This document shows, piece after piece, positions 1 through 64,000 of a stretch of DNA of 64,000 bases. This DNA is from Owenia fusiformis (lineage: Eukaryota > Annelida > Polychaeta > Sabellida > Oweniidae): positions 22,366,822 through 22,430,821 of the forward strand of contig CAIIXF020000008.1 of assembly GCA_903813345.2 (NCBI GenBank). Reading direction: 5' to 3'. How positions within the stretch are numbered: position 1 is the stretch's first letter; the number at the start of each line of letters is the position of its first letter. The position numbers and the translations under genes were made by a program. Below the pieces are notes generated by a model that did not search any database, was not told where the DNA came from, and saw only the letters and a program-made list of their open reading frames with translations.

Positions 1-327
1 CCTTTGCCACCTCTACCAACCCAAGTACCCCTACAAAGGCCAGTACCACCACCCATGCATTCAGTTCCTCAGATGCCTCCAACATCAATGCATCATGTGC
101 AGAGAAATGGGCCACCCATACCAATGTCTATGTCTCAGATGCCTGTACCCACACATTCTCATTCACAACTAGGTGCTCCCCATAATTTATCACAGATCTC
201 TGTACCTATGCACACTCAGAGACCTGGACCAGCACACGCTCATAGTTCTGCAGTGCATGTAAATATGGAACAGTACTATGGAACACCTTCTGCACCCAGG
301 GATATATTCAACTACTTTAAGTTATGA
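1..327 (+). CDS. Terminal exon 1 (partial, C-terminal tail only)
   Basis: The window opens inside this exon, in frame from base 1. What remains is the low-complexity Pro/Met/His/Ser-rich linker (PLPTQVPLQRPVPPPMH) and the family's conserved C-terminus (NMEQYYG, then RDIFNYFKL), ending in TGA at 325-327. The zinc fingers lie left of the window. It is closest to exon 3: the first bases match 4799 onward almost exactly, which marks them as a recent duplicate or converted pair. Only 425 bp separate its stop from the acceptor of exon 2, so its 3'UTR must be short or overlap the next exon. Confidence 0.85.
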   Translation, partial: PLPPLPTQVPLQRPVPPPMHSVPQMPPTSMHHVQRNGPPIPMSMSQMPVPTHSHSQLGAPHNLSQISVPMHTQRPGPAHAHSSAVHVNMEQYYGTPSAPRDIFNYFKL

Positions 328-752
328 TCATAAGAGGTGATAACCAAATTCAATTTTTCTAAAACTGGGCCAATCAAACCAGCATAGATTCTTCACTCAG
401 TCCATATGTTTGGATGGTTCAAGATAAATCAAAACAACACTACCAAACATAAAAGAATGAGTTACTGTTATGCAAATGATTGCCCCAAAACTGTTATTAG
501 GTGACATTAAAATTAATCAAAGAAACTAGAAATATCAAAATTGATGGGAAAACTCTCCAGATAGTCTCCAAACCTTTTGTAAAGTGCATATGCAAGCTAT
601 TGAAATTGTGCTTATCAGAAAATGCTGCTTGCCATAAACTGCATTTGAAACTGACAAAAGTAAAATGCATTCTTAAAGCTGTAGTATGAAAAACACCAAA
701 TGGTACATCTAACACATTTTAATAAATAAAATAGTGTTCTTTTTATTTGCAG
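328..752 (+). other. 3'UTR of exon 1 and acceptor region of exon 2
   Basis: This AT-rich noncoding spacer contains no convincing ORF. It ends in a T-rich tract and a TTTGCAG acceptor (AG at 751-752). Two overlapping AATAAA hexamers are at 721-730, only 21 bases before that AG. Confidence 0.6.
721..730 (+). terminator. Poly(A) signals of exon 1 inside the exon 2 acceptor region
   Basis: AATAAATAAA gives two overlapping canonical hexamers. They are the only such signals between the exon 1 stop (327) and the exon 2 acceptor (752). Cleavage 10-30 nt downstream would fall in or just past the exon 2 polypyrimidine tract, so exon 1 polyadenylation and exon 2 splicing are probably mutually exclusive. 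Use of the signal is inferred. Confidence 0.5.
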
Positions 753-1738
753 GATTGAACCGATACATAACAAGCAAGGATGGTATTACAATGACCTATC
801 ACTGTGATAAATGTAGTGAGGTTTTCGACCAAGCTAAAGGCTTGTCCACTCATAGGAAGAAAATGCATGGGCTTGTTGACTTTATCTGTAATATATGTGA
901 GGCAACATCTAAAACACATCACTATTTTGCGGAACATATGTATTTTGTGCATTACTATGATGGCAAAGGGTATCATAAATGTGATGTGTGTGGAACATCA
1001 TTGCGTCATAAGTCAGCATTAGCAAAGCATATGTTGATACATAAGCAAGAGAAACCTCATATGTGTTCTACATGTGGCAGGGCTTTTACACAGTCCAGTA
1101 CACTGAAGACACATGAAGAGATTCATATGACTGATGCAGAAAAAACACTTGTATGTGCAATATGTAATAAAAAATTTGGACGTCGGACTACTTTTAAATT
1201 ACATGTTAAAGGACATAGTAAATCTCATCAGTGTGCTTATTGTGGCCTAAGATTCTCACGTCAAGGACACATGAAGCGTCATATTCAGACACAGCATTCT
1301 AGCGAGGAAATTGCAGCTGCCGCCAGAGAAAAGGCGAGAATACACTCACAAAATCGTAAAACAAAGCGCCATAAAAAGACAGCAATTTGTGAATCACAAG
1401 CCTCAAATATCTTAAAGGATGTGAAACATTTAGAGTCTCAAGAGCAAAGCTATGTTAGTAATGAACAAGTGCAACAGCATTTTATGCCAGGAGTAAAACC
1501 AAATGAATCAGCACAACAAACTTGTGTACCTGAACCAGATGAACAATCCAGACAAGATGTCTATGTATCCAATACACCACATTTGGATAGTTTAACCCCA
1601 GTGTACCATAATAATGCTCTTCCACAGGGGTTAGACCTTAGTGTTACTAGGGAACAATATGTTCAAGGGCAACTCCGACCTTTAGCTTACACCAACATGG
1701 AGCAAATCAGCTGGCCTGTGTTCCCCCAAAATGATTGA
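753..1738 (+). CDS. Terminal exon 2: six C2H2 fingers, divergent tail with a GLDLS motif
   Basis: The exon follows a TTTGCAG acceptor and reads (x)-L-N-R-Y-I-T for 327 codons plus a split first codon. It has six C2H2 fingers, starting YHCDKC, FICNIC, HKCDVC, HMCSTC, LVCAIC and HQCAYC. The fifth has no counterpart in sister exons, and finger 2 has the standard 12-residue Cys-His spacing that sisters have lost. The final finger (RFSRQGHMKRH) resembles the sisters' invariant RDAHVKR finger. The Pro/His linker and NYFKL end are absent; instead there is a polar tail with GLDLS at 1628-1642 and a short NMEQ remnant near the stop. The role is inferred to be sequence-specific DNA binding. The divergent tail suggests a different cofactor, and the GLDLS motif resembles the CtBP-docking motif of HIC1. 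Confidence 0.85.
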
Positions 1739-3959
1739 AAAGAGGAGATTGTTGTATTTTTTTTTATTTGTAACATTTTGGTTTTTAGAATGATTGAAAC
1801 TGTACATAATGTAGAGATATTTACGATTTAGATCTACATTCAGTACATACTTTATTCTATAACTTAACTAGTTTGATTTGAGGGTTAGAACATTTTACCA
1901 TGTTAAGAATATTTTAAATAGTTATTTATACACATTCATACTTGTTCAATGCCATACCAGTTTGTTTACCTTCTATTGAATTTAATCTTATTGACATTTT
2001 AAGAAACTTAATTGTCATAGTTTTATTGAGTACCAATCATAACTTGTACATGCTTGGTAGATTAAGATGTAATTATTACATACTTTGATATCATGTTCTA
2101 CAAAAACCAAGAACCGAAATGAAATATATTTTATACAGTCTGTGTTGTCTATGATCTAACTTATGATGGCTTTTAAGCTTTTTATAGGGTTCTTGAACTA
2201 TCTTTAAATATTAATTTTAAAATCTACAGGTTACTCTACAGGTTACTTTATACATACATCAAATATTGCCAGAAATTAACCCAAATATTGCATTGTAGTC
2301 GTCATTTACTATCAGTTTTTTTCATTCTTATCAGAACCAAAGTAAATGCTAATGTTCAACCCAACTGTTTATATATACATAAATTAATATATACATATAT
2401 ATAGCTAGAATTAATTGATTGAGACTGGTTATATTTAAGGTTCTTGTGTTTGTTACATAGTCAGGTCTTTACAATGAAGAAATGAAATGAAAAGTATGTT
2501 ATCCTTTACTAATGTTGAGTACAGTAGAAATATGATAGTATGACAAATTTTTATTCATGTTTACTATTCAAAGGAGTTACAAAAATTACAGCTGATTTTT
2601 TGTATTCGCTTTTTCAAACCATACTTCAAAAGTTGGGTAGCTTGTTACCTTTTTATACAGGTAATTTACTGATGTAGGGTAGAGAATATGTGTAGCATTA
2701 GCAATTAGCATGCTTTGATAATTAAAAACAATAAATGTAGTATACAAATAAACCTTTTTTATTATTTATTTATTTAATTATCTGTAGGTGAATATAAGCG
2801 ATGTAGTGGCAGATTCATGGGTACAAATGTGCATCAATCCTAAAATCACACTAAATGCACAAAATGGTGTGGAATTCCTCATATAATCCTAAGCATACAA
2901 TGTATTAAGTGCAGCATCTTAAAGCTTTATCTATATCTGACGTATGCTGTTTTTAGTAGTGGGGGCTATGTTGGTACGATCAGACTAGTGTCCTAAATTT
3001 AGCAAAAACAGTGATTCATATCCTAATAAGGCTCATCTAGAGCCATCTGGTTCACACTTTCAGGAATTGGTCTAATACATTGACCCAAGAAACATATGGA
3101 TGAATGAAGCATGTTTTGGGTCTTTGCATCAGACTGTTTCAAAAATGAAATGCAGGTTCAAAAACATAGTACATATATGATAGCAATTCAAAGTTAATCG
3201 CTACTCTACCTGTCATTATTTGAGTGATGAATATACCAGTCTAATACATAACCCCAAGAAAATACATTTCATAACTTACAGTATTCACTTCATATATCTA
3301 GTCTAGTCTAATGGAATTAGTAAAGGCCATCTTTTTAAATAAAGATTCCAAATATAGACCCCCTTAACATGGATCGCTCTAACAAGAGAAAGAATAGGGT
3401 TTCGCTGAAAATTCACATCTTCGATAATATGCTCAATTACCAGTGACTGATTTTTTGTCCTTGGCATATTGAAATGGTTTTGCTATTTAGAAACCTTTTG
3501 CTGAGACACCAGCTGACCACAAATTGGAATTACAACTGATGGCACCATAAATATAGACACACTGTACTAATTATTATGTTTATGTAGTTTACATATGATG
3601 AATGGATACATTGGCCAGTGTCATAAATAAATGTGAACATATTGAAGTTTATTGCTTTTTCATTAGCCAATGTATATGTGAGGTTACCTGTGAGTAAGCA
3701 TGTGACCCCTTAGAAATAGAATGAAGACAGGAGACATCTGATAAAGTTGGAAATGTAATGTATCCAATTTTATCTTATATTGACACAAACACAAATTGTT
3801 TACATTTCATTCCAATCGATCCTGTTCTTTGTAACTTCATTTTGCTAATTTAAATTTTCCAATCTTTGTTGTGAAATCTCAAAAGTCCTCTCATGTTTTA
3901 CATTCACAGTAAAATTATTCCAAAGCATGCTTATTCACAAGTATTATTTCTATTTTCAG
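1739..3959 (+). other. 3'UTR of exon 2 and intron before exon 3
   Basis: This 2.2-kb AT-rich noncoding stretch has no supported ORF. AATAAA signals at 2730-2735 and 2747-2752, followed by a T-rich run, are the likely 3' end of the exon 2 transcript. The 3' end is the polypyrimidine tract and TTTTCAG acceptor of exon 3. Confidence 0.5.
2730..2752 (+). terminator. Poly(A) signals downstream of exon 2
   Basis: Two AATAAA hexamers 17 bases apart precede a CCTTTTTTATT U-rich element, about 1 kb after the exon 2 stop. They are the first hexamer pair after that stop. Confidence 0.4.
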
Positions 3960-5125
3960 GGTTGAATCCATATGTTACGGATGATGGGGATACGGTGACA
4001 TACCACTGCGACAAATGCCCTGAAACGTTCGACGATCCTAAAAAATTAACCAAACATAGGCATGATGTTCATGGATTAGTGAAGTTGATCTGTAATATGT
4101 GTGACGCTTCATTAATCAACATGCATTTTCATTATGCCAAACATTTATATTATACACATTATTTTGATGGCAAAGGATGTTATGAGTGCTCTGTTTGTGG
4201 AAAGTTCTTAAGCTGTGAAGAATCCCTACAGAAACATTTGAAAATTCATGATACACGAGAACTTCATACGTGCAATACATGTGGTCAGAGGTTTACCCTC
4301 GCAGCCAATCTCAAAACCCACGAGAATTCACACATGAACACACCCCATGTGGCCAGAAATCGGCTTGACGATTCAAAGAAGACGCATCAATGTGTCCATT
4401 GTGGCTTGCGATTCTCTCGTGATGCACATGTGAAACGTCACATCCTCACGCAGCATTCCAGTGCAGCAGTTGTGGAAGCAACAAGAGAAGTTGCCCGGAA
4501 ACATATTAGGGATCATCGAACCAGAAAAGGATGTGTTCCTAAGCGTGGTCCTGGTTTTATGCCTAAAATAGAGGGAGAAACAGCAGCCCAAGCAAGAGCA
4601 AGGAGAAAAGCAAATAAGAAGATAGCCCAGGCTGCAGCTGCTGCAATGAGGGAAGCACGACAAGCTAATGCCCAAGCGCAGGCACAGGCTGCTGCACAGG
4701 CTCAATCTCAGCCTATTGCACTGGATGGACAAAACCAGCAAAGCCAGCATGAGTCTATACCACAACATAATTCACACAGTTCACTCTCTCAAGGCCCTCC
4801 TTTGCCACCTCTACCAACCCAAGTACCCCTGCAAAGGCCAGTACCACCACCCATGCATTCAATCCCCCAGATGCCCTCAACATCAATGCATCATGTGCAG
4901 AGAAATGGGCCACCCATACCAATGTCTATGTCTCAGATGTCTACACCTACATATTCTCATTCACAACTGGGTAGTCCTCCCATGCATTCTCAGATCTCTG
5001 TACCTATGCATACTCAGAGACCTGGACCAGCACACGCTCATAGTTCTACAGTGCATGTCAATATGGAACAGTACTATGGAGCACCTACGGCAACCAGGGA
5101 TATATTCAACTACTTTAAGTTATAA
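3960..5125 (+). CDS. Terminal exon 3: five C2H2 fingers (type A)
   Basis: The exon starts after TATTTTCAG and has 387 codons. Fingers: 1 YHCDKCPETF, 2 LICNMCDAS, 3 YECSVCGKFLSCEESLQKH, 4 HTCNTCGQRF, 5 HQCVHCGLRFSRDAHVKRH. Finger 2 has 13 rather than 12 residues between its second Cys and first His. A basic stretch with RARRKANKK (a possible nuclear localisation signal) leads into an Ala/Gln-rich helix, then the PLPTQVPLQRP linker rich in Pro, His and Met, and the NMEQYYG / RDIFNYFKL end. Finger 5 helix residues R(-1), A(2), H(3), R(6) would favour G-rich DNA by the general C2H2 code, which is inference. The closest relative is exon 1. Confidence 0.9.
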
Positions 5126-7662
5126 TATAAAAACAGTATGACTGATTGATTGATCACTGCTAGCTATTAATGCAGTTAACAATAAGATATCTTACATCTG
5201 GTGTAATGTGTTTACCCGCAGTTTAAAATAGTTTGGTCAAAGGCCAAGAGGTAAATTGCAACTGAACATAACAACATTGCATTTGAAAATCTTGTAGATT
5301 TGCAAATCAAGCATAAATTGTGATTCAGGCTGGAAAATAACTTCTGGATTAAACTAGTACTAGGTCTGCAAAATGATGATAAATCTCAAAAGCATGTTTT
5401 TTGGTTGATGTTTGTGAGATGTGTATATGTATTTCTGGCTAAATGGAAACCTCAGTTGAAAAAGTTGGGCAGCCTTTGAACATAAATAGATTATTTAATT
5501 TTTTGGGGAATTTCCTGACTGCTTTTTATTATCATTTTCTTTAGTCTTAATAGCTTGATTAATATGAGTTGATGATACCATTATATTGAAAATCATCATG
5601 TCATGTCCTCTCAATACATTTTATGACAAAGAGAAACATTTGTTGAATCTAATACATGAACTGTTCTTCTTCTGCAATGCGATATACACAAGGTTTTCAT
5701 ATGACATTTCTGTCATATATTTATATTTTTTTCTGATTATATCAAAGATGGGAAAGATTGTGTATTGCTACAAGTTTTTTTTTACATTTTACTGTTGTGG
5801 TTTTATAGATATGAAATAAAAAGCAGTGTCATGGTGACCCTACATGTTCAGGAATTGAATTTAACCTCCAACAATAAACAATATATGCACCTAGACTTAT
5901 TATGTTTAAGATTACCAAATTTTTGTATACTGTAGTTTCTTGAGTGAGATTCAAAGCAGGTTAAGTACCTGTGAGGCATTGGGCAAATGTGGGGCTTGAT
6001 ATGCATTTGAGCTTGTCCATATTGGTAGTCATAATAAGCTGGTCAAATATGAAATAAAACCAATACATCGTTGTCTGGAACAAAAACAATTATTAATTCT
6101 TTTGGCATCAATTGTTCGAAATGATTATATCATAATAGTGTACATTTCTCATAACTTAGTAGAATTAGTACATGTAATAAAGTATATTAGGAGTGAATTG
6201 CATGTAAAAAAAAGTATAGCCTGTAACTTAAAGAAGCATATTAATGTAAAAATTAGTATTTTAGTGATATTGTTCATTGTGATATCATATCACATTCTGT
6301 AATGAACAACTTGCAAAAATGACACTGACAGTGTGGAAATTACTATGGAACAATAAGTTTAATTACAGTAGATACAGCCAAAAACAAGTGTAAATTAATG
6401 AAAAATGTATTCATTCTATAGGTGTAGGTTTATACATACAAGTACATATTATATATGAGATGTTTGTACTTAATTTAGTGATGAAGTGAATAAAATTATC
6501 ATCAGTTTCTTTTTCATGCTAGGGAATAATTTATTTAGACTCCTTCTGTGAGTACATGTTTCAAAATGGTCTACCCTTTGATATTCTCATTTTGAATTTA
6601 GGTATTTGGATAAATTGTGTAAAGTATATTTATTCTTCATAGTTAGTATTTATGCTTTGAAAGAACATAAGAATGTTCTTTGTAATTCTTCAGAATCTTG
6701 AAAGTTTGAGAATTTTTAAAATAGGATAGATAGATACTTAATTGTTATTGCTAAAGTAGGTTAGAAGTTAGATGTGTGTGTAGATTTAGTATGACTTGAT
6801 GATATCTATAGGCAAATAAATAAATTAGTAGAAATACTTAAAATACACTGTTTATTGTTAATTCAGAGATAGAAAAGACTACATAAACCAGTAAAACTGG
6901 TGTTTGTTCTTCTAAAAAGTGATGGGAAGTGTTTGACTTCAATAAACAATTGGTCACTGGACTCTGAAAAGTGTTCTGCTTACGGAGATATTCCAATTTA
7001 GAGGTCTTACTCTATACTAATGTTAACTTGTTAATAAATAGATTTCCACATGTGCTGATCCAGCTTGTTTAAATCTCATGATAACTGAAATATTTTCTGA
7101 GGTCAATAGAGAGTACAAAAACATGTGGATTAACACATGATTGAGCATGTTAGGAACTAACAACATCTGACATATACTTCTTGTTTGTTTGATTGTAAAT
7201 CATTGTTTTGTTATCTTTACCTGGTTTGTTGCACAATAAAGAAATGATTGAACACAAATATGTACATTTAGAAACTCCAGTTAATAACATGGTATAGCAT
7301 GTTAAAGGTGGCAGGGTAATCAATGGCAGATGATGGTACTTCTGTAACTCCTTTATAGTACAGTTACAAGTATCTCATCAATTACTTGCCTGAATGACAA
7401 CAACTTGGCTTATTACAACAATGCAAACATCTAAAGATGCACAAGAAAAGCAAACAATACTGATACTAAAAATTGATGATTATACTATAAAAACCTACCT
7501 AATCCAAGCCATTGATTATCATTGCAAAGCATTATAGTTACTCTGAATCCTGCTCTGCTTTACACCTATGTACATATTTGAATTCAACGATGTGCAGTTC
7601 AAGACAAACTGGATAAAGTATAGTCTAAAACAATGATTAACTCTATGTACTTTTTATTGCAG
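5126..7662 (+). other. 3'UTR of exon 3 and intron before exon 4
   Basis: 2.5 kb of AT-rich noncoding DNA. Candidate poly(A) signals AATAAA are at 5815-5820 and 5873-5878. The ORFs at 5586-5819 and 6102-6302 look like chance openings in AT-rich sequence. I see no transposon or tandem repeat here. Confidence 0.45.
5815..5878 (+). terminator. Poly(A) signals downstream of exon 3
   Basis: AATAAA at 5815-5820 and again at 5873-5878, about 700 bp past the exon 3 stop. Confidence 0.4.
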
Positions 7663-8564
7663 AGCACCACCAGTTCATCGAGTACTTGCCATCTGGTAGT
7701 AAAAGATGGACATGTGACCAAGAGAACTGCGATGCCATCTTCAGGATGCCAAAAGAATTACTTGAACACTTGCTGTTGGAACATGGGCTTGATAAACCCC
7801 TTAAATGTCGCACTTGTGGTCGCATTAGCTCAAATATGGATAACTTTGGTCGACATCTCTATTCCCATTTTGGAAATCAATTAACTCATGAGTGTCAAAT
7901 GTGTAATAAAAAGTTTCGTGAAGTTTTGTTGCTTAGGCGACACATCAGAACTCACACTGGTGAGAAACCACATATGTGTACACAATGTGGACGTAGATTT
8001 TTGAAGCTTGCCCATCTAAAAGAGCATGAAGCGACACATCTTAAGAGCCATGAGCGGCCATATAAATGTGACAAATGTGCCAGGGCTTTCCCATCACGTG
8101 ACAAGTATAAAAGACACATGAAAACCCATGAAAGGCTCTATCAGTGTCCAATTTGTGGGAAAAGGTTTGGGCGGTCGCAACACTTGAAAAGCCATGCAAT
8201 GATCCATACTGGAGAAAAGCCATATCATTGCAATGTCTGTGGAATAGGCTATACAGATATTAGAGGATTTAAAAAACACCAGGAAAAACACAAATGTGAT
8301 GAGAAATCCATACCTGTGAATTCAACTGACAATAATGCAGTCAAATCTGAGGATTTCAAACAGCAAATTATGTTGGATAAAACCAAACCAAATATATTAC
8401 ATGTTAGTGATGCAGTCCCTGTTGCCATGGATGCCTTCCGAAAATTTAATGATCCAACAATTTTTATCCCAGCTGCGCAACCCAGTACCCAAAATAGTTC
8501 AGGCAGTTTCAATCTCCAGGGCATAGACTACAGCATCATACACCATTCATATGATGTTCAATAA
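7663..8564 (+). CDS. Terminal exon 4: seven C2H2 fingers, unrelated to its neighbours
   Basis: It starts behind TTTTTATTGCAG and opens HHQFIEYLPSGSKRW, with no [LM]-N-P-Y leader, yet in the same splice phase as all other array exons. It has seven C2H2 fingers. The first is unusual (CDQENC, four residues between the Cys pair). The next six begin LKCRTC, HECQMC, HMCTQC, YKCDKC, YQCPIC and YHCNVC. Two TGEKP linkers (TGEKPHMC, TGEKPYHC) give the classical poly-finger DNA-binding layout. The tail of about 95 residues is polar and lacks the Pro/His linker and NYFKL end. The shared phase and strand suggest it is another alternative end of the same gene; a separate gene whose 5' exons lie elsewhere cannot be excluded. 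Confidence 0.8.
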
Positions 8565-9418
8565 GTGGATATAATTTCATGACATTAAAAGTGACTTTAT
8601 TTGACTATTAGTTTATTCTTCAGTGTGTTTTAACTCAAATAAATTAATTGCTATGTTCAGTAAGCTTTCTAGCTCATGTATGTGCATTAGAATTATATTG
8701 ATTTTACCAATTGTAATGATATATATCCAGAACTGAATTTGTAATAAAATATTGATTGAACATAATGCTTTTTTCATGAGTCAAATGGAATCTAGTAAAA
8801 GTGGAAGTGTGATCCAGCTGGTGTGACGCTGTAATAATGGGCAGGGTTATGGTGATATTCTGGTTAATATGTATTGTAATGTTACCATTTGTGCTTTTAA
8901 TAAAGGAGAATAATTTGATATTTGAAAAATACATAGTATACAACAAATAAAAATAGTTCATAACATAATTTTGAAATCTAAATATGCAAAATGTTAGTTA
9001 ATACTAAACCGTTATCAGGTCCATTTGATTTAAATCTGGATGACAAAACATTATAATAAAAACCAATTAATTATAATTATAATAGAAATACGATGTTGTA
9101 GATATTGCTATTAGTTAATATTTCACATCCATACATGAAACGGAGTCCTACATTTTATCACACTACTAGGAAGCTCAATGCACTCCCAACATTGTCAGTA
9201 TAATGACTTATAAGGCAAAACAGCAACAACAAGCAGAAAGATGGAAAATTCTTAAATAGTAAGAAACTACTGCATGTATTGACTGTCAACATATTTTTAC
9301 AGTTTATTGCCATTTTATTTATTGTTGTGTACCTAATAATTGTTTATCATCCATAAATTGATGTTTTTCAATGCAGTTTTATTATTGAGTACTAATAGTA
9401 TTAATTTTCTATTTTCAG
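8565..9418 (+). other. 3'UTR of exon 4 and intron before exon 5
   Basis: 854 bp, AT-rich. AATAAA signals at 8638-8643 and 8743-8748 would end the exon 4 transcript within 200 bp of its stop. The rest is featureless up to the CTATTTTCAG acceptor. Confidence 0.5.
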
Positions 9419-10548
9419 GTTTGAATCCTTACGTTACAAATGATGGACAAACTGTAACTTACCACTGCGACAAATGCCCGGAGACTTTCCTTGATCCTAA
9501 AAAATTGACCAAACATAGGAGAGATGTTCATGGATTATATAAGTTGATATGTAATATGTGTGATGCATCTTTAATGAACATGCATTTTCATTATGCGAAA
9601 CATTTATACTATACACATTATTTCGATGGGAAGGGATGTTTTGAGTGTAAGACCTGTGGCAAGTTCTTAAGTTGTGAAGAATCTCTGCAGAGGCATATGT
9701 TAATACATGATACTCGGGAAATTATACAGTGTCATGATTGTGGCCAGAAGTTTACAATGGCTGCGAATCTGAAAATACATCAAGAGCTGCATAAGGACAA
9801 TCCGAACCACCAGGCTAGAAATCGTTTAGACGAGTCCAAGAAGACTCACCAGTGTGTACATTGCGGAGTGCGTTTTGCCCGTGACGCCCATGTGAAACGT
9901 CACATCCTCACACAGCATTCAAATGCACATGTTGTAGAAGCTACAAGAGAGGAGGGAAGAAAACGTATTCGTGCACATAGAGATAAGAAGGGGATAATTC
10001 CCAAACGTGGTCCTGGATTTATGCCAAAGATAGAGGGTGAGACGTCTGCTCAAGGAAGGGCTAGGCGAAAGGCAAATAAGAAGATCGCACAGGCAGCCGA
10101 AGCTGCAATGAGAGAGGCGCGAGAAAAATTTGGTGCTCTAGCAGCTCAGCAGCAACAAAAACAAAAACAGCATGAACCAGCACAATATGATCCCATCCCA
10201 GCACACTCATCACACTCTCTACCTTCTCCTTTACCCACCCAGGTACCATTACAAGGACCAATGGCACCCCCCATGCATCAACTCCAACCTCAGATGGCTC
10301 CTGCATCAATGCCTCAGCCATCACATTCTCATTCATATTCACACACACAGCTAGGTGGTCTCCCCCAACCAGGTGGTCTTCCTCCACCAAATCCCATGCA
10401 TAACCAGATATCTGTGCCCATGCACTCTCAGAGACCAGGACCACCTCATGCCCACAGTTCATCTATGCCACAAATGCATGTCAATATGGAACAGTACTAT
10501 GGAGGAGGTTCAGCACCTAGGGACATATTTAACTACTTCAAGTTATGA
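9419..10548 (+). CDS. Terminal exon 5: five C2H2 fingers (type A)
   Basis: 375 codons after a TATTTTCAG acceptor, opening LNPYVTNDGQTVTYHC. Five fingers follow the exon 3 pattern: finger 2 has the 13-residue spacing, finger 3 reads FLSCEESLQRH, finger 4 is IQCHDCGQKF with both His kept (KIHQELH), and finger 5 is RFARDAHVKRH. The basic RARRKANKK block is followed by a Gln/Lys run (QQQQKQKQ), the PSPLPTQVPLQGPM linker, a His/Ser/Tyr stretch, and NMEQYYGGG with RDIFNYFKL. The first about 230 bases are almost identical to exon 6 and the last about 100 bases to exon 7, while the middle is clearly diverged. Confidence 0.9.
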
Positions 10549-11647
10549 TCAACTTGTCTGTTTAAAAGAAGGAAACAGTTGGTCAAATGTACCAGAATGG
10601 AACAGTAATTAATATCAAATTTATGAAATACAGCACCAAGGGTAGATCAATTGTTCTTTGTACAATATTTTGGGTGATGCGTGTAAATCAGAAAATATGT
10701 TGCCAAGAGTTCAACAACTGATGATGTTACCTCATTGCCTTGTCCTGTGTCATAATCCCAAGATTTATATCTAGATGCAAACACTTCCTGCCTCTCAAAT
10801 ACCAGTTAAGTCTATATGATACCAGTAACATGTTGTGGGAATGTCTTTCTTAAAATCAAAAAATAATTCAGCATCGGCCAGTGTGAAGTTTTGCGTCCAC
10901 ACATCATGGTGAACTGTCAATCATCAGTTGAATGTTCAGTGTTCTCAAAGAATAACTATTAATTCATAATAACAGTGAATTTCAAAACCTATTGTACATA
11001 AGATGGATTGTCAGTCTCTGGTTTTGATATTTCATTTTTGTCACTTTTAAAGGGATAGAATGTGTACATATTTGCAGTAGGTTTAGCAGTAGTATCTGTG
11101 TGTTAGTGTTACAGTGAACTATAACAACTTAGATTTAGAGGTAGAAAAAGAAGTTTGTGTTTATTGTTGCAATTATTTAAAATGATACAAAAATGTAAAT
11201 GGGACTCCTGTAGTGTTTTTTGACTCATTTGTAAAAAGGATACAGGTGAGGAGAGTATACAGTACTTACTTATAAAATATATTATTAATAATATGAGATG
11301 CGGGATTGCTTGCAACTCTTGTAATATAGAATCTAACTGGAGATGGCTTTCATCATTTTCCAAAGATTTCATTAGAAAACTGAACATATTTTGGTAGTTT
11401 ATGTAGTCAGTCAAATAACTAATGATCATGTACAGTACATGTATTCTGAAGAAGAGAATAAAATAAGACCTTGAATCATGAAAGAATGATGCAAAAAGAT
11501 TTTTGAAATAATTTGATAAAATGTGTATATTGTGCATAGCATAACAATACTGTTTAGAAACATTTAAATTGTCGATTGATTATAATTACATGATGGTCTT
11601 TATTATTGCATATACGACTATTGGCTTTCAATGAATGGCGTAATTGT

Positions 11648-12770
11648 TTTTTGGCTCACACAGTGAGCCTATGGGATTGACCAGGCGTCCGTCCGTCCGT
11701 CCGTCCGTTGGTCCGTCCGTCCGTCCGTCAACATTGGCTGCACAAATTAAAACTGCTATTCGGATTGAGTCATATCCACATTCATTTTATGCATATCCAT
11801 AATGCCTATTTGACCTATCATCGCCATTTCCCAAGTTTGCCCGGTTTCCGAGAAATTGCGGATTTTGACGTCAAAAAGTCAACTTTTCTGTAAATACTAG
11901 ACACTTTGTTGAAGTGGAACTTTCAAATTACTTTTAGTAGTTGGTGTATATGCAACTTATGTCCTCTGAAGATTTCAAAGCTCTTGGAATTACGGTTTTT
12001 GGTGTTTACTCTATAAAATTTGAAAAAAAGTAGGACTTGGTCATTTTCAGGAAACTTTCTCATGGCAATGGCAATGGCAGGTTTTGTGATTGACAAGATT
12101 CTTAAAGTTTGCCTTATACTTGATCATTTCCTGCAATAAATTACATCATTAATAGATTTAAGCATTCCCTACATATTTCTCAATATATGTCAGCATCAAA
12201 TTTTTACCGTTTTTGAAATATTTGACTTCAAAAAACAGTAAAAATAAGTTATTTTTCAACTTGCTTCAATTTGACCAAATTTCTTTTTGAAAATCATCTA
12301 CAAGTTGCCAGGAGTTCAAATCTGACATTAGTTTTAGGATTTGACCTTTACTTGACCTTCAGTGACCATCGAAAGGTAAAAAAAAGTTGTTTTTCAAATT
12401 GATTTTTGGATGTAAATTTTGGTCAGCTTAATCACAAAAGACCTTACTGAGCTCTGAATAAGTAAAATTTTCAAGGTCAAAGGTCATCAAACTAGGTCAC
12501 ATAACTATGCTATCTAAGTTTCTCAAAGTTCGAGACTACAAATCCAAATCAATATTTTTGTTTGAAAGTCAGGATATAAATTCCTCTGAAGGTTCCAAAC
12601 TGTGTGAGCATAGGACTGTGGGTCCTTCATTATATTATTTGCATTGTATTGTTACCATGATATTATTTGCATTGTATTGTTACCATGAACATCAGCTGTC
12701 TGCAAAATTAAAGTTGATGATTACCATCGCTATAACAACCATGCATAGCTGTGAGTTCTGTTATAGCTGA
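11648..12770 (+). repeat. Dispersed repeat headed by a (CGTC)n microsatellite
   Basis: It begins near GGCTCACACAGTGAGCC and carries an interrupted CGTC tract at about 11686-11728. A long AT-rich body follows in which phrases such as TTTGACCTT and AAGGTCA recur. Near its end, a 31-bp unit (TTATTTGCATTGTATTGTTA) is tandemly duplicated at about 12631-12690. A similar GGAC/GTAC microsatellite occurs at 55232-55280. Such CGTC-headed repeats are, to my knowledge, common in bivalve genomes. Outer limits are approximate. Confidence 0.5.
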
Positions 12771-12897
12771 TTGTTATTGTCTTCTTTCATTGGAATGTCG
12801 GCTTGAGATTAATTTTGATTCATATTGATGAAAAATGTCAAAACTATGTGATGGTATATCTTCCGTTTCATTTCTGGGATGTGTAGTTGTTATTTTG

Positions 12898-12950
12898 ATA
12901 TGTTTCATGTTTATGTTAACTCAAAATGTTAACATAAATGTGAAACATAT
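12898..12950. repeat. 53-bp AT-rich hairpin
   Basis: Arms 12898-12920 and 12928-12950 are 23 bp long with two mismatches and a 7-base loop. They may be the remnant of a small foldback element or form an intronic RNA stem. Confidence 0.6.
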
Positions 12951-14710
12951 GTGATTAATTTTGTTCTCATGATTTTGTAGTTTTAATGAACATATTCCAA
13001 GGGAAATGATTCTGTGGCAATTATATTCGGAAATGATCTTTAATTCTCCCTTGCATATAGACTAATAGTTTCACAGTGACTGTGGATTGTCCAATGTCCT
13101 TGTAAAAGGTCTCTATGCAAGGGAAGATTTTGAGCAGTAACTGTATTTTCATTTTATTATATTAGATCTTGTATTGTGTTTGTGCGTGTAAACCATATTT
13201 TATTCAGCAATGTACAAAAGTAGTAGTGATAATAGTAATATAAAAATGTAATAAGCTGTAATGGTATATGCTCAGTAGTATCACATTGTTCCTGGATTCT
13301 GTCACTTATCACAAGGCCACAGAGCAACTTGAAAAAAACAAGCTTGAATTTACAGAATATTTTCTTGTCCTTTGTGATTACCTGCTGGCTTCATTTATAC
13401 ACCTTATAATAATCCCCTGATAGTGATGCTTTCATTTCCCGTTGTACTGTTCTTATTTTATCAACCCATTTTTATTACTCTTCATCAATGTGAAAAACTA
13501 TTGAACAGTTACCCTAATAGTTTAAAGAAGAATATGTGTGTTAACCAACACTATTTCATAGGTGTAGTTATAGACAGTTTCTGTGCTGTTTAGGGGTAGA
13601 TTATTTCTGTATAAATATATAGATGTGTATAAATATGTTTAAAACAATTACATTTGTGGTTGCATTTTAGTTGCAAGTTGGACTTTAAAATCTTCTTCTC
13701 AAAATTGTCCAACTCTTGATTTTTGTTGGCATATAAATGATATAATCATCTTCATATTTACTGACAAAGGGTGTTTCACCTTCGATAAGGGGGCTTTACT
13801 CATAACGGGTAAACATGGCTTTAAAAAGAATCAAGTTACCTACACCTGGTTCAGTCATTTCTGTGATTTCTTGAGTATATAACCTATCTTAATCATTTTA
13901 AAAATGATTGAAATCAACACTTTAGAATTATTGAAGCAAAAATGTTTGTAGAATTGCATGCTTTGATTTATGATGTAATAAATGTAGTATGATTTCAGAT
14001 ATAAACAACTTGTTGTGTTTTCAAATTGACAGCTTGCATACAGAATAATGCACCATATGTGTATGATGCAGACCCTGTGTTGATTGATCTATCACATTAA
14101 TTCAAATTGCCAACATATCTAGAAAATGTACACATTTCAAATAGTGGAAGAATGTTTGTTACTTCATATTGATCACATAGGCATCAAGAAAACACATTTT
14201 CAGTTATGCTAAAGGAACAATGGGGGAAAGACATGTGGACAAATCAAACATAAAACCCGATTGGACCATCTTGAAGACTTCTTGGGACCAATAAAGTTAA
14301 GTAAAAATATGCAACATATTATTAAATTGACAAAGGTAATAATCCAATAATGGGGATATAAAAGATAATCACACCTGTAAACTCTTCTTCAGTATCAAGT
14401 TTATACCAAATTCTAGCTTCTAGATAGTCAAGGACATACTGAAATCAGAATACATAGTTAGGTATGGTTTCTGAGTACATTACCATTACCACAAGTTCCA
14501 AGTTAGGCTATATAACTGTATAACATTTACACCTGGATCAAGATTAGGGAGAATTCATTTTTCGTTGCTATTGAGAACCTCACTTTTGTTTTTATCTCTA
14601 CTGTGTTTCACTTGTGCTTCCTGTTGTATTGTTGTTGTGCTGTGTTTTTACATTGAGATAAAGTTTTTTTGAATCACAGCTATTTACAGGTATAATTTTG
14701 TTCTTTTCAG

Positions 14711-15843
14711 GTTTGAATCCTTACGTTACGAATGATGGGCAAACTGTAACTTACCACTGCGACAAATGCCCGGAGACTTTCCTTGATCCTAAAAAATTGA
14801 CCAAACATAGGAGAGATGTTCACGGATTATATAAGTTGATATGTAATATGTGTGATGCATCTTTAATGAACATGCACTTTCATTATGCGAAACATTTATA
14901 CTATACACATTATTTCGATGGGAAGGGATGTTTTGAGTGTCATATCTGTGGAAAGTTCCTTAGTTGTGAAGAAGCCCTTCAGAGACACATGCTTATTCAT
15001 GAAACTAGAGAAATTCATCAGTGTAAAACTTGTGGTCAGAAGTTTACAATGGCTGCTAATCTAAAAATTCACCTTGAGCTCCATGGGGACAAACCACATG
15101 TTGCTAGAAATCGTTTAGATGATTCAAAGAAGGTTCACCAGTGTGTTCATTGTGGATTGAAGTTTGCCCGTGATGCCCATGTGAAGCGTCACGTTCTAAC
15201 TCAACATTCAAGTGCAGAAGTTGTGGAAGCAGTCAGGGAGGAAGGGAGAAAGCGTTTAACAAATAATAGAACAAAAAATGTATTCACTAAACGTTACTTT
15301 CCTGGTTATATTCCAAAGCCAGAGGGAGAGACCTCCACTCAAGGAAGGGCTAGAAGAAAGGCCAATAAGAAGATGGCTGAAGCAGCAAGAGCTGCAATGC
15401 AAGAAATTAAAGAAGCTAATGCTCGTTCAGAAGCATATAAGCAAAGCCAATTGGAAAAGCAACAGAAAAGCAATTCTACTGCCCAACAACTTCCTGCCCA
15501 ACAACCTCAGTCCCTTCCTTCTCCTCTACCTACCCAGGTGCCTTTACAAAGACCAATGGCACCCCCCATGCATCAACTCCAACCTCAGATGGCTCCTGCA
15601 TCAATGCCTCAGCCATCACATTCTCATTCATATTCACATACACAGCTAGGTGGTCTCCCCCAACCAGGTGGTCTTCCTCCACCAAATCCCATGCATAACC
15701 AGATATCTGTCCCCATGCACTCTCAGAGACCTGGACCACCTCATGCCCACAGTTCATCAATGCCACAAATGCATGTCAATATGGAACAGTACTATGGAGG
15801 ACCTTCAGCAACTAGGGACTTGTATAACTACTTCAAATTGTGA
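14711..15843 (+). CDS. Terminal exon 6: five C2H2 fingers (type A)
   Basis: 376 codons after TTCTTTTCAG. Fingers 1 and 2 are identical in protein to exon 5 (CPETFLDPKKL; CNMCDASLMNMHF, 13-residue spacing). Finger 3 is HICGKFLSCEEALQRH, finger 4 HQCKTCGQKF with KIHLELH intact, and finger 5 LKFARDAHVKRHVLTQH. The spacer FTKRYFPGYIPKPEGE is shared with exons 7-9 rather than with exons 3 and 5, so this exon mixes both subfamilies. The linker is PSPLPTQVPLQRPM, and the C-terminus is RDLYNYFKL instead of RDIFNYFKL, the only such variant here. Confidence 0.9.
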
Positions 15844-17361
15844 TCAGTTATTAATATGATGAACAACTTGGATAGCAGAAGGAAGTGTTAAACATTATTT
15901 CGCAAAGACAAAATGATGTTAATGGAAAAAGTTTACATAATTTGTTGTTGCCTGAATGCAACAATATGATTGGATATTTGAAATTTCTTAAGTTAAACTC
16001 TGATCCTAAAGTTTAATAACATATCTACCTTTACTGTGAATACCAAAATATGAAGTGCAAATTACAAGACAGTGTGTGTCTCTTATAATTCATAAAAGAA
16101 TGTTCAACTAATGATACAATTTATAGATTGTTCCAAGTTTTTGAATTTTAAGATAAGAGCTATAAAGATTCAAAGGCCTTATAATGTTTTAGTATAGTCA
16201 TATCATAGAAGGTGTTCTTAATCCAGAATACAAGTGATCATGATCTGAAACTTAACAACATGTGTCCAATGAGTTTCAAAAATGATCATGTAACTGAACA
16301 AGTATTCTGTGTATATCTTTTAAATCTTTATAGCTCTTATTTTTATTGTAGCTAGTTTGCATGTAAATGATATATATTTACTAGTATATACTAGTATGTA
16401 CCTTGTATGTACCATGTATAAAATAACAGTAAGTAACAGAACATCAAAGTTATGAAGAAATGATATTTTTCTTTGGAGCATTTTTGTCTAGTAATGTTTA
16501 CTCATTTTTTAATTGTAACCACTAATTTATACTATCAGTAGACTATGAAACAAACATTTTCTGCATACTTAGAAAGTTGCATTTTTACTCTCTGATATTT
16601 ATTAGTTACACTTCCATTTAAAGTTTGGCAAATGATATGTGTACACACTGTAATTTATATGGTATCTTTTGATGTTATTCAGAAACATGCATTAATGAAT
16701 TATAGCATATATATAGCAAAAATTGATGTGTTGTTTTGTTGTGAAGCAGATATTTTCCATCTTTAAGACAGCACACACAATGTTAAAAGTGCTCAGCTGT
16801 CTTCTCTTGGAAAACTCTGGCTAATATTAATTCATTAGATGTCAGGCATATGTCTAGGTTCTCTACTGAAAGCTTTGCAACTCGTACATGTATACTATAC
16901 TCATAATTTTATTCATTTGATGATATCCTTCCTATTGAGAAAGAACTGTTGATCATTTGATGCTGATATTGTGTGGCAAAATATTGTCTGCAGTGCTTAC
17001 TTATTAAGAAACCTTATATCTAATTGAGCTCAGGATATTCCTAGGTTGAAACTGGATGCATCACATAATTCTAGGTGTATTCATGTTCTACCAAGTTACT
17101 CACATAAACTAGAAAGTAGGTACCTTACCCAGGTACTTATTACATGCTAAAATTGCTGTTTTTAAACTTGTTAGGGTAATGTAACATCTCTTCAAGACTT
17201 GATTTAGTTTTTCTGAGGAGATTTGATAATCTTGCATGTTTTAGGTATGTTATGGTAAAATTAAGGAAGTTGGTATGATATGATGTTTAATGCATGTTTT
17301 ACATAGTTGCACTGTTTATATCATCATGTTCTGGTATATTAACTTTTTATTTTATTTTCAG
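15844..17361 (+). other. 3'UTR of exon 6 and intron before exon 7
   Basis: 1.5 kb of AT-rich noncoding DNA with no supported ORF. A short TATACTAGTA repeat lies at about 16378-16400. It ends in TTTTATTTTCAG. Confidence 0.4.
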
Positions 17362-18542
17362 GTTTGAACCCTTATGTTACGGATGATGGGAAAACAACGC
17401 TGTACCACTGTGACAAATGCCCAGAGACATGTTTCGACTCTTTAAAACTGAACAGACATAGGAGAGATGCTCATGGATTGAACAAGTTGATTTGTAACAT
17501 GTGTGATGCAGCTTTATCGAATACACACTATCAATTATTTTCAAAGCATTTGTATTACACACATTACTTTGATGGTAAGGGTTGCTTTGAGTGTGACATA
17601 TGTGGAAAGTTCCATAGCAATGAAGAAGCCCTGAAGCGGCATAAGGTAATCCATGAAACACGGACATTTCATCAGTGTAAAGTTTGTGGTCAGACATTTA
17701 CAATGTTGGCTAATCTCAAAATTCATCAAGAGCTATATGGAGACAAGCCCCATGTTGCTAGAAACCGTTTGGATCAAACGAAGAAGACACATCAATGTGT
17801 GCACTGTGGATTGAAGTTTGCCCGTGATGCCCATGTGAAACGTCACATTCTAACACAGCATTCAAATGCAGAAGTTGTAGAAGCAGTTAGGGAGGAAGGA
17901 AGAAAGCGCATCAATGTGCAGAGAAAGAGTCTGTTCACCAAACGTCACTTTCCTGGTTATATGCCTAAACCAGAGGGAGAGACCTCATCCCAAGGAAGAG
18001 CAAGAAGGAGGGCTAATAAGAAGATAAAACTTGCTCAGAAAGCTGCAATAGCAGAAGCAAGAGAGGCTAATGCTCGTTCATTGGCATACAAACAAAGCCA
18101 GCTTGAAAAGCAAAAGAAAAGCAATCCACCACCTGTCCAACAACCTCCAGCTCCTGCTCCTCATGTTCAACAAAATCAACAACCCCAGTCTCTACCTTCT
18201 CCTTTACCCACTCAGGTACCAATACAAAGACCCATTCCACCGCCCATGCACCAAATTCATTCTCAGATGCCTCCTGCATCCATGCCTCTTCCTCCTGCAT
18301 CTATGCCTCCACCAACACATTCTCATTCATATTCCCATACACAGCTAGGTGGTCTCCCCCAACCAAGTGGCCTCCCGCCACCTAACCCAATGCATAACCA
18401 GATATCTATTCCCATGCATTCTCAGAGACCTGAACCACCTCATGCCCACAGTTCATCTATGCCACAAATGCATGTCAATATGGAACAGTACTATGGAGGA
18501 GGTTCAGCACCTAGGGACATATTTAACTACTTCAAGTTATGA
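17362..18542 (+). CDS. Terminal exon 7: five-finger positions (type B), degenerate finger 4
   Basis: 392 codons, opening LNPYVTDDGKTTLYHC. Finger 1 is CPETCFDSLKL, with an extra Cys. Finger 2 (CNMCDAALSNTHYQLF) has 14 residues between Cys and His. Finger 3 is CDICGKFHSNEEALKRH. Finger 4 is CKVCGQTFTMLANLKIHQELY, where the last zinc ligand is Tyr instead of His. Finger 5 is the invariant LKFARDAHVKRH. Then come KRHFPGYMPKPEGE, RARRRANKK, a Pro/Gln linker with a duplicated PPASMP unit, and NMEQYYGGG / RDIFNYFKL. The segment at 17553-17690 is nearly identical to 31192-31330 in exon 9. Confidence 0.9.
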
Positions 18543-19496
18543 TCATCCAAACTGTGAAACCAGCATTATAACATCTCTTAGGGCCAATTAATATTATGGC
18601 ATAAGAGCTCTATAATCTACAGATGAAACCAAATAATACATTAAACCAAACGATATTGACAGAGGACCTCTGTTCTCTTGCTTTACCTGAACATATCAAG
18701 ATAGCATTATAATAGTGTTGCAGTCAAGGAGCTTTCCCATAATTATAATTGTCATTTTATATAAAGCTAGAGAACATTTTGATGTTAAGTGGAGAGGAGA
18801 TGAACATTTTGAACAAGTAAACATTTTGTCATGTTTAATAAAATGTATTTTATACATCAAGTTCGGAAATACTTACACATATACATTTTATATACAATAT
18901 ATATGATACGACTTGCATCGAAAACTGAGACTGGCTTTTCATCTTCTGAACTTATCAGGATTGTAGATGCACATTTAGTTTAATAGGATTTAGATGTAGT
19001 ATACTGTATTGTGTTTGTAGTGTATCATATTTGGAAGTGTTTTGTGAAGAAGGAATGGACAATTTTCAAGTAGAGTTTTTGAACAGAAGTTGTTTTTAGT
19101 TAGTTCAATATAGAAACATTGACATCGATTTCATTGAAAAAAGGATGATGAATTGTGAAAATATATGTTTGTTTATCTAGATTATATACATATTCTAGTA
19201 TTTATACATGTACAGTAAAATTAAACATCCTCATGGACAGTAAACCAAAACTATATATGTAAGAAACACCTGTCTGCAAGGAATGGTGTCTATCAGTGTA
19301 TAGAGTATTCCTGGCACTTCGATTTTACGGTCAAGTGTCAATACATCCCATTGCCACTGCAGAACTGGCAATTTTATTGTATTATGTTTTTAATAAAATG
19401 AGGGAATAAACAGAAGTAAAGAAATATCATATTTAACCAATAGGGTACAATATATTAGTAAGTAGCATGTAATATATATTTTACCAGTTGTAAAAG
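18543..19496 (+). other. 3'UTR of exon 7 up to the LTR element
   Basis: AT-rich noncoding DNA with an AATAAA at 18837-18842, about 300 bp past the stop. Near its end it carries the motif TTTAACCAATAGGGTACAA (about 19433), which recurs after exons 8 (about 28276) and 9 (about 33744). The 3' flank was therefore duplicated together with the exon. Confidence 0.55.
18837..18842 (+). terminator. Poly(A) signal downstream of exon 7
   Basis: AATAAA about 300 bp after the exon 7 stop, the nearest canonical hexamer that I found. Confidence 0.35.
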
Positions 19497-19704
19497 TGTA
19501 ACAAATTATTGTCATAAAATATAATGTTGTGGCTCGTGTCGTCTAGTGGCAGTAACATAAAATGTTAGTTTGATTTCTATTTCTTTTATTGTTCATTGGT
19601 TAATATAACTTTACATGTCCTAAGTAATTTCCTGGTTGTAACCGACTGATTATACTCTAAAACTCAACAACTGAATCTTACTCTGCAAAATCACACTGTC
19701 TCTA
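19497..19704 (-). repeat. 3' LTR (element orientation)
   Basis: It matches 23648-23855 base for base as read. A tRNA-like phrase TCGTCTAGTGGCAG lies inside it but has no B box, so it is not called as a tRNA or SINE. Confidence 0.8.
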
Positions 19705-19754
19705 ATCAACTCTAAAATCAACTTCACTGAGGCTACACAATTCTTATTTATATA

Positions 19755-20935
19755 CAGCCTGTTTTTGGCAAAGAGCCAGGTTGGCAAATAGCCAACTGGC
19801 ACCAGGCCAACTGGGCATAAAGCCAACTGGCACTGGGCCAAATGGATAAATAATCGAATATACAATAAAAACATGGGTTCAAAGCAAGGGGAGACCTCCG
19901 ACCACTCCAGGAAACCCACTAGCTCAAAGTACTTATCTTTATTACAGTTGGTTTCCTAGAGGTGTGAAGTGACATGGATGGTCTTATGTAAAGTTACAAT
20001 TAAATTGAATGATTAATCCCCAAGAGCAAATATGCATTTCAGTGATAACCCTGTCCCTATTTCTGAGTCAGTTTTAACCCCCTTCCTTTCCTTGACCATC
20101 TTTGTTACATTCTCCCCCTACTTTGTAATTATTTGTCCCAAATAAAATAAGGTATATAATGCAGTATACTTGCTGTTATAAATATACTTATGTACTTAAA
20201 AATAAACAACAGTGGATCAATTGACCAAACTATACCACTAAATGCAAACTTAAATTCCCAACATTATAATATAATTATTCAATACCATTGACTGACCTTG
20301 AGCATCCTAATTAATTAAAAAAGTTTGTTTTTTTCTTCTTTTGAAACTTCTCAAAATGCTTTTGCTAGAATGCCTGTCTAATACTAAGCATAGAAACCAC
20401 ACTATCATCCAAGCACCCAATTACATTTAACCAAAGCTGCATTTGGCAATCAGACATTTAGGCAAATAAATCCTACAGACACAACTGGATCACCTTGTCA
20501 ACCCATACTATATGCAATCCATATTGCGTTAACAACAAATTTTGAGTGACTCAACAAAAAGCTGTAGGAATAGTCATAAAAATATATCATAAATAGTGTA
20601 TAGCTTGGAAATAGTCAAAATGCTTCTATCAGTCAAACCTATGACTGCTTACACTGTTCTAACCCATATCAATTTAAAGGCTCTCAAAACTTTTAAACAT
20701 AAATACCAAGGCTCTATTGACCATATTCATAAAAACTACTGGCTTTTCCAGCCGTCACACATAAATCGAAGGATCCCTTGACCCTAATAGTAATACACTT
20801 AAAAGCAACAGGCTCTCTTGGCCTTATCTACTTAAACTACAGGCTCTCTTGGCCTTATCTACTAAAAACAAAGGCTCTCTTGGCCTCATATACTCTAGGC
20901 TCTCTTGGCCTCATATACTCAAGGGTCACTTAGCC
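19755..20935. repeat. Short degenerate tandem repeats inside the LTR element
   Basis: Two clusters are seen: repeats of a GCCAACTGGCAC-type phrase at about 19765-19850, and four AGGCTCTCTTGGCC units about 24-34 bp apart at about 20810-20915, with looser copies upstream. Confidence 0.55.
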
Positions 20936-22558
20936 TATATTCATAATATCATCATAGTTTACAAACAGCCTTTACATTACATGGAAAGAATAATGAATCT
21001 TTGTCTTTCAATATCACTACATTCAAGATTGCAACAAGAAGCCACTTGACAGAACTTTAACCAAGCTATACTTATCTAAAATATGAGATAAAGGTAAAAA
21101 GACACAGTCTCTTCCAACAAGTCCAAAATTCATCCTCATGTGACACATCAATGATTATAATTTGTAGGAAAAATGACATCACCTCCAGCATTTTTGCCAA
21201 AACATAACACTCCATAGATGTCTCCTTTTATAACAGCCTTGCAGTATTCCTCCATAATGTGCTTAAACTTGTCTATTATAATCCAATGATCCGTGATTCG
21301 AATATTTTAATCATAATTCCTGATGGAAGTGACATTTGTTGACACATTTGTTGAACAGTTATCCATTCCAACAATATTTAAACAAAATAAATATGACCCA
21401 TTTATCCCTATTCTGGCTGGGTACTATCCAAATGATCTTGATTTAATCCAAATCTCACAGCAAATATAAATCCAGCATCAAATCATACAATATTTTGTAC
21501 CATCATACTATATAATACATATTCATATTTTGTTGTCCTAATGTTGACTGGGTACCATCCACAGAAACTTGAGATAATCCAACTATTCACTGTAAGTTAA
21601 ATAAATAAATCCAAATTCTCTTCTACTTGAACACGTGTAGATCAGGTGATGATTAAGTCCTGAGGTACAACAAATTATCAAGGAAAATGTAATGAAATGT
21701 ATGATCCGCATAGATGAAAGGGTTTGAGCATCCAGTATAAGTCAGGGGATAATACACTTACAGCAAAGCCACAAATAAATATAAATATTAATTTAAATTG
21801 TAATGTTTGACTACTTGAGTGATTAAAAGTGACGGTCATAAACAGCAATAGATTGAACATCCATATTTGCTTTGGTATGGCCATAAAACAATCTAGTCCT
21901 TAAAGGTGCTATCAATTGCTAATCATATCACTTGTGTTAGCCCATAACTTTCCAGTTTATGACCTAATTGTTTATCAAATATCTGGGGTAAAAGTCATAA
22001 AAATGTTCTGAAATCAAACTGATGATTGAGATGTATGAAACACTGTTTGATTAGTACTAATTATCCTTTGTTCCGTATCACTTTATCCACACTTAACATA
22101 TCACATAATAAACAGTTTATGGCTGATAGAAACCACACGATGTATCATTTTACGATTTGTGTCAAAGTCAAGCAGATACTTGATATCCAATATGTACAGT
22201 TTGATAGTAGTCATAATTATCCTCTATATTCTATTCTGTGTTTCCTGTCACAAATGACAATTTATGACACATTATTGAACAGTTATCCATTTCAACAATA
22301 TTAAAACACTATAATTAATGGCCTCTTCGTCTTAATACCATCCAAATACACTCAGTAGATCCAAATAACAAAAACCACAAAATCTCTGCAATAGTAATAT
22401 TGACGTTATCCTTCTACACACATTGTCACATAATGAAAAATCTCTAACAACAACAACAAGGTCCAATGTTCAGCCCATGGCGAATCATAACTAAAAATTA
22501 GAAGTAGCCTCAGAAGTTACAAAAGTCATACATTGTCAGTTCAAATATAATCCAATAT

Positions 22559-23560
22559 CTACAGTCCAATCGTTTCAACATTCATCCAACATCCGTTTTT
22601 CTCACATCCATTGTTGGGTTCTTTGTTTTTCGCATTATGCCACCCTCTGGCCATACGGGACTCCAGGGTCTCTACTGGTGAAGACCAACACTCATAGGTT
22701 ATGGGAATAACATCTCCCATATAGTTTGCTCCCTTTTTAAGTTTTAGTCTTGTGACATGGTTGGTAGTGGACCAAGCTTTGTGAACAAGCCGTTTTACAT
22801 GCTTATTCTTGCTTAGCTGGGCCGAAGGCTTGTTGCGTTTTTCCTTGTAGACTCGTAGACGTGGTTTGTTAACTCTTACTCGATTCTTCACTTCAAACGA
22901 CTTCAGTGTTTTCTTTGCCATTATGGCTAATCCCCTCTGTGTTGCATATAATGTGTCCACAGGGGTAGTTTGCACTTGTGCCTGCATTACATGGTTTTCT
23001 TCTGATATAACATCATATTTCTCTGTGTCACTGTTTTCCAACAGAACCACCCCTGCCTTCTCTGTGTCGGACCTTTCTACTGTAGAGTTGTCGGAGTCTG
23101 CATTTATTGCATTGTGAGTTTCCAGCAAGTTTTGAGAGGGGCTCACATTCAATGTCTCATCTTCACTGCTCATCTTGGCATCATGGCGAGTAAAAGCAGA
23201 TTCAAATTTAGGTGAGGATGGAACGGCTTTACCCCCTGCATTACCACTGTTATTTTGTAAAGTGGCATTCAGTTCTATTCTGAGTCTACGTACTTCTTGG
23301 TCATACTCCTTTATCTCCATACCAATTTGTTTGCTCTTCTGGAAATGCTCATTACACTTTCTTATTTTCTGATTGTTCATCTTCAGCCTGTTGATTTCCT
23401 CGGCCATACTGTTATACCTAATCCTCTGCTGTTTAGGAAATTCGTACAATTCTTCAAATAGGTCATTTGCTTCCTTCAATTCTTTGGTTTCATTTTCAGT
23501 TAATACTTTTATTTTAGTTCCTAATTCGGTAATCCTAGTATTGATAACCGAGTCCTCCAT
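22559..23560 (-). CDS. Gag-like coiled-coil ORF of the LTR element
   Basis: From the ATG at 23560 the ORF encodes 333 residues (MEDSVINTRITELG); the frame also stays open just upstream. Residues 1 to about 105 are heptad-like and rich in Glu, Lys, Leu and Asn, predicting a coiled coil. A Ser/Thr/Asp/Glu-rich middle follows, then a strongly basic segment (NKPRLRVYKEKRNKPSAQ) and a C-terminal part with Trp and two late Cys. There is no CCHC knuckle. It starts about 70 bp after the primer-binding site, where gag sits in LTR elements, which is the main reason for the gag-like call. A captured host gene is the alternative. The protein family is not recognised. Confidence 0.55.
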   Translation of the reverse strand: MEDSVINTRITELGTKIKVLTENETKELKEANDLFEELYEFPKQQRIRYNSMAEEINRLKMNNQKIRKCNEHFQKSKQIGMEIKEYDQEVRRLRIELNATLQNNSGNAGGKAVPSSPKFESAFTRHDAKMSSEDETLNVSPSQNLLETHNAINADSDNSTVERSDTEKAGVVLLENSDTEKYDVISEENHVMQAQVQTTPVDTLYATQRGLAIMAKKTLKSFEVKNRVRVNKPRLRVYKEKRNKPSAQLSKNKHVKRLVHKAWSTTNHVTRLKLKKGANYMGDVIPITYECWSSPVETLESRMARGWHNAKNKEPNNGCEKNGCWMNVETIGL

Positions 23561-23628
23561 TTCTTGAGTTGTGTTCACTTTCTAACAGAAGGCTCCCAGA
23601 TTCGTTTTTAAGAAAATATATCTATAAA

Positions 23629-23646
23629 ATCCTGGCAACGGCACCA
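23629..23646 (-). other. Primer-binding site of the LTR element
   Basis: TGGTGCCGTTGCCAGGAT on the - strand, one base inside the 5' LTR. It begins with TGG, the complement of tRNA CCA-3'. Which tRNA is not assigned. Confidence 0.6.
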
Positions 23647-23647
23647 A

Positions 23648-23855
23648 TGTAACAAATTATTGTCATAAAATATAATGTTGTGGCTCGTGTCGTCTAGTGG
23701 CAGTAACATAAAATGTTAGTTTGATTTCTATTTCTTTTATTGTTCATTGGTTAATATAACTTTACATGTCCTAAGTAATTTCCTGGTTGTAACCGACTGA
23801 TTATACTCTAAAACTCAACAACTGAATCTTACTCTGCAAAATCACACTGTCTCTA
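23648..23855 (-). repeat. 5' LTR (element orientation)
   Basis: Same 208-bp sequence as 19497-19704. On the - strand it ends TTTGTTACA, directly before the primer-binding site. Confidence 0.8.
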
Positions 23856-24038
23856 GTCAGTTTAGCATTGTAGACAAATATTTGATTTTTCCTAGTATTT
23901 TGACTAGATTTTGTTAGTGTTCTCTATGTTAATGATTAACTTTATAAAAGGAACAAACTATTAAGAGCTTTCTCTGTTTTATAACTTACGGTAGATCTTT
24001 AGTTTGGATGATGTACCAAAAACATCATTGTAAAAAAG

Positions 24039-24226
24039 TACAGTAACACCTGTCTGTTTCGAACACCACTAGGACCAGCCACGTGTTCAGATTAGCAGCT
24101 GTTCACATTTCAAGGTTTCTAAAGTCTGAGTCAGTGGGAGATAATATATTTGGAACACAGAAAAAAGTGTTCACATTGAGAGGTGTTTTAATTCGAGAGA
24201 TGTTCAGATATACAGGTTTCAGTGTA
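24039..24226. mobile_element. Tc1/mariner-like MITE
   Basis: Ends TACAGTAACACCTGTCTG and (reverse complement of the right end) TACACTGAAACCTGTATATC form imperfect terminal inverted repeats bounded by TA. Internal phrases such as GAACACCACTAGGACCAGCCA and GATTAGCAG(C/G)(T/A)GTTCACATTTC are typical of a widespread invertebrate MITE. A piece of the same family is at about 44660-44712. Confidence 0.6.
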
Positions 24227-24625
24227 GAAATATTCATTGTTTTATTCCGTAGATTTAGTGTACACATATCTTTGTTTTGTTATATGAGGGGTAGACTTAT
24301 CTAAGTGAAGCAGAATAGGTTTGCAAGTTTCAAAATTTTAGCAGCATAGTGGTTCTTTTTAAAATTATTTGATCAATTATTTTTGTATGACTTTCAAATT
24401 CATTTTGCAATCTCTCTATACAGAAAGGTGTCATTTTAACCATGTGTATCATGAATGAATAATGGTCCACTCCTCATATTTTCAATTGGAATGTGTATTA
24501 ATGTTCATATGTCTTTTAGTTTCAATTATGTAAATTGCTAAATGAATAACTCAAATGTAAAATATTTTATATTATTTCCTTTGGTTTCTGTAAGGTGCTT
24601 AAAGAGATTCATGTAATTATTAATA

Positions 24626-25052
24626 AGGCCATAAGAAGTCGATTCTTTGTTTTGTGTCCTGGCAAAATCCAAATCATGCAAGGGTACAAGGAAAACAAAC
24701 ACAAACTCAAGAAAAAACACAAACTTGTTTGCTGAGAAATGTATACATTTTATGGGCATAAAAAGGGATGACATACCAATTTGCAGTGATAACAAACCCA
24801 TATCTATACATTTTATACAATATATTTAAATATAGCTATTATTCAAGGGTAAAATAAGAAAATGCACAATGTATGTCAAAGTAATCAATAACACTGTCAA
24901 TTTTGACGCACATCAAATTATCTACCATTTCGTCTGATTCCGATTGAACGAAATGTGATGGAACTTTCAGACTCTTGTGTTTGTTTTTTCTGATTTACTC
25001 AAAATCGTGCAAGCAAGGGGACGCAAAACAAAGAATCTACTTCTTATGGCCT
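24626..25052. mobile_element. 427-bp foldback (MITE-like) element
   Basis: Inverted ends beginning AGGCCATAAGAAGT, then a variable base, then GATTCTTTGTTTTG, match over about 37 bp with few mismatches. There is no coding capacity, and no clear target duplication was identified. Confidence 0.6.
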
Positions 25053-26294
25053 AATGTAGAACTCGCTTCAAAAGTTTGATTGAATTTTTATTAAGAATCT
25101 GAATGAAATAAAAATTTATAATGAATTTCTAAGAATCTTTGAAATAAAAGTATGGTGAGGAATATAACAACTGAAAAATGAATAAAAAATGTATTTAGCA
25201 TAGTAGAAGTGTGAAATAAACTTAGTAAACTTCAACTGTAATGGTTCTGTTAATTGTTTTATTTGAACATTCGTCCAATGTTTATCCAATTTATTTTATA
25301 TTGTACTGAATTGATAAGACTATGCAGACTTAAAATCCTGTTAACATTTATGAGAAATGGGAGGTTGACTTTAAGAGATGGAGACATTGATTTGGTTAAG
25401 GTAGTGCAAGTACGTACATGTACTGTAGATTAAATAACCTGACTTATTAACTTTGGCTTGACTTAAAAATCATTCCACTAGATCCTCCATAAACAAAAAT
25501 AATATTTGTTACCTTTTCAATTTCAAATTGAACTAATGTTAATATACAAACGTTTGACTAATTGGAAAGTATGGAGAAATCAGTTGAATATGTAGTAAGA
25601 AGTAAAGTCTGAGATTCTGAATGCTGACATTATAACTCATTTGACCTATTTTAAGGGCTCTTCAACCACATTGTGACCAGTAATGTAAGATCGGGCAACC
25701 TTAAACTATAGATCCAACAATATGACCAGTTAATAAGTTTATGGGATTTTTGAAATGTTTAAATCCAAAGTTGCTTATTGATGGATGTTATGAAGTTGAT
25801 GTTGACATATGACTCCATTATTATTAGCATTTAGGGAGCCTACTCAGCCATACACAGAATTGTAAGATAAGGCGATAATGCACATAATTTTCTAAAAAAA
25901 TCTGTACTATGGGTACTTCTCTTTTAGACATTTAACATATGTGTTCTGGGTTATTTGTTCAGTTGTTAGATGGAAACTCTTTTTTGTTCATGTGATAAAT
26001 GTAAGGATAGCAATCTTGAATTCTGTTGGCTGTATCATGTTATTTATGAGTATGATTCCAGGAGGATTACTTATGAATCTACTTCAAATATAGTTGTTAA
26101 ATGCAGTTCATTTTAAGTGTTGTTCACCCTTTGCCTTGTTTAAGGTGTTTCTGCTTTTAACATTGTAGGCGTAGTTGTTGAATGGCAAATACCAAGCCCC
26201 TAAATGGTCAATTTGTAAAGTATGTTTAAAATGATGACATCATTTATGTTGAGGTTACTGAGGTATTTATAAAACTTATTTTATTTATTTTCAG

Positions 26295-27457
26295 GCATGA
26301 ATCCTTATGTTACGGATGATGGGAAAACAACGCTGTACCACTGTGACAAGTGCCCAGAGACATTTTTCGACTCTTTGAAAATGAACAGACATAGGAAAAA
26401 TGTTCATGGGTTGGTGAAATTAATATGTAACATGTGTGATGCAGCTTTATCAAACACACATTATCAATTATTTGCAAAGCATCTATATTACACACATTAC
26501 TTTGATGGTAAGGGATGCTTCGAGTGTAACATTTGTGGAAAGTTCCACAGCAATGAAGAAGCCCTTAAGAGACATCTGGTTATTCATGAAACGCGGACAT
26601 TTCACCAGTGTAAAATTTGTGGCCAGACATTTACAATGTTGGCTAATCTAAAAATCCATCAGGAACTTTATGGGGACAAACCACATGTTGCTAGAAAGCG
26701 TACCGATAACCTGAAGAAGTCACACCAGTGTGTTCATTGTGGATTGAAGTTTGCCCGTGATGCCCATGTGAAGCGTCACATTCTTACCCAGCATTCAAAT
26801 GCAGAAGTTGTCGAAGCAGTCAGACAGGAAGAAAGAAAGCGTATAAATGTACATAGAGACAAAAGAGCAGTTTTCTCTAAACGTCACTTTCCTGGTTATA
26901 TGCCAAAACCAGAGGGAGAGACCTCATCTCAAGGAAGAGCAAGAAGAAAGGCAAATAAGAAGATAAAAATGGCTGCTAAAGCTGCAATAGAAGAAGCACG
27001 AGAGGCTAATGCTCGTTCATTGGCATACAAGCAAAACTTATTGGAAAAACAACGAAAGAACAATCCTCCACCCTCTTCTGCCCATCAACCTCCTGCCCAG
27101 CCACCTCACCAACCTCAGTCTCTACCCTCTCCTTTGCCTACCCAGGTGCCTTTACAAAGACCAATGCCACCACCCATGCACCAGCTGCCTCATGATATGC
27201 CTCCAGTATCCATGCCTATCCCACCAGCGTCCATGCCTCCACCTACACATTCTCACTCCCATCCATATTCACATTCGCAACCAGGTGGTCTCCCACCACC
27301 AAATCCCATGCATAACCAGATATCAATTCCCATGCATTCTCAGAGACCTGGACCAGCACATGCCCACTCTCAAAGTTCTGGGATGCATGTCAATATGGAA
27401 CAATATTATGGAGGAGGTTCAGCTACCAGGGACATATTCAACTACTTCAAGTTATGA
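26295..27457 (+). CDS. Terminal exon 8: five-finger positions (type B), degenerate finger 4
   Basis: 386 codons after TTTATTTTCAG. The leader is MNPYVTDDGKTTLYHC, with Met where sisters have Leu. Finger 1 is CPETFFDSLKMNRH, finger 2 CNMCDAALSNTHYQLF (14-residue spacing), finger 3 CNICGKFHSNEEALKRH and finger 4 CKICGQTFTMLANLKIHQELY (Tyr for the last His). Finger 5 is the invariant LKFARDAHVKRH. The basic block RARRKANKK, a Pro-rich linker with SHSHPYSHSQPGG, and NMEQYYGGG / RDIFNYFKL follow. The in-frame Met is not taken as a start because the acceptor and phase match the other exons. Confidence 0.9.
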
Positions 27458-30400
27458 AAACTGTAGGCTTCATGTTGAAGCAAAATGATATTCATGTGCC
27501 ACAATAATTGATTTATCCATCCTTAAATTGAATGTCAAGAAATTATGTGATGCATTGGTAATATTTGTTTGGCAGTATTTAAGGAAGGATATTATTTACA
27601 AGGGAAAATCTTGCAGCTTAAATGTGGATGAGATAATTATTGAGATAAACCATAGATCTAAAATCACAAACTGATTTTGATTAAATTTATGTATTGTTAT
27701 TACGTATTGTATTGTTGTTAAGTGATTAGTAGGATTTTATGTCTCTCGCATCTTCCAAATTGTTTTTGAGAGTATTCAGTATTTACTAGAGAAAATATTG
27801 AAAAGTGTATCTCGAAGACATACTGCTATTGATGTTAAACAGTGGATCTTGAAGCAACGCTATAGTGCACAGTGTCATGAAAACAATTTTCAAAACCAAA
27901 AGTTGAATTGGTAATACGATTTTTAATGATAAAGGATAATTGTAATTTCACATTTATTTTATTGAACTTTATAACATTTTTATGTGTGATGTAACTAGTA
28001 ACTTGTGTAGCTTGTTATGTAGGCAAATGTCTGTTGTGGCTGTCTAATCGTTGGTTAGGTTATTATCAAATTGCTCTGCCCATTCCGATTGTTCAGTGAT
28101 ATACCATATTATAAAAGTAACAATGAAACAGTTTGCAGTCTGCGGTGGACCATTTGAAACCAGTTTGAAACCATTAACATTGTCAATGAGTATTCTGATT
28201 GATTATAAAGAATGGGGGAGTTTGAAATATATATGTGTTTATATATTATAATGTATGTGTGCATGCAAATTATATTTAACCATTAGGGTACAATATATTA
28301 GAACATATTTAATCTCTCATAGTTGTAGTCAGGGAAGGAAACTAAACATCCTGAACTTCCTCCGAATATAGAACTACACAAAGCATTAATATGCAAAATG
28401 TCATCTACCATTTGTTACAGATGCCAACCACCAAACATCAACCATCGAACACCAACCACTGAACACAACCACCATTCACAATAAGGTTTTAGACTAAAAC
28501 AATATATGTAACCACTTGTGGTTGTGACATGATTTTAACCTATGTTAGATGTATATTTGGGGGATGTTTCAATGATATGAATCTTGCATCAAGTCTCTGG
28601 ATCTCAACCTCACAGCCCTTTCTATTTCACCACATTGCAGAGGTGAAGGTTGTAGGAGGGTCACAAGAGCTTGATTCCAGATAACAAACAATTCTTAAAC
28701 AAAAGTAGGTGTATATTCTGTAGGTGTAGTTTTTACATATCATTACTTTGTCATCTGAGGAGTGGATGTTACATGAGGAGTAGATGATAAATTAAAGTTA
28801 AAAAGTGTCAAGATTTTCACTGATTAACCATATTATTGCTTTATTGAAATTTCTGATTCTGATGTCAAAAGGAAAGATGTCCACCCTTATGAAATTAGTA
28901 TTCATCTTTTAGTATTCACATTCAACAAGATTGAATGAATAACTTAAACTTTGAAATTATTAAACGTTCATTCAATCTTATTAATCTTACATGTAAAGTA
29001 TCAGTGGAACTAGTCCAATACTTCAAAAGTTTGATTGATTTAGAGCTTTTCAGAATGAAATTAGTGTGATTCAGCAATATAACTACTGAAAATGAATCAA
29101 TAGAAATTGAATATTAAACTTGAAAGTGTTTAATAAATGTAGTATTACTTCAATTATAATTGTTGTGTTCATTGTTTAAATGAATGGGCCAATTAATTTC
29201 AAGAAGTTTGCAAAAAGAACATAATATACAATAATTGACCATGATGAGCAATGCTTTTCACATGGTAAACCGGGCTGAATGGATTATTTGATTTATTATC
29301 TTTGACCTATACCTATAGGTTTACTACTGACACTTGCTCCAAATGGTCTACAAGTAAACTCCAATCATCTCTTTGTTTCTTTGATACAAATATATCCAAT
29401 CATCTCATTAGTGGTTTCCAAATGTTTGGATCAGTAAGCTGACTGTAGATGTTGCTGTGGATACAAAAGGGCCTCCAATTAATAAATGCAAAATGCAGCA
29501 TATAATCACTTTATGACATATCAGAATGATATCTTTAAAAAGCAAGTTACGTACAACAATGCCAATATATATTGAATTTTTACATTAATTTTACCTATTG
29601 ACATTGACCTTCCATGGCCTTTTTAACATAGTGACCTTGATTATTAAATAGTGACCTTGATCACAGCCTTTAATACAGATTTGCCATGTGTTGATTACTC
29701 TATGGCCTTGATATGATTTGATTACTCTATTACCTTAAAATGATTTAACTACTCTATGGCCTTTATATAATTTGATTACTCTATGACCTTGATATAATTT
29801 GATTACTGTGTGGCCTTGATATAATTTGATTACTCTATGACCTTGATATAATTTGATTACTCTATGACCTTGATATAATTTGATTACTGTGTGGCCTTGA
29901 TATAATTTGATTGCCATATGACCTTGATATAATTTGATTACTCTATGGTCTTTATAATTTTTGTTTTTACTTTATGACCTTGATATAATTTGATATTTTG
30001 TATGACCTTGATATAATTTCATTATTCTATGGCCTGGATATAATTTGATTACTCTTTGGCCTTGATATAATTTGATTACTCTATGGCCTTGGTATAATTT
30101 GATTTACTCTATGGTCTTTATAAAAAAAATTACTGTATGACCTTGATTTAATTTGATTACTCTATGGCCCTGATATAATTTGATTACTTTATGGCCTTTA
30201 TAAAAAAAATTTACTGTATGACCTTGATATAATTTGATTACTTTATGGCCTTGATATAATTTGGTTTCTCTTGGGCAGTGCCTGTTCCACAAAACCAAAT
30301 TTTGTAACCAAGACACTGATATATTACTTATACATGTTATAGTAAGACATGCTTTGATAAACATTTAAAATGTCAAATGTTGTATTAAATTGACAGTTAT

Positions 30401-31000
30401 ATAACGTACATCTTTCTCACAATAATGTGGCTTTATTTTTTTTATTTTTAAATTGTAATTATTATGTTGCCTTAATATTAATTGTTTGAGATTGTTTTTC
30501 AGTCAGAGATGTTCTTAAGCACATACAATTAATGCCGCTTTATACATACACGTATGTCTAACATTTGTCAATGTTTTTATTTTATTTTTTTTAATTCCAC
30601 CAATGCTAACACTTGTGGAAGAACAGTTAATTTCAATAGGAGGACGGAACAAATGATGATTTCAGTAGTGAAGAATATTTTGATATTTTGAAAATATTGA
30701 AAATTAAAGTGAAAGGCAACATAATCCACAAGTGTTGGCATTTAGACATAATCCCCAATGTTGTTTGTTTTTCCCATTCTTGTTGGTGTCCAAATATATA
30801 CAAATATACAATATGGAAATGAATGCTTTGTATAACAATTGCCATTTCTCTTTGAATTGTCATTTTAGCTGCCATTCTTGTAATCATATGAACAGTCTAG
30901 TTGTTTATTTGACTAAATATACATATACATATACATCATCACATCATCATCACTTCATATTTATGCAAAAAACATAAAACGGTTTTGTTTGTATTTTCAG
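27458..31000 (+). other. 3'UTR of exon 8 and intron before exon 9
   Basis: Noncoding and AT-rich. The flank carries TTTAACCATTAGGGTACAA (about 28276), shared with the flanks of exons 7 and 9, then the 27-bp minisatellite at about 29690-30265. A run of TATACA repeats lies just upstream of exon 9 (about 30916-30937), followed by the GTATTTTCAG acceptor. Confidence 0.5.
29690..30265. repeat. 27-bp minisatellite
   Basis: About 20 degenerate copies of a unit close to TATGACCTTGATATAATT plus TGATTACTC. Units vary mainly at GACC/GGCC and CTC/GTG. Because 27 is divisible by 3, the - strand stays open and reads VIKLYQGH(R/T) repeats; this is not taken as a gene. Confidence 0.85.
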
Positions 31001-32160
31001 GTTTGAATCCTTATGTTACGGATGATGGGAAAACAACGATGTATCATTGTGACAAGTGCCCAGAGACATTTTTTGACTCTTTAAAACTGAACAGACATAG
31101 GAAAAATGTTCATGGATTGCTCAAGTTGGTCTGTAACATGTGTGACGCATCTTTATCAAACACACACTATCAATTATATGCAAAGCATTTATATTACACA
31201 CATTACTTTGATGGTAAGGGTTGCTTTGAGTGTGACATATGTGGAAAGTTCCATAGCAATGAAGAAGCCCTGAAGCGGCATAAGGTAATCCATGAAACAC
31301 GGACATTTCACCAGTGTAAAATTTGTGGTCAGACATTTACGATGTTGGCCAATCTCAAAATTCATGAGGAGCTATATGGAAACAATCCACATGTTGCTAG
31401 AAAGCGTATGGATGACACAAAGAAAACCCACCAGTGCGTTCATTGTGGATTAAGGTTTGCCCGGGATGCCCATGTGAAACGGCATATTCTAACTCAGCAT
31501 TCAAATGCAGAAGTTGTCGAAGCAGTCAGACAGGAAGAAAGAAAGCGTATAAATGGACACAAAAATAAAAGACTTTTCACAAAACGTTACTTTCCTGGTT
31601 ATATGCCAAAACCAGAGGGAGAGACATCATCTCAAGGAAGAGCCAGAAGAAGGGCTAATAAAAAAATAAAACTTGCTTCTAAAGCTGCAATAGAAGAAGC
31701 ACGTGAGGCTAATGCTCGTTCATTGGCATACAAAAAAAGTCAGCTGGAAAAGCAACAAAAAAATAACCCACCTCCTGTCCAACAACCTCCTGCCCAACAA
31801 CCTCCTGTTCAACAACTTCAACAGCCTCAACACCCTCAGTCTCTACCTTCTCCTTTGCCTACTCAGGTTCCTTTACAAAGACCAATGCCACCACCCATGC
31901 ATCAACTGCCTCCAGAGATGGCCCAAGCATCAATGCCTCCACACACGCATTCTCATTCGCATCCTCATTCACATTCTCAACCTGGTGGTCTACCTCCCCC
32001 AAACCCCATGCATAACCAGATCTCAATTCCCATGCACTCTCAGAGACCAGGACCACCTCATGCCCACAGTTCATCTATGCCACAAATGCATGTCAATATG
32101 GAACAGTACTATGGAGGAGGTTCAGCACCTAGAGACATATTTAACTACTTCAAGTTATAA
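31001..32160 (+). CDS. Terminal exon 9: five-finger positions (type B), last of the array
   Basis: 385 codons after GTATTTTCAG, opening LNPYVTDDGKTTMYHC. Finger 1 is CPETFFDSLKLNRH, finger 2 CNMCDASLSNTHYQLY (14-residue spacing), finger 3 CDICGKFHSNEEALKRH, finger 4 CKICGQTFTMLANLKIHEELY (Tyr in place of the last His) and finger 5 LRFARDAHVKRH. RARRRANKK, a Pro/Gln linker (PPVQQPPAQQPP), a His/Ser stretch and NMEQYYGGG / RDIFNYFKL follow, with TAA as stop. A good donor (CAG|GTAAGC) lies 20 bases after the stop and could splice to an acceptor at 32713, so this exon may not be physically terminal. Confidence 0.9.
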
Positions 32161-32713
32161 CCATGCAATGTCAGAATCAGGTAAGCTTTTTATATTAAAC
32201 TAACATATTCTTTACAAGAAGCAAAATATTTCTCAGATATAATCAGAAAACATTAACACCAACATCATTACCATTATAAATGAAATTTCACTAACTTGCT
32301 AGCATTCACGAATTCAACTTTCGACTGACGCTTGATGATTTGATTGCTATTTTATGGCCAACTCATTTTGATATGAAAAGCACCTGCTGCGCATCTTTAT
32401 AACTGATAGCTATTAAGTCTAACCCAATCGCTGACCTACATGACTAACAGTGACAACTGGTCTGTTCATTATTTCCAACAAGCGGCTTTATGATTTTGTT
32501 GCAGTGGCACAAAAAGTCACATGAACACTGTTAGTTAACTAGTGGTTTGATCATTATTTAAACCTCAAAATGATGATTTTAATTCATGCAGATAAACAAT
32601 GATTATATGTGTAACCGTCAGTCGGCAGTTGATATCATGGAATGCTTGCTTAATTTGCCTGAGATTGTTATAGTACTGCAAACCTTAAAATCAAGTGCTA
32701 TTTTTATTTTCAG

Positions 32714-32760
32714 GGTTAGTTGATATATATTTACAATGGAAAATGAAGATGATGACTTAG
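32714..32760 (+). other. Possible short non-finger terminal exon or spliced 3'UTR exon
   Basis: The acceptor CTATTTTTATTTTCAG is followed by GG-TTA-GTT, the same phase and near-same first bases as exon 3 (GG-TTG-AAT). It reads LVDIYLQWKMKMMT and then TAG at 32758-32760. It could be an alternative short ending without fingers, a decayed array exon, or the 3'UTR exon joined to the donor after exon 9. There is no way to tell these apart without transcripts. Confidence 0.3.
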
Positions 32761-32985
32761 ACCCTATCTCTGTGGACATGTAGTGAAAGAGGAGATGCCT
32801 TGGAGGAACAGTCAACTTGAGAACTCATCAGTATGTGCCACAAGAACTGGTATATATGACAATAAGAACTAATGTAGAGAAGAACTAGTTGATAGTAGCA
32901 GTATTTCAAAGAAGACTATTCTTAAATTTAATTGTAAGAACCTTGGTAGGTATAGGATACATCTTTTTGTATGCTTATGTTTGGT

Positions 32986-33033
32986 TTTGGATACAGCGTT
33001 TATCCAGAGGGAGAGATAAACCCTGTATCCAAA
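32986..33033. repeat. Strong hairpin downstream of exon 9
   Basis: TTTGGATACAG-c-GTTTATC pairs with GATAAAC-c-CTGTATCCAAA: 18 paired bases with one internal mismatch and a loop of about 10 bases. It may be an RNA stem in the terminal 3'UTR or a small palindromic element. Confidence 0.6.
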
Positions 33034-34896
33034 CTCGACCAGTGCATAACCCTTATTATTATATGTACCATGAAAACAGTGTCATAGCAGAAATGGCATT
33101 TTTGTTGTTTTATTATAATCATATGAAAAGCAAGGGTTATACTATAAATGTTAAAGCCTTTAATAAGGAGAACTAAACTTAATTTATTTTTTATTTTCTT
33201 AATATTTTTGCATTTTATGTATGATATTATTTTTAGTAAAAAAACTGGCTTTAAACTGCTTTTAAGTGGTCTAAAATACTGTTCAATAGAAGGCTCTCTG
33301 GTGTAATTTGTGAATGTCTCTTGTGGAGATATATATTTGAGTGTTTTGCTCTGATATAATCTCTAATCTCTGTTGTCTTTAATTATTTAAATAGTCCAAG
33401 TGGATGTTAAGCATTTTCTAACAAAAACAACAACAACAAAACATTAATTATTATTTGTAACAATGAAATGACAATATAGAATAGTTCATTCTATGTGGGA
33501 ACAAATATACCACTTTTTGAATTATGAGTAGTTTTTATGTTTTAAATTAAGATTGGCCAACTGAGATCATGTGAATATGGCGATATTTTGTAAAAGATAA
33601 GTTCAAAGATAAGTTCAATATAAAACCATTGGCAGTTTATTTTTGATAATTCTGCTTAACAAGAATGATTAAGTTGTAAAATACAATTGTGATTGTATCT
33701 GTTTATTATAATGTATGTGTGCATTATATGTGGAAATTATATTTAACCAATAGGGTACAAAATATTAGTAAGTAGCATGTAGACCATATTTAACCATATA
33801 CGATAGTATGCAGTATACAGTTTATAGTACACAGTAATATATTTACACATTCTAATTATTTTGATAGCAGTTCTGAATAGAATTGTATTGTGTTAAGATT
33901 TTATTGGTTGTGCAAGCACCCTTGTTTTTTGCAGTGTACTATATACTGTTTCATAAAATATATAATATATAACTACAGTGTATTATTGTTTCTAGCATTC
34001 ATGTTCACAAGTCTTATATACCTGCCATTGATTATCGTAATATGTTTTACAATGTATGGAATTTGGTATGAACTGAATGCTGTAAACACAACAAACTCGT
34101 CCAAAATTCCCTCCAAATATACAGCTACATAAAGCATTGTAGATCTGTCATTTGGAGGTTGTATATTAAGTATAAAAAAGAAAAATATATGTGTTATATT
34201 CCAATGGTGTAGTTTAAATGCATATAAATGTTTTGTGTTAAATATGAGTGAATAGCCATTTCCCAAGAGTTGCATGGTAAATTATGAAATAAATGTTCTA
34301 TATTTATTAACTTGTTCAGGAAACGTTCAAAGTTGAGCAAAGTTCTTTAAGCCTGATTTATCAGCACTTGGGATGGAAATTGTCAACTTCTTATGTAATC
34401 ATTTAAAATGTATTGTGTTTACATTAAGTCATTATTGTCTTTTAGTTTCACAGTAAATTATTTAATGAGTAAAGTCTATGACAGTTATCGTTTTTCAAAG
34501 ACCGTTTGTATCTCCACTCTCTGTTTTACAAAACATTACACAGTATCAATTTCAGCATATTTAGTTAAGATTCAAAGAGGAAACTGATGTAGTTGATATA
34601 TATTTTCTTATATATGTATAATACACAGCATTTCCTGCTTTTTTAGGCAAGTGAACAGAGACATAATGTCTTAATACATAGATATGTTCATATGCCTGTT
34701 CTATCTAATAATGAAACATTGACATTGAAATTATAGAGGGGAGATAAGGGGTCTTTTAATACTAGTAATAAATGAAATGAACTTGTCTATAGATTATGAT
34801 AGTATGCTTGATTTTATTATCAATAAAAGAATGTAGTATGACACAAATTAAAATTGTTCTGTTAAAACGTTCTATTCACTCTCCCACCTTTCTTAA

Positions 34897-35669
34897 AGGT
34901 AGTTGCTCTAACATCTTGCTAACCCGATTGATATGATTACATTTAATTTTACTAACTCAATCTCCCGTATGACTGTTTTAGAATGGATAAACACCAATTT
35001 GACCATGAACTTACCATATTTGGAGCTCAAATAGATCAGTTTACTTCGTGGTTTATCTCTGGGCCTGTCGAAAAGTGGTCTTCTTCACTAGGTCACTTGA
35101 TCAATCAGAAAAAATGGCGGCCACAAAAGTGAATTAATGAAAAATCATAGATCTATTTCTTATATATTTGACCATTATGCATCGTTCTCGATGCCTCCGT
35201 CTGACAGGGGACCTAAAAATATGTACCCATTTTCACCGACACATGATCCAAATCCAGTTATTTTTAGAAATTCGAAAAAATGTGCATAACAACCAGATAT
35301 TCAGGAAAGACTGATTTCCGGCCTCATTGATGTTGTAAACTGTTTTATTACTTCAATAAATAATTGTAAATACAATACAATATATTTTCCGTCGACTGGC
35401 ATTACAATAGTCAATAAATAAATTGAAAATGAAGATATTTTAATGAATTAACGTGCATGGTATATTACCTCATAATAATGCGGAAAATATGAAAAGGCCC
35501 GTTTGGAAAAAGTTACGTCCAGAAAGCCAAGGGTAAGACTTCCTGAAAACAAACCACGTACCCTTTGTTTCATTAAAAACTTTTCATAAGTGATCAAGAC
35601 GAGTCTCTTGATCGATTAGAATGATTATTGCCGAATATGTTCGGTGATGAGATGTTAGACCAACTACCT
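34897..35669. mobile_element. 773-bp MITE with TTAA target duplication
   Basis: Inverted ends AGGTAGTTGCTCTAACATC and (reverse complement of the right end) AGGTAGTTGGTCTAACATC are flanked on both sides by TTAA (34893-34896, 35670-35673). TTAA duplication is typical of the piggyBac and Kolobok superfamilies. There is no transposase. Confidence 0.65.
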
Positions 35670-35673
35670 TTAA

Positions 35674-38210
35674 TGCTTTAAACCAAATGGTGAAATAGAA
35701 TACGAGTACATCTGATAACAAGGACACAAACGTGTACAACAATTGTCACTACCATTGGGTGATCTTATATGTTTCATCCTGAATATCCAACACTTATCAG
35801 CTGAAGAGACAAGATTTTAGGACAAAATTAACAAACAAAATGGCCACCTTAACATTTACCCAGAATGGCCAAAAGCTATTAGTTCGAGATTTTCATTCCT
35901 GAAAATGTTAATCGATCTGTCAAACAGTTAGCCTGAAAATGCAAAGGAAAGACTTTACTATCTAAAAAATTGAATTGAGATATTTGAGCAAATGTAGAAG
36001 ATTCTCAATGCAGAAATGTCCAAATTCATTGTAATAAAAAAAGGCAGTTCATTTTTCAAAGATAATGTAGGATAATGTAAAACGGACATGTTTTTCAAAA
36101 CTCTCAACCCTCTGTCATTGTTGCCCATTTGAAAAGTGAAAAATGTATTAAAGATGGTTGAAAATCCAAGTAGGTACTATCCATAACACATATGGGCATC
36201 ACAGAAATATTAGCAATTGAAACTCTATTCCATTACTTGGTCTTGTAATTCTTGATCAGTAACACATAGAACTGCTATAAAGATGCTATACACCCTTTGC
36301 TCCATATGCTCACCACATAACATCTGGTTACAATTACAAAAGGGTGTAGGGACATTTATCACAGCTTTTTATAGAACGCATTTGAATTCTCATTGATTTA
36401 GCCTACTTGATTAGGCTCTGCCCTGGTTCAGAGGGCTCTCTCATTCTTCCTACCTACACAAATTCTTGCCTTGATTCTATTGTCCATTGTGCTTTACTGT
36501 GCCTCAATCATAAATTGTGAAATACAAATGGTTTTTAGATTTGCAAAACGGTGATTTTGACTGTCTTTTCCTCAAGATCTTACTCAAAATATAACGGACC
36601 TAATGCAAGCCACTAAGTGAAGATAAGCTTTAAAATGGTACTACATTTATTTGTGAAGTGAGAATTTGTATGTAAAGCTGGTTTTGAGGTGATACTATTA
36701 ACTTGATGGAAGCTTCCAATCTATTCGTTCAAGACAATGATTAAACAATGAAACATGTTTTACACAAATAACATTCCTTGATATTTATTGAACAGTATTT
36801 ACAGAATAAAACACATACAGGATGTCAATAAAGATTTTTACCCATGATCTTTTACAATCATGACACATGCAAATAAATTCTCTCATTGGCTGATCGTATA
36901 ACACGTGATCAGATAGGCCAATCAGCTGTCAAGAGACAACACACCTGTACCAAACAACTGAATGGTTTTGAGGCATAATATGGAACTGATTTAATTTGTA
37001 CTAGAACAAAACAAAAACAAAACCTTCACCAAAACACATTAAATTATGAATAAAGTCAGTAAAACATATCGGTACATGCATTTCATAGTTTTTGATTTTT
37101 AATTCATATACATCTTGGTGAGTAAAAGATCACATCTTTGGAACACAAAATACAAACACAATCTCATAAAAAAGCATTAAGTTTTTTGGCAAATATTTAA
37201 ATTGACAATGGTATATAGCTTTGCTACAGTTTTCAGACAATACCAGCATTGAATTTAGATTATTGCACGGAAATTTGCCATTTCCAAAAAGGCTTTTATT
37301 TTAAAATACACTTAACAAACTTGATTCCTATATAGCGTTTTCATGAATCATTGCTATCGTTTAGAAGATTCACAATTTTGGCAGAATACATTCTACAGAT
37401 TTGAGCATATTGTGAAAAACAACAACGCAAATTACAACGTGTAATTCATCATATAACAAATAATAAGTTAGAAAACAAAATGAATACTGATTCATGCAAC
37501 ATACTGTGCGAGATTTCATATTATATTATTATTATGTCTTGAAAATGAAACCAACTTAGGATAATGTCAATGTAGTTTTGGTGGAAGCAAAAGATGTATG
37601 ACATTTCTCTTTTCCAGACAAGGGACTGGCGTCTAATGAAGATGTATTATTTATACAATACAGGAGAAAGTTATTAAGTTTTTACCATTGAAAAAAGCAA
37701 TTAGAGCAATTTGAAGGAAATAAAATAAAACAATATAATGTGATACAATACAAGACAAATAAATACAAAACTATAATAATAGATAATATCAATTAAAATA
37801 CTATAATCTGAATCTGAGAAAACAAAATGACATAATATATGAGAAACTTATTATACATTTCCGAAGAATCTGCCTCCAAAACTCTATTGACATTATCTTG
37901 AAGTTATTCTATCCTCTATACACACATTCAAAGTGAACTATATCTTCATAATATACAAAATATCTTTCTGTACATACATTGCACTCATTCTATGAAGAAT
38001 GTAAGAAAAATGTACAGTATTAGTAACATGTGATGTGATCTTAATAATTCATATACATTTAAGCGGTGGTGCTGATTAATTGTCATAAATAGGGGTAAAC
38101 CTTTATATCTTTAAGGGGATCTTACCAGTTTAAACAGATTTTGTTTTTACTCTCCATTCACACAAAGCTCAAAGATTAGATCCCCTGAAAGATGTAAAGA
38201 TCAGCAACAA
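35674..38210. other. Noncoding spacer; probable end of the atlastin 3'UTR
   Basis: AT-rich with no supported ORF. On the - strand AATAAA occurs at about 37290 and about 36783. Either could end a long atlastin 3'UTR (3.1-3.6 kb), but nothing else confirms this. Confidence 0.3.
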
Positions 38211-38742
38211 AGCTGGAGGTAATTCATTGGAACACCTCACATAAACCTATACAAAGCTGGAGGTACTTCATTGGAACACCTCACATAAACCTATACAAAG
38301 CTGGAGGTACTTCATTGGAACACCTCACATAAACCTGTACAGAGCTGGAGGTGCTTCATTGGAACACCTCACATAAACCTATACAGAGCTGGAGGTACTT
38401 CATTGGAACACCTCACATAAACCTATACAGAGCTGGAGGTACTTCATTGGAACACCTCACATAAACCTAAACAGAGCTAGAGGTGCTTCATTGGAACACA
38501 TCACATAAACCTATACAGAGCTGGAGGTACTTCATTGGAACACCTCACATAAACCTATACAAAGCTGGAGGTACTTCATTGGAACACCTCACATAAACCT
38601 ATACAGAGCTGGAGGTACTTCATTGGAATACCTCACATAAACCTATACAGAGCTGGAGGTACTTCATTGGAACACCTCACATAAACCTATACAGAGCTGG
38701 AGGTACTTCATTGGAACACCTCACATAAACCTAAACAGAGCT
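38211..38742. repeat. 44-bp minisatellite, about 12 copies
   Basis: Units start AGCTGGAGGT(A)CTTCATTGG and continue AACACCTCACATAAACCTAT, repeating exactly every 44 bp from 38211 to about 38738 with few substitutions. If the atlastin 3'UTR is long, the array would be transcribed within it. Confidence 0.9.
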
Positions 38743-40392
38743 AGCAAATTGAACATGTATACCATTTTATACTATTTTACATATAGAAGGCCTGTGATCT
38801 GATTGCACAATACTAAGCCTCCATGCTCTATTAACATTATAACATTTCTTGGAAGATTACATGCTTTATCTTCAATATCATCGATGTCAATGAAGGTTCA
38901 AATCACACTGGAAAGGACTGACTTTCACATCAGCCCTTAGCATGGAGTTTAATCATATCTATACATTATTATGAATTATATTCAGCTTATTTACATCCAT
39001 CACTTACTACATTTTCCAATTAGCCTTTAGCTGTTTAGTACACCATGCTCATCATATCCATATGGTTTAAATTAGCCCATGCAGCATATTCCTTGTGAGG
39101 AATACTACATCTTTTAGAAATGTCCAGTTGCTAATAGCAGTAGAATGTACAATGTAAATAACATATATTTAATTAATAAATAGAGCTGTATACAAATCCC
39201 TGCCATATAGCTATATAGAATCTACTGTAGATATAAAACATTTAATTTTAAGAATTGAAAAATTGTAACAACACTGAATAAGAACAAATTCATACAAGAA
39301 TATGTTGAAGACCTATTACACCTAAATAAAGCGCACCACCAATATTGAAATAGAAAAATGGCAATTCTATGAGAATCATGCCAGGATATCATTTAATAAT
39401 TCAATATGATATCAAGCTTTATGGCAGCTACTTTTATATATACAAACAATTATTCTATCAGGACAGCACCCAAGATTTCTGGCACTTTTGTTGGATGAAT
39501 AGAAAGTCAAATAAGCAAAAAGTGAATGGGGAAATAAGCAGACACTGTAAACTACTAAGCATAGTTATTGGGGTCAAAAGAAAGCTAGCAGTGTGGTTTG
39601 TGTTATCCATCTTTCTGTAGACCTAGTACCAATGCCACTAAGCAATGCTGGATGGGGTATTTGTGTTAATTGTTGTAATGCATAGAAAAATGGAATTTCA
39701 CTGAAGTCATAAAATGGCAGATAGGCTCAAATCTGACTCTGAAACATACCAAGATTATCTAATCAGGCTATAAGTCATAATAAATCAGTAACTTTCACAT
39801 TTCAATCAAACATTGGTCTAATCTTCTATAATATTTTGATTTGCGTGATATTACAACAAAATCATACATTTTGTTCAACATTTTCTTCTCATGTTCAGAG
39901 TCATTTTGCCATGCTATACAGACTTTCCTCAGTTTTTTGAGTGTAGAAAGCAGGCACAAAGAGGTAGTCATTAGGGGAAACAAACTCTGGGGAAAACCTA
40001 GCATTCATATAAAATAACATCAATTGAATTGCATAAAGGGATACATTTCTTCACTTGGTACCTTATTTTCAGTGACAGGCCTCATCCCCAGAATTCTATT
40101 CATGGAAGTTTCATGTATCTTGTTCCTAACAAACTTACACAATATATTGATGCCCATCTAATGGGTGTATAGCCTGAATATAGTTTAGTGACTATACAGG
40201 TTCACCATCAGTGTGGGTCATACATCACTTATATGTCAATGGAATATATAGGAAAGTGTAAGTATACATACATGTAGTTTAGCAAACCTGCTATTTTCAA
40301 ATTATCGAATTAATTGATTCTCTACAGCATCTGTGTTGCACCTTGTTTTATCCCATATTTTATCTTATCTGTTATTTTATGTTTATAGCACT
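38743..40392. other. Probable atlastin 3'UTR or intergenic DNA
   Basis: AT-rich, with small ORFs on both strands (such as 39369-39620 + and 39795-40004 -) that show no recognisable family. Nothing further is supported. Confidence 0.3.
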
Positions 40393-40473
40393 TTAGTTGA
40401 CTTTCTTTAGGGAAGTCTTCGCTGCATGTTTGGCCCCTTCCTCCATTATCTGTGTAGACACTGGCTGTAGTCC
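40393..40473 (-). CDS. ATL: Atlastin last coding exon: C-terminal amphipathic tail
   Basis: After the acceptor TTACCTGATTTCAG, 81 bases encode [20 protein letters not shown] and then SLKKVN and TAA. Phase 0 matches the donor at 42666. The tail can form an amphipathic helix and resembles the Drosophila tail following W-E-K. In known atlastins this helix destabilises the target bilayer during fusion. It is too short for an ORF search and was found by following the donor. Confidence 0.85.
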   Translation of the reverse strand, partial: GLQPVSTQIMEEGAKHAAKTSLKKVN

Positions 40474-43400
40474 CTGAAATCAGGTAAGAATTTATTATTC
40501 TGATTCTTCGTCTTACTATCACTGGCATATGTAATGACACATGGTTGATCTATTATGGGATGTATGTAGGCACGTCAATAGCTGCAAGGGGTTGTGCTTT
40601 CCCATGAAAAAAGGAAAATATAGCAGCCTCTCTATGGTCATTGAGAGATTCCCATTACATGTATTTATCTTGGGCAGCTTTGTTGGTGTAACATAGTTCC
40701 CTCAAATGGCATTTGGTTACAAATCTGGCTGCTCTTCTTTAGACCTGCTCTCTGTAATCAGTGCCTGGGGTGATTGCAAAATTCAAAATACCTCAATTAG
40801 ACCATTCTAATACCCACCCATGTATCAATGAAAGAAGTCAAAAATCACTGGGGAATTTCATGTCTGGCAATTTTGCTTGTCAAGAATTGCTTAGTTGCAA
40901 CACCAGAATGAAGTAACAGCATAATGTTTACACTGGAGAGCTTAATGTAAAGTATTACCACTCAAGCTTTGCTTCCGTGGATGATACAGTGTTGCCTTTC
41001 ATGGAATATTTCCTGCATCACAAGCTTAAACGTGTGATAACTGAAAGTATCAGTCTTTGATGGATGCATACTTTTTTCACTGAGATGCTTATTATATATA
41101 TAATCACTTCTGTGTGATAAAATGAAACTTTTGAAATATTATACAAACTTAAAAAAAACATACATAATATTGATATTGTTATTTCATTTAAGTTTTACAA
41201 TTTTAGACACTTCATGCATTTATATAACAAAAGTCTTGCATCAAACCCTTGTTTTGCACAGCCAATGTCAATGTAACACTGACTAGACTATAGTAAAACA
41301 AGAATTCAAAATTAATGGGTTTATTGAAATTAATATGTTCTGCTTTGTTCCAACTGAATTTATTTTAAAACAACACTGCTACACTAGTGTGATGAGGAGA
41401 TACTTTGTGTTAGAGAAATACAACATTCATGCATGTTAAATATCACAATTTACAATGACAGTTAATCTCATATGATTCAGTTGGTGATGTGATCATGTAA
41501 AAGAAGCAAACACTGAATACTGAATATTCCTCACCCTGGCCTCATTTATTTAATCAGTTTTCATCAGAGAAAGGCCAATTTTTTCAATGGGTTTCTGTTT
41601 GTATTTTTCAACAGAGCTAATAATGCAAATAATCTTAGAAAAATGAAAATTTTGAACAATTATGCGCTAATTAAGGTCAAAATATTGTTAATTTTACCTG
41701 TTATTTTTTCCAAAATGAAATTTTGTGCACTGCCACTAGTATGTGCATGCTGCGAGACCTTCAAAATACTTTTCATGACGAAACATGAATTTTGTCAAAA
41801 ACTGAACAATAATCATTGTTTAATTGAAATTCAATAAGTTCGAATCCATATATTAATCTATATAAACCTACACAACCTATCCTACTTGTTCTGATATGGT
41901 ATGGTATATAAACCCATGACCTATTTATATAATATAAAGACTTCCAATATAATTTCTAAAGCAACTATGCACTGTGAATGTACCAGCTTTATTCTAGCCA
42001 TATTCACCTGTTCCTGACTACACAATCAGATATACAATGAAATTCATAATATTGCATTTGGCAATAGCATCTAGTAGCTATATTTCTAAGCCTTATATAA
42101 GCTTCAGTGAGGCAAAAATCAAATTTATGAATATTCTCATAAGATCTCCCCAAGTTAATATGGATTATTTTGTATTGATGGAATGAACTCAAATTAACTC
42201 TGTGTATAATATAAATGAACTAAAATGTAATACGAAAATATGCTTGCTAAAATGAAAAAGAAAAATATGAGGTTGAACAAAATGAATGGACAAAAATGAT
42301 TTTCTCATGCAATTTGTAGACACATTTAAAGTGAACAAGCAAGCATTCTACATGTTTCTTATAACACAAAACAAGTGTATTAGTATACCTTGAACATTCT
42401 CTTCATCCGAAACTGTACAAATACAGGTGAAGTGAAAATGTGTTATTATGTCAATATGCAATAATCATTTATCAAGATATAGGAAAAAAATAATGTGAAC
42501 TAACCACAAATATATTTCACCAAGGGTGTTAATTAATGGTGGCTTAATATAGATTTTAGTAATTTACCAAAGTATATAAGTTTTAACTCTTCTCATTTCT
42601 ATATATAACAAAGAAATAAGTACATGAGCACTTCAAATATTATTACATGTACTTTGTTCACTTACCTTTTCCCAAATAATTTCAGCAAGTTGGTCGATGA
42701 ATGCCCCAACCTCTCTAAAGTTGCCGCTATAGCGCACGTATGCCCAGGTGAGTAACAGTATCAGCATCACACCCATAACAAGATTCACAAGGTTAGCTAG
42801 GCTTTCCAGGCCTATGAAACCTAATAGACCAGCTAGCATATATGTTATCACTACAACTGCGAATAAAGTTGCGGGGGTTCTGGCCGCATGGAAAATGTTC
42901 TTGCTTTCATTATGCTTTACAAAGTTTTCATAAGAGTTATCAATTTCTTTTTCTAGTTTTTCATTAAATTGTGAGCTAAATTCATCACCACCCATTTTCT
43001 TTGTGGAGTTAAAAAGTCTAATAGCCTGGTCTTTAATTCTAGCATGTTCTCTTGCGAGATATTCCACAGCAATGAATGGTTGTTCCCCACCACAAATCTG
43101 CAAGACAATCATATCCAAATATTATGTGGACTATGACATGCAAAAATATATTATCAGTGAACTATTTATGTGTTCCATATTCAGATTAAAGGTAACATTG
43201 TATAGGCAATCTTACAATTTGGCATCAGTCATCTAAACATAGAATCAAATCTTACTAAAATAAACCTGAGATTTATATATTGCAAAAATGTATGAGGAAA
43301 ACAATGACAAAACATCCTGATCTGGTTGCAATTATAAAGAGATAACCACTATTATATTATACTATATTGGTGCTATTTCCACAAATATTGACATTTGCCC

Positions 43401-46400
43401 AACAACTGATAATCATAACCTCATAATCTATCATTTGGTGTTCGTGAAAGTCAAATAATTGAAGAGGAAGCCTAGTCTTCACCATTCATGGATTTATCAT
43501 CTGACACTCATCTGATATCTTGCAAGGCACTGATATCACTAGCAATAGAACAACTAAGTAATATTTGAATTTTGCTCCCTGTTGAGAAAACACATTGAGT
43601 ATTGTTATGTGTATTATAAATACATATTCCTCAGGGGGTCATTAACAGATGCTACGTAAAGTTACAAATTCGTAAATCAATTGTTGTAACCATGGCTATA
43701 ATGAGGTCACAGTTAAAGAACAATGGATTTTACGAATTCTTAACTTTACGAAGTATCTGTTAATGGCCCCCAGATAACTATCTGTAACTCAAGAGGCAAC
43801 ATCTCTAGCTAACATCTTCTGATCTTGGGTTGCAGTTAGGAGATTCAATGCTTTGCATTAGATGCTTGTTTTGTATATCAATAAATATATAATATACCAC
43901 ACAGAAGCGGCAGACAGAACAGTATCCTTGAAGAGTGTGAGGCCAAGTGCCATCCCAGAGGCCTGGAGACAATTAGGTTCACTCTGGGTCAACTGATATT
44001 TTAACATGAATATAAAAATAAAGTATCAACTGATCTGTAATCCAAGTTTTTCCTAGTGTGTCAAATGTGCTTAATACTTGCTTGAAAAGGAAGATGAAAT
44101 ATAGAATGGAATATGACGAGAATGTACCTTTTCCATTTCAGTACTGTAGAGGTCTCTTGAACTGGCCACTGCTGCAAGATTGTTAGCCTCTGCTGTGGCC
44201 TGTAGCATAGACTTGGGCTCAGGCAACTCATCCCCTTGATAGATTTTCACATAGGCCTAAACACAATATAATCTCATAAGCATGTGGCATTCTTATCAAG
44301 ATCCCTCAGTAAAGTGAAAGTGAAAGTAACATCATATTGTATAGAATGACCTATCTGAAATATTTTTAAATTCTTATATATAAAAAAACTATCTGAAAGA
44401 TAATGATATCCATTCAAATAAAAATCATAAAAGTTTTGTCAATTCTTCTATCTTTTGTATTATGCCAACTAATAATCTACCTTAAAGTATTCCACAAGCT
44501 CCTTGCCAGTAATTGGACCTCCGTTGATATTCTTCATGACTAGATTTTCTGGGGCAAGGAACAAAGGCACAAATCGGGCCAGGTACTCTTTAAAGTCTTG
44601 CTCTATGTCTACAATACATAAAGAAGCAAAAACTGGAAAACCTATTTGATCTGAACACCATTGCGATCAGCCTAAAGCATTCAGATTAGCAGGTGTTCAC
44701 ATTTCATTTGATGGTAGTCAACTTGGAGGATATAAAAATTGGCTATGATTCCTCCCCTCAAACGTTATATATGTGTGTGATAGAACAATTATATTTTAAA
44801 TAAAAATAAAAAGTCAGTTTCTTTGTTCCTTTAAGAAAATGATGGAGACTGAAGAAATGATGTGGAGTTCTCTCCCACCTACAAAATATCTAATGTCCTG
44901 CCAAATATACGCTCATGGGCATTATTTTGAAAATACTTTCAATAAATTGCCTTGTTTTGAGGAAAGGTTCAATATTAAAATGCATGATTGCCTGTTGAAC
45001 ATAACTGTAATGCAAATTGGATGTATCAAATTTAAAGATAGCGTATTCAATTCATAAGGAGGATCAATTAACACTTTATTATGTATAAAACATGACGTAG
45101 GTTAGAATTAGACAATTATCTACACACACTGAGTTTCAAAAAACAAGATTATTCAATATTTAAATGTCAATTCATGTTGATCAGTTTCAACACTTATCTT
45201 TTTATTAAAATAATCACTTCCTCCTGCATAGAGGAAATAGTGAAGAAACGTGTCCAATATGGGCGTTTATTATATATAAACTCATATTCCCCATTCTCTA
45301 ATTGGTCTATACCATACACATGACAAAAAATAAGAAGATGTATTCATCAGCCAAGCACTGTGACATCAGTAAAAAAAAGGAAGAAAAGGATAGAATACTA
45401 AGCATTTTACGCAGACAATGCAATTAAAGGTACAAAAGACCCTGAATTGAAGGTCGACTGAGACATACCCCAACAGGATGAGGTGAATTCAGTGTTGGGA
45501 ATTTTCTATATAAAGTAATAATGAGTTCTAATCACTCTTGTTCTTGTAAGATATTCCCAATAAGAGAGTGGTGAACATAAAAGTGAATAAAAATAAAACA
45601 AATATTTCATACTATTTTCAGTGAATAACTGTTGCACTTTCAATGATACTTTGCAAGGTGTATTCCCCTGGCCCAAATTGCTAGAATCATTGAAAGATGA
45701 ACAGGTATTCACTTCAATAGTATGAAATATTAACATAATATTGCCCAAGTCACACCAGAATAGCCAACGGTGAAGTCAGATACCGTTGTCACAAATTATT
45801 AAATAGTATGATAATCTGATCAAATTAGGTAAAAACTACTTCGAGCCTTATTGAAAAAAAACCTGGGGAGATCATCTATCCCTAGATACAGAATTTTTTT
45901 GAAATAGTACATCTGAGGGGTCTTATTTGAGGCTTTAACCTGAATTAATTACCTTTTAAACGTCCATCGAAATATGGATTAACGGCAACTTTAAGTCCCG
46001 GGTGAGGCATCAGGAAGCAACCAATCCGAGAGAAGCATGATTTGATGTGACGTCTGATTTGTTGTAACTCTTGGTGTTGTCTATCACTGATCTGAAAAGA
46101 AACAGTCAGTTTAATAGTTCAGTTTATTAGTTCCAACAGGTTCATTTGTACCAACAGTTTTCTTTCATCAATTTGCAAAAGTAAGGATTATTTAAAATGC
46201 TTTATTACTTGCAATTTTAGATACAGCACAAGATTTCAGTGTCAAATATGATGTTATTTCAATATTATGACCTAGACCTCTTAAATAATTATTAAAATTT
46301 TTGTAATTCTGATTTGCTAATTATAAAGTTGTGCTATTGTTTCCTGCTAAGAAATCACAGTAGGAGGTGAATCCAATGCAATGATTGTTGAATTTTTCAT

Positions 46401-49400
46401 AATGCTGAGTTCCATGTTTATGTTTGGATGTCTTGAACTTACACATGTTCAATTTACAATACATTAATTGATCTTAAAAGGGAGACAATTAGTTTAAAAA
46501 GTTTTCCATTTGTAAGGTGTTCCTTTTTTCGAGATATTCTACTTTTACGGCAAGTTTCACTGTAATTTTGCAAAGCATTTTTTAAAACAATCCTTAATAT
46601 GTTTTAAATGATTAAGATATAGTTTCACTGTAATTTTGCTTTTAAAAGCATGCCTTAATATGTTTTAAATGATTAAGATATAGTTTCACTATAATTTTGC
46701 TTTTAAAAGCATGCCTTAATATGTTTTAAATGATTAAGATATAGTTTCAGTACCTCCAGTCTTTTGTCAAGTAGAATGTTTCCTCCTTCTTCTCCATAAT
46801 CGTGCTGGTATGGATACTGCCAATCTCGCACTAAGAACTCAAGTGTCTAAAACAAATCAAGAAGTGAGCTGAGCTATACTGCGAAACTGCAAAAGTTTTT
46901 TTATACAAAGCTCAATGAGGTATATAAATCTCATCAAGCTTAATATAAAGCTCAAGCTTATGAATAAAACTTATTGAGGTCCATGGTAAATCTCATGGAC
47001 TGAGGTATATATTAAGCTCAATGAGGTATAAACAAGAAACATAGCTCACTGAGGTATATTATGAATCTTATTGAAAAGTGAAGGTCACATTGATAAATAG
47101 TGTGCTTAAATGAATGCATTATTGAAGAGACTTGTAATTGCTTATTATTTTCTACAGTGACATATTGAATATATTTGAGGTGGAAAGGAATATTGCTTGT
47201 TATCACCTCTAGAACAGTTCATACATAAAGTAATAAACACTATGTAGTTAATTATTCATCATAGTTTTCATACAAAACGATAGATGTATGGGTAATACAG
47301 TCCACACAACCATTTGAAAACTAAAGAAATGTTTCCAGGAAAATGAGTTTAAGTGATGCATTATGGCTATGCATATTGAGCAAATAAATTGTTACCTGGA
47401 AAGGCTTGGAGTTATTGTTATCTGCCATGGCAAGACGGCCATACTCTGTGAATAACTGTAAGTGTTGGAGATCATCTTCTTGAATGTTGGACATCAGGTT
47501 GTATACCTGTAATAATAAATGAACAAGAAGGCACTTAAAACCATGTTATTGCCTTATACATTATTGCTATAAGTGTATCAAAGTATCAATTCTTTTGGAC
47601 ACAGACAACCAAACGCCAGTCACAACAAAACAACAGTAGCACAGACAACCAAACGCCAGTCACAACAAAACAACAGTAGCACAGACAACCAAACGCCAGT
47701 CACAACAAAACAACAATAAGTCATTACTTCTTGGTAGTGGCACACAAATATGGAAATTCTCCATTATCAATGCTCATGAGATTGTGTAAACCAAAAGATT
47801 TTCAATATTGCCGTTTTTCCTGATTTTTGCATGCATGCAATTGTTTTGAGCTTGACTTTCAAATTAATCCTACCCCTTGTCTAAATTTATCTGTGCATAC
47901 ATATAATTGTAAATAAATGAAAGTACCATTTTGTATATACGTACGTTGTAATGGTGAATATAAATATTCCGTGTCATGCTTATTTTCTAAAACATTCAAC
48001 AATCCTGACTTTATTTCAGACTAATCCTTTGAATCACAACATTGTGACAAAACATTTCAGTCAGTACACATTGTATTTTACAATAAGCATCAGCCTAATG
48101 AATAATACACATTGTATTTTACAATAAGCATCAGCCTAATGAATAATACACATTGTATTTTACAATAAGCATCAGCCTAATGAATAATACACATTGTATT
48201 TTACAATAAGCATCAGCCTAAAGAATAATAAACATTGTATTTTACAATAAACATCAGCCTAATGAATAATACACATTGTATTTTACAATAAGCATCAGCC
48301 TAATGAATTATACACATTGTATTTTACAATAAGCATCAGCCCAAAGAATAATACACATTGTATTTTACAATAAGCATTAGCCTAAAGAATAATACACATT
48401 ATATGTTTAAGACTTGAAATCTTAAATCTTCAATAGCTTCTATATTTGATCATGTATCTTAATTCTTTTTTCCAAAAAACCCAACAAGACAACATACCGT
48501 ATTATCTCTATTAAACGCACAGTGCGCTTAGCAAATTCCCGTGGGGGAGAGGTTTCAAGCAGCTAAATTCTAAAAAATTATGATGGTGGGCGATAATGGG
48601 TGAAAATTTACTACTATACCTTAAATCGATCAAATAGAGTAGATATGTGCGTTTATTAGAGAGAATATGCTATATGTTATGTTTTTACCTTGAATTGTGA
48701 GCTCCTAGACGACAAATTTAGTATATAAATACACTATTGTGTGTTATTTACACGAACACCTGAAGAAATTTCTTACGTTGCATGATGGGAAATCGTGACG
48801 TCATGAATCATGATGCATTATTTTAACGAACGGTGAAAATACTCTATTATCGCCCACAATGTTTTTTTTATTAGAGCTTCGTCAGATCTCAATATTATCT
48901 GGACAGGATTTTCTAACCTGGGACAAAAAGTCGGGTGTGCGTTTATTAGAGAGTGTGCGTTTAATAGAGATAATACGGTATGTACTAACTAACCTGTACA
49001 GAACTGAGCATGGTACTTAGAGCAAAAACAGTGGCACAGTCTTTAACAGTAGAGTTGCTATCAAATGCACCTTGAGTATCCATCAATAATACAACAACCT
49101 GAAACAAAGCGCATATTCATTTTCATACAAGAAATACCAGCAGTTAGAATATTCATTGCAATGACTGCCTTAATGTGTTCCATTTGGTGGACTCATATGG
49201 TGAAAAGCTAATTTCTCAAAAAGAAATAAAAAATGAAATTAAGCAACATTTCAGATGATTGGCAGTTTTCAATTATCTAAAAAATTTAATGGAAGAATGA
49301 ATGGACAGTACAGAGAGACAGAAAGAGGGCAATATCTGAATACTGAATCTATAAGAATTTGGTTCCATGGAAGTCAATGGAGGATCCAATAAACAGGCCT

Positions 49401-52400
49401 GGGAAGAATTTGCAGTTTTAGGCAATCACTATTTAGAGAGATGTCTATATAGCTTAGGCATTAAAGAGTATGAGTAGGGGGTCAATATGAAATGTAATTA
49501 TATTATATTCTGAGATGAAACTGAACAATCGACCCAATCCCATACCTATCTCCTGTGATTCACTATTATTGATGAAATAGACACATCTGTTAAGATATAA
49601 ACATATTTTCACTGTCAACTGACAATCAATTCAAAACATATAATCTTATAGAATGAAATCATTCACCAAGAAAAGAGTGTAATCTTTCAATAGGCTGTCT
49701 ATGACAGGTGACAGATGATCGTTCATCGCCTATGTTTTTTCAAACAAATATTGATCAAATCTGCATTCTGAAATCCTGAAGCTAAACAGCATGAACTCAG
49801 TAGATCAAAAAGTTCAAACCAAACTGGGTTAATATTGTTCTTACTTCTTCCCCATTAGGCAGTTTTACATCAAATGCTTCACTCCACAGTAAGATGCCTG
49901 TAGTATCTCTGTCTGCGCCACCCCGCCACGAGAACCCCTCCAAGGGGGAGTTGTCATCTCCTAGCCAATCAGGAGCCCCCTATTGTAAATAAACAAAATA
50001 TTTTACTCAAATTTATTACGATGATATATATTTTATTTTGAGTGATATCATTTTCATCCATGACACTGTTCCACAACTAGTTACTTTGACGGAACGTCAA
50101 TGTAACAAAATTGATGAACTTCCTGGATATGAGTTTTTTGTTTTCTCGATTTAAACTTACGTACAAGTCATGTTGCAGATTATCATTTGGCACAAAATTA
50201 GACATTTTAGTCTAGCTTTTAGAAATCTTCTCTGTTTTCAGGGTTCTCACTATGCTTTTAGACTCCGAAGATTCTCCTGAGTCTACTGTCTTTAGACCCT
50301 CTTCAGTGCTCTCCCCAGGATTTTTTTGTAGGGATGATTTTGTAAAAAAAAATTGCAACATTTTGGGATTTTGTTATTCTGAAAGTGCAACATTTTAATA
50401 TTTTTTACTCCTAAAGTGCAACATTTTATTTGAGTGACCAGTATAACATAATAACATATATCTGATACACTGGCGGAACGGGGGGGTGGGGGGGGGGGGG
50501 CTGGGGCGAAGACGTGAATTAACGATCGGTCAACTAAAATAGCGAACATTCGCTTTTCTTCCATGTAAACCTATAATTGAAGCAAAGGAATATGCGTTCG
50601 ATAAAACACTGCATAAGTGAAAATTTAAAAACAAACAAAACTTCGACTTTTCGGTAAGATTTTGTTATTTTAAATCTTTTGAGGCGGAGAAACAACGTGT
50701 AGGGTTTGTCAGTGGCGCAAGGAATAACCCTGAGGCGCATATCTTTGATTGCAATTGTTTGGAGGCGCAGCGCCTCAGTAAGTTCAATGTAGGGAGAGCA
50801 CAGCTCTTGTTCCAGAGTCTAATAGATTTTCCGGAGTCTAAAGTACAAGTACATAAAAAAAATACATAAAACTGGATACTATAGGAATATCCTATGGCTT
50901 TGAAAAAATATCACTTATATCCATGAGTGGATATTGATATCTTCGCGAGTGAGCACAGCGAATGAGTGAAGATACTGATATCCATGAGTGGATATAAATG
51001 ATATTTTTGAAAAACCATAGGATTGTCCGTTTATCCCATGGGGAATTATTATCCAGCGATCATTGAATAGTCAGATTAATTTCAACAAGATTTATTTCAA
51101 CATTAATACTCAAAAAAATAAAATACTCACACAAAATATAACAAAAAATGTGAACAACATTTATAAACAAATCGGCCAAATATCCATGTTCATTAGCATC
51201 TATCTGCTCGATCTGTCTGAATTCGCCTCTAGACACAAGAAATTCTTGGACAATTTTCATATCTAACCTCGTCTTTTTCAACGTGTTTTTCATCCCTTTC
51301 ATGAACTCGTCCACATCTTCATTTGCAAATCTACCTCCTTGATTGTTTACGTCCAGGTCTTCCTCGGAATGGATTATGTTGTTTTTTTCAAATAATATGT
51401 ACGCCTTCCAATGGAAGTTCCATTTCGTCTTGACATTTTGATTGCAATAATCCAACGAACGTCATAAACCATAAAAACCAAAACCGTAACAAGGTGGTTT
51501 GTATTTAATGCGAACACCGTAAAAACTAGATTCAAAAAAATAAAAAAATATAAAAATATAAAGAATCGTTTTGCTGAATTAATAAAAAAATTGAAAAAAT
51601 CAAAACCATCGAATATCACTTTTGAAACCATCGAATATCACTTTTAAAACCATCGAATATCACCTTTCAAAAAGTGATATTCTATGGTTTCAAAAGTGAT
51701 ATTTGATGGTTTGGTAATTGTTTGCTAAAATATGATATCTTCATCAACGTATCAATTATATCTTCATGTGATATTCGATCTATATCCTTGTAACCATGGG
51801 ATAAAAACAAGGAATAGGAGGTCAGAAACCTTTTAGATATGCATATTGTGATTAAAATAGGAAAATAATCTCTTATAAGTAGTACTTTGAAAAGAATACT
51901 GATAGGATATCTCTGATCACACATGGGGGAGGAGTAGACGCGATACCACAAAAAATCTGGGGTCTAAAAATTTCCTGGTGAGAACCCTGCTTTTGAATTT
52001 GATTTTTAAATAACGCTGTTATTCAAGCATTTAGGCCATAGCTTTTGTTACATTGACGGAAGTCGTCAAAGTAACATACATTGGTAATATAGCGGACTTT
52101 TGCAAATGTAACAAAAGCGAGGGGCTAAATATATGAATTGCAACTTCATTTACAAAACAAATTCCAAATCGAAGAAACTTATTAAAACTCAACTATATTT
52201 TCTTCCTTTGTGCCCAATTATATTATTCAACTTGACATATTAGTAGACTTAAATCAAGAAAACAAAAAACTCGTAACCAGAAAGTTCATCCATTTTGTTA
52301 CATTGATGTTCCGTCAAAGTAACTAGTTGTGGAACAGTGCATGAGCTGATGAGCGAGTGCAATGCTCTGTATTATTGGCCAATGTTGAGAACTTGCTTTT

Positions 52401-52763
52401 TAAACTTAGAATTTCACTGTGACATCCATTCAATGTTTCATTTATTTCATGTAAAAATAAAGATACATTATATGCATGGGTCACTTGAGTAAAGCTTCAG
52501 CAGACTGAAATAAAATATACATTTTTTCAGTGAAATTACCTTTGCATTGAGATATCGAAGGAAAAAGTCAAGCAGAAATGATTTCCCCTTCCTGAAAGCT
52601 CCTGCTACTGACACGACAACACATTTCTTGTCTTTCACATTATGGCGCAGGAGAATTGACTCTAAGGCAACTTCATCAAGTTCAAACTTATGTTCCCCTC
52701 CCTCAGCTTGTGCTATAAGGATCTGTACAGGCTCCCCCTTGAGAATCTTCCCAGTGGCAGACA
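40393..52763 (-). CDS. ATL: Atlastin, ER membrane-fusion GTPase (ten coding exons)
   Basis: Atlastin is a dynamin-superfamily GTPase that tethers and fuses ER tubules. Exons in order on the - strand: 52763-52540, 49979-49845, 49098-48994, 47506-47396, 46846-46754, 46091-45953, 44608-44481, 44256-44128, 43097-42666 and 40473-40393. All have GT-AG borders and join in frame to about 525 residues, against 541 in Drosophila and 558 in human ATL1. Visible are the P-loop GAFRKGKS (55-62), [14 protein letters not shown] (switch I region), DTQG (127-130), the G4 motif RD (199-200), a helical middle, two membrane segments (about 433-453 and 457-476) and a C-terminal helix. The first coding exon begins with TG, so the start codon is probably split as A|TG, with the A in an upstream exon. 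All catalytic motifs are intact. Identification is secure; the 5' and 3' UTRs are not. Confidence 0.93.
40474..42665 (-). other. Last atlastin intron
   Basis: 2.2 kb, AT-rich, with no transposon or repeat recognised. Confidence 0.6.
42666..43097 (-). CDS. ATL: Atlastin coding exon: helical bundle and membrane hairpin
   Basis: 432 bases reading ICGGEQPF, then [26 protein letters not shown], two hydrophobic segments split by [10 protein letters not shown], and WAYVRYSG. It ends WEK at a strong donor, AAAAG|GTAAGT. Reading through would add ten residues and stop. Splicing to 40473 is preferred because atlastin tails continue after W-E-K. Confidence 0.93.
43634..43772. mobile_element. 139-bp palindromic MITE in an atlastin intron
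   Basis: GGGGGTCATTAACAGAT at the left pairs with ATCTGTTAATGGCCCCC at the right. Matching continues inward (CGTAAAGTT / AACTTTACG, ATTCGTAAA / TTTACGAAT) around a centre of about 50 bp. Confidence 0.7.
44128..44256 (-). CDS. ATL: Atlastin coding exon: middle domain
   Basis: 129 bases reading [17 protein letters not shown] and [15 protein letters not shown], nearly invariant across animal atlastins. Confidence 0.93.
44481..44608 (-). CDS. ATL: Atlastin coding exon: start of the middle helical domain
   Basis: 128 bases, beginning with two bases that complete the split Asp codon. It reads [33 protein letters not shown] and KELVEYFK. Confidence 0.92.
45601..45731. repeat. 131-bp inverted repeat in an atlastin intron
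   Basis: AATATTTCATACTATT at 45601 pairs with AATAGTATGAAATATT ending at 45731. Imperfect pairing continues through TTTCAATGAT / ATCATTGAAA. It is MITE-like. Confidence 0.65.
45953..46091 (-). CDS. ATL: Atlastin coding exon: end of the GTPase domain
   Basis: 139 bases, ending one base into a codon. It reads [18 protein letters not shown], then [15 protein letters not shown] and FDGRLK, as in other atlastins. Confidence 0.93.
46552..46748. repeat. 61-bp tandem repeat abutting an atlastin splice donor
   Basis: AGTTTCACTGTAATTTTGC units start at 46552, 46621, 46682 and 46743, the last three 61 bp apart. The last partial unit (AGTTTCAG) touches the donor of the exon ending at 46754. Confidence 0.75.
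46754..46846 (-). CDS. ATL: Atlastin coding exon: G4 motif
   Basis: 93 bases reading [18 protein letters not shown] and [13 protein letters not shown] is the guanine-specificity motif of the atlastin/GBP group. Confidence 0.93.
47396..47506 (-). CDS. ATL: Atlastin coding exon: conserved QEDDLQHLQ segment
   Basis: 111 bases reading [17 protein letters not shown], then [14 protein letters not shown] and SKPFQ, a highly conserved atlastin block. Confidence 0.93.
47601..47716. repeat. 40-bp tandem repeat, about 3 copies
   Basis: ACAGACAACCAAACGCCAGT, continuing CACAACAAAACAACAGTAGC, occurs at 47601, 47641 and 47681 almost unchanged. Confidence 0.85.
48066..48402. repeat. 41-bp minisatellite, about 8 copies
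   Basis: Units beginning ACACATTGTATTTTACAATA start at 48066, 48107, 48148, 48189, 48230, 48271, 48312 and 48353, each 41 bp apart. It lies in an atlastin intron. Confidence 0.9.
48497..48978. mobile_element. 482-bp Tc1/mariner-type MITE with TA duplication
   Basis: Ends CCGTATTATCTCTATTAAAC and its reverse complement at 48959-48978 are flanked by TA (48495-48496, 48979-48980). The ends match a MITE class widespread in invertebrates (CCGTATTxxCTC, AATAAACGCAC). The right end is 15 bp from the donor of the atlastin exon at 48994. Confidence 0.75.
48994..49098 (-). CDS. ATL: Atlastin coding exon: G3 motif
   Basis: 105 bases reading [17 protein letters not shown] and [19 protein letters not shown] is the G3 motif. 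A MITE ends 15 bp downstream of its donor. Confidence 0.93.
49845..49979 (-). CDS. ATL: Atlastin coding exon: switch I region
   Basis: 135 bases, phase 0 at both ends. [17 protein letters not shown] and the conserved Thr pair of DRDTTG are diagnostic for atlastin. Confidence 0.93.
50473..50511 (+). repeat. Poly-G tract with quadruplex potential
   Basis: CGGAACGGGGGGGTGGGGGG followed by more G and CTGGGG, the only such tract in an AT-rich window. It lies within the 50064-52339 element. Its exact length should be treated with care because homopolymers are prone to sequencing error. Confidence 0.7.
50888..51030. repeat. Palindromic repeat inside the foldback element
   Basis: ATATCACTTATATCCATGAG and TATTGATATCTTC on the left mirror GAAGATACTGATATC and CATGAGTGGATATAAATGAT on the right. 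The centre is near 50958 (GCGAGTGAGCACAGCGAATG). Related ATATCACTTTT / AAAACCATCGAAT copies recur at 51600-51715, also as a palindrome. Confidence 0.6.
52540..52763 (-). CDS. ATL: Atlastin coding exon: N-terminus and P-loop
   Basis: 224 bases between CTGTTACAG and GTAATT. It reads (x)[11 protein letters not shown], then [18 protein letters not shown] and [13 protein letters not shown]. The P-loop includes the arginine that acts in catalysis in atlastins (R58 here). A GTG read as a start would straddle the splice site, so it is not the real start. Confidence 0.93.
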
Positions 52764-53635
52764 CTGTAACAGAATGAACAAATCATAATATCAATTTAAT
52801 GCAAGTAGAGAAAAGTATAGGCAATTTAACAGATTGGAAGATGTAAACTGACAAAAGCATTACCACCAATATATTTTTGGGCTGTGCTATAGACTACAAA
52901 GTTTTCAATTTAACAAATAAATTTTTGGTGAGTCAGAGAGTACCTTTAATTTACAAAATAATATTTCTGGTGAGTTTTGTTGTTCCAATTATATTCGTTT
53001 TATGGCAGATAAATAAAGACTTTATTTTCCCCAGACAAAAACATTGTAACCAAGTATGTCAAAATACTGGCTGTATTCATTTATTGAATAAAATCAAAAC
53101 CCCTCTGGAAAATGCAAAAATGAAATAACTCATTAGCAAAATTACTGTAAGACATGTTAATTTTGCAAACATGTTATATGCTGTTTAATTCTCAAGGAAA
53201 TTACAATTATCGAATTTATCCAGTTCAAATATTAACCAAGATTCTGAAATAGTGAATTTATCATGAAGCAAAATATGTGTAAAGAAATTCAGAAGTCGTA
53301 AAATGGCATAAATGAATTAAACAATGGACATGTTTTACAGTACGAAATATAATATTAGAAATACGGCCCAGGACAAATCAATAATGCCACTATCATTACT
53401 TGTAGTGGAAGTGTCCCTGAAAATACAAGAATCCAGGCACTATAAATTGGTTCACATATCTATGTATCAATTCGATCTCTACCCTGGGCTCAATAGCTAG
53501 ACTAGTATACTTCCCTCTAACTAGGATTGATATAACAAACAAATGAGAAAGCAACAGAGACCACACGTATATACTTATGACTGTTTAGATTCAGAAAACA
53601 ATTGGGGAAAGACTGAATCTTATTGACTCTTATTT

Positions 53636-53730
53636 AAAGAGTTATATTTATTATGTAAAGAGTTATATTTATTATTTAAAGAGTTATATTTATTATGTAA
53701 AGAGTTATGTTTATTATGTAAAGAGTGAGT
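53636..53730. repeat. 21-bp tandem repeat, about 5 copies
   Basis: AAGAGTTATATTTATTATGTA-type units start every 21 bp (GTTAT at 53641, 53662, 53683 and 53704). Confidence 0.8.
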
Positions 53731-54379
53731 TGAAGCTGAAAAGGTAACCGATCTATTTTATGAAATGATCCTTAAAAAATGCCAAGTCAATAAAAATCCA
53801 TCCAGTTTTCTTGGAAAAAAAAGATGAATCTAATAAATATTGCAAAATAGCACTCATTGTGTTGATCTTGAGCTTTACCTATGACCTTGACCCAGTTCAT
53901 GTACATGTACATGTATATAAGCTAATCTAGGGTGCATTATTAGGACTTTTTCTGATTATTAAAAAGCCATTCCCAACATCTTAAAATACGTCATTGCATT
54001 TATAAGAGACCTTTGAAAATTACTACGATGTGGATTTGTTCCCAATTTGTACCCATCATCACACAACAATACGCCCACCCATTCCACAAAAATGTTCTCC
54101 ACTTTTAATTTTGCTGAACAGATACAAACCAATTAGTGATGTCCCTCTCGGCTCATTTTTTCAAAACTTTCAGGCAATTTGTGAAAACGTCATTAAATGG
54201 ACTGTATTCTCGTTGGCTTTTAATTTCGCGGGTAATTGCGTCATTTAAAAAGCTGCTTCTCTATTGGTTATATTTACTTTTCATTCATAAACCAGAACAA
54301 CGGCAACGCCAAAGCGTAGCGAATCCAATCGAACAGCCATGGATGGCATTTTTACAAACAAAGTATATAGCTCAATGAG

Positions 54380-54990
54380 TTATAGTAAAATACGTTAAAA
54401 TGGTGGCCATTTTGAAAAATGACCGCCTTCTACCAAAAGTGTCATTAGACAGTGTGCCATGCTTACAGTATTCACATACCAAATATGAACAAAATCACTT
54501 CACTACTTTTCGAGTTATAGTAAAATACGTTAAAATGGCAGCCATTTTTCCAAATTTTTTTCAAAATGGCCGCCTTCTACCAAAAGTGTCATAGGACAGA
54601 GTGTCATGCTTATAGTATTCACATACCAAATATGAACAAAATCGCTCCACTACTTTTCGAGTTATAGTAAAATACATTAAAATACATTTTTCAAAATGGC
54701 CGCCTTCTACCAAAAGTGTGATTAGACAGTGTGCCATGCTTATAGTATTCACATACCAAATATGAACAAAATCGCTTCACTACTTTTCGAGTTATAGTAA
54801 AATATGTTAAAATGGCGGCCATTTTTCCAAAATGGCCGCCTTCTACCAAAAGTGTCATAGGACAGTGTGTCAGGCTTATAGTATTCACATACCAAATATG
54901 AACAAAATCGCTCCACTACTTTTCGAGTTACAGCAAAAATCGTAAAATAACGAGTAAAGGCCGCCATTTTTCAAGATGGCTGCCATGTGC
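54380..54990. repeat. Degenerate tandem repeat of about 135 bp
   Basis: GAGTTATAGTAAAATA-type boundaries recur at about 54380, 54514, 54660, 54792 and 54927 (spacings 132-146). Each unit carries AAAATGGCCGCCTTCTACC, a TTCACATACCAAATATGAAC phrase and TTTTCGAGTTA. Confidence 0.8.
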
Positions 54991-55079
54991 TTCTTTAATA
55001 TCTACATTTCTAGCTTTATTAATGTCCTATATAATTTTTTACATCTAAAACATATTGCTATTACAGTTTTACATATTGC

Positions 55080-55325
55080 ACCTAAATTACTGTAAATTCG
55101 GCACTAAAATGGCCGCCATTTTGAAATGAGCGGCCATTTTGAAAATCGGCTTTCGAGCAGAACTTCTACCCCCATAGGGTATATGTGTACAAAATATGAA
55201 CAAAATCGGGCCAACGGTATTTGAGTTATTGCCCGGACGGACGGACGGACGTACGTACGTACGTACGGACGGACGGATGGAGGCGTTCCCTATATCCCTC
55301 CGAACTTCGTTCGATGGGATAATTA
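55080..55325. repeat. Dispersed repeat end with GGAC/GTAC microsatellite
   Basis: The AAATATGAACAAAATCGGG phrase of the preceding repeats leads to a GGACGGACGGACGTACGTAC-type tract at 55232-55280, then CCCTCCGAACTTCGTTCGA. The same microsatellite type (opposite strand) is at 11686-11728. Confidence 0.6.
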
Positions 55326-56639
55326 ATTGTAGCATGTGTAGTGGACTTTCCGCGAAGAATCTTATGACCATATATGGTGTCTCTAATTAAAATATTGGCA
55401 TAAACAAAGTACTGCACGTGTATCCCTCAACATTCACGAGCATTAGTCTACTAACAAGGAAATCTGATGTTTAAAAATAGATTTTAAATGGTAGAAGGAC
55501 TCGGGGTCGCGAATATTTGGCCAGATTTATTGCTCCAAGGGTAGGGAAATTGACACATTTATTTGGCCCTGGGGTAAGGAATAAGACAGGCTAAATTTTT
55601 TTGTCAAATTCCCCATCCTTGCCCGCGCGGGGAGGGGGGTCTCATGCAAACTTTTGAATGGTACATTAGAGGAAAGCAAGCAGAAAAAAGTTCAGCCCCC
55701 CTCTATGGGGTCTAAATGTTGACAAATTTGCTCAAATGTTTTGTGCTTGATTTCCTCTACCAGAGGACGAACTGGGAAAATTTCAAGGGAGTTTACATAC
55801 TGTTGATGATATGCTGACTATCTTTTCTCCAAATGCAAGACTCCAGACACCATCCATTCTAGAAGGAAAGAACAGAGTACAGAGTGGATGATGCCTGGAG
55901 TCCTGATTTTGGAGGATGATGACTGTTTAATGATGTTCAACTTTAAAACCGTAACCTAATAATTATGTTATAGATATCTCATTGATTAAAACTTTTGGGA
56001 AATTCAGCCATGTTTCATTTGAGGTTATGCTCTAAAAATAAAGCAGCAGAAATGTATAAAGTACATATTGAAGAGACCACACATTTGTTGGCTAAACCAC
56101 AAACAATTGAGACACTAAAAGGGGTAGTGTCCAAATATAAATAGTTGTATGAAAAGAAAGTTAATTTTGTTATGGTTGAACCCCCCCCCTCTTTCTTCCA
56201 TTCTTCTAAAAACAAAAAATAAAATGTTGATTTACATACACTTATTTCCAGGGCCAAAATACTAATGAAATCCTCATTTCCCCCGAAATTTACTTTGTTC
56301 ATCAATATCTAGTAACATTTGGACTCAATCCCTAAGTAATATAGTTCTTTTTCATTTTCTCAGAAATCTTATCATTTGATTTATTTATATGAGAGGTTAG
56401 TTTACAAAAAATGATGTCATTCTGACCGCCAGCTCACAGTTACAATTATGTTTTTTTGCCCATATTTTGACTGAGAATTTGAAATTTTGAAAACGCTTTA
56501 AGATCATAAAAATGAATTGAGACTAAGTTAAAAAAAATTCGTCACAATTTTACAGTATTCTTGCTTGCTTTCTAAAATATACAACTGTTCTGATTTTATT
56601 TTGTGAATATCCTTTGGTTTTAAGGTTGTCTTGCAAAAA

Positions 56640-57035
56640 GATTTCGAAAAGGGGTTTGTGTCCTTTTTCAATTCTCATTAATTGGGACATTTCTGCCCCT
56701 TAAACCGTCTATATTTGATTAAATATCTTATAGAAACTGAGAAACATTTTCTTCTAGAATGCTCTTGTAACAAAGATTTGAGAAAAACTATAATCAGACC
56801 CCCTATGGTTCATGATAATCAAGATTTACTGAAACATCTTCTTTCAAATAAAAATTGTGTAAAACTTACAGCAAAATTTATAATGTCAGCACTTGAAAAA
56901 AGACAAAAAATTGTATAAATAACACACTGTAATTATATGTATATGTATTTGTATAGTGCCTCATAAGCCTGATAAGGCTGGGTGCCGATTAAGGTGTGTG
57001 GCACTTAAATAAATAAATAATAATAATAATAATAT
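56640..57035 (+). mobile_element. 3' end of a decayed non-LTR retrotransposon
   Basis: The open frame 56682-56918 reads HFCPLN, ETEKHFLLECSCNKDLRK and SALEKRQKIV before TAA. H-F-L-L-E-C with a preceding Cys is the remnant of the C-terminal zinc-knuckle region of jockey/CR1/L1-type reverse transcriptase proteins, with one Cys of the first pair lost. A short 3'UTR (GATAAGGCTGGGTGCCGATT) and a terminal (AATA)n/(AAT)n run at about 57005-57033 follow, as usual for these elements. The rest of the ORF is missing (5' truncation). Confidence 0.6.
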
Positions 57036-58720
57036 CTTCATTCTTTTAATCAGAAAATAAAATTATAAGTTATAAACAAGTTTTGCTTTTTGAAAAAAGT
57101 TGCTTCTAGCATTTTACACTCTCTTTCCCTTGTTATTCCTTCAAAATATAACATTGACCTTAGCTGCCACAGTGCCATGTCTATTTTTTTACCCAGTAAT
57201 CTGAAAACAATGTTAACATCTAAGGTACATGTAATATTATACTGCTTAATATTTGCATTAATTCAGTTGTTTATTGATTATGAATCTGACCATAAATCAA
57301 TAGTTTGTTAAGTGCAAGTGTTTGTCACGTTTTCTAATTTTCTCAATCACCTATCTGGTCTTGTAAATGTACATCTAATATCTGCAATTATGGTGTTTAT
57401 ACAACGACCAATCTCATGGAAGGTGTTCTACTTTGGATAACACTTTTGATGAGACATACAGCAAGATGTGCATACTGGCAACTCAAACCTGGCAGACATA
57501 CGAGTTACATCTATTGTATGAGGGGAATATATTGAAATTTTCTCCATCACTAAATTGGAGCAATTTTAGCACCTCATATGTTCTCTGAATGCTATAGCAA
57601 TAAAGATGTCTGCAGCATAAGAAATTTTCAAACTAGAAAATGGTAACTCCACGGAGTAGCAAATCCCAACGAACACTATATAAATCATCAATCTGTACAG
57701 TCACAATGTAATATCTACTCTGACCATCTACTCTTACCTTTAATAAATATTTTAAATCATTGTAGTATCAGTAATGGCGAAATTTCTGCTCTAGTCAGCC
57801 ATTTTGAATTTTCAGAGGCGCAAATCAAAAAACGATGCCATAATTGTGATCTACTCTGAAATTCCTTCAATTTGAGTATAATATAGGCCTGAATAAAGAA
57901 AAACACTACAATATTTGCAATCTGCTCTAAATTGCTATTCATTTGAGTATAATAAAGCTATACTCCAAAAACATCTCAAAATTAACGCAAATTCGAGTTT
58001 TCCCAATCCCCAATTTACGACCGCTGGGGGTCAGGGTGAAAAACCCGGGATATAAGTGAAATAGATACATGTTGTTAATATACTTCCAAAATTTCAAATA
58101 AAAATATTTATTATTTTGGTTTAAAATGAAAAACATAAGAGTTTTGCGAATAATTCCCGCCATTTTTAAACTGGAGGCCATCTTGAAAAAAATTTTTGGC
58201 GTAAAATTATTCATGTATCAGAGCTTTCAATAGATTCCTAAGTATTTTAGATTTCTGTTTAATTAGTTGAATCCCCAATCGTATAGGTTAATCGGCAGAA
58301 CAAGGAAATTTTTGTTTTTTCACACCTCTTTTCAAGATGGGGGTAGGTTCTAGAACCCAGGTTGAACAAAACAAAGCTGATATGGTTTCATTGAAATGTG
58401 TGTTCTAACCTCTAGAGGGTAAGTAAGACTCGTAATCTTCAAGTAACTCTTATATTTCAAGTTCTACCAATGGAGCCGAGCCACTTTTAGACAAAGAATG
58501 AGGTGATGAGCTGTTACTTCAACGTCGTTAAACTCAATAATGGCTTTCTTTACTATTAGGAATTTTCTTGGCCGTTATTGAGTTTAACCTCATTACTATT
58601 CTTTCCTTAGTCGCAAGTTGTGGGTCCATCGAAAGATTGATAATTATTATCGCGATTACTGGGGATAAAAAGATCAATTTTGAGGATAACGGGTATCTTT
58701 GATTGATTTATATAACTTAC

Positions 58721-58745
58721 TGTTTGTTTAATGCAATGCCCCAAT
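58721..58745 (-). other. Candidate first-exon end of atlastin (split start codon)
   Basis: The - strand reads GCATTAAACAAACA|GTAAGT at 58721/58720. Joined to the exon beginning TG-TCT-GCC this gives AAACAAAC-ATG-TCT, a good initiation context, with the A as last base of the 5'UTR exon. Found by looking for a donor preceded by A; other donors are possible. Confidence 0.3.
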
Positions 58746-58879
58746 GCCGGTTAATTTCTAATATGATTTGCAATTTCGATGTTACCAGAACTGACCGACA
58801 TTTTCGTTAATTCCAAACCTGTCTCCAATATTTTCATTATTATGCATCAATAGGGTCTAAGGGGGATACAGGATGGTGT

Positions 58880-59181
58880 GTATTTATTCATAAGGTACGT
58901 ATACATGCTTGAATCACATTCTTTGTTATTACCACGTTTTCAGGGCTTATTAGTTCCATTAAACCATTAAGGCTCAGCTGGAAAGTAACATTTTTGTAAA
59001 AAATTGCTATACCTGCACATGTTATTTTTTGGTACAAAATTAAGTAAAGTGGTGAACATAAATAATGACTAACACTATGAAAAATACATTCTGTCACATA
59101 TGTCATAAATTCTTACCTCAGTGAATTGAGTGCTCTATTTTCTCCGTCCTGTACAAAACGTACAAATATAGTGGAATTTGT
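58880..59181 (-). repeat. Dispersed repeat, uninterrupted copy
   Basis: Read on the - strand, GACACAAATTCCAC, GAGAAAATAGAGCACT, TGAGGTAAGAATTT and TTTTCATAGTGTTAG follow one another. The same order occurs on the + strand at 62895-62935 and 63855-63925, where an 899-bp element interrupts it. The donor-like GAG|GTAAG inside is part of the repeat and is not used as an atlastin exon. Confidence 0.65.
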
Positions 59182-60530
59182 GTCTATAATAACAAATAGG
59201 AACTTAAAAATTTGAATTGATATTCACATGTTAATGCCGACTCTTCAAATGTTGAGGTGATTTTGGAGCCCGATTATGTTGCAAGGGAGGATAGGCTCCC
59301 AGAATGCAACATGACACCTGCCAGCTTTCAAAATGCCGCTCCGCCATTTTGAAACCTGTCACGAGTAAATAAGGTTAACTGATGTTGCATTCTGGGAGTC
59401 AATCCTCCTTGGATCACAAACATGGCGATCCATGAAAACATTTGTTCGATTTGGTAGGAATTTATCTATCATTTGCAGGTATGAAGCTTTAGATTCATTT
59501 ATTGCTACTTTGAGTGAACAGGAATTATTTTTCTGCTGCTTGGGAGAGTTAGAGACATGAAACTTAGATTTTAACTCGTTGTGACAACTTTTGATGGTTG
59601 AGGTTTATTAATGTCTCCGACTGTATGGAGGCATGTGTGTATTTCCTTGCTTTTTTCAGGAAAGTATTATTACATTGTCTACTTTTAGGAAACTTGGAAA
59701 TAGGTCAATGGTAGCTCATGTGTTGTCTGGAAACTTTGAAAGAAAATTTGGAAAAATAGAAAGTGTGAAATATCAGAATTTCCTGGAGTTCCCATTGACC
59801 TCTTACCAGATATACTAAAAGAACACAATGTAATGATACTTTCCTGAAAAAAATCAAGGAAATTAACACATGCCTTTATACTTTATTTTGTACCAGAAAA
59901 TAACATATGCAGGTATAGCAATTTTTTACCAAAATGTTATTTTCCAGATGTACCTTAAAATTACGCACTTATGGCAAAATGATGATGGGGGTTAGACCTA
60001 GCCGGGGCCCTAAGACATATCAGTGAAGAAACGAGGCCAAGGCTAGGTCTTATGTTGTTGGACTAGATCTAAAGTGGGGGACAAAACTAAACCTCAACCA
60101 TCAAAAGTTGTAACAATGAGCTAAATTCTAAGTTTCGTGTCTCAAACTCTTCCAAGTGGTACAAATATAATTCCCGTTCACTTTAAGTAGCACAATAAAT
60201 GAATCCAAAGCTTCATACCTGCAAATAATGGACAAATCCCTACCAAATCGAACTAATGTTTTTATGAATCACCTTGTTTGTGATCCAAGGAGGATTGACT
60301 CCCACAATGCAACATCAGTTAACCTTATTTACTCGTGACAGGTTTCAAAATAGCGGAGCAGCACTTTGAAAGCTGGCACATGTCATGTTGCATTCTGAGA
60401 GCCTATCCTCCCTTGCAGCGTAATCGGGCTCCAAAATCACCTCAACATTTGAAGAGTCTGCATTAACATGTGAATATCAATTCAAATTTTTAAGTTCCTA
60501 TTTGTTATTATAGACACAAATTCCACTATA
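59167..60530. mobile_element. 1.36-kb foldback repeat
   Basis: TATAGTGGAATTTGTGTCTA at the left and its reverse complement at 60530 open arms that match, with gaps, for over 400 bp: ACTCTTCAAATGTTGAGGTG, GGAGGATAGGCTC, TTTTGATGGTTGAGGTTTA, CAGGAAAGTAT and TACATTGT are all mirrored. The right arm has about 200 extra bases near 59874-60090. No transposase ORF is seen. Confidence 0.75.
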
Positions 60531-61531
60531 AAAAACCATAGAAGAAATTTGGGAATCATTTTACCTTTCCCAAGCTATTAGTGCAATGTTTGGCCTAATG
60601 TCTTATTCGCCATACCTATTTTCTTAAAATGTGTGCACTTGCCGACGAATACCACCAATCAGACTTGCAAATAGACTTCTAAATAGGCAATGGAAAGGAT
60701 GGACGTCCCGCATTTTGTTTTTTGAAACATTTCTGAATCTCCGCCATTTATAATTCTTACTGCAGTTGAGATTAGGTAAGACCGCACGTAAGCATGTTTA
60801 CAGTATAACCGCGGTTGCCTGATATAACAGTATGCATGGTACGAGATATGACCGCGTTGATGGTCTATTACCAGCGACTCTTGCAGTTGGCCTGGTCAAC
60901 TGATGAAGAAAAATCCCCAAAAAATCGAAAACTTAAAACACATCAAATCTGCCCATATTCAAGGTCTTCATTCTTGAAGAATGTTGGATAGAACGTTAGG
61001 TGAAAACGGGGATGGAATCCATTGAAAAGGTACATGAGCATTTTTCTGTGAATGTCAGGAGAAGATTCCTGGGGATTTAGAATGCCAGTTATTGTGAATA
61101 TCGGCAGAAATTAGGTACGTTCGGGGGTTTTCTTTGTAGCTTATGAAAATAGATGTTAGCCTTGATGAAATATCCAAACTTCGATATATTTTGACACCAG
61201 GTCCATGATCGTTGGATACGTCGTTGCACTATTTATTCTAGTTCAACAAGTAAACCTAGTCTGGGCTTTATTTCTTATCTGACATTTCTTGTGGCCCGCC
61301 CTAGGTTTAACATCCGTGCCTATTCGGCCCTTGATGCAAACATTTTTAATGATGGCCTATGGCAGCGCATAGGATTCTATGCGCGTTCTATTAATAACTG
61401 ATAGTGAGAATTTGCAACCAATGAAAGCATAGCACGGAAGTTAAACCCAACCACGGCAACAAGAACAATCAGATTATAAATGAAAGCCGTGGTATTGGGT
61501 TTAACTTGTTGAACTATATTTATTCAACCTT

Positions 61532-61926
61532 TAGAGTCCATTTCACTGCTTCATTTCATCAGTAGAACGGCAAAAATAAGAAATTGGGAGACCATTGTGC
61601 AATAATATATGGAAAAGTATATTCATAATGTACATGAATGACATTTGTATATTTCAGATTTTTTAGTTTTTTGTGCAATAAGCCTGTGCCGTCTTGTAAT
61701 TTGAAGAATTTCAGCCATGTTAATCTTATTGAAAATAACATGGCAGAGAAACATCCAAATATAAGAGGCCACACACTTTATAAGCAAAACTAGAAGCAAT
61801 CCAAGATGTACAAATGTCATTCATGTACATTATGAATATACTTTTCCATATATTATTGCACAATGGTCTCCCAATTTCTTATATTTGCCGTTCTACTGAC
61901 GAAATGAAGCAGTGAAATGGACTCTA
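61532..61926. mobile_element. 395-bp near-perfect palindromic element
   Basis: Arms 61532-61649 and 61809-61926 (118 bp each) differ at only a few positions. Ends TAGAGTCCATTTCACTGCTT and its complement include TA. The spacer is about 160 bp. It is a recent MITE or fold-back insertion. Confidence 0.85.
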
Positions 61927-61972
61927 GTCTAGTTCTTATTTGTCATTATAACAAACAAACAAATAGACGGTG

Positions 61973-62027
61973 AACACCGCCTCTAATGCGTTGGATTGTC
62001 GTAAGGACTTGCATTAGAGGCGGTGTT
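61973..62027. repeat. 17-bp perfect hairpin
   Basis: AACACCGCCTCTAATGC (61973-61989) and its exact complement (62011-62027) enclose a 21-base loop. GC-rich for this region. Confidence 0.8.
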
Positions 62028-62355
62028 TATCCTTGTAAATTCATGCCAATCTAAGTTTTTCTTGATTATTTTTGACGGTTCACTTTATTTTAATCTTCTG
62101 CTTAGAATCTCTGCGTCATTTACAGAGAAATATAAACAAAATGGATACATTGATGATTTATACAAAAAATTACAATAGCTTTGTGGTTGTAGAAGGTTGA
62201 ATTGTGCTAATTTTGTAGCAAAATCGCCGTTTGTCGCTACTGTTCATAAAATCTTTATGGCGGCTTCTATTCTCACGAGATTTGACGAGAGTAGCCATTG
62301 AATATTGCTGCCACCTATTTAACTATACAGAGTTTATATCATTCATTCGACCATC

Positions 62356-62595
62356 ATGTATTCGATGGAAGAAATCAACGATCTCTATTCGCATAACATA
62401 AAACCAAAGTTTGGATTTGATTTGAAGCCAGAACAGTTACAAGACGTGATAACAAACATATTGAATCAAGAATCCACTATAGCAGTTTTACCAACTGGTT
62501 ATTGGAAAACATTACAACACGTGATCATCAAATTACGTCACGTGATCATCACACTGATTTATGCAACGCATGCGCACTTGAAATTAGGTCAGTGA
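62356..62595 (+). pseudogene. RecQ-like helicase N-terminal fragment, Walker A disrupted
   Basis: From the ATG at 62356 the frame gives 79 codons. KFGFDLKPEQLQDVITNIL and STIAVLPTGYWKT match the start of RecQ-family helicases: the Q/motif-0 phrase F-G-F-x-x-x-x-x-Q, then Walker A normally LPTG(Y/G)GKS. Here the glycine before Lys is Trp and Ser is Thr, so ATP binding should fail. The similarity stops there, the following codons are unrelated, and a stop comes at 62593-62595. No other helicase motif follows in 1.4 kb. It is probably a duplicated, decayed fragment; a first exon with a missed donor is the alternative. Confidence 0.5.
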
Positions 62596-62894
62596 AAATG
62601 TCAAGAAGACCGGTCAGAAATGCAATTTCGTCTTATCTGCAACGATTACACATAATTACTGTAATAAAGCGAGGCATTTATGGGTTCATTTTGAAGATTT
62701 TTGGTCCCGCTATCCAGTGGTGAAAGAATTTTCAAGATTGAGGTAAGATCTTGGGAGAAAAGTCAAAAACATCAGATCCGGACTTTTCAGCATTTCTTAA
62801 ATTTGATAAATTTACATTGCACGTTATGCACCCCTGGGGCCAACACGATCCTCAGAGACGCAGATGGTGCATGAATGCACCTAACAAACAAACA
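62596..62894. other. Spacer between helicase fragment and repeat
   Basis: Short open frames on the + strand (62502-62723, 62751-62939) show no family resemblance. Nothing else is supported. Confidence 0.3.
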
Positions 62895-62945
62895 GACACA
62901 AATTCCACAATATTTGGACTTGAGAAAATAGAGCACTGAATACAC

Positions 62946-63844
62946 GGTCGCGAGTAAATCTCAGGCACGACATGGAAATCTGAAATTATAGAGGGCGCAA
63001 ATCCAAGTGCACTTGTACCGGAAGTCTGTCTTAATATGGCGGGACTACACAAATTCGACCTACTTTTGTACCACGTGATGTATTTTAGCCAATAGCCGAG
63101 GGGCTGCTAGATGTCTGTCAAGTTATAGTATTTATGTCTCAAATAAAAATGCATTATATCTCATCTTATATTGGACTTTTAAGTTACATTATTGAACCCA
63201 TTAACAGCACACTAAGTGATTTTTCCCGATCCAAAAATTTCTTCTGAGCCCTTGGTGTTCTTAATTCTAAGTGATTAATCTTGATCCTAGGTGATTGTTA
63301 TTGATCTTAAGTGATAATGTTTTTGATCCTTAGAAATATCCTCATGATCTTGATCTTTGGTATCTGTCTTGATCCTTAGGGATTGGGTCGATCCTAAACA
63401 ATTTTACAGGTGATTGTTCTTAATCTTAAGTGATTGTTTTTATTACTTTAAATTTTTCTTGACTCTTCTGGGCAATTGTTTGGTTGTGATTCTTAATATT
63501 TTGTTTTGATACTGTGATTGTACTCAATTGTTCTAATCTTAGTTGATTGTCCCTGGTTTAGGTGATTGTTCCTGATCATAAGTGATTTACCTTGATCCTT
63601 GATAATTTTTCTTTACTAAGCTCGGTCAGTACGTGGTTGATTGTTTTAGAGCATATTAATTGGTCCCTATGTGATTTGTGATCGTGCTGGTCAAATGTGG
63701 TTGTACAATGTACAATAGACTATAATATACTAGTATTGTCCAAAATTTCCCGGGAAATCTCATTTCATTTCGCCGTGTGTAAAATGAATATGCGCCCTCT
63801 ATAATTTCAGATTTCCATGTCGTGCCTGAGGTTTACTCGCGACC
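62946..63844. mobile_element. 899-bp Mutator-like non-autonomous element
   Basis: 54-bp terminal inverted repeats with one mismatch, 62946-62999 (GGTCGCGAGTAAATCTCAGG) and 63791-63844, are flanked by a perfect 10-bp duplication, CTGAATACAC, at 62936-62945 and 63845-63854. Long inverted ends plus a 9-10-bp duplication are the hallmark of Mutator-like elements. The interior has no transposase; it contains a degenerate repeat of GTGATTGTTCTTGATC phrases (63200-63610). Confidence 0.8.
63200..63610. repeat. Degenerate short repeats inside the Mutator-like element
   Basis: Loose copies of AAGTGATTGTTnTTGATCCT recur with variable spacing of about 25-40 bp. Confidence 0.6.
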
Positions 63845-64000
63845 CTGAATACACTGAGGTAAGAATTTTTTACATGTGCGACAGCATGTAATTTTCATAG
63901 CTATAGCAATTCTTTATGTCCCCCACTCACTGTAGGCTAATGAGCTGTCAGAAACTCAACCTCAAGTCAAAACTCCCAAAATTTTAAAATTGTGAAGTCA

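Follow-up and report, generated by a model that had tools for sequence, protein, structure and literature searches.

The window analysed here, a stretch of 64,000 nt (C8:22366822-22430821), very probably contains the 3' half of a single BTB-zinc-finger gene in which a common front is spliced to one of 15 alternative last exons. In the gene model that we propose, a BTB exon, a linker exon and an exon with two fingers would make up the common front, and each last exon (hereafter end) would bring its own fingers, its own tail and its own stop. The junction would fall inside a finger-to-finger linker, joining the second common finger (H-S-G) to the first finger of the end (L-N-P-Y, compare the linker TGEKPY), so that the chosen end would extend the common finger array. 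All introns read were phase 1, and any end would therefore fit in frame. From this arrangement we infer that each junction is used in transcripts, mostly by splicing in cis, and that pairing and the binding of cofactors would fall to the BTB half, and DNA targeting to the chosen end. The genome searched comprised 498 Mb in 525 contigs; searches within it scored the best candidates only, and the resulting counts are lower bounds.

Nine plus-strand zinc-finger open frames were listed between window positions 1 and 32160, one of them cut by the window start. The whole array consisted of 15 last exons over approximately 43 kb, with six complete exons and the start of A07 preceding the window (Table 1); the nine ends counted by the sequence-only reading describe the window correctly and fall short of the locus. 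All 15 ends were located on the same strand as the BTB front, and no minus-strand zinc-finger frame was found within the array (frames of at least 100 aa and at least 150 aa). The window's ORF list contained no further zinc-finger frame of at least 100 aa after A15, which was taken as the last end. To locate the exon starts, all AGs from the start of each frame up to its first finger were scored, blind to phase, with approximate weights. In 15/15 array exons the top-scoring AG was in phase 1, so that the exon would give 2 bases. The remaining AGs of the same stretches were spread over phases 1, 2 and 0 (12, 14 and 13, respectively), and in control window frames free of zinc fingers the counts were 21 (phase 1), 19 (phase 0) and 17 (phase 2). 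The claim of nine zinc-finger last exons in one phase, eight of them complete, was thus recovered by a scan that ignored phase. The acceptor sites named earlier were also the right ones, with each exon starting one base later because the G of the AG had been given as the coordinate.

Strict C2H2 fingers numbered from 3 to 12 per exon across the 15 last exons, a range that replaces the 5-7 finger positions per end proposed before. Pfam zf-C2H2 matches were obtained in each of the three window exons scanned (A08, A10 and A13; 3 of 9). The NYFKL terminus, described earlier as shared, was found in seven of the nine window ends, equal to 7/15 for the locus, and was absent from A08 and A10. In the alignment of A13-A15 the fourth finger position lacked the second His. 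Poly(A) hexamers occurred within 1.5 kb past 14 of the 15 ends (none for A12), and were set aside because AT-rich DNA yields several per end by chance (estimate approximately 4 per 1.5 kb).

Table 1. Predicted exons of the common front and of the array of alternative last exons. Window positions are counted from the first base of the window; C8 positions refer to the contig.
Feature	Position	Strand	Properties	Basis
BTB exon	C8:22351389 (ATG)-22353078	+	ends G/GTAAGT, phase-1 donor	
Linker exon	from C8:22353270	+	two candidate donors, both phase 1	donors read by eye
2-finger exon	C8:22354021-22354221	+	ends CATTCAG/GTGAGA, phase-1 donor in finger linker	
A01-A06	between C8:22356197 and 22365114	+	six complete last exons	ORF and acceptor scans
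A07	C8:22366061-22367148; 3' part = window 1..327	+	NYFKL end; starts 760 bases before window	ORFs, acceptor scan
A08	window 753..1738	+	6 strict fingers, own stop, no NYFKL	phase-1 acceptor, finger patterns, Pfam zf-C2H2
A09	window 3960..5125	+	NYFKL end	phase-1 acceptor, finger patterns
A10	window 7663..8564	+	7 strict fingers, divergent, no NYFKL	phase-1 acceptor, fingers, Pfam zf-C2H2
A11	window 9419..10548	+	NYFKL end	phase-1 acceptor, finger patterns
A12	window 14711..15843	+	NYFKL end	phase-1 acceptor, finger patterns
A13	window 17362..18542	+	NYFKL end, degenerate fourth finger	phase-1 acceptor, fingers, alignment, Pfam zf-C2H2
A14	window 26295..27457	+	NYFKL end, degenerate fourth finger	phase-1 acceptor, fingers, alignment
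A15	window 31001..32160	+	NYFKL end, degenerate fourth finger	phase-1 acceptor, fingers, alignment

The BTB front exon was located approximately 14 kb upstream of the window. A genome-wide BTB search placed a plus-strand match at C8:22352346-22352696 (among the best 150 of 196 candidates), and the open frame of the front exon scored 43.5 bits against PF00651 (cut-off 20.5). Between 22.27 and 22.64 Mb of C8 this was the one plus-strand BTB match among the best 150 of 196 candidates. The 2-finger peptide had a single match at the locus and five genome-wide among the best 150 of 166 candidates. A common upstream exon, probably BTB, had been predicted from the window, and the exon found carries the domain on the expected strand, ends in a phase-1 donor and is followed by the 2-finger exon. 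One base upstream of its ATG there is an acceptor-like TTTCAG, and a 5' non-coding exon is therefore likely. The solved BTB structure closest by sequence was ZBTB7A, a weak match (E = 0.0081). With a BTB front and C2H2 ends, the locus would be classed as a BTB-zinc-finger gene in the broad sense, the link between front and ends resting on phase and layout.

The gaps before A02-A08 measured 425-966 bp, and those lower in the array were longer, up to 7752 bp before A14. When the 15 gaps were compared at E up to 1e-4, no 5' exon or block shared near any acceptor was found, in line with the earlier claim that the ends have no 5' exon of their own. Two matches were obtained, one of 33 bp and one of 107 bp; each paired the gap before A14 with that before A15, at least 1 kb from the acceptors. 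An in-frame ATG between the acceptor and the first Cys was absent in 9/15 ends and present in 6/15, and these six could start independently, which counts against the one-gene model. The early ATGs and the long lower gaps would suit a variant of the same gene in which the ends are separate transcripts with promoters of their own, trans-spliced to the BTB front, and extracts of two sources provide an insect precedent in mod(mdg4) and partly in lola (PMC12692577, PMC4667647). We consider this unlikely here, as 15/15 ends are on the strand of the front, the gaps before A02-A08 are shorter than 1 kb, and no sequence was found to recur from gap to gap as a promoter repeated with each unit would.

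For the analysis of selection, the contact positions of each finger were taken as -1, 2, 3 and 6, following what we take to be the Zif268 numbering. Pooled over the seven NYFKL ends, omega was approximately 0.12 for the finger region, 0.26 for the tail and 0.18 for the contact positions, and the contact residues of these ends formed few, near-identical sets. Purifying selection acts on the seven NYFKL ends, whose contact residues are nearly fixed. Since seven of the nine window ends have nearly the same contact residues, the number of DNA specificities may be smaller than nine. In A13-A15 the contact residues of the strict fingers were identical, and no nonsynonymous contact differences were counted (pS 0.40). 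Diversifying contacts in the window's array were considered and rejected: the mean difference was 0.244 at contacts vs. 0.275 elsewhere, and 6383 of 10,000 shuffles equalled or exceeded the observed value. The ends would have arisen by tandem duplication, with the seven NYFKL ends subsequently maintained by purifying selection. The identical contacts of A13-A15, together with their degenerate fourth finger and a 135-aa fragment without credible acceptor in a sister array, raise the question of whether the gene is real but several of its ends are redundant or decaying, so that the number of relevant isoforms would be well below that of exons. That reading appears distinctly unlikely, since 15/15 ends are open with phase-1 acceptors and the pooled finger-region omega of A13-A15 was 0.10.

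Six other loci on C8 had the same donor position, and five of them carried arrays. In total, 66 phase-1 ends were found in six arrays, including the 15 at the window's locus. At all seven loci (the six arrays and locus E) the GT of the 2-finger exon was 7 bases from the first base of the last His codon; six of the donors fitted GTRA, and that of locus F was GTAC. We infer that the junction is common to the seven loci by descent, in which case the layout would predate the window's locus. Near 12.14 Mb (C8:12060001-12170000) a head-to-head pair of BTB frames (57% identity over 287 aa) was found with opposed zinc-finger arrays. In the minus-strand array (B-), 24 of 25 zinc-finger frames were phase-1 ends, the exception being the 135-aa fragment, which was dropped from the count; the 20 kb that follow this array yielded no zinc-finger frame. 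The plus-strand array, read to 12.17 Mb, had at least six ends (6/6 zinc-finger frames in phase 1). One end from each of the opposed arrays, M22 and P06, both located at or close to the distal limit of their array as read, shared 82% identity over 206 aa, a likeness pointing to an inverted duplication or exchange.

The remaining loci were read over shorter distances. Locus C (33.10 Mb, 40 kb read) had nine credible phase-1 ends among 11 zinc-finger frames, with one frame dropped because it was cut by the slice and one because it had no credible start. At locus D (26.66 Mb, 36 kb read), 9/11 plus-strand frames were phase-1 ends when the 2-finger exon was excluded; the frames dropped were one that was cut, a 112-aa fragment whose best AG was in phase 0, and an antisense frame with two finger-like patterns. 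Locus F (14.31 Mb) had 3/3 phase-1 ends in 16 kb, and it had no BTB match among the best 150 of 196 candidates, which counts against the one-gene model. At locus E (33.57 Mb) a BTB frame was accompanied by a 2-finger exon; the locus was not counted as an array, as no credible end was found in the 13 kb read. C8 holds 26 of the best 150 BTB candidates (of 196). A further BTB frame was observed on the minus strand at C8:22348178, head-to-head with the window's gene (region C8:22335688-22348672). Its closest BTB was that of locus D (44%), and a minus-strand zinc-finger frame with a best acceptor in phase 1 was found downstream of it at C8:22335688.

Zinc-finger genes often occur in tandem clusters, and the ends of the window could be independent genes of this kind, with 5' exons and promoters of their own, that lie downstream of a BTB gene by chance. 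Tandem copies inherit their splice phase, and the shared phase from which independent genes had been judged unlikely is for that reason a weak argument by itself; the judgement nevertheless stood, and independent tandem genes are ruled out as highly improbable by the single BTB and 2-finger exons (no second plus-strand BTB among the best 150 of 196 candidates, and one 2-finger match at the locus among the best 150 of 166) and by short gaps before A02-A08 that share no block, with donor phase equal to acceptor phase in 15/15 and the arrangement repeated at five other arrays.

Contact residues behaved differently in parts of the sister arrays. In ends M14-20 of array B-, contacts had pN 0.273 and pS 0.205, and the other finger columns pN 0.085 and pS 0.280; contact omega was below 1 in 6/16 finite pairs. 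In a shuffle test of five small groups of related sequences (the window's array included), and thus five tests, the variability of contact columns exceeded that of the other finger columns in M14-20 (18/10,000 shuffles) and P01-05 (6/10,000), was borderline in M06-12 (459/10,000) and was not raised in M02-04 (2079/10,000). These data suggest that contacts in some groups of the sister arrays may be under positive selection.

The best-known genes that combine a single BTB front with many exchangeable ends are insect lola and mod(mdg4), to which the locus had been likened; the group to which their BTB belongs is reported as arthropod-specific. Extracts of one source describe lola as having BTB-containing common exons and approximately 20 ends, most with fingers, joined by cis and trans splicing (PMC1947980). 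The likeness, here judged from genomic layout, is that one 5' BTB part is joined to one of many alternative 3' ends, mostly or entirely zinc-finger exons, and by this layout the mechanism would be lola-like. According to extracts of another source, lola and mod(mdg4) have a TTK-type BTB with an N-terminal FxLRWN motif, and the TTK motif was not found in searches of Annelida or Mollusca (PMC11426971). In contrast, FxLRWN was absent from 7/7 BTB open frames examined here, this locus included, and the BTB is therefore not of the lola group. The analogy thus holds for the common BTB front and the many ends, and not for the BTB itself. Two further differences from lola are that the common part here also carries two fingers and that several loci on one contig have this layout. 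Judged by its sequence, the locus is predicted to work like lola, outside lola's BTB group.

The comparison with mod(mdg4) again concerns a common BTB front with many alternative 3' ends. In the extracts available, mod(mdg4) has at least 30 ends, mostly FLYWCH, partly on the other strand and trans-spliced (PMC4667647, PMC12692577). The ends described here are instead C2H2, as judged by Pfam on 3 of the 9 window exons, whose lists contained C2H2-type and other finger families only and no FLYWCH, and 15/15 are on one strand whereas some mod(mdg4) ends are on the opposite one. Clusters of KRAB-ZNF genes resemble the present arrays in the tandem duplication of zinc-finger exons and in the faster change of contact residues seen in two sister-array groups. 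In KRAB-ZNF clusters every copy forms a complete gene and encodes an effector domain of its own, whereas here many ends would share one front.

The sequence-only reading had assumed a molluscan host. On C6:27033687-27048438 we obtained three matches over the cut-off to PF16915, which we take to be the annelid extracellular haemoglobin-linker family (one match had an internal stop), and an annelid is the better guess. PF14830, presumably the molluscan haemocyanin family, gave no match, and control genomes were equally silent. In the CC-licensed PMC literature (titles and abstract openings), no such locus in an annelid, a mollusc or another spiralian was found among the matches listed. The occurrence of this layout on a non-TTK BTB, in an apparent annelid and at several loci (more than 60 ends counted), suggests more than one evolutionary origin for the exchange of DNA-binding domains by last-exon swapping. 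A wider proposal, tentative and rather unlikely as a whole, is that genes with one BTB front and many zinc-finger ends arose independently in a non-arthropod worm lineage, as a family on one chromosome that serves as a repertoire, in which the window's array is conserved and others change their DNA-reading residues under positive selection. If true, a repertoire like that of the KRAB-ZNF genes would be packed in single genes and sampled by the choice of last exon. The presence of conserved and diversifying contact arrays in one genome would make the reason for having many ends testable. Automated annotation will probably break loci of this kind into several models or cut them short.

Several other features were observed in the window. 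A minisatellite of period 27 (21 copies) was present at window 29691-30271, between A14 and A15, and another of period 44 (12 copies) at 38207-38742, beyond the array. The long gap before A14 contained a 340-aa minus-strand open frame (window 22559-23581); a Pfam search at E 0.01 gave no match to it, and the GC skew nearby was -0.18. On the minus strand of window 42633-52782 there were exons of a putative guanylate-binding or atlastin-like GTPase gene, with GBP_C below the cut-off in 42636-43121 and PF02263 at E = 4.4e-12 in 52471-52782.
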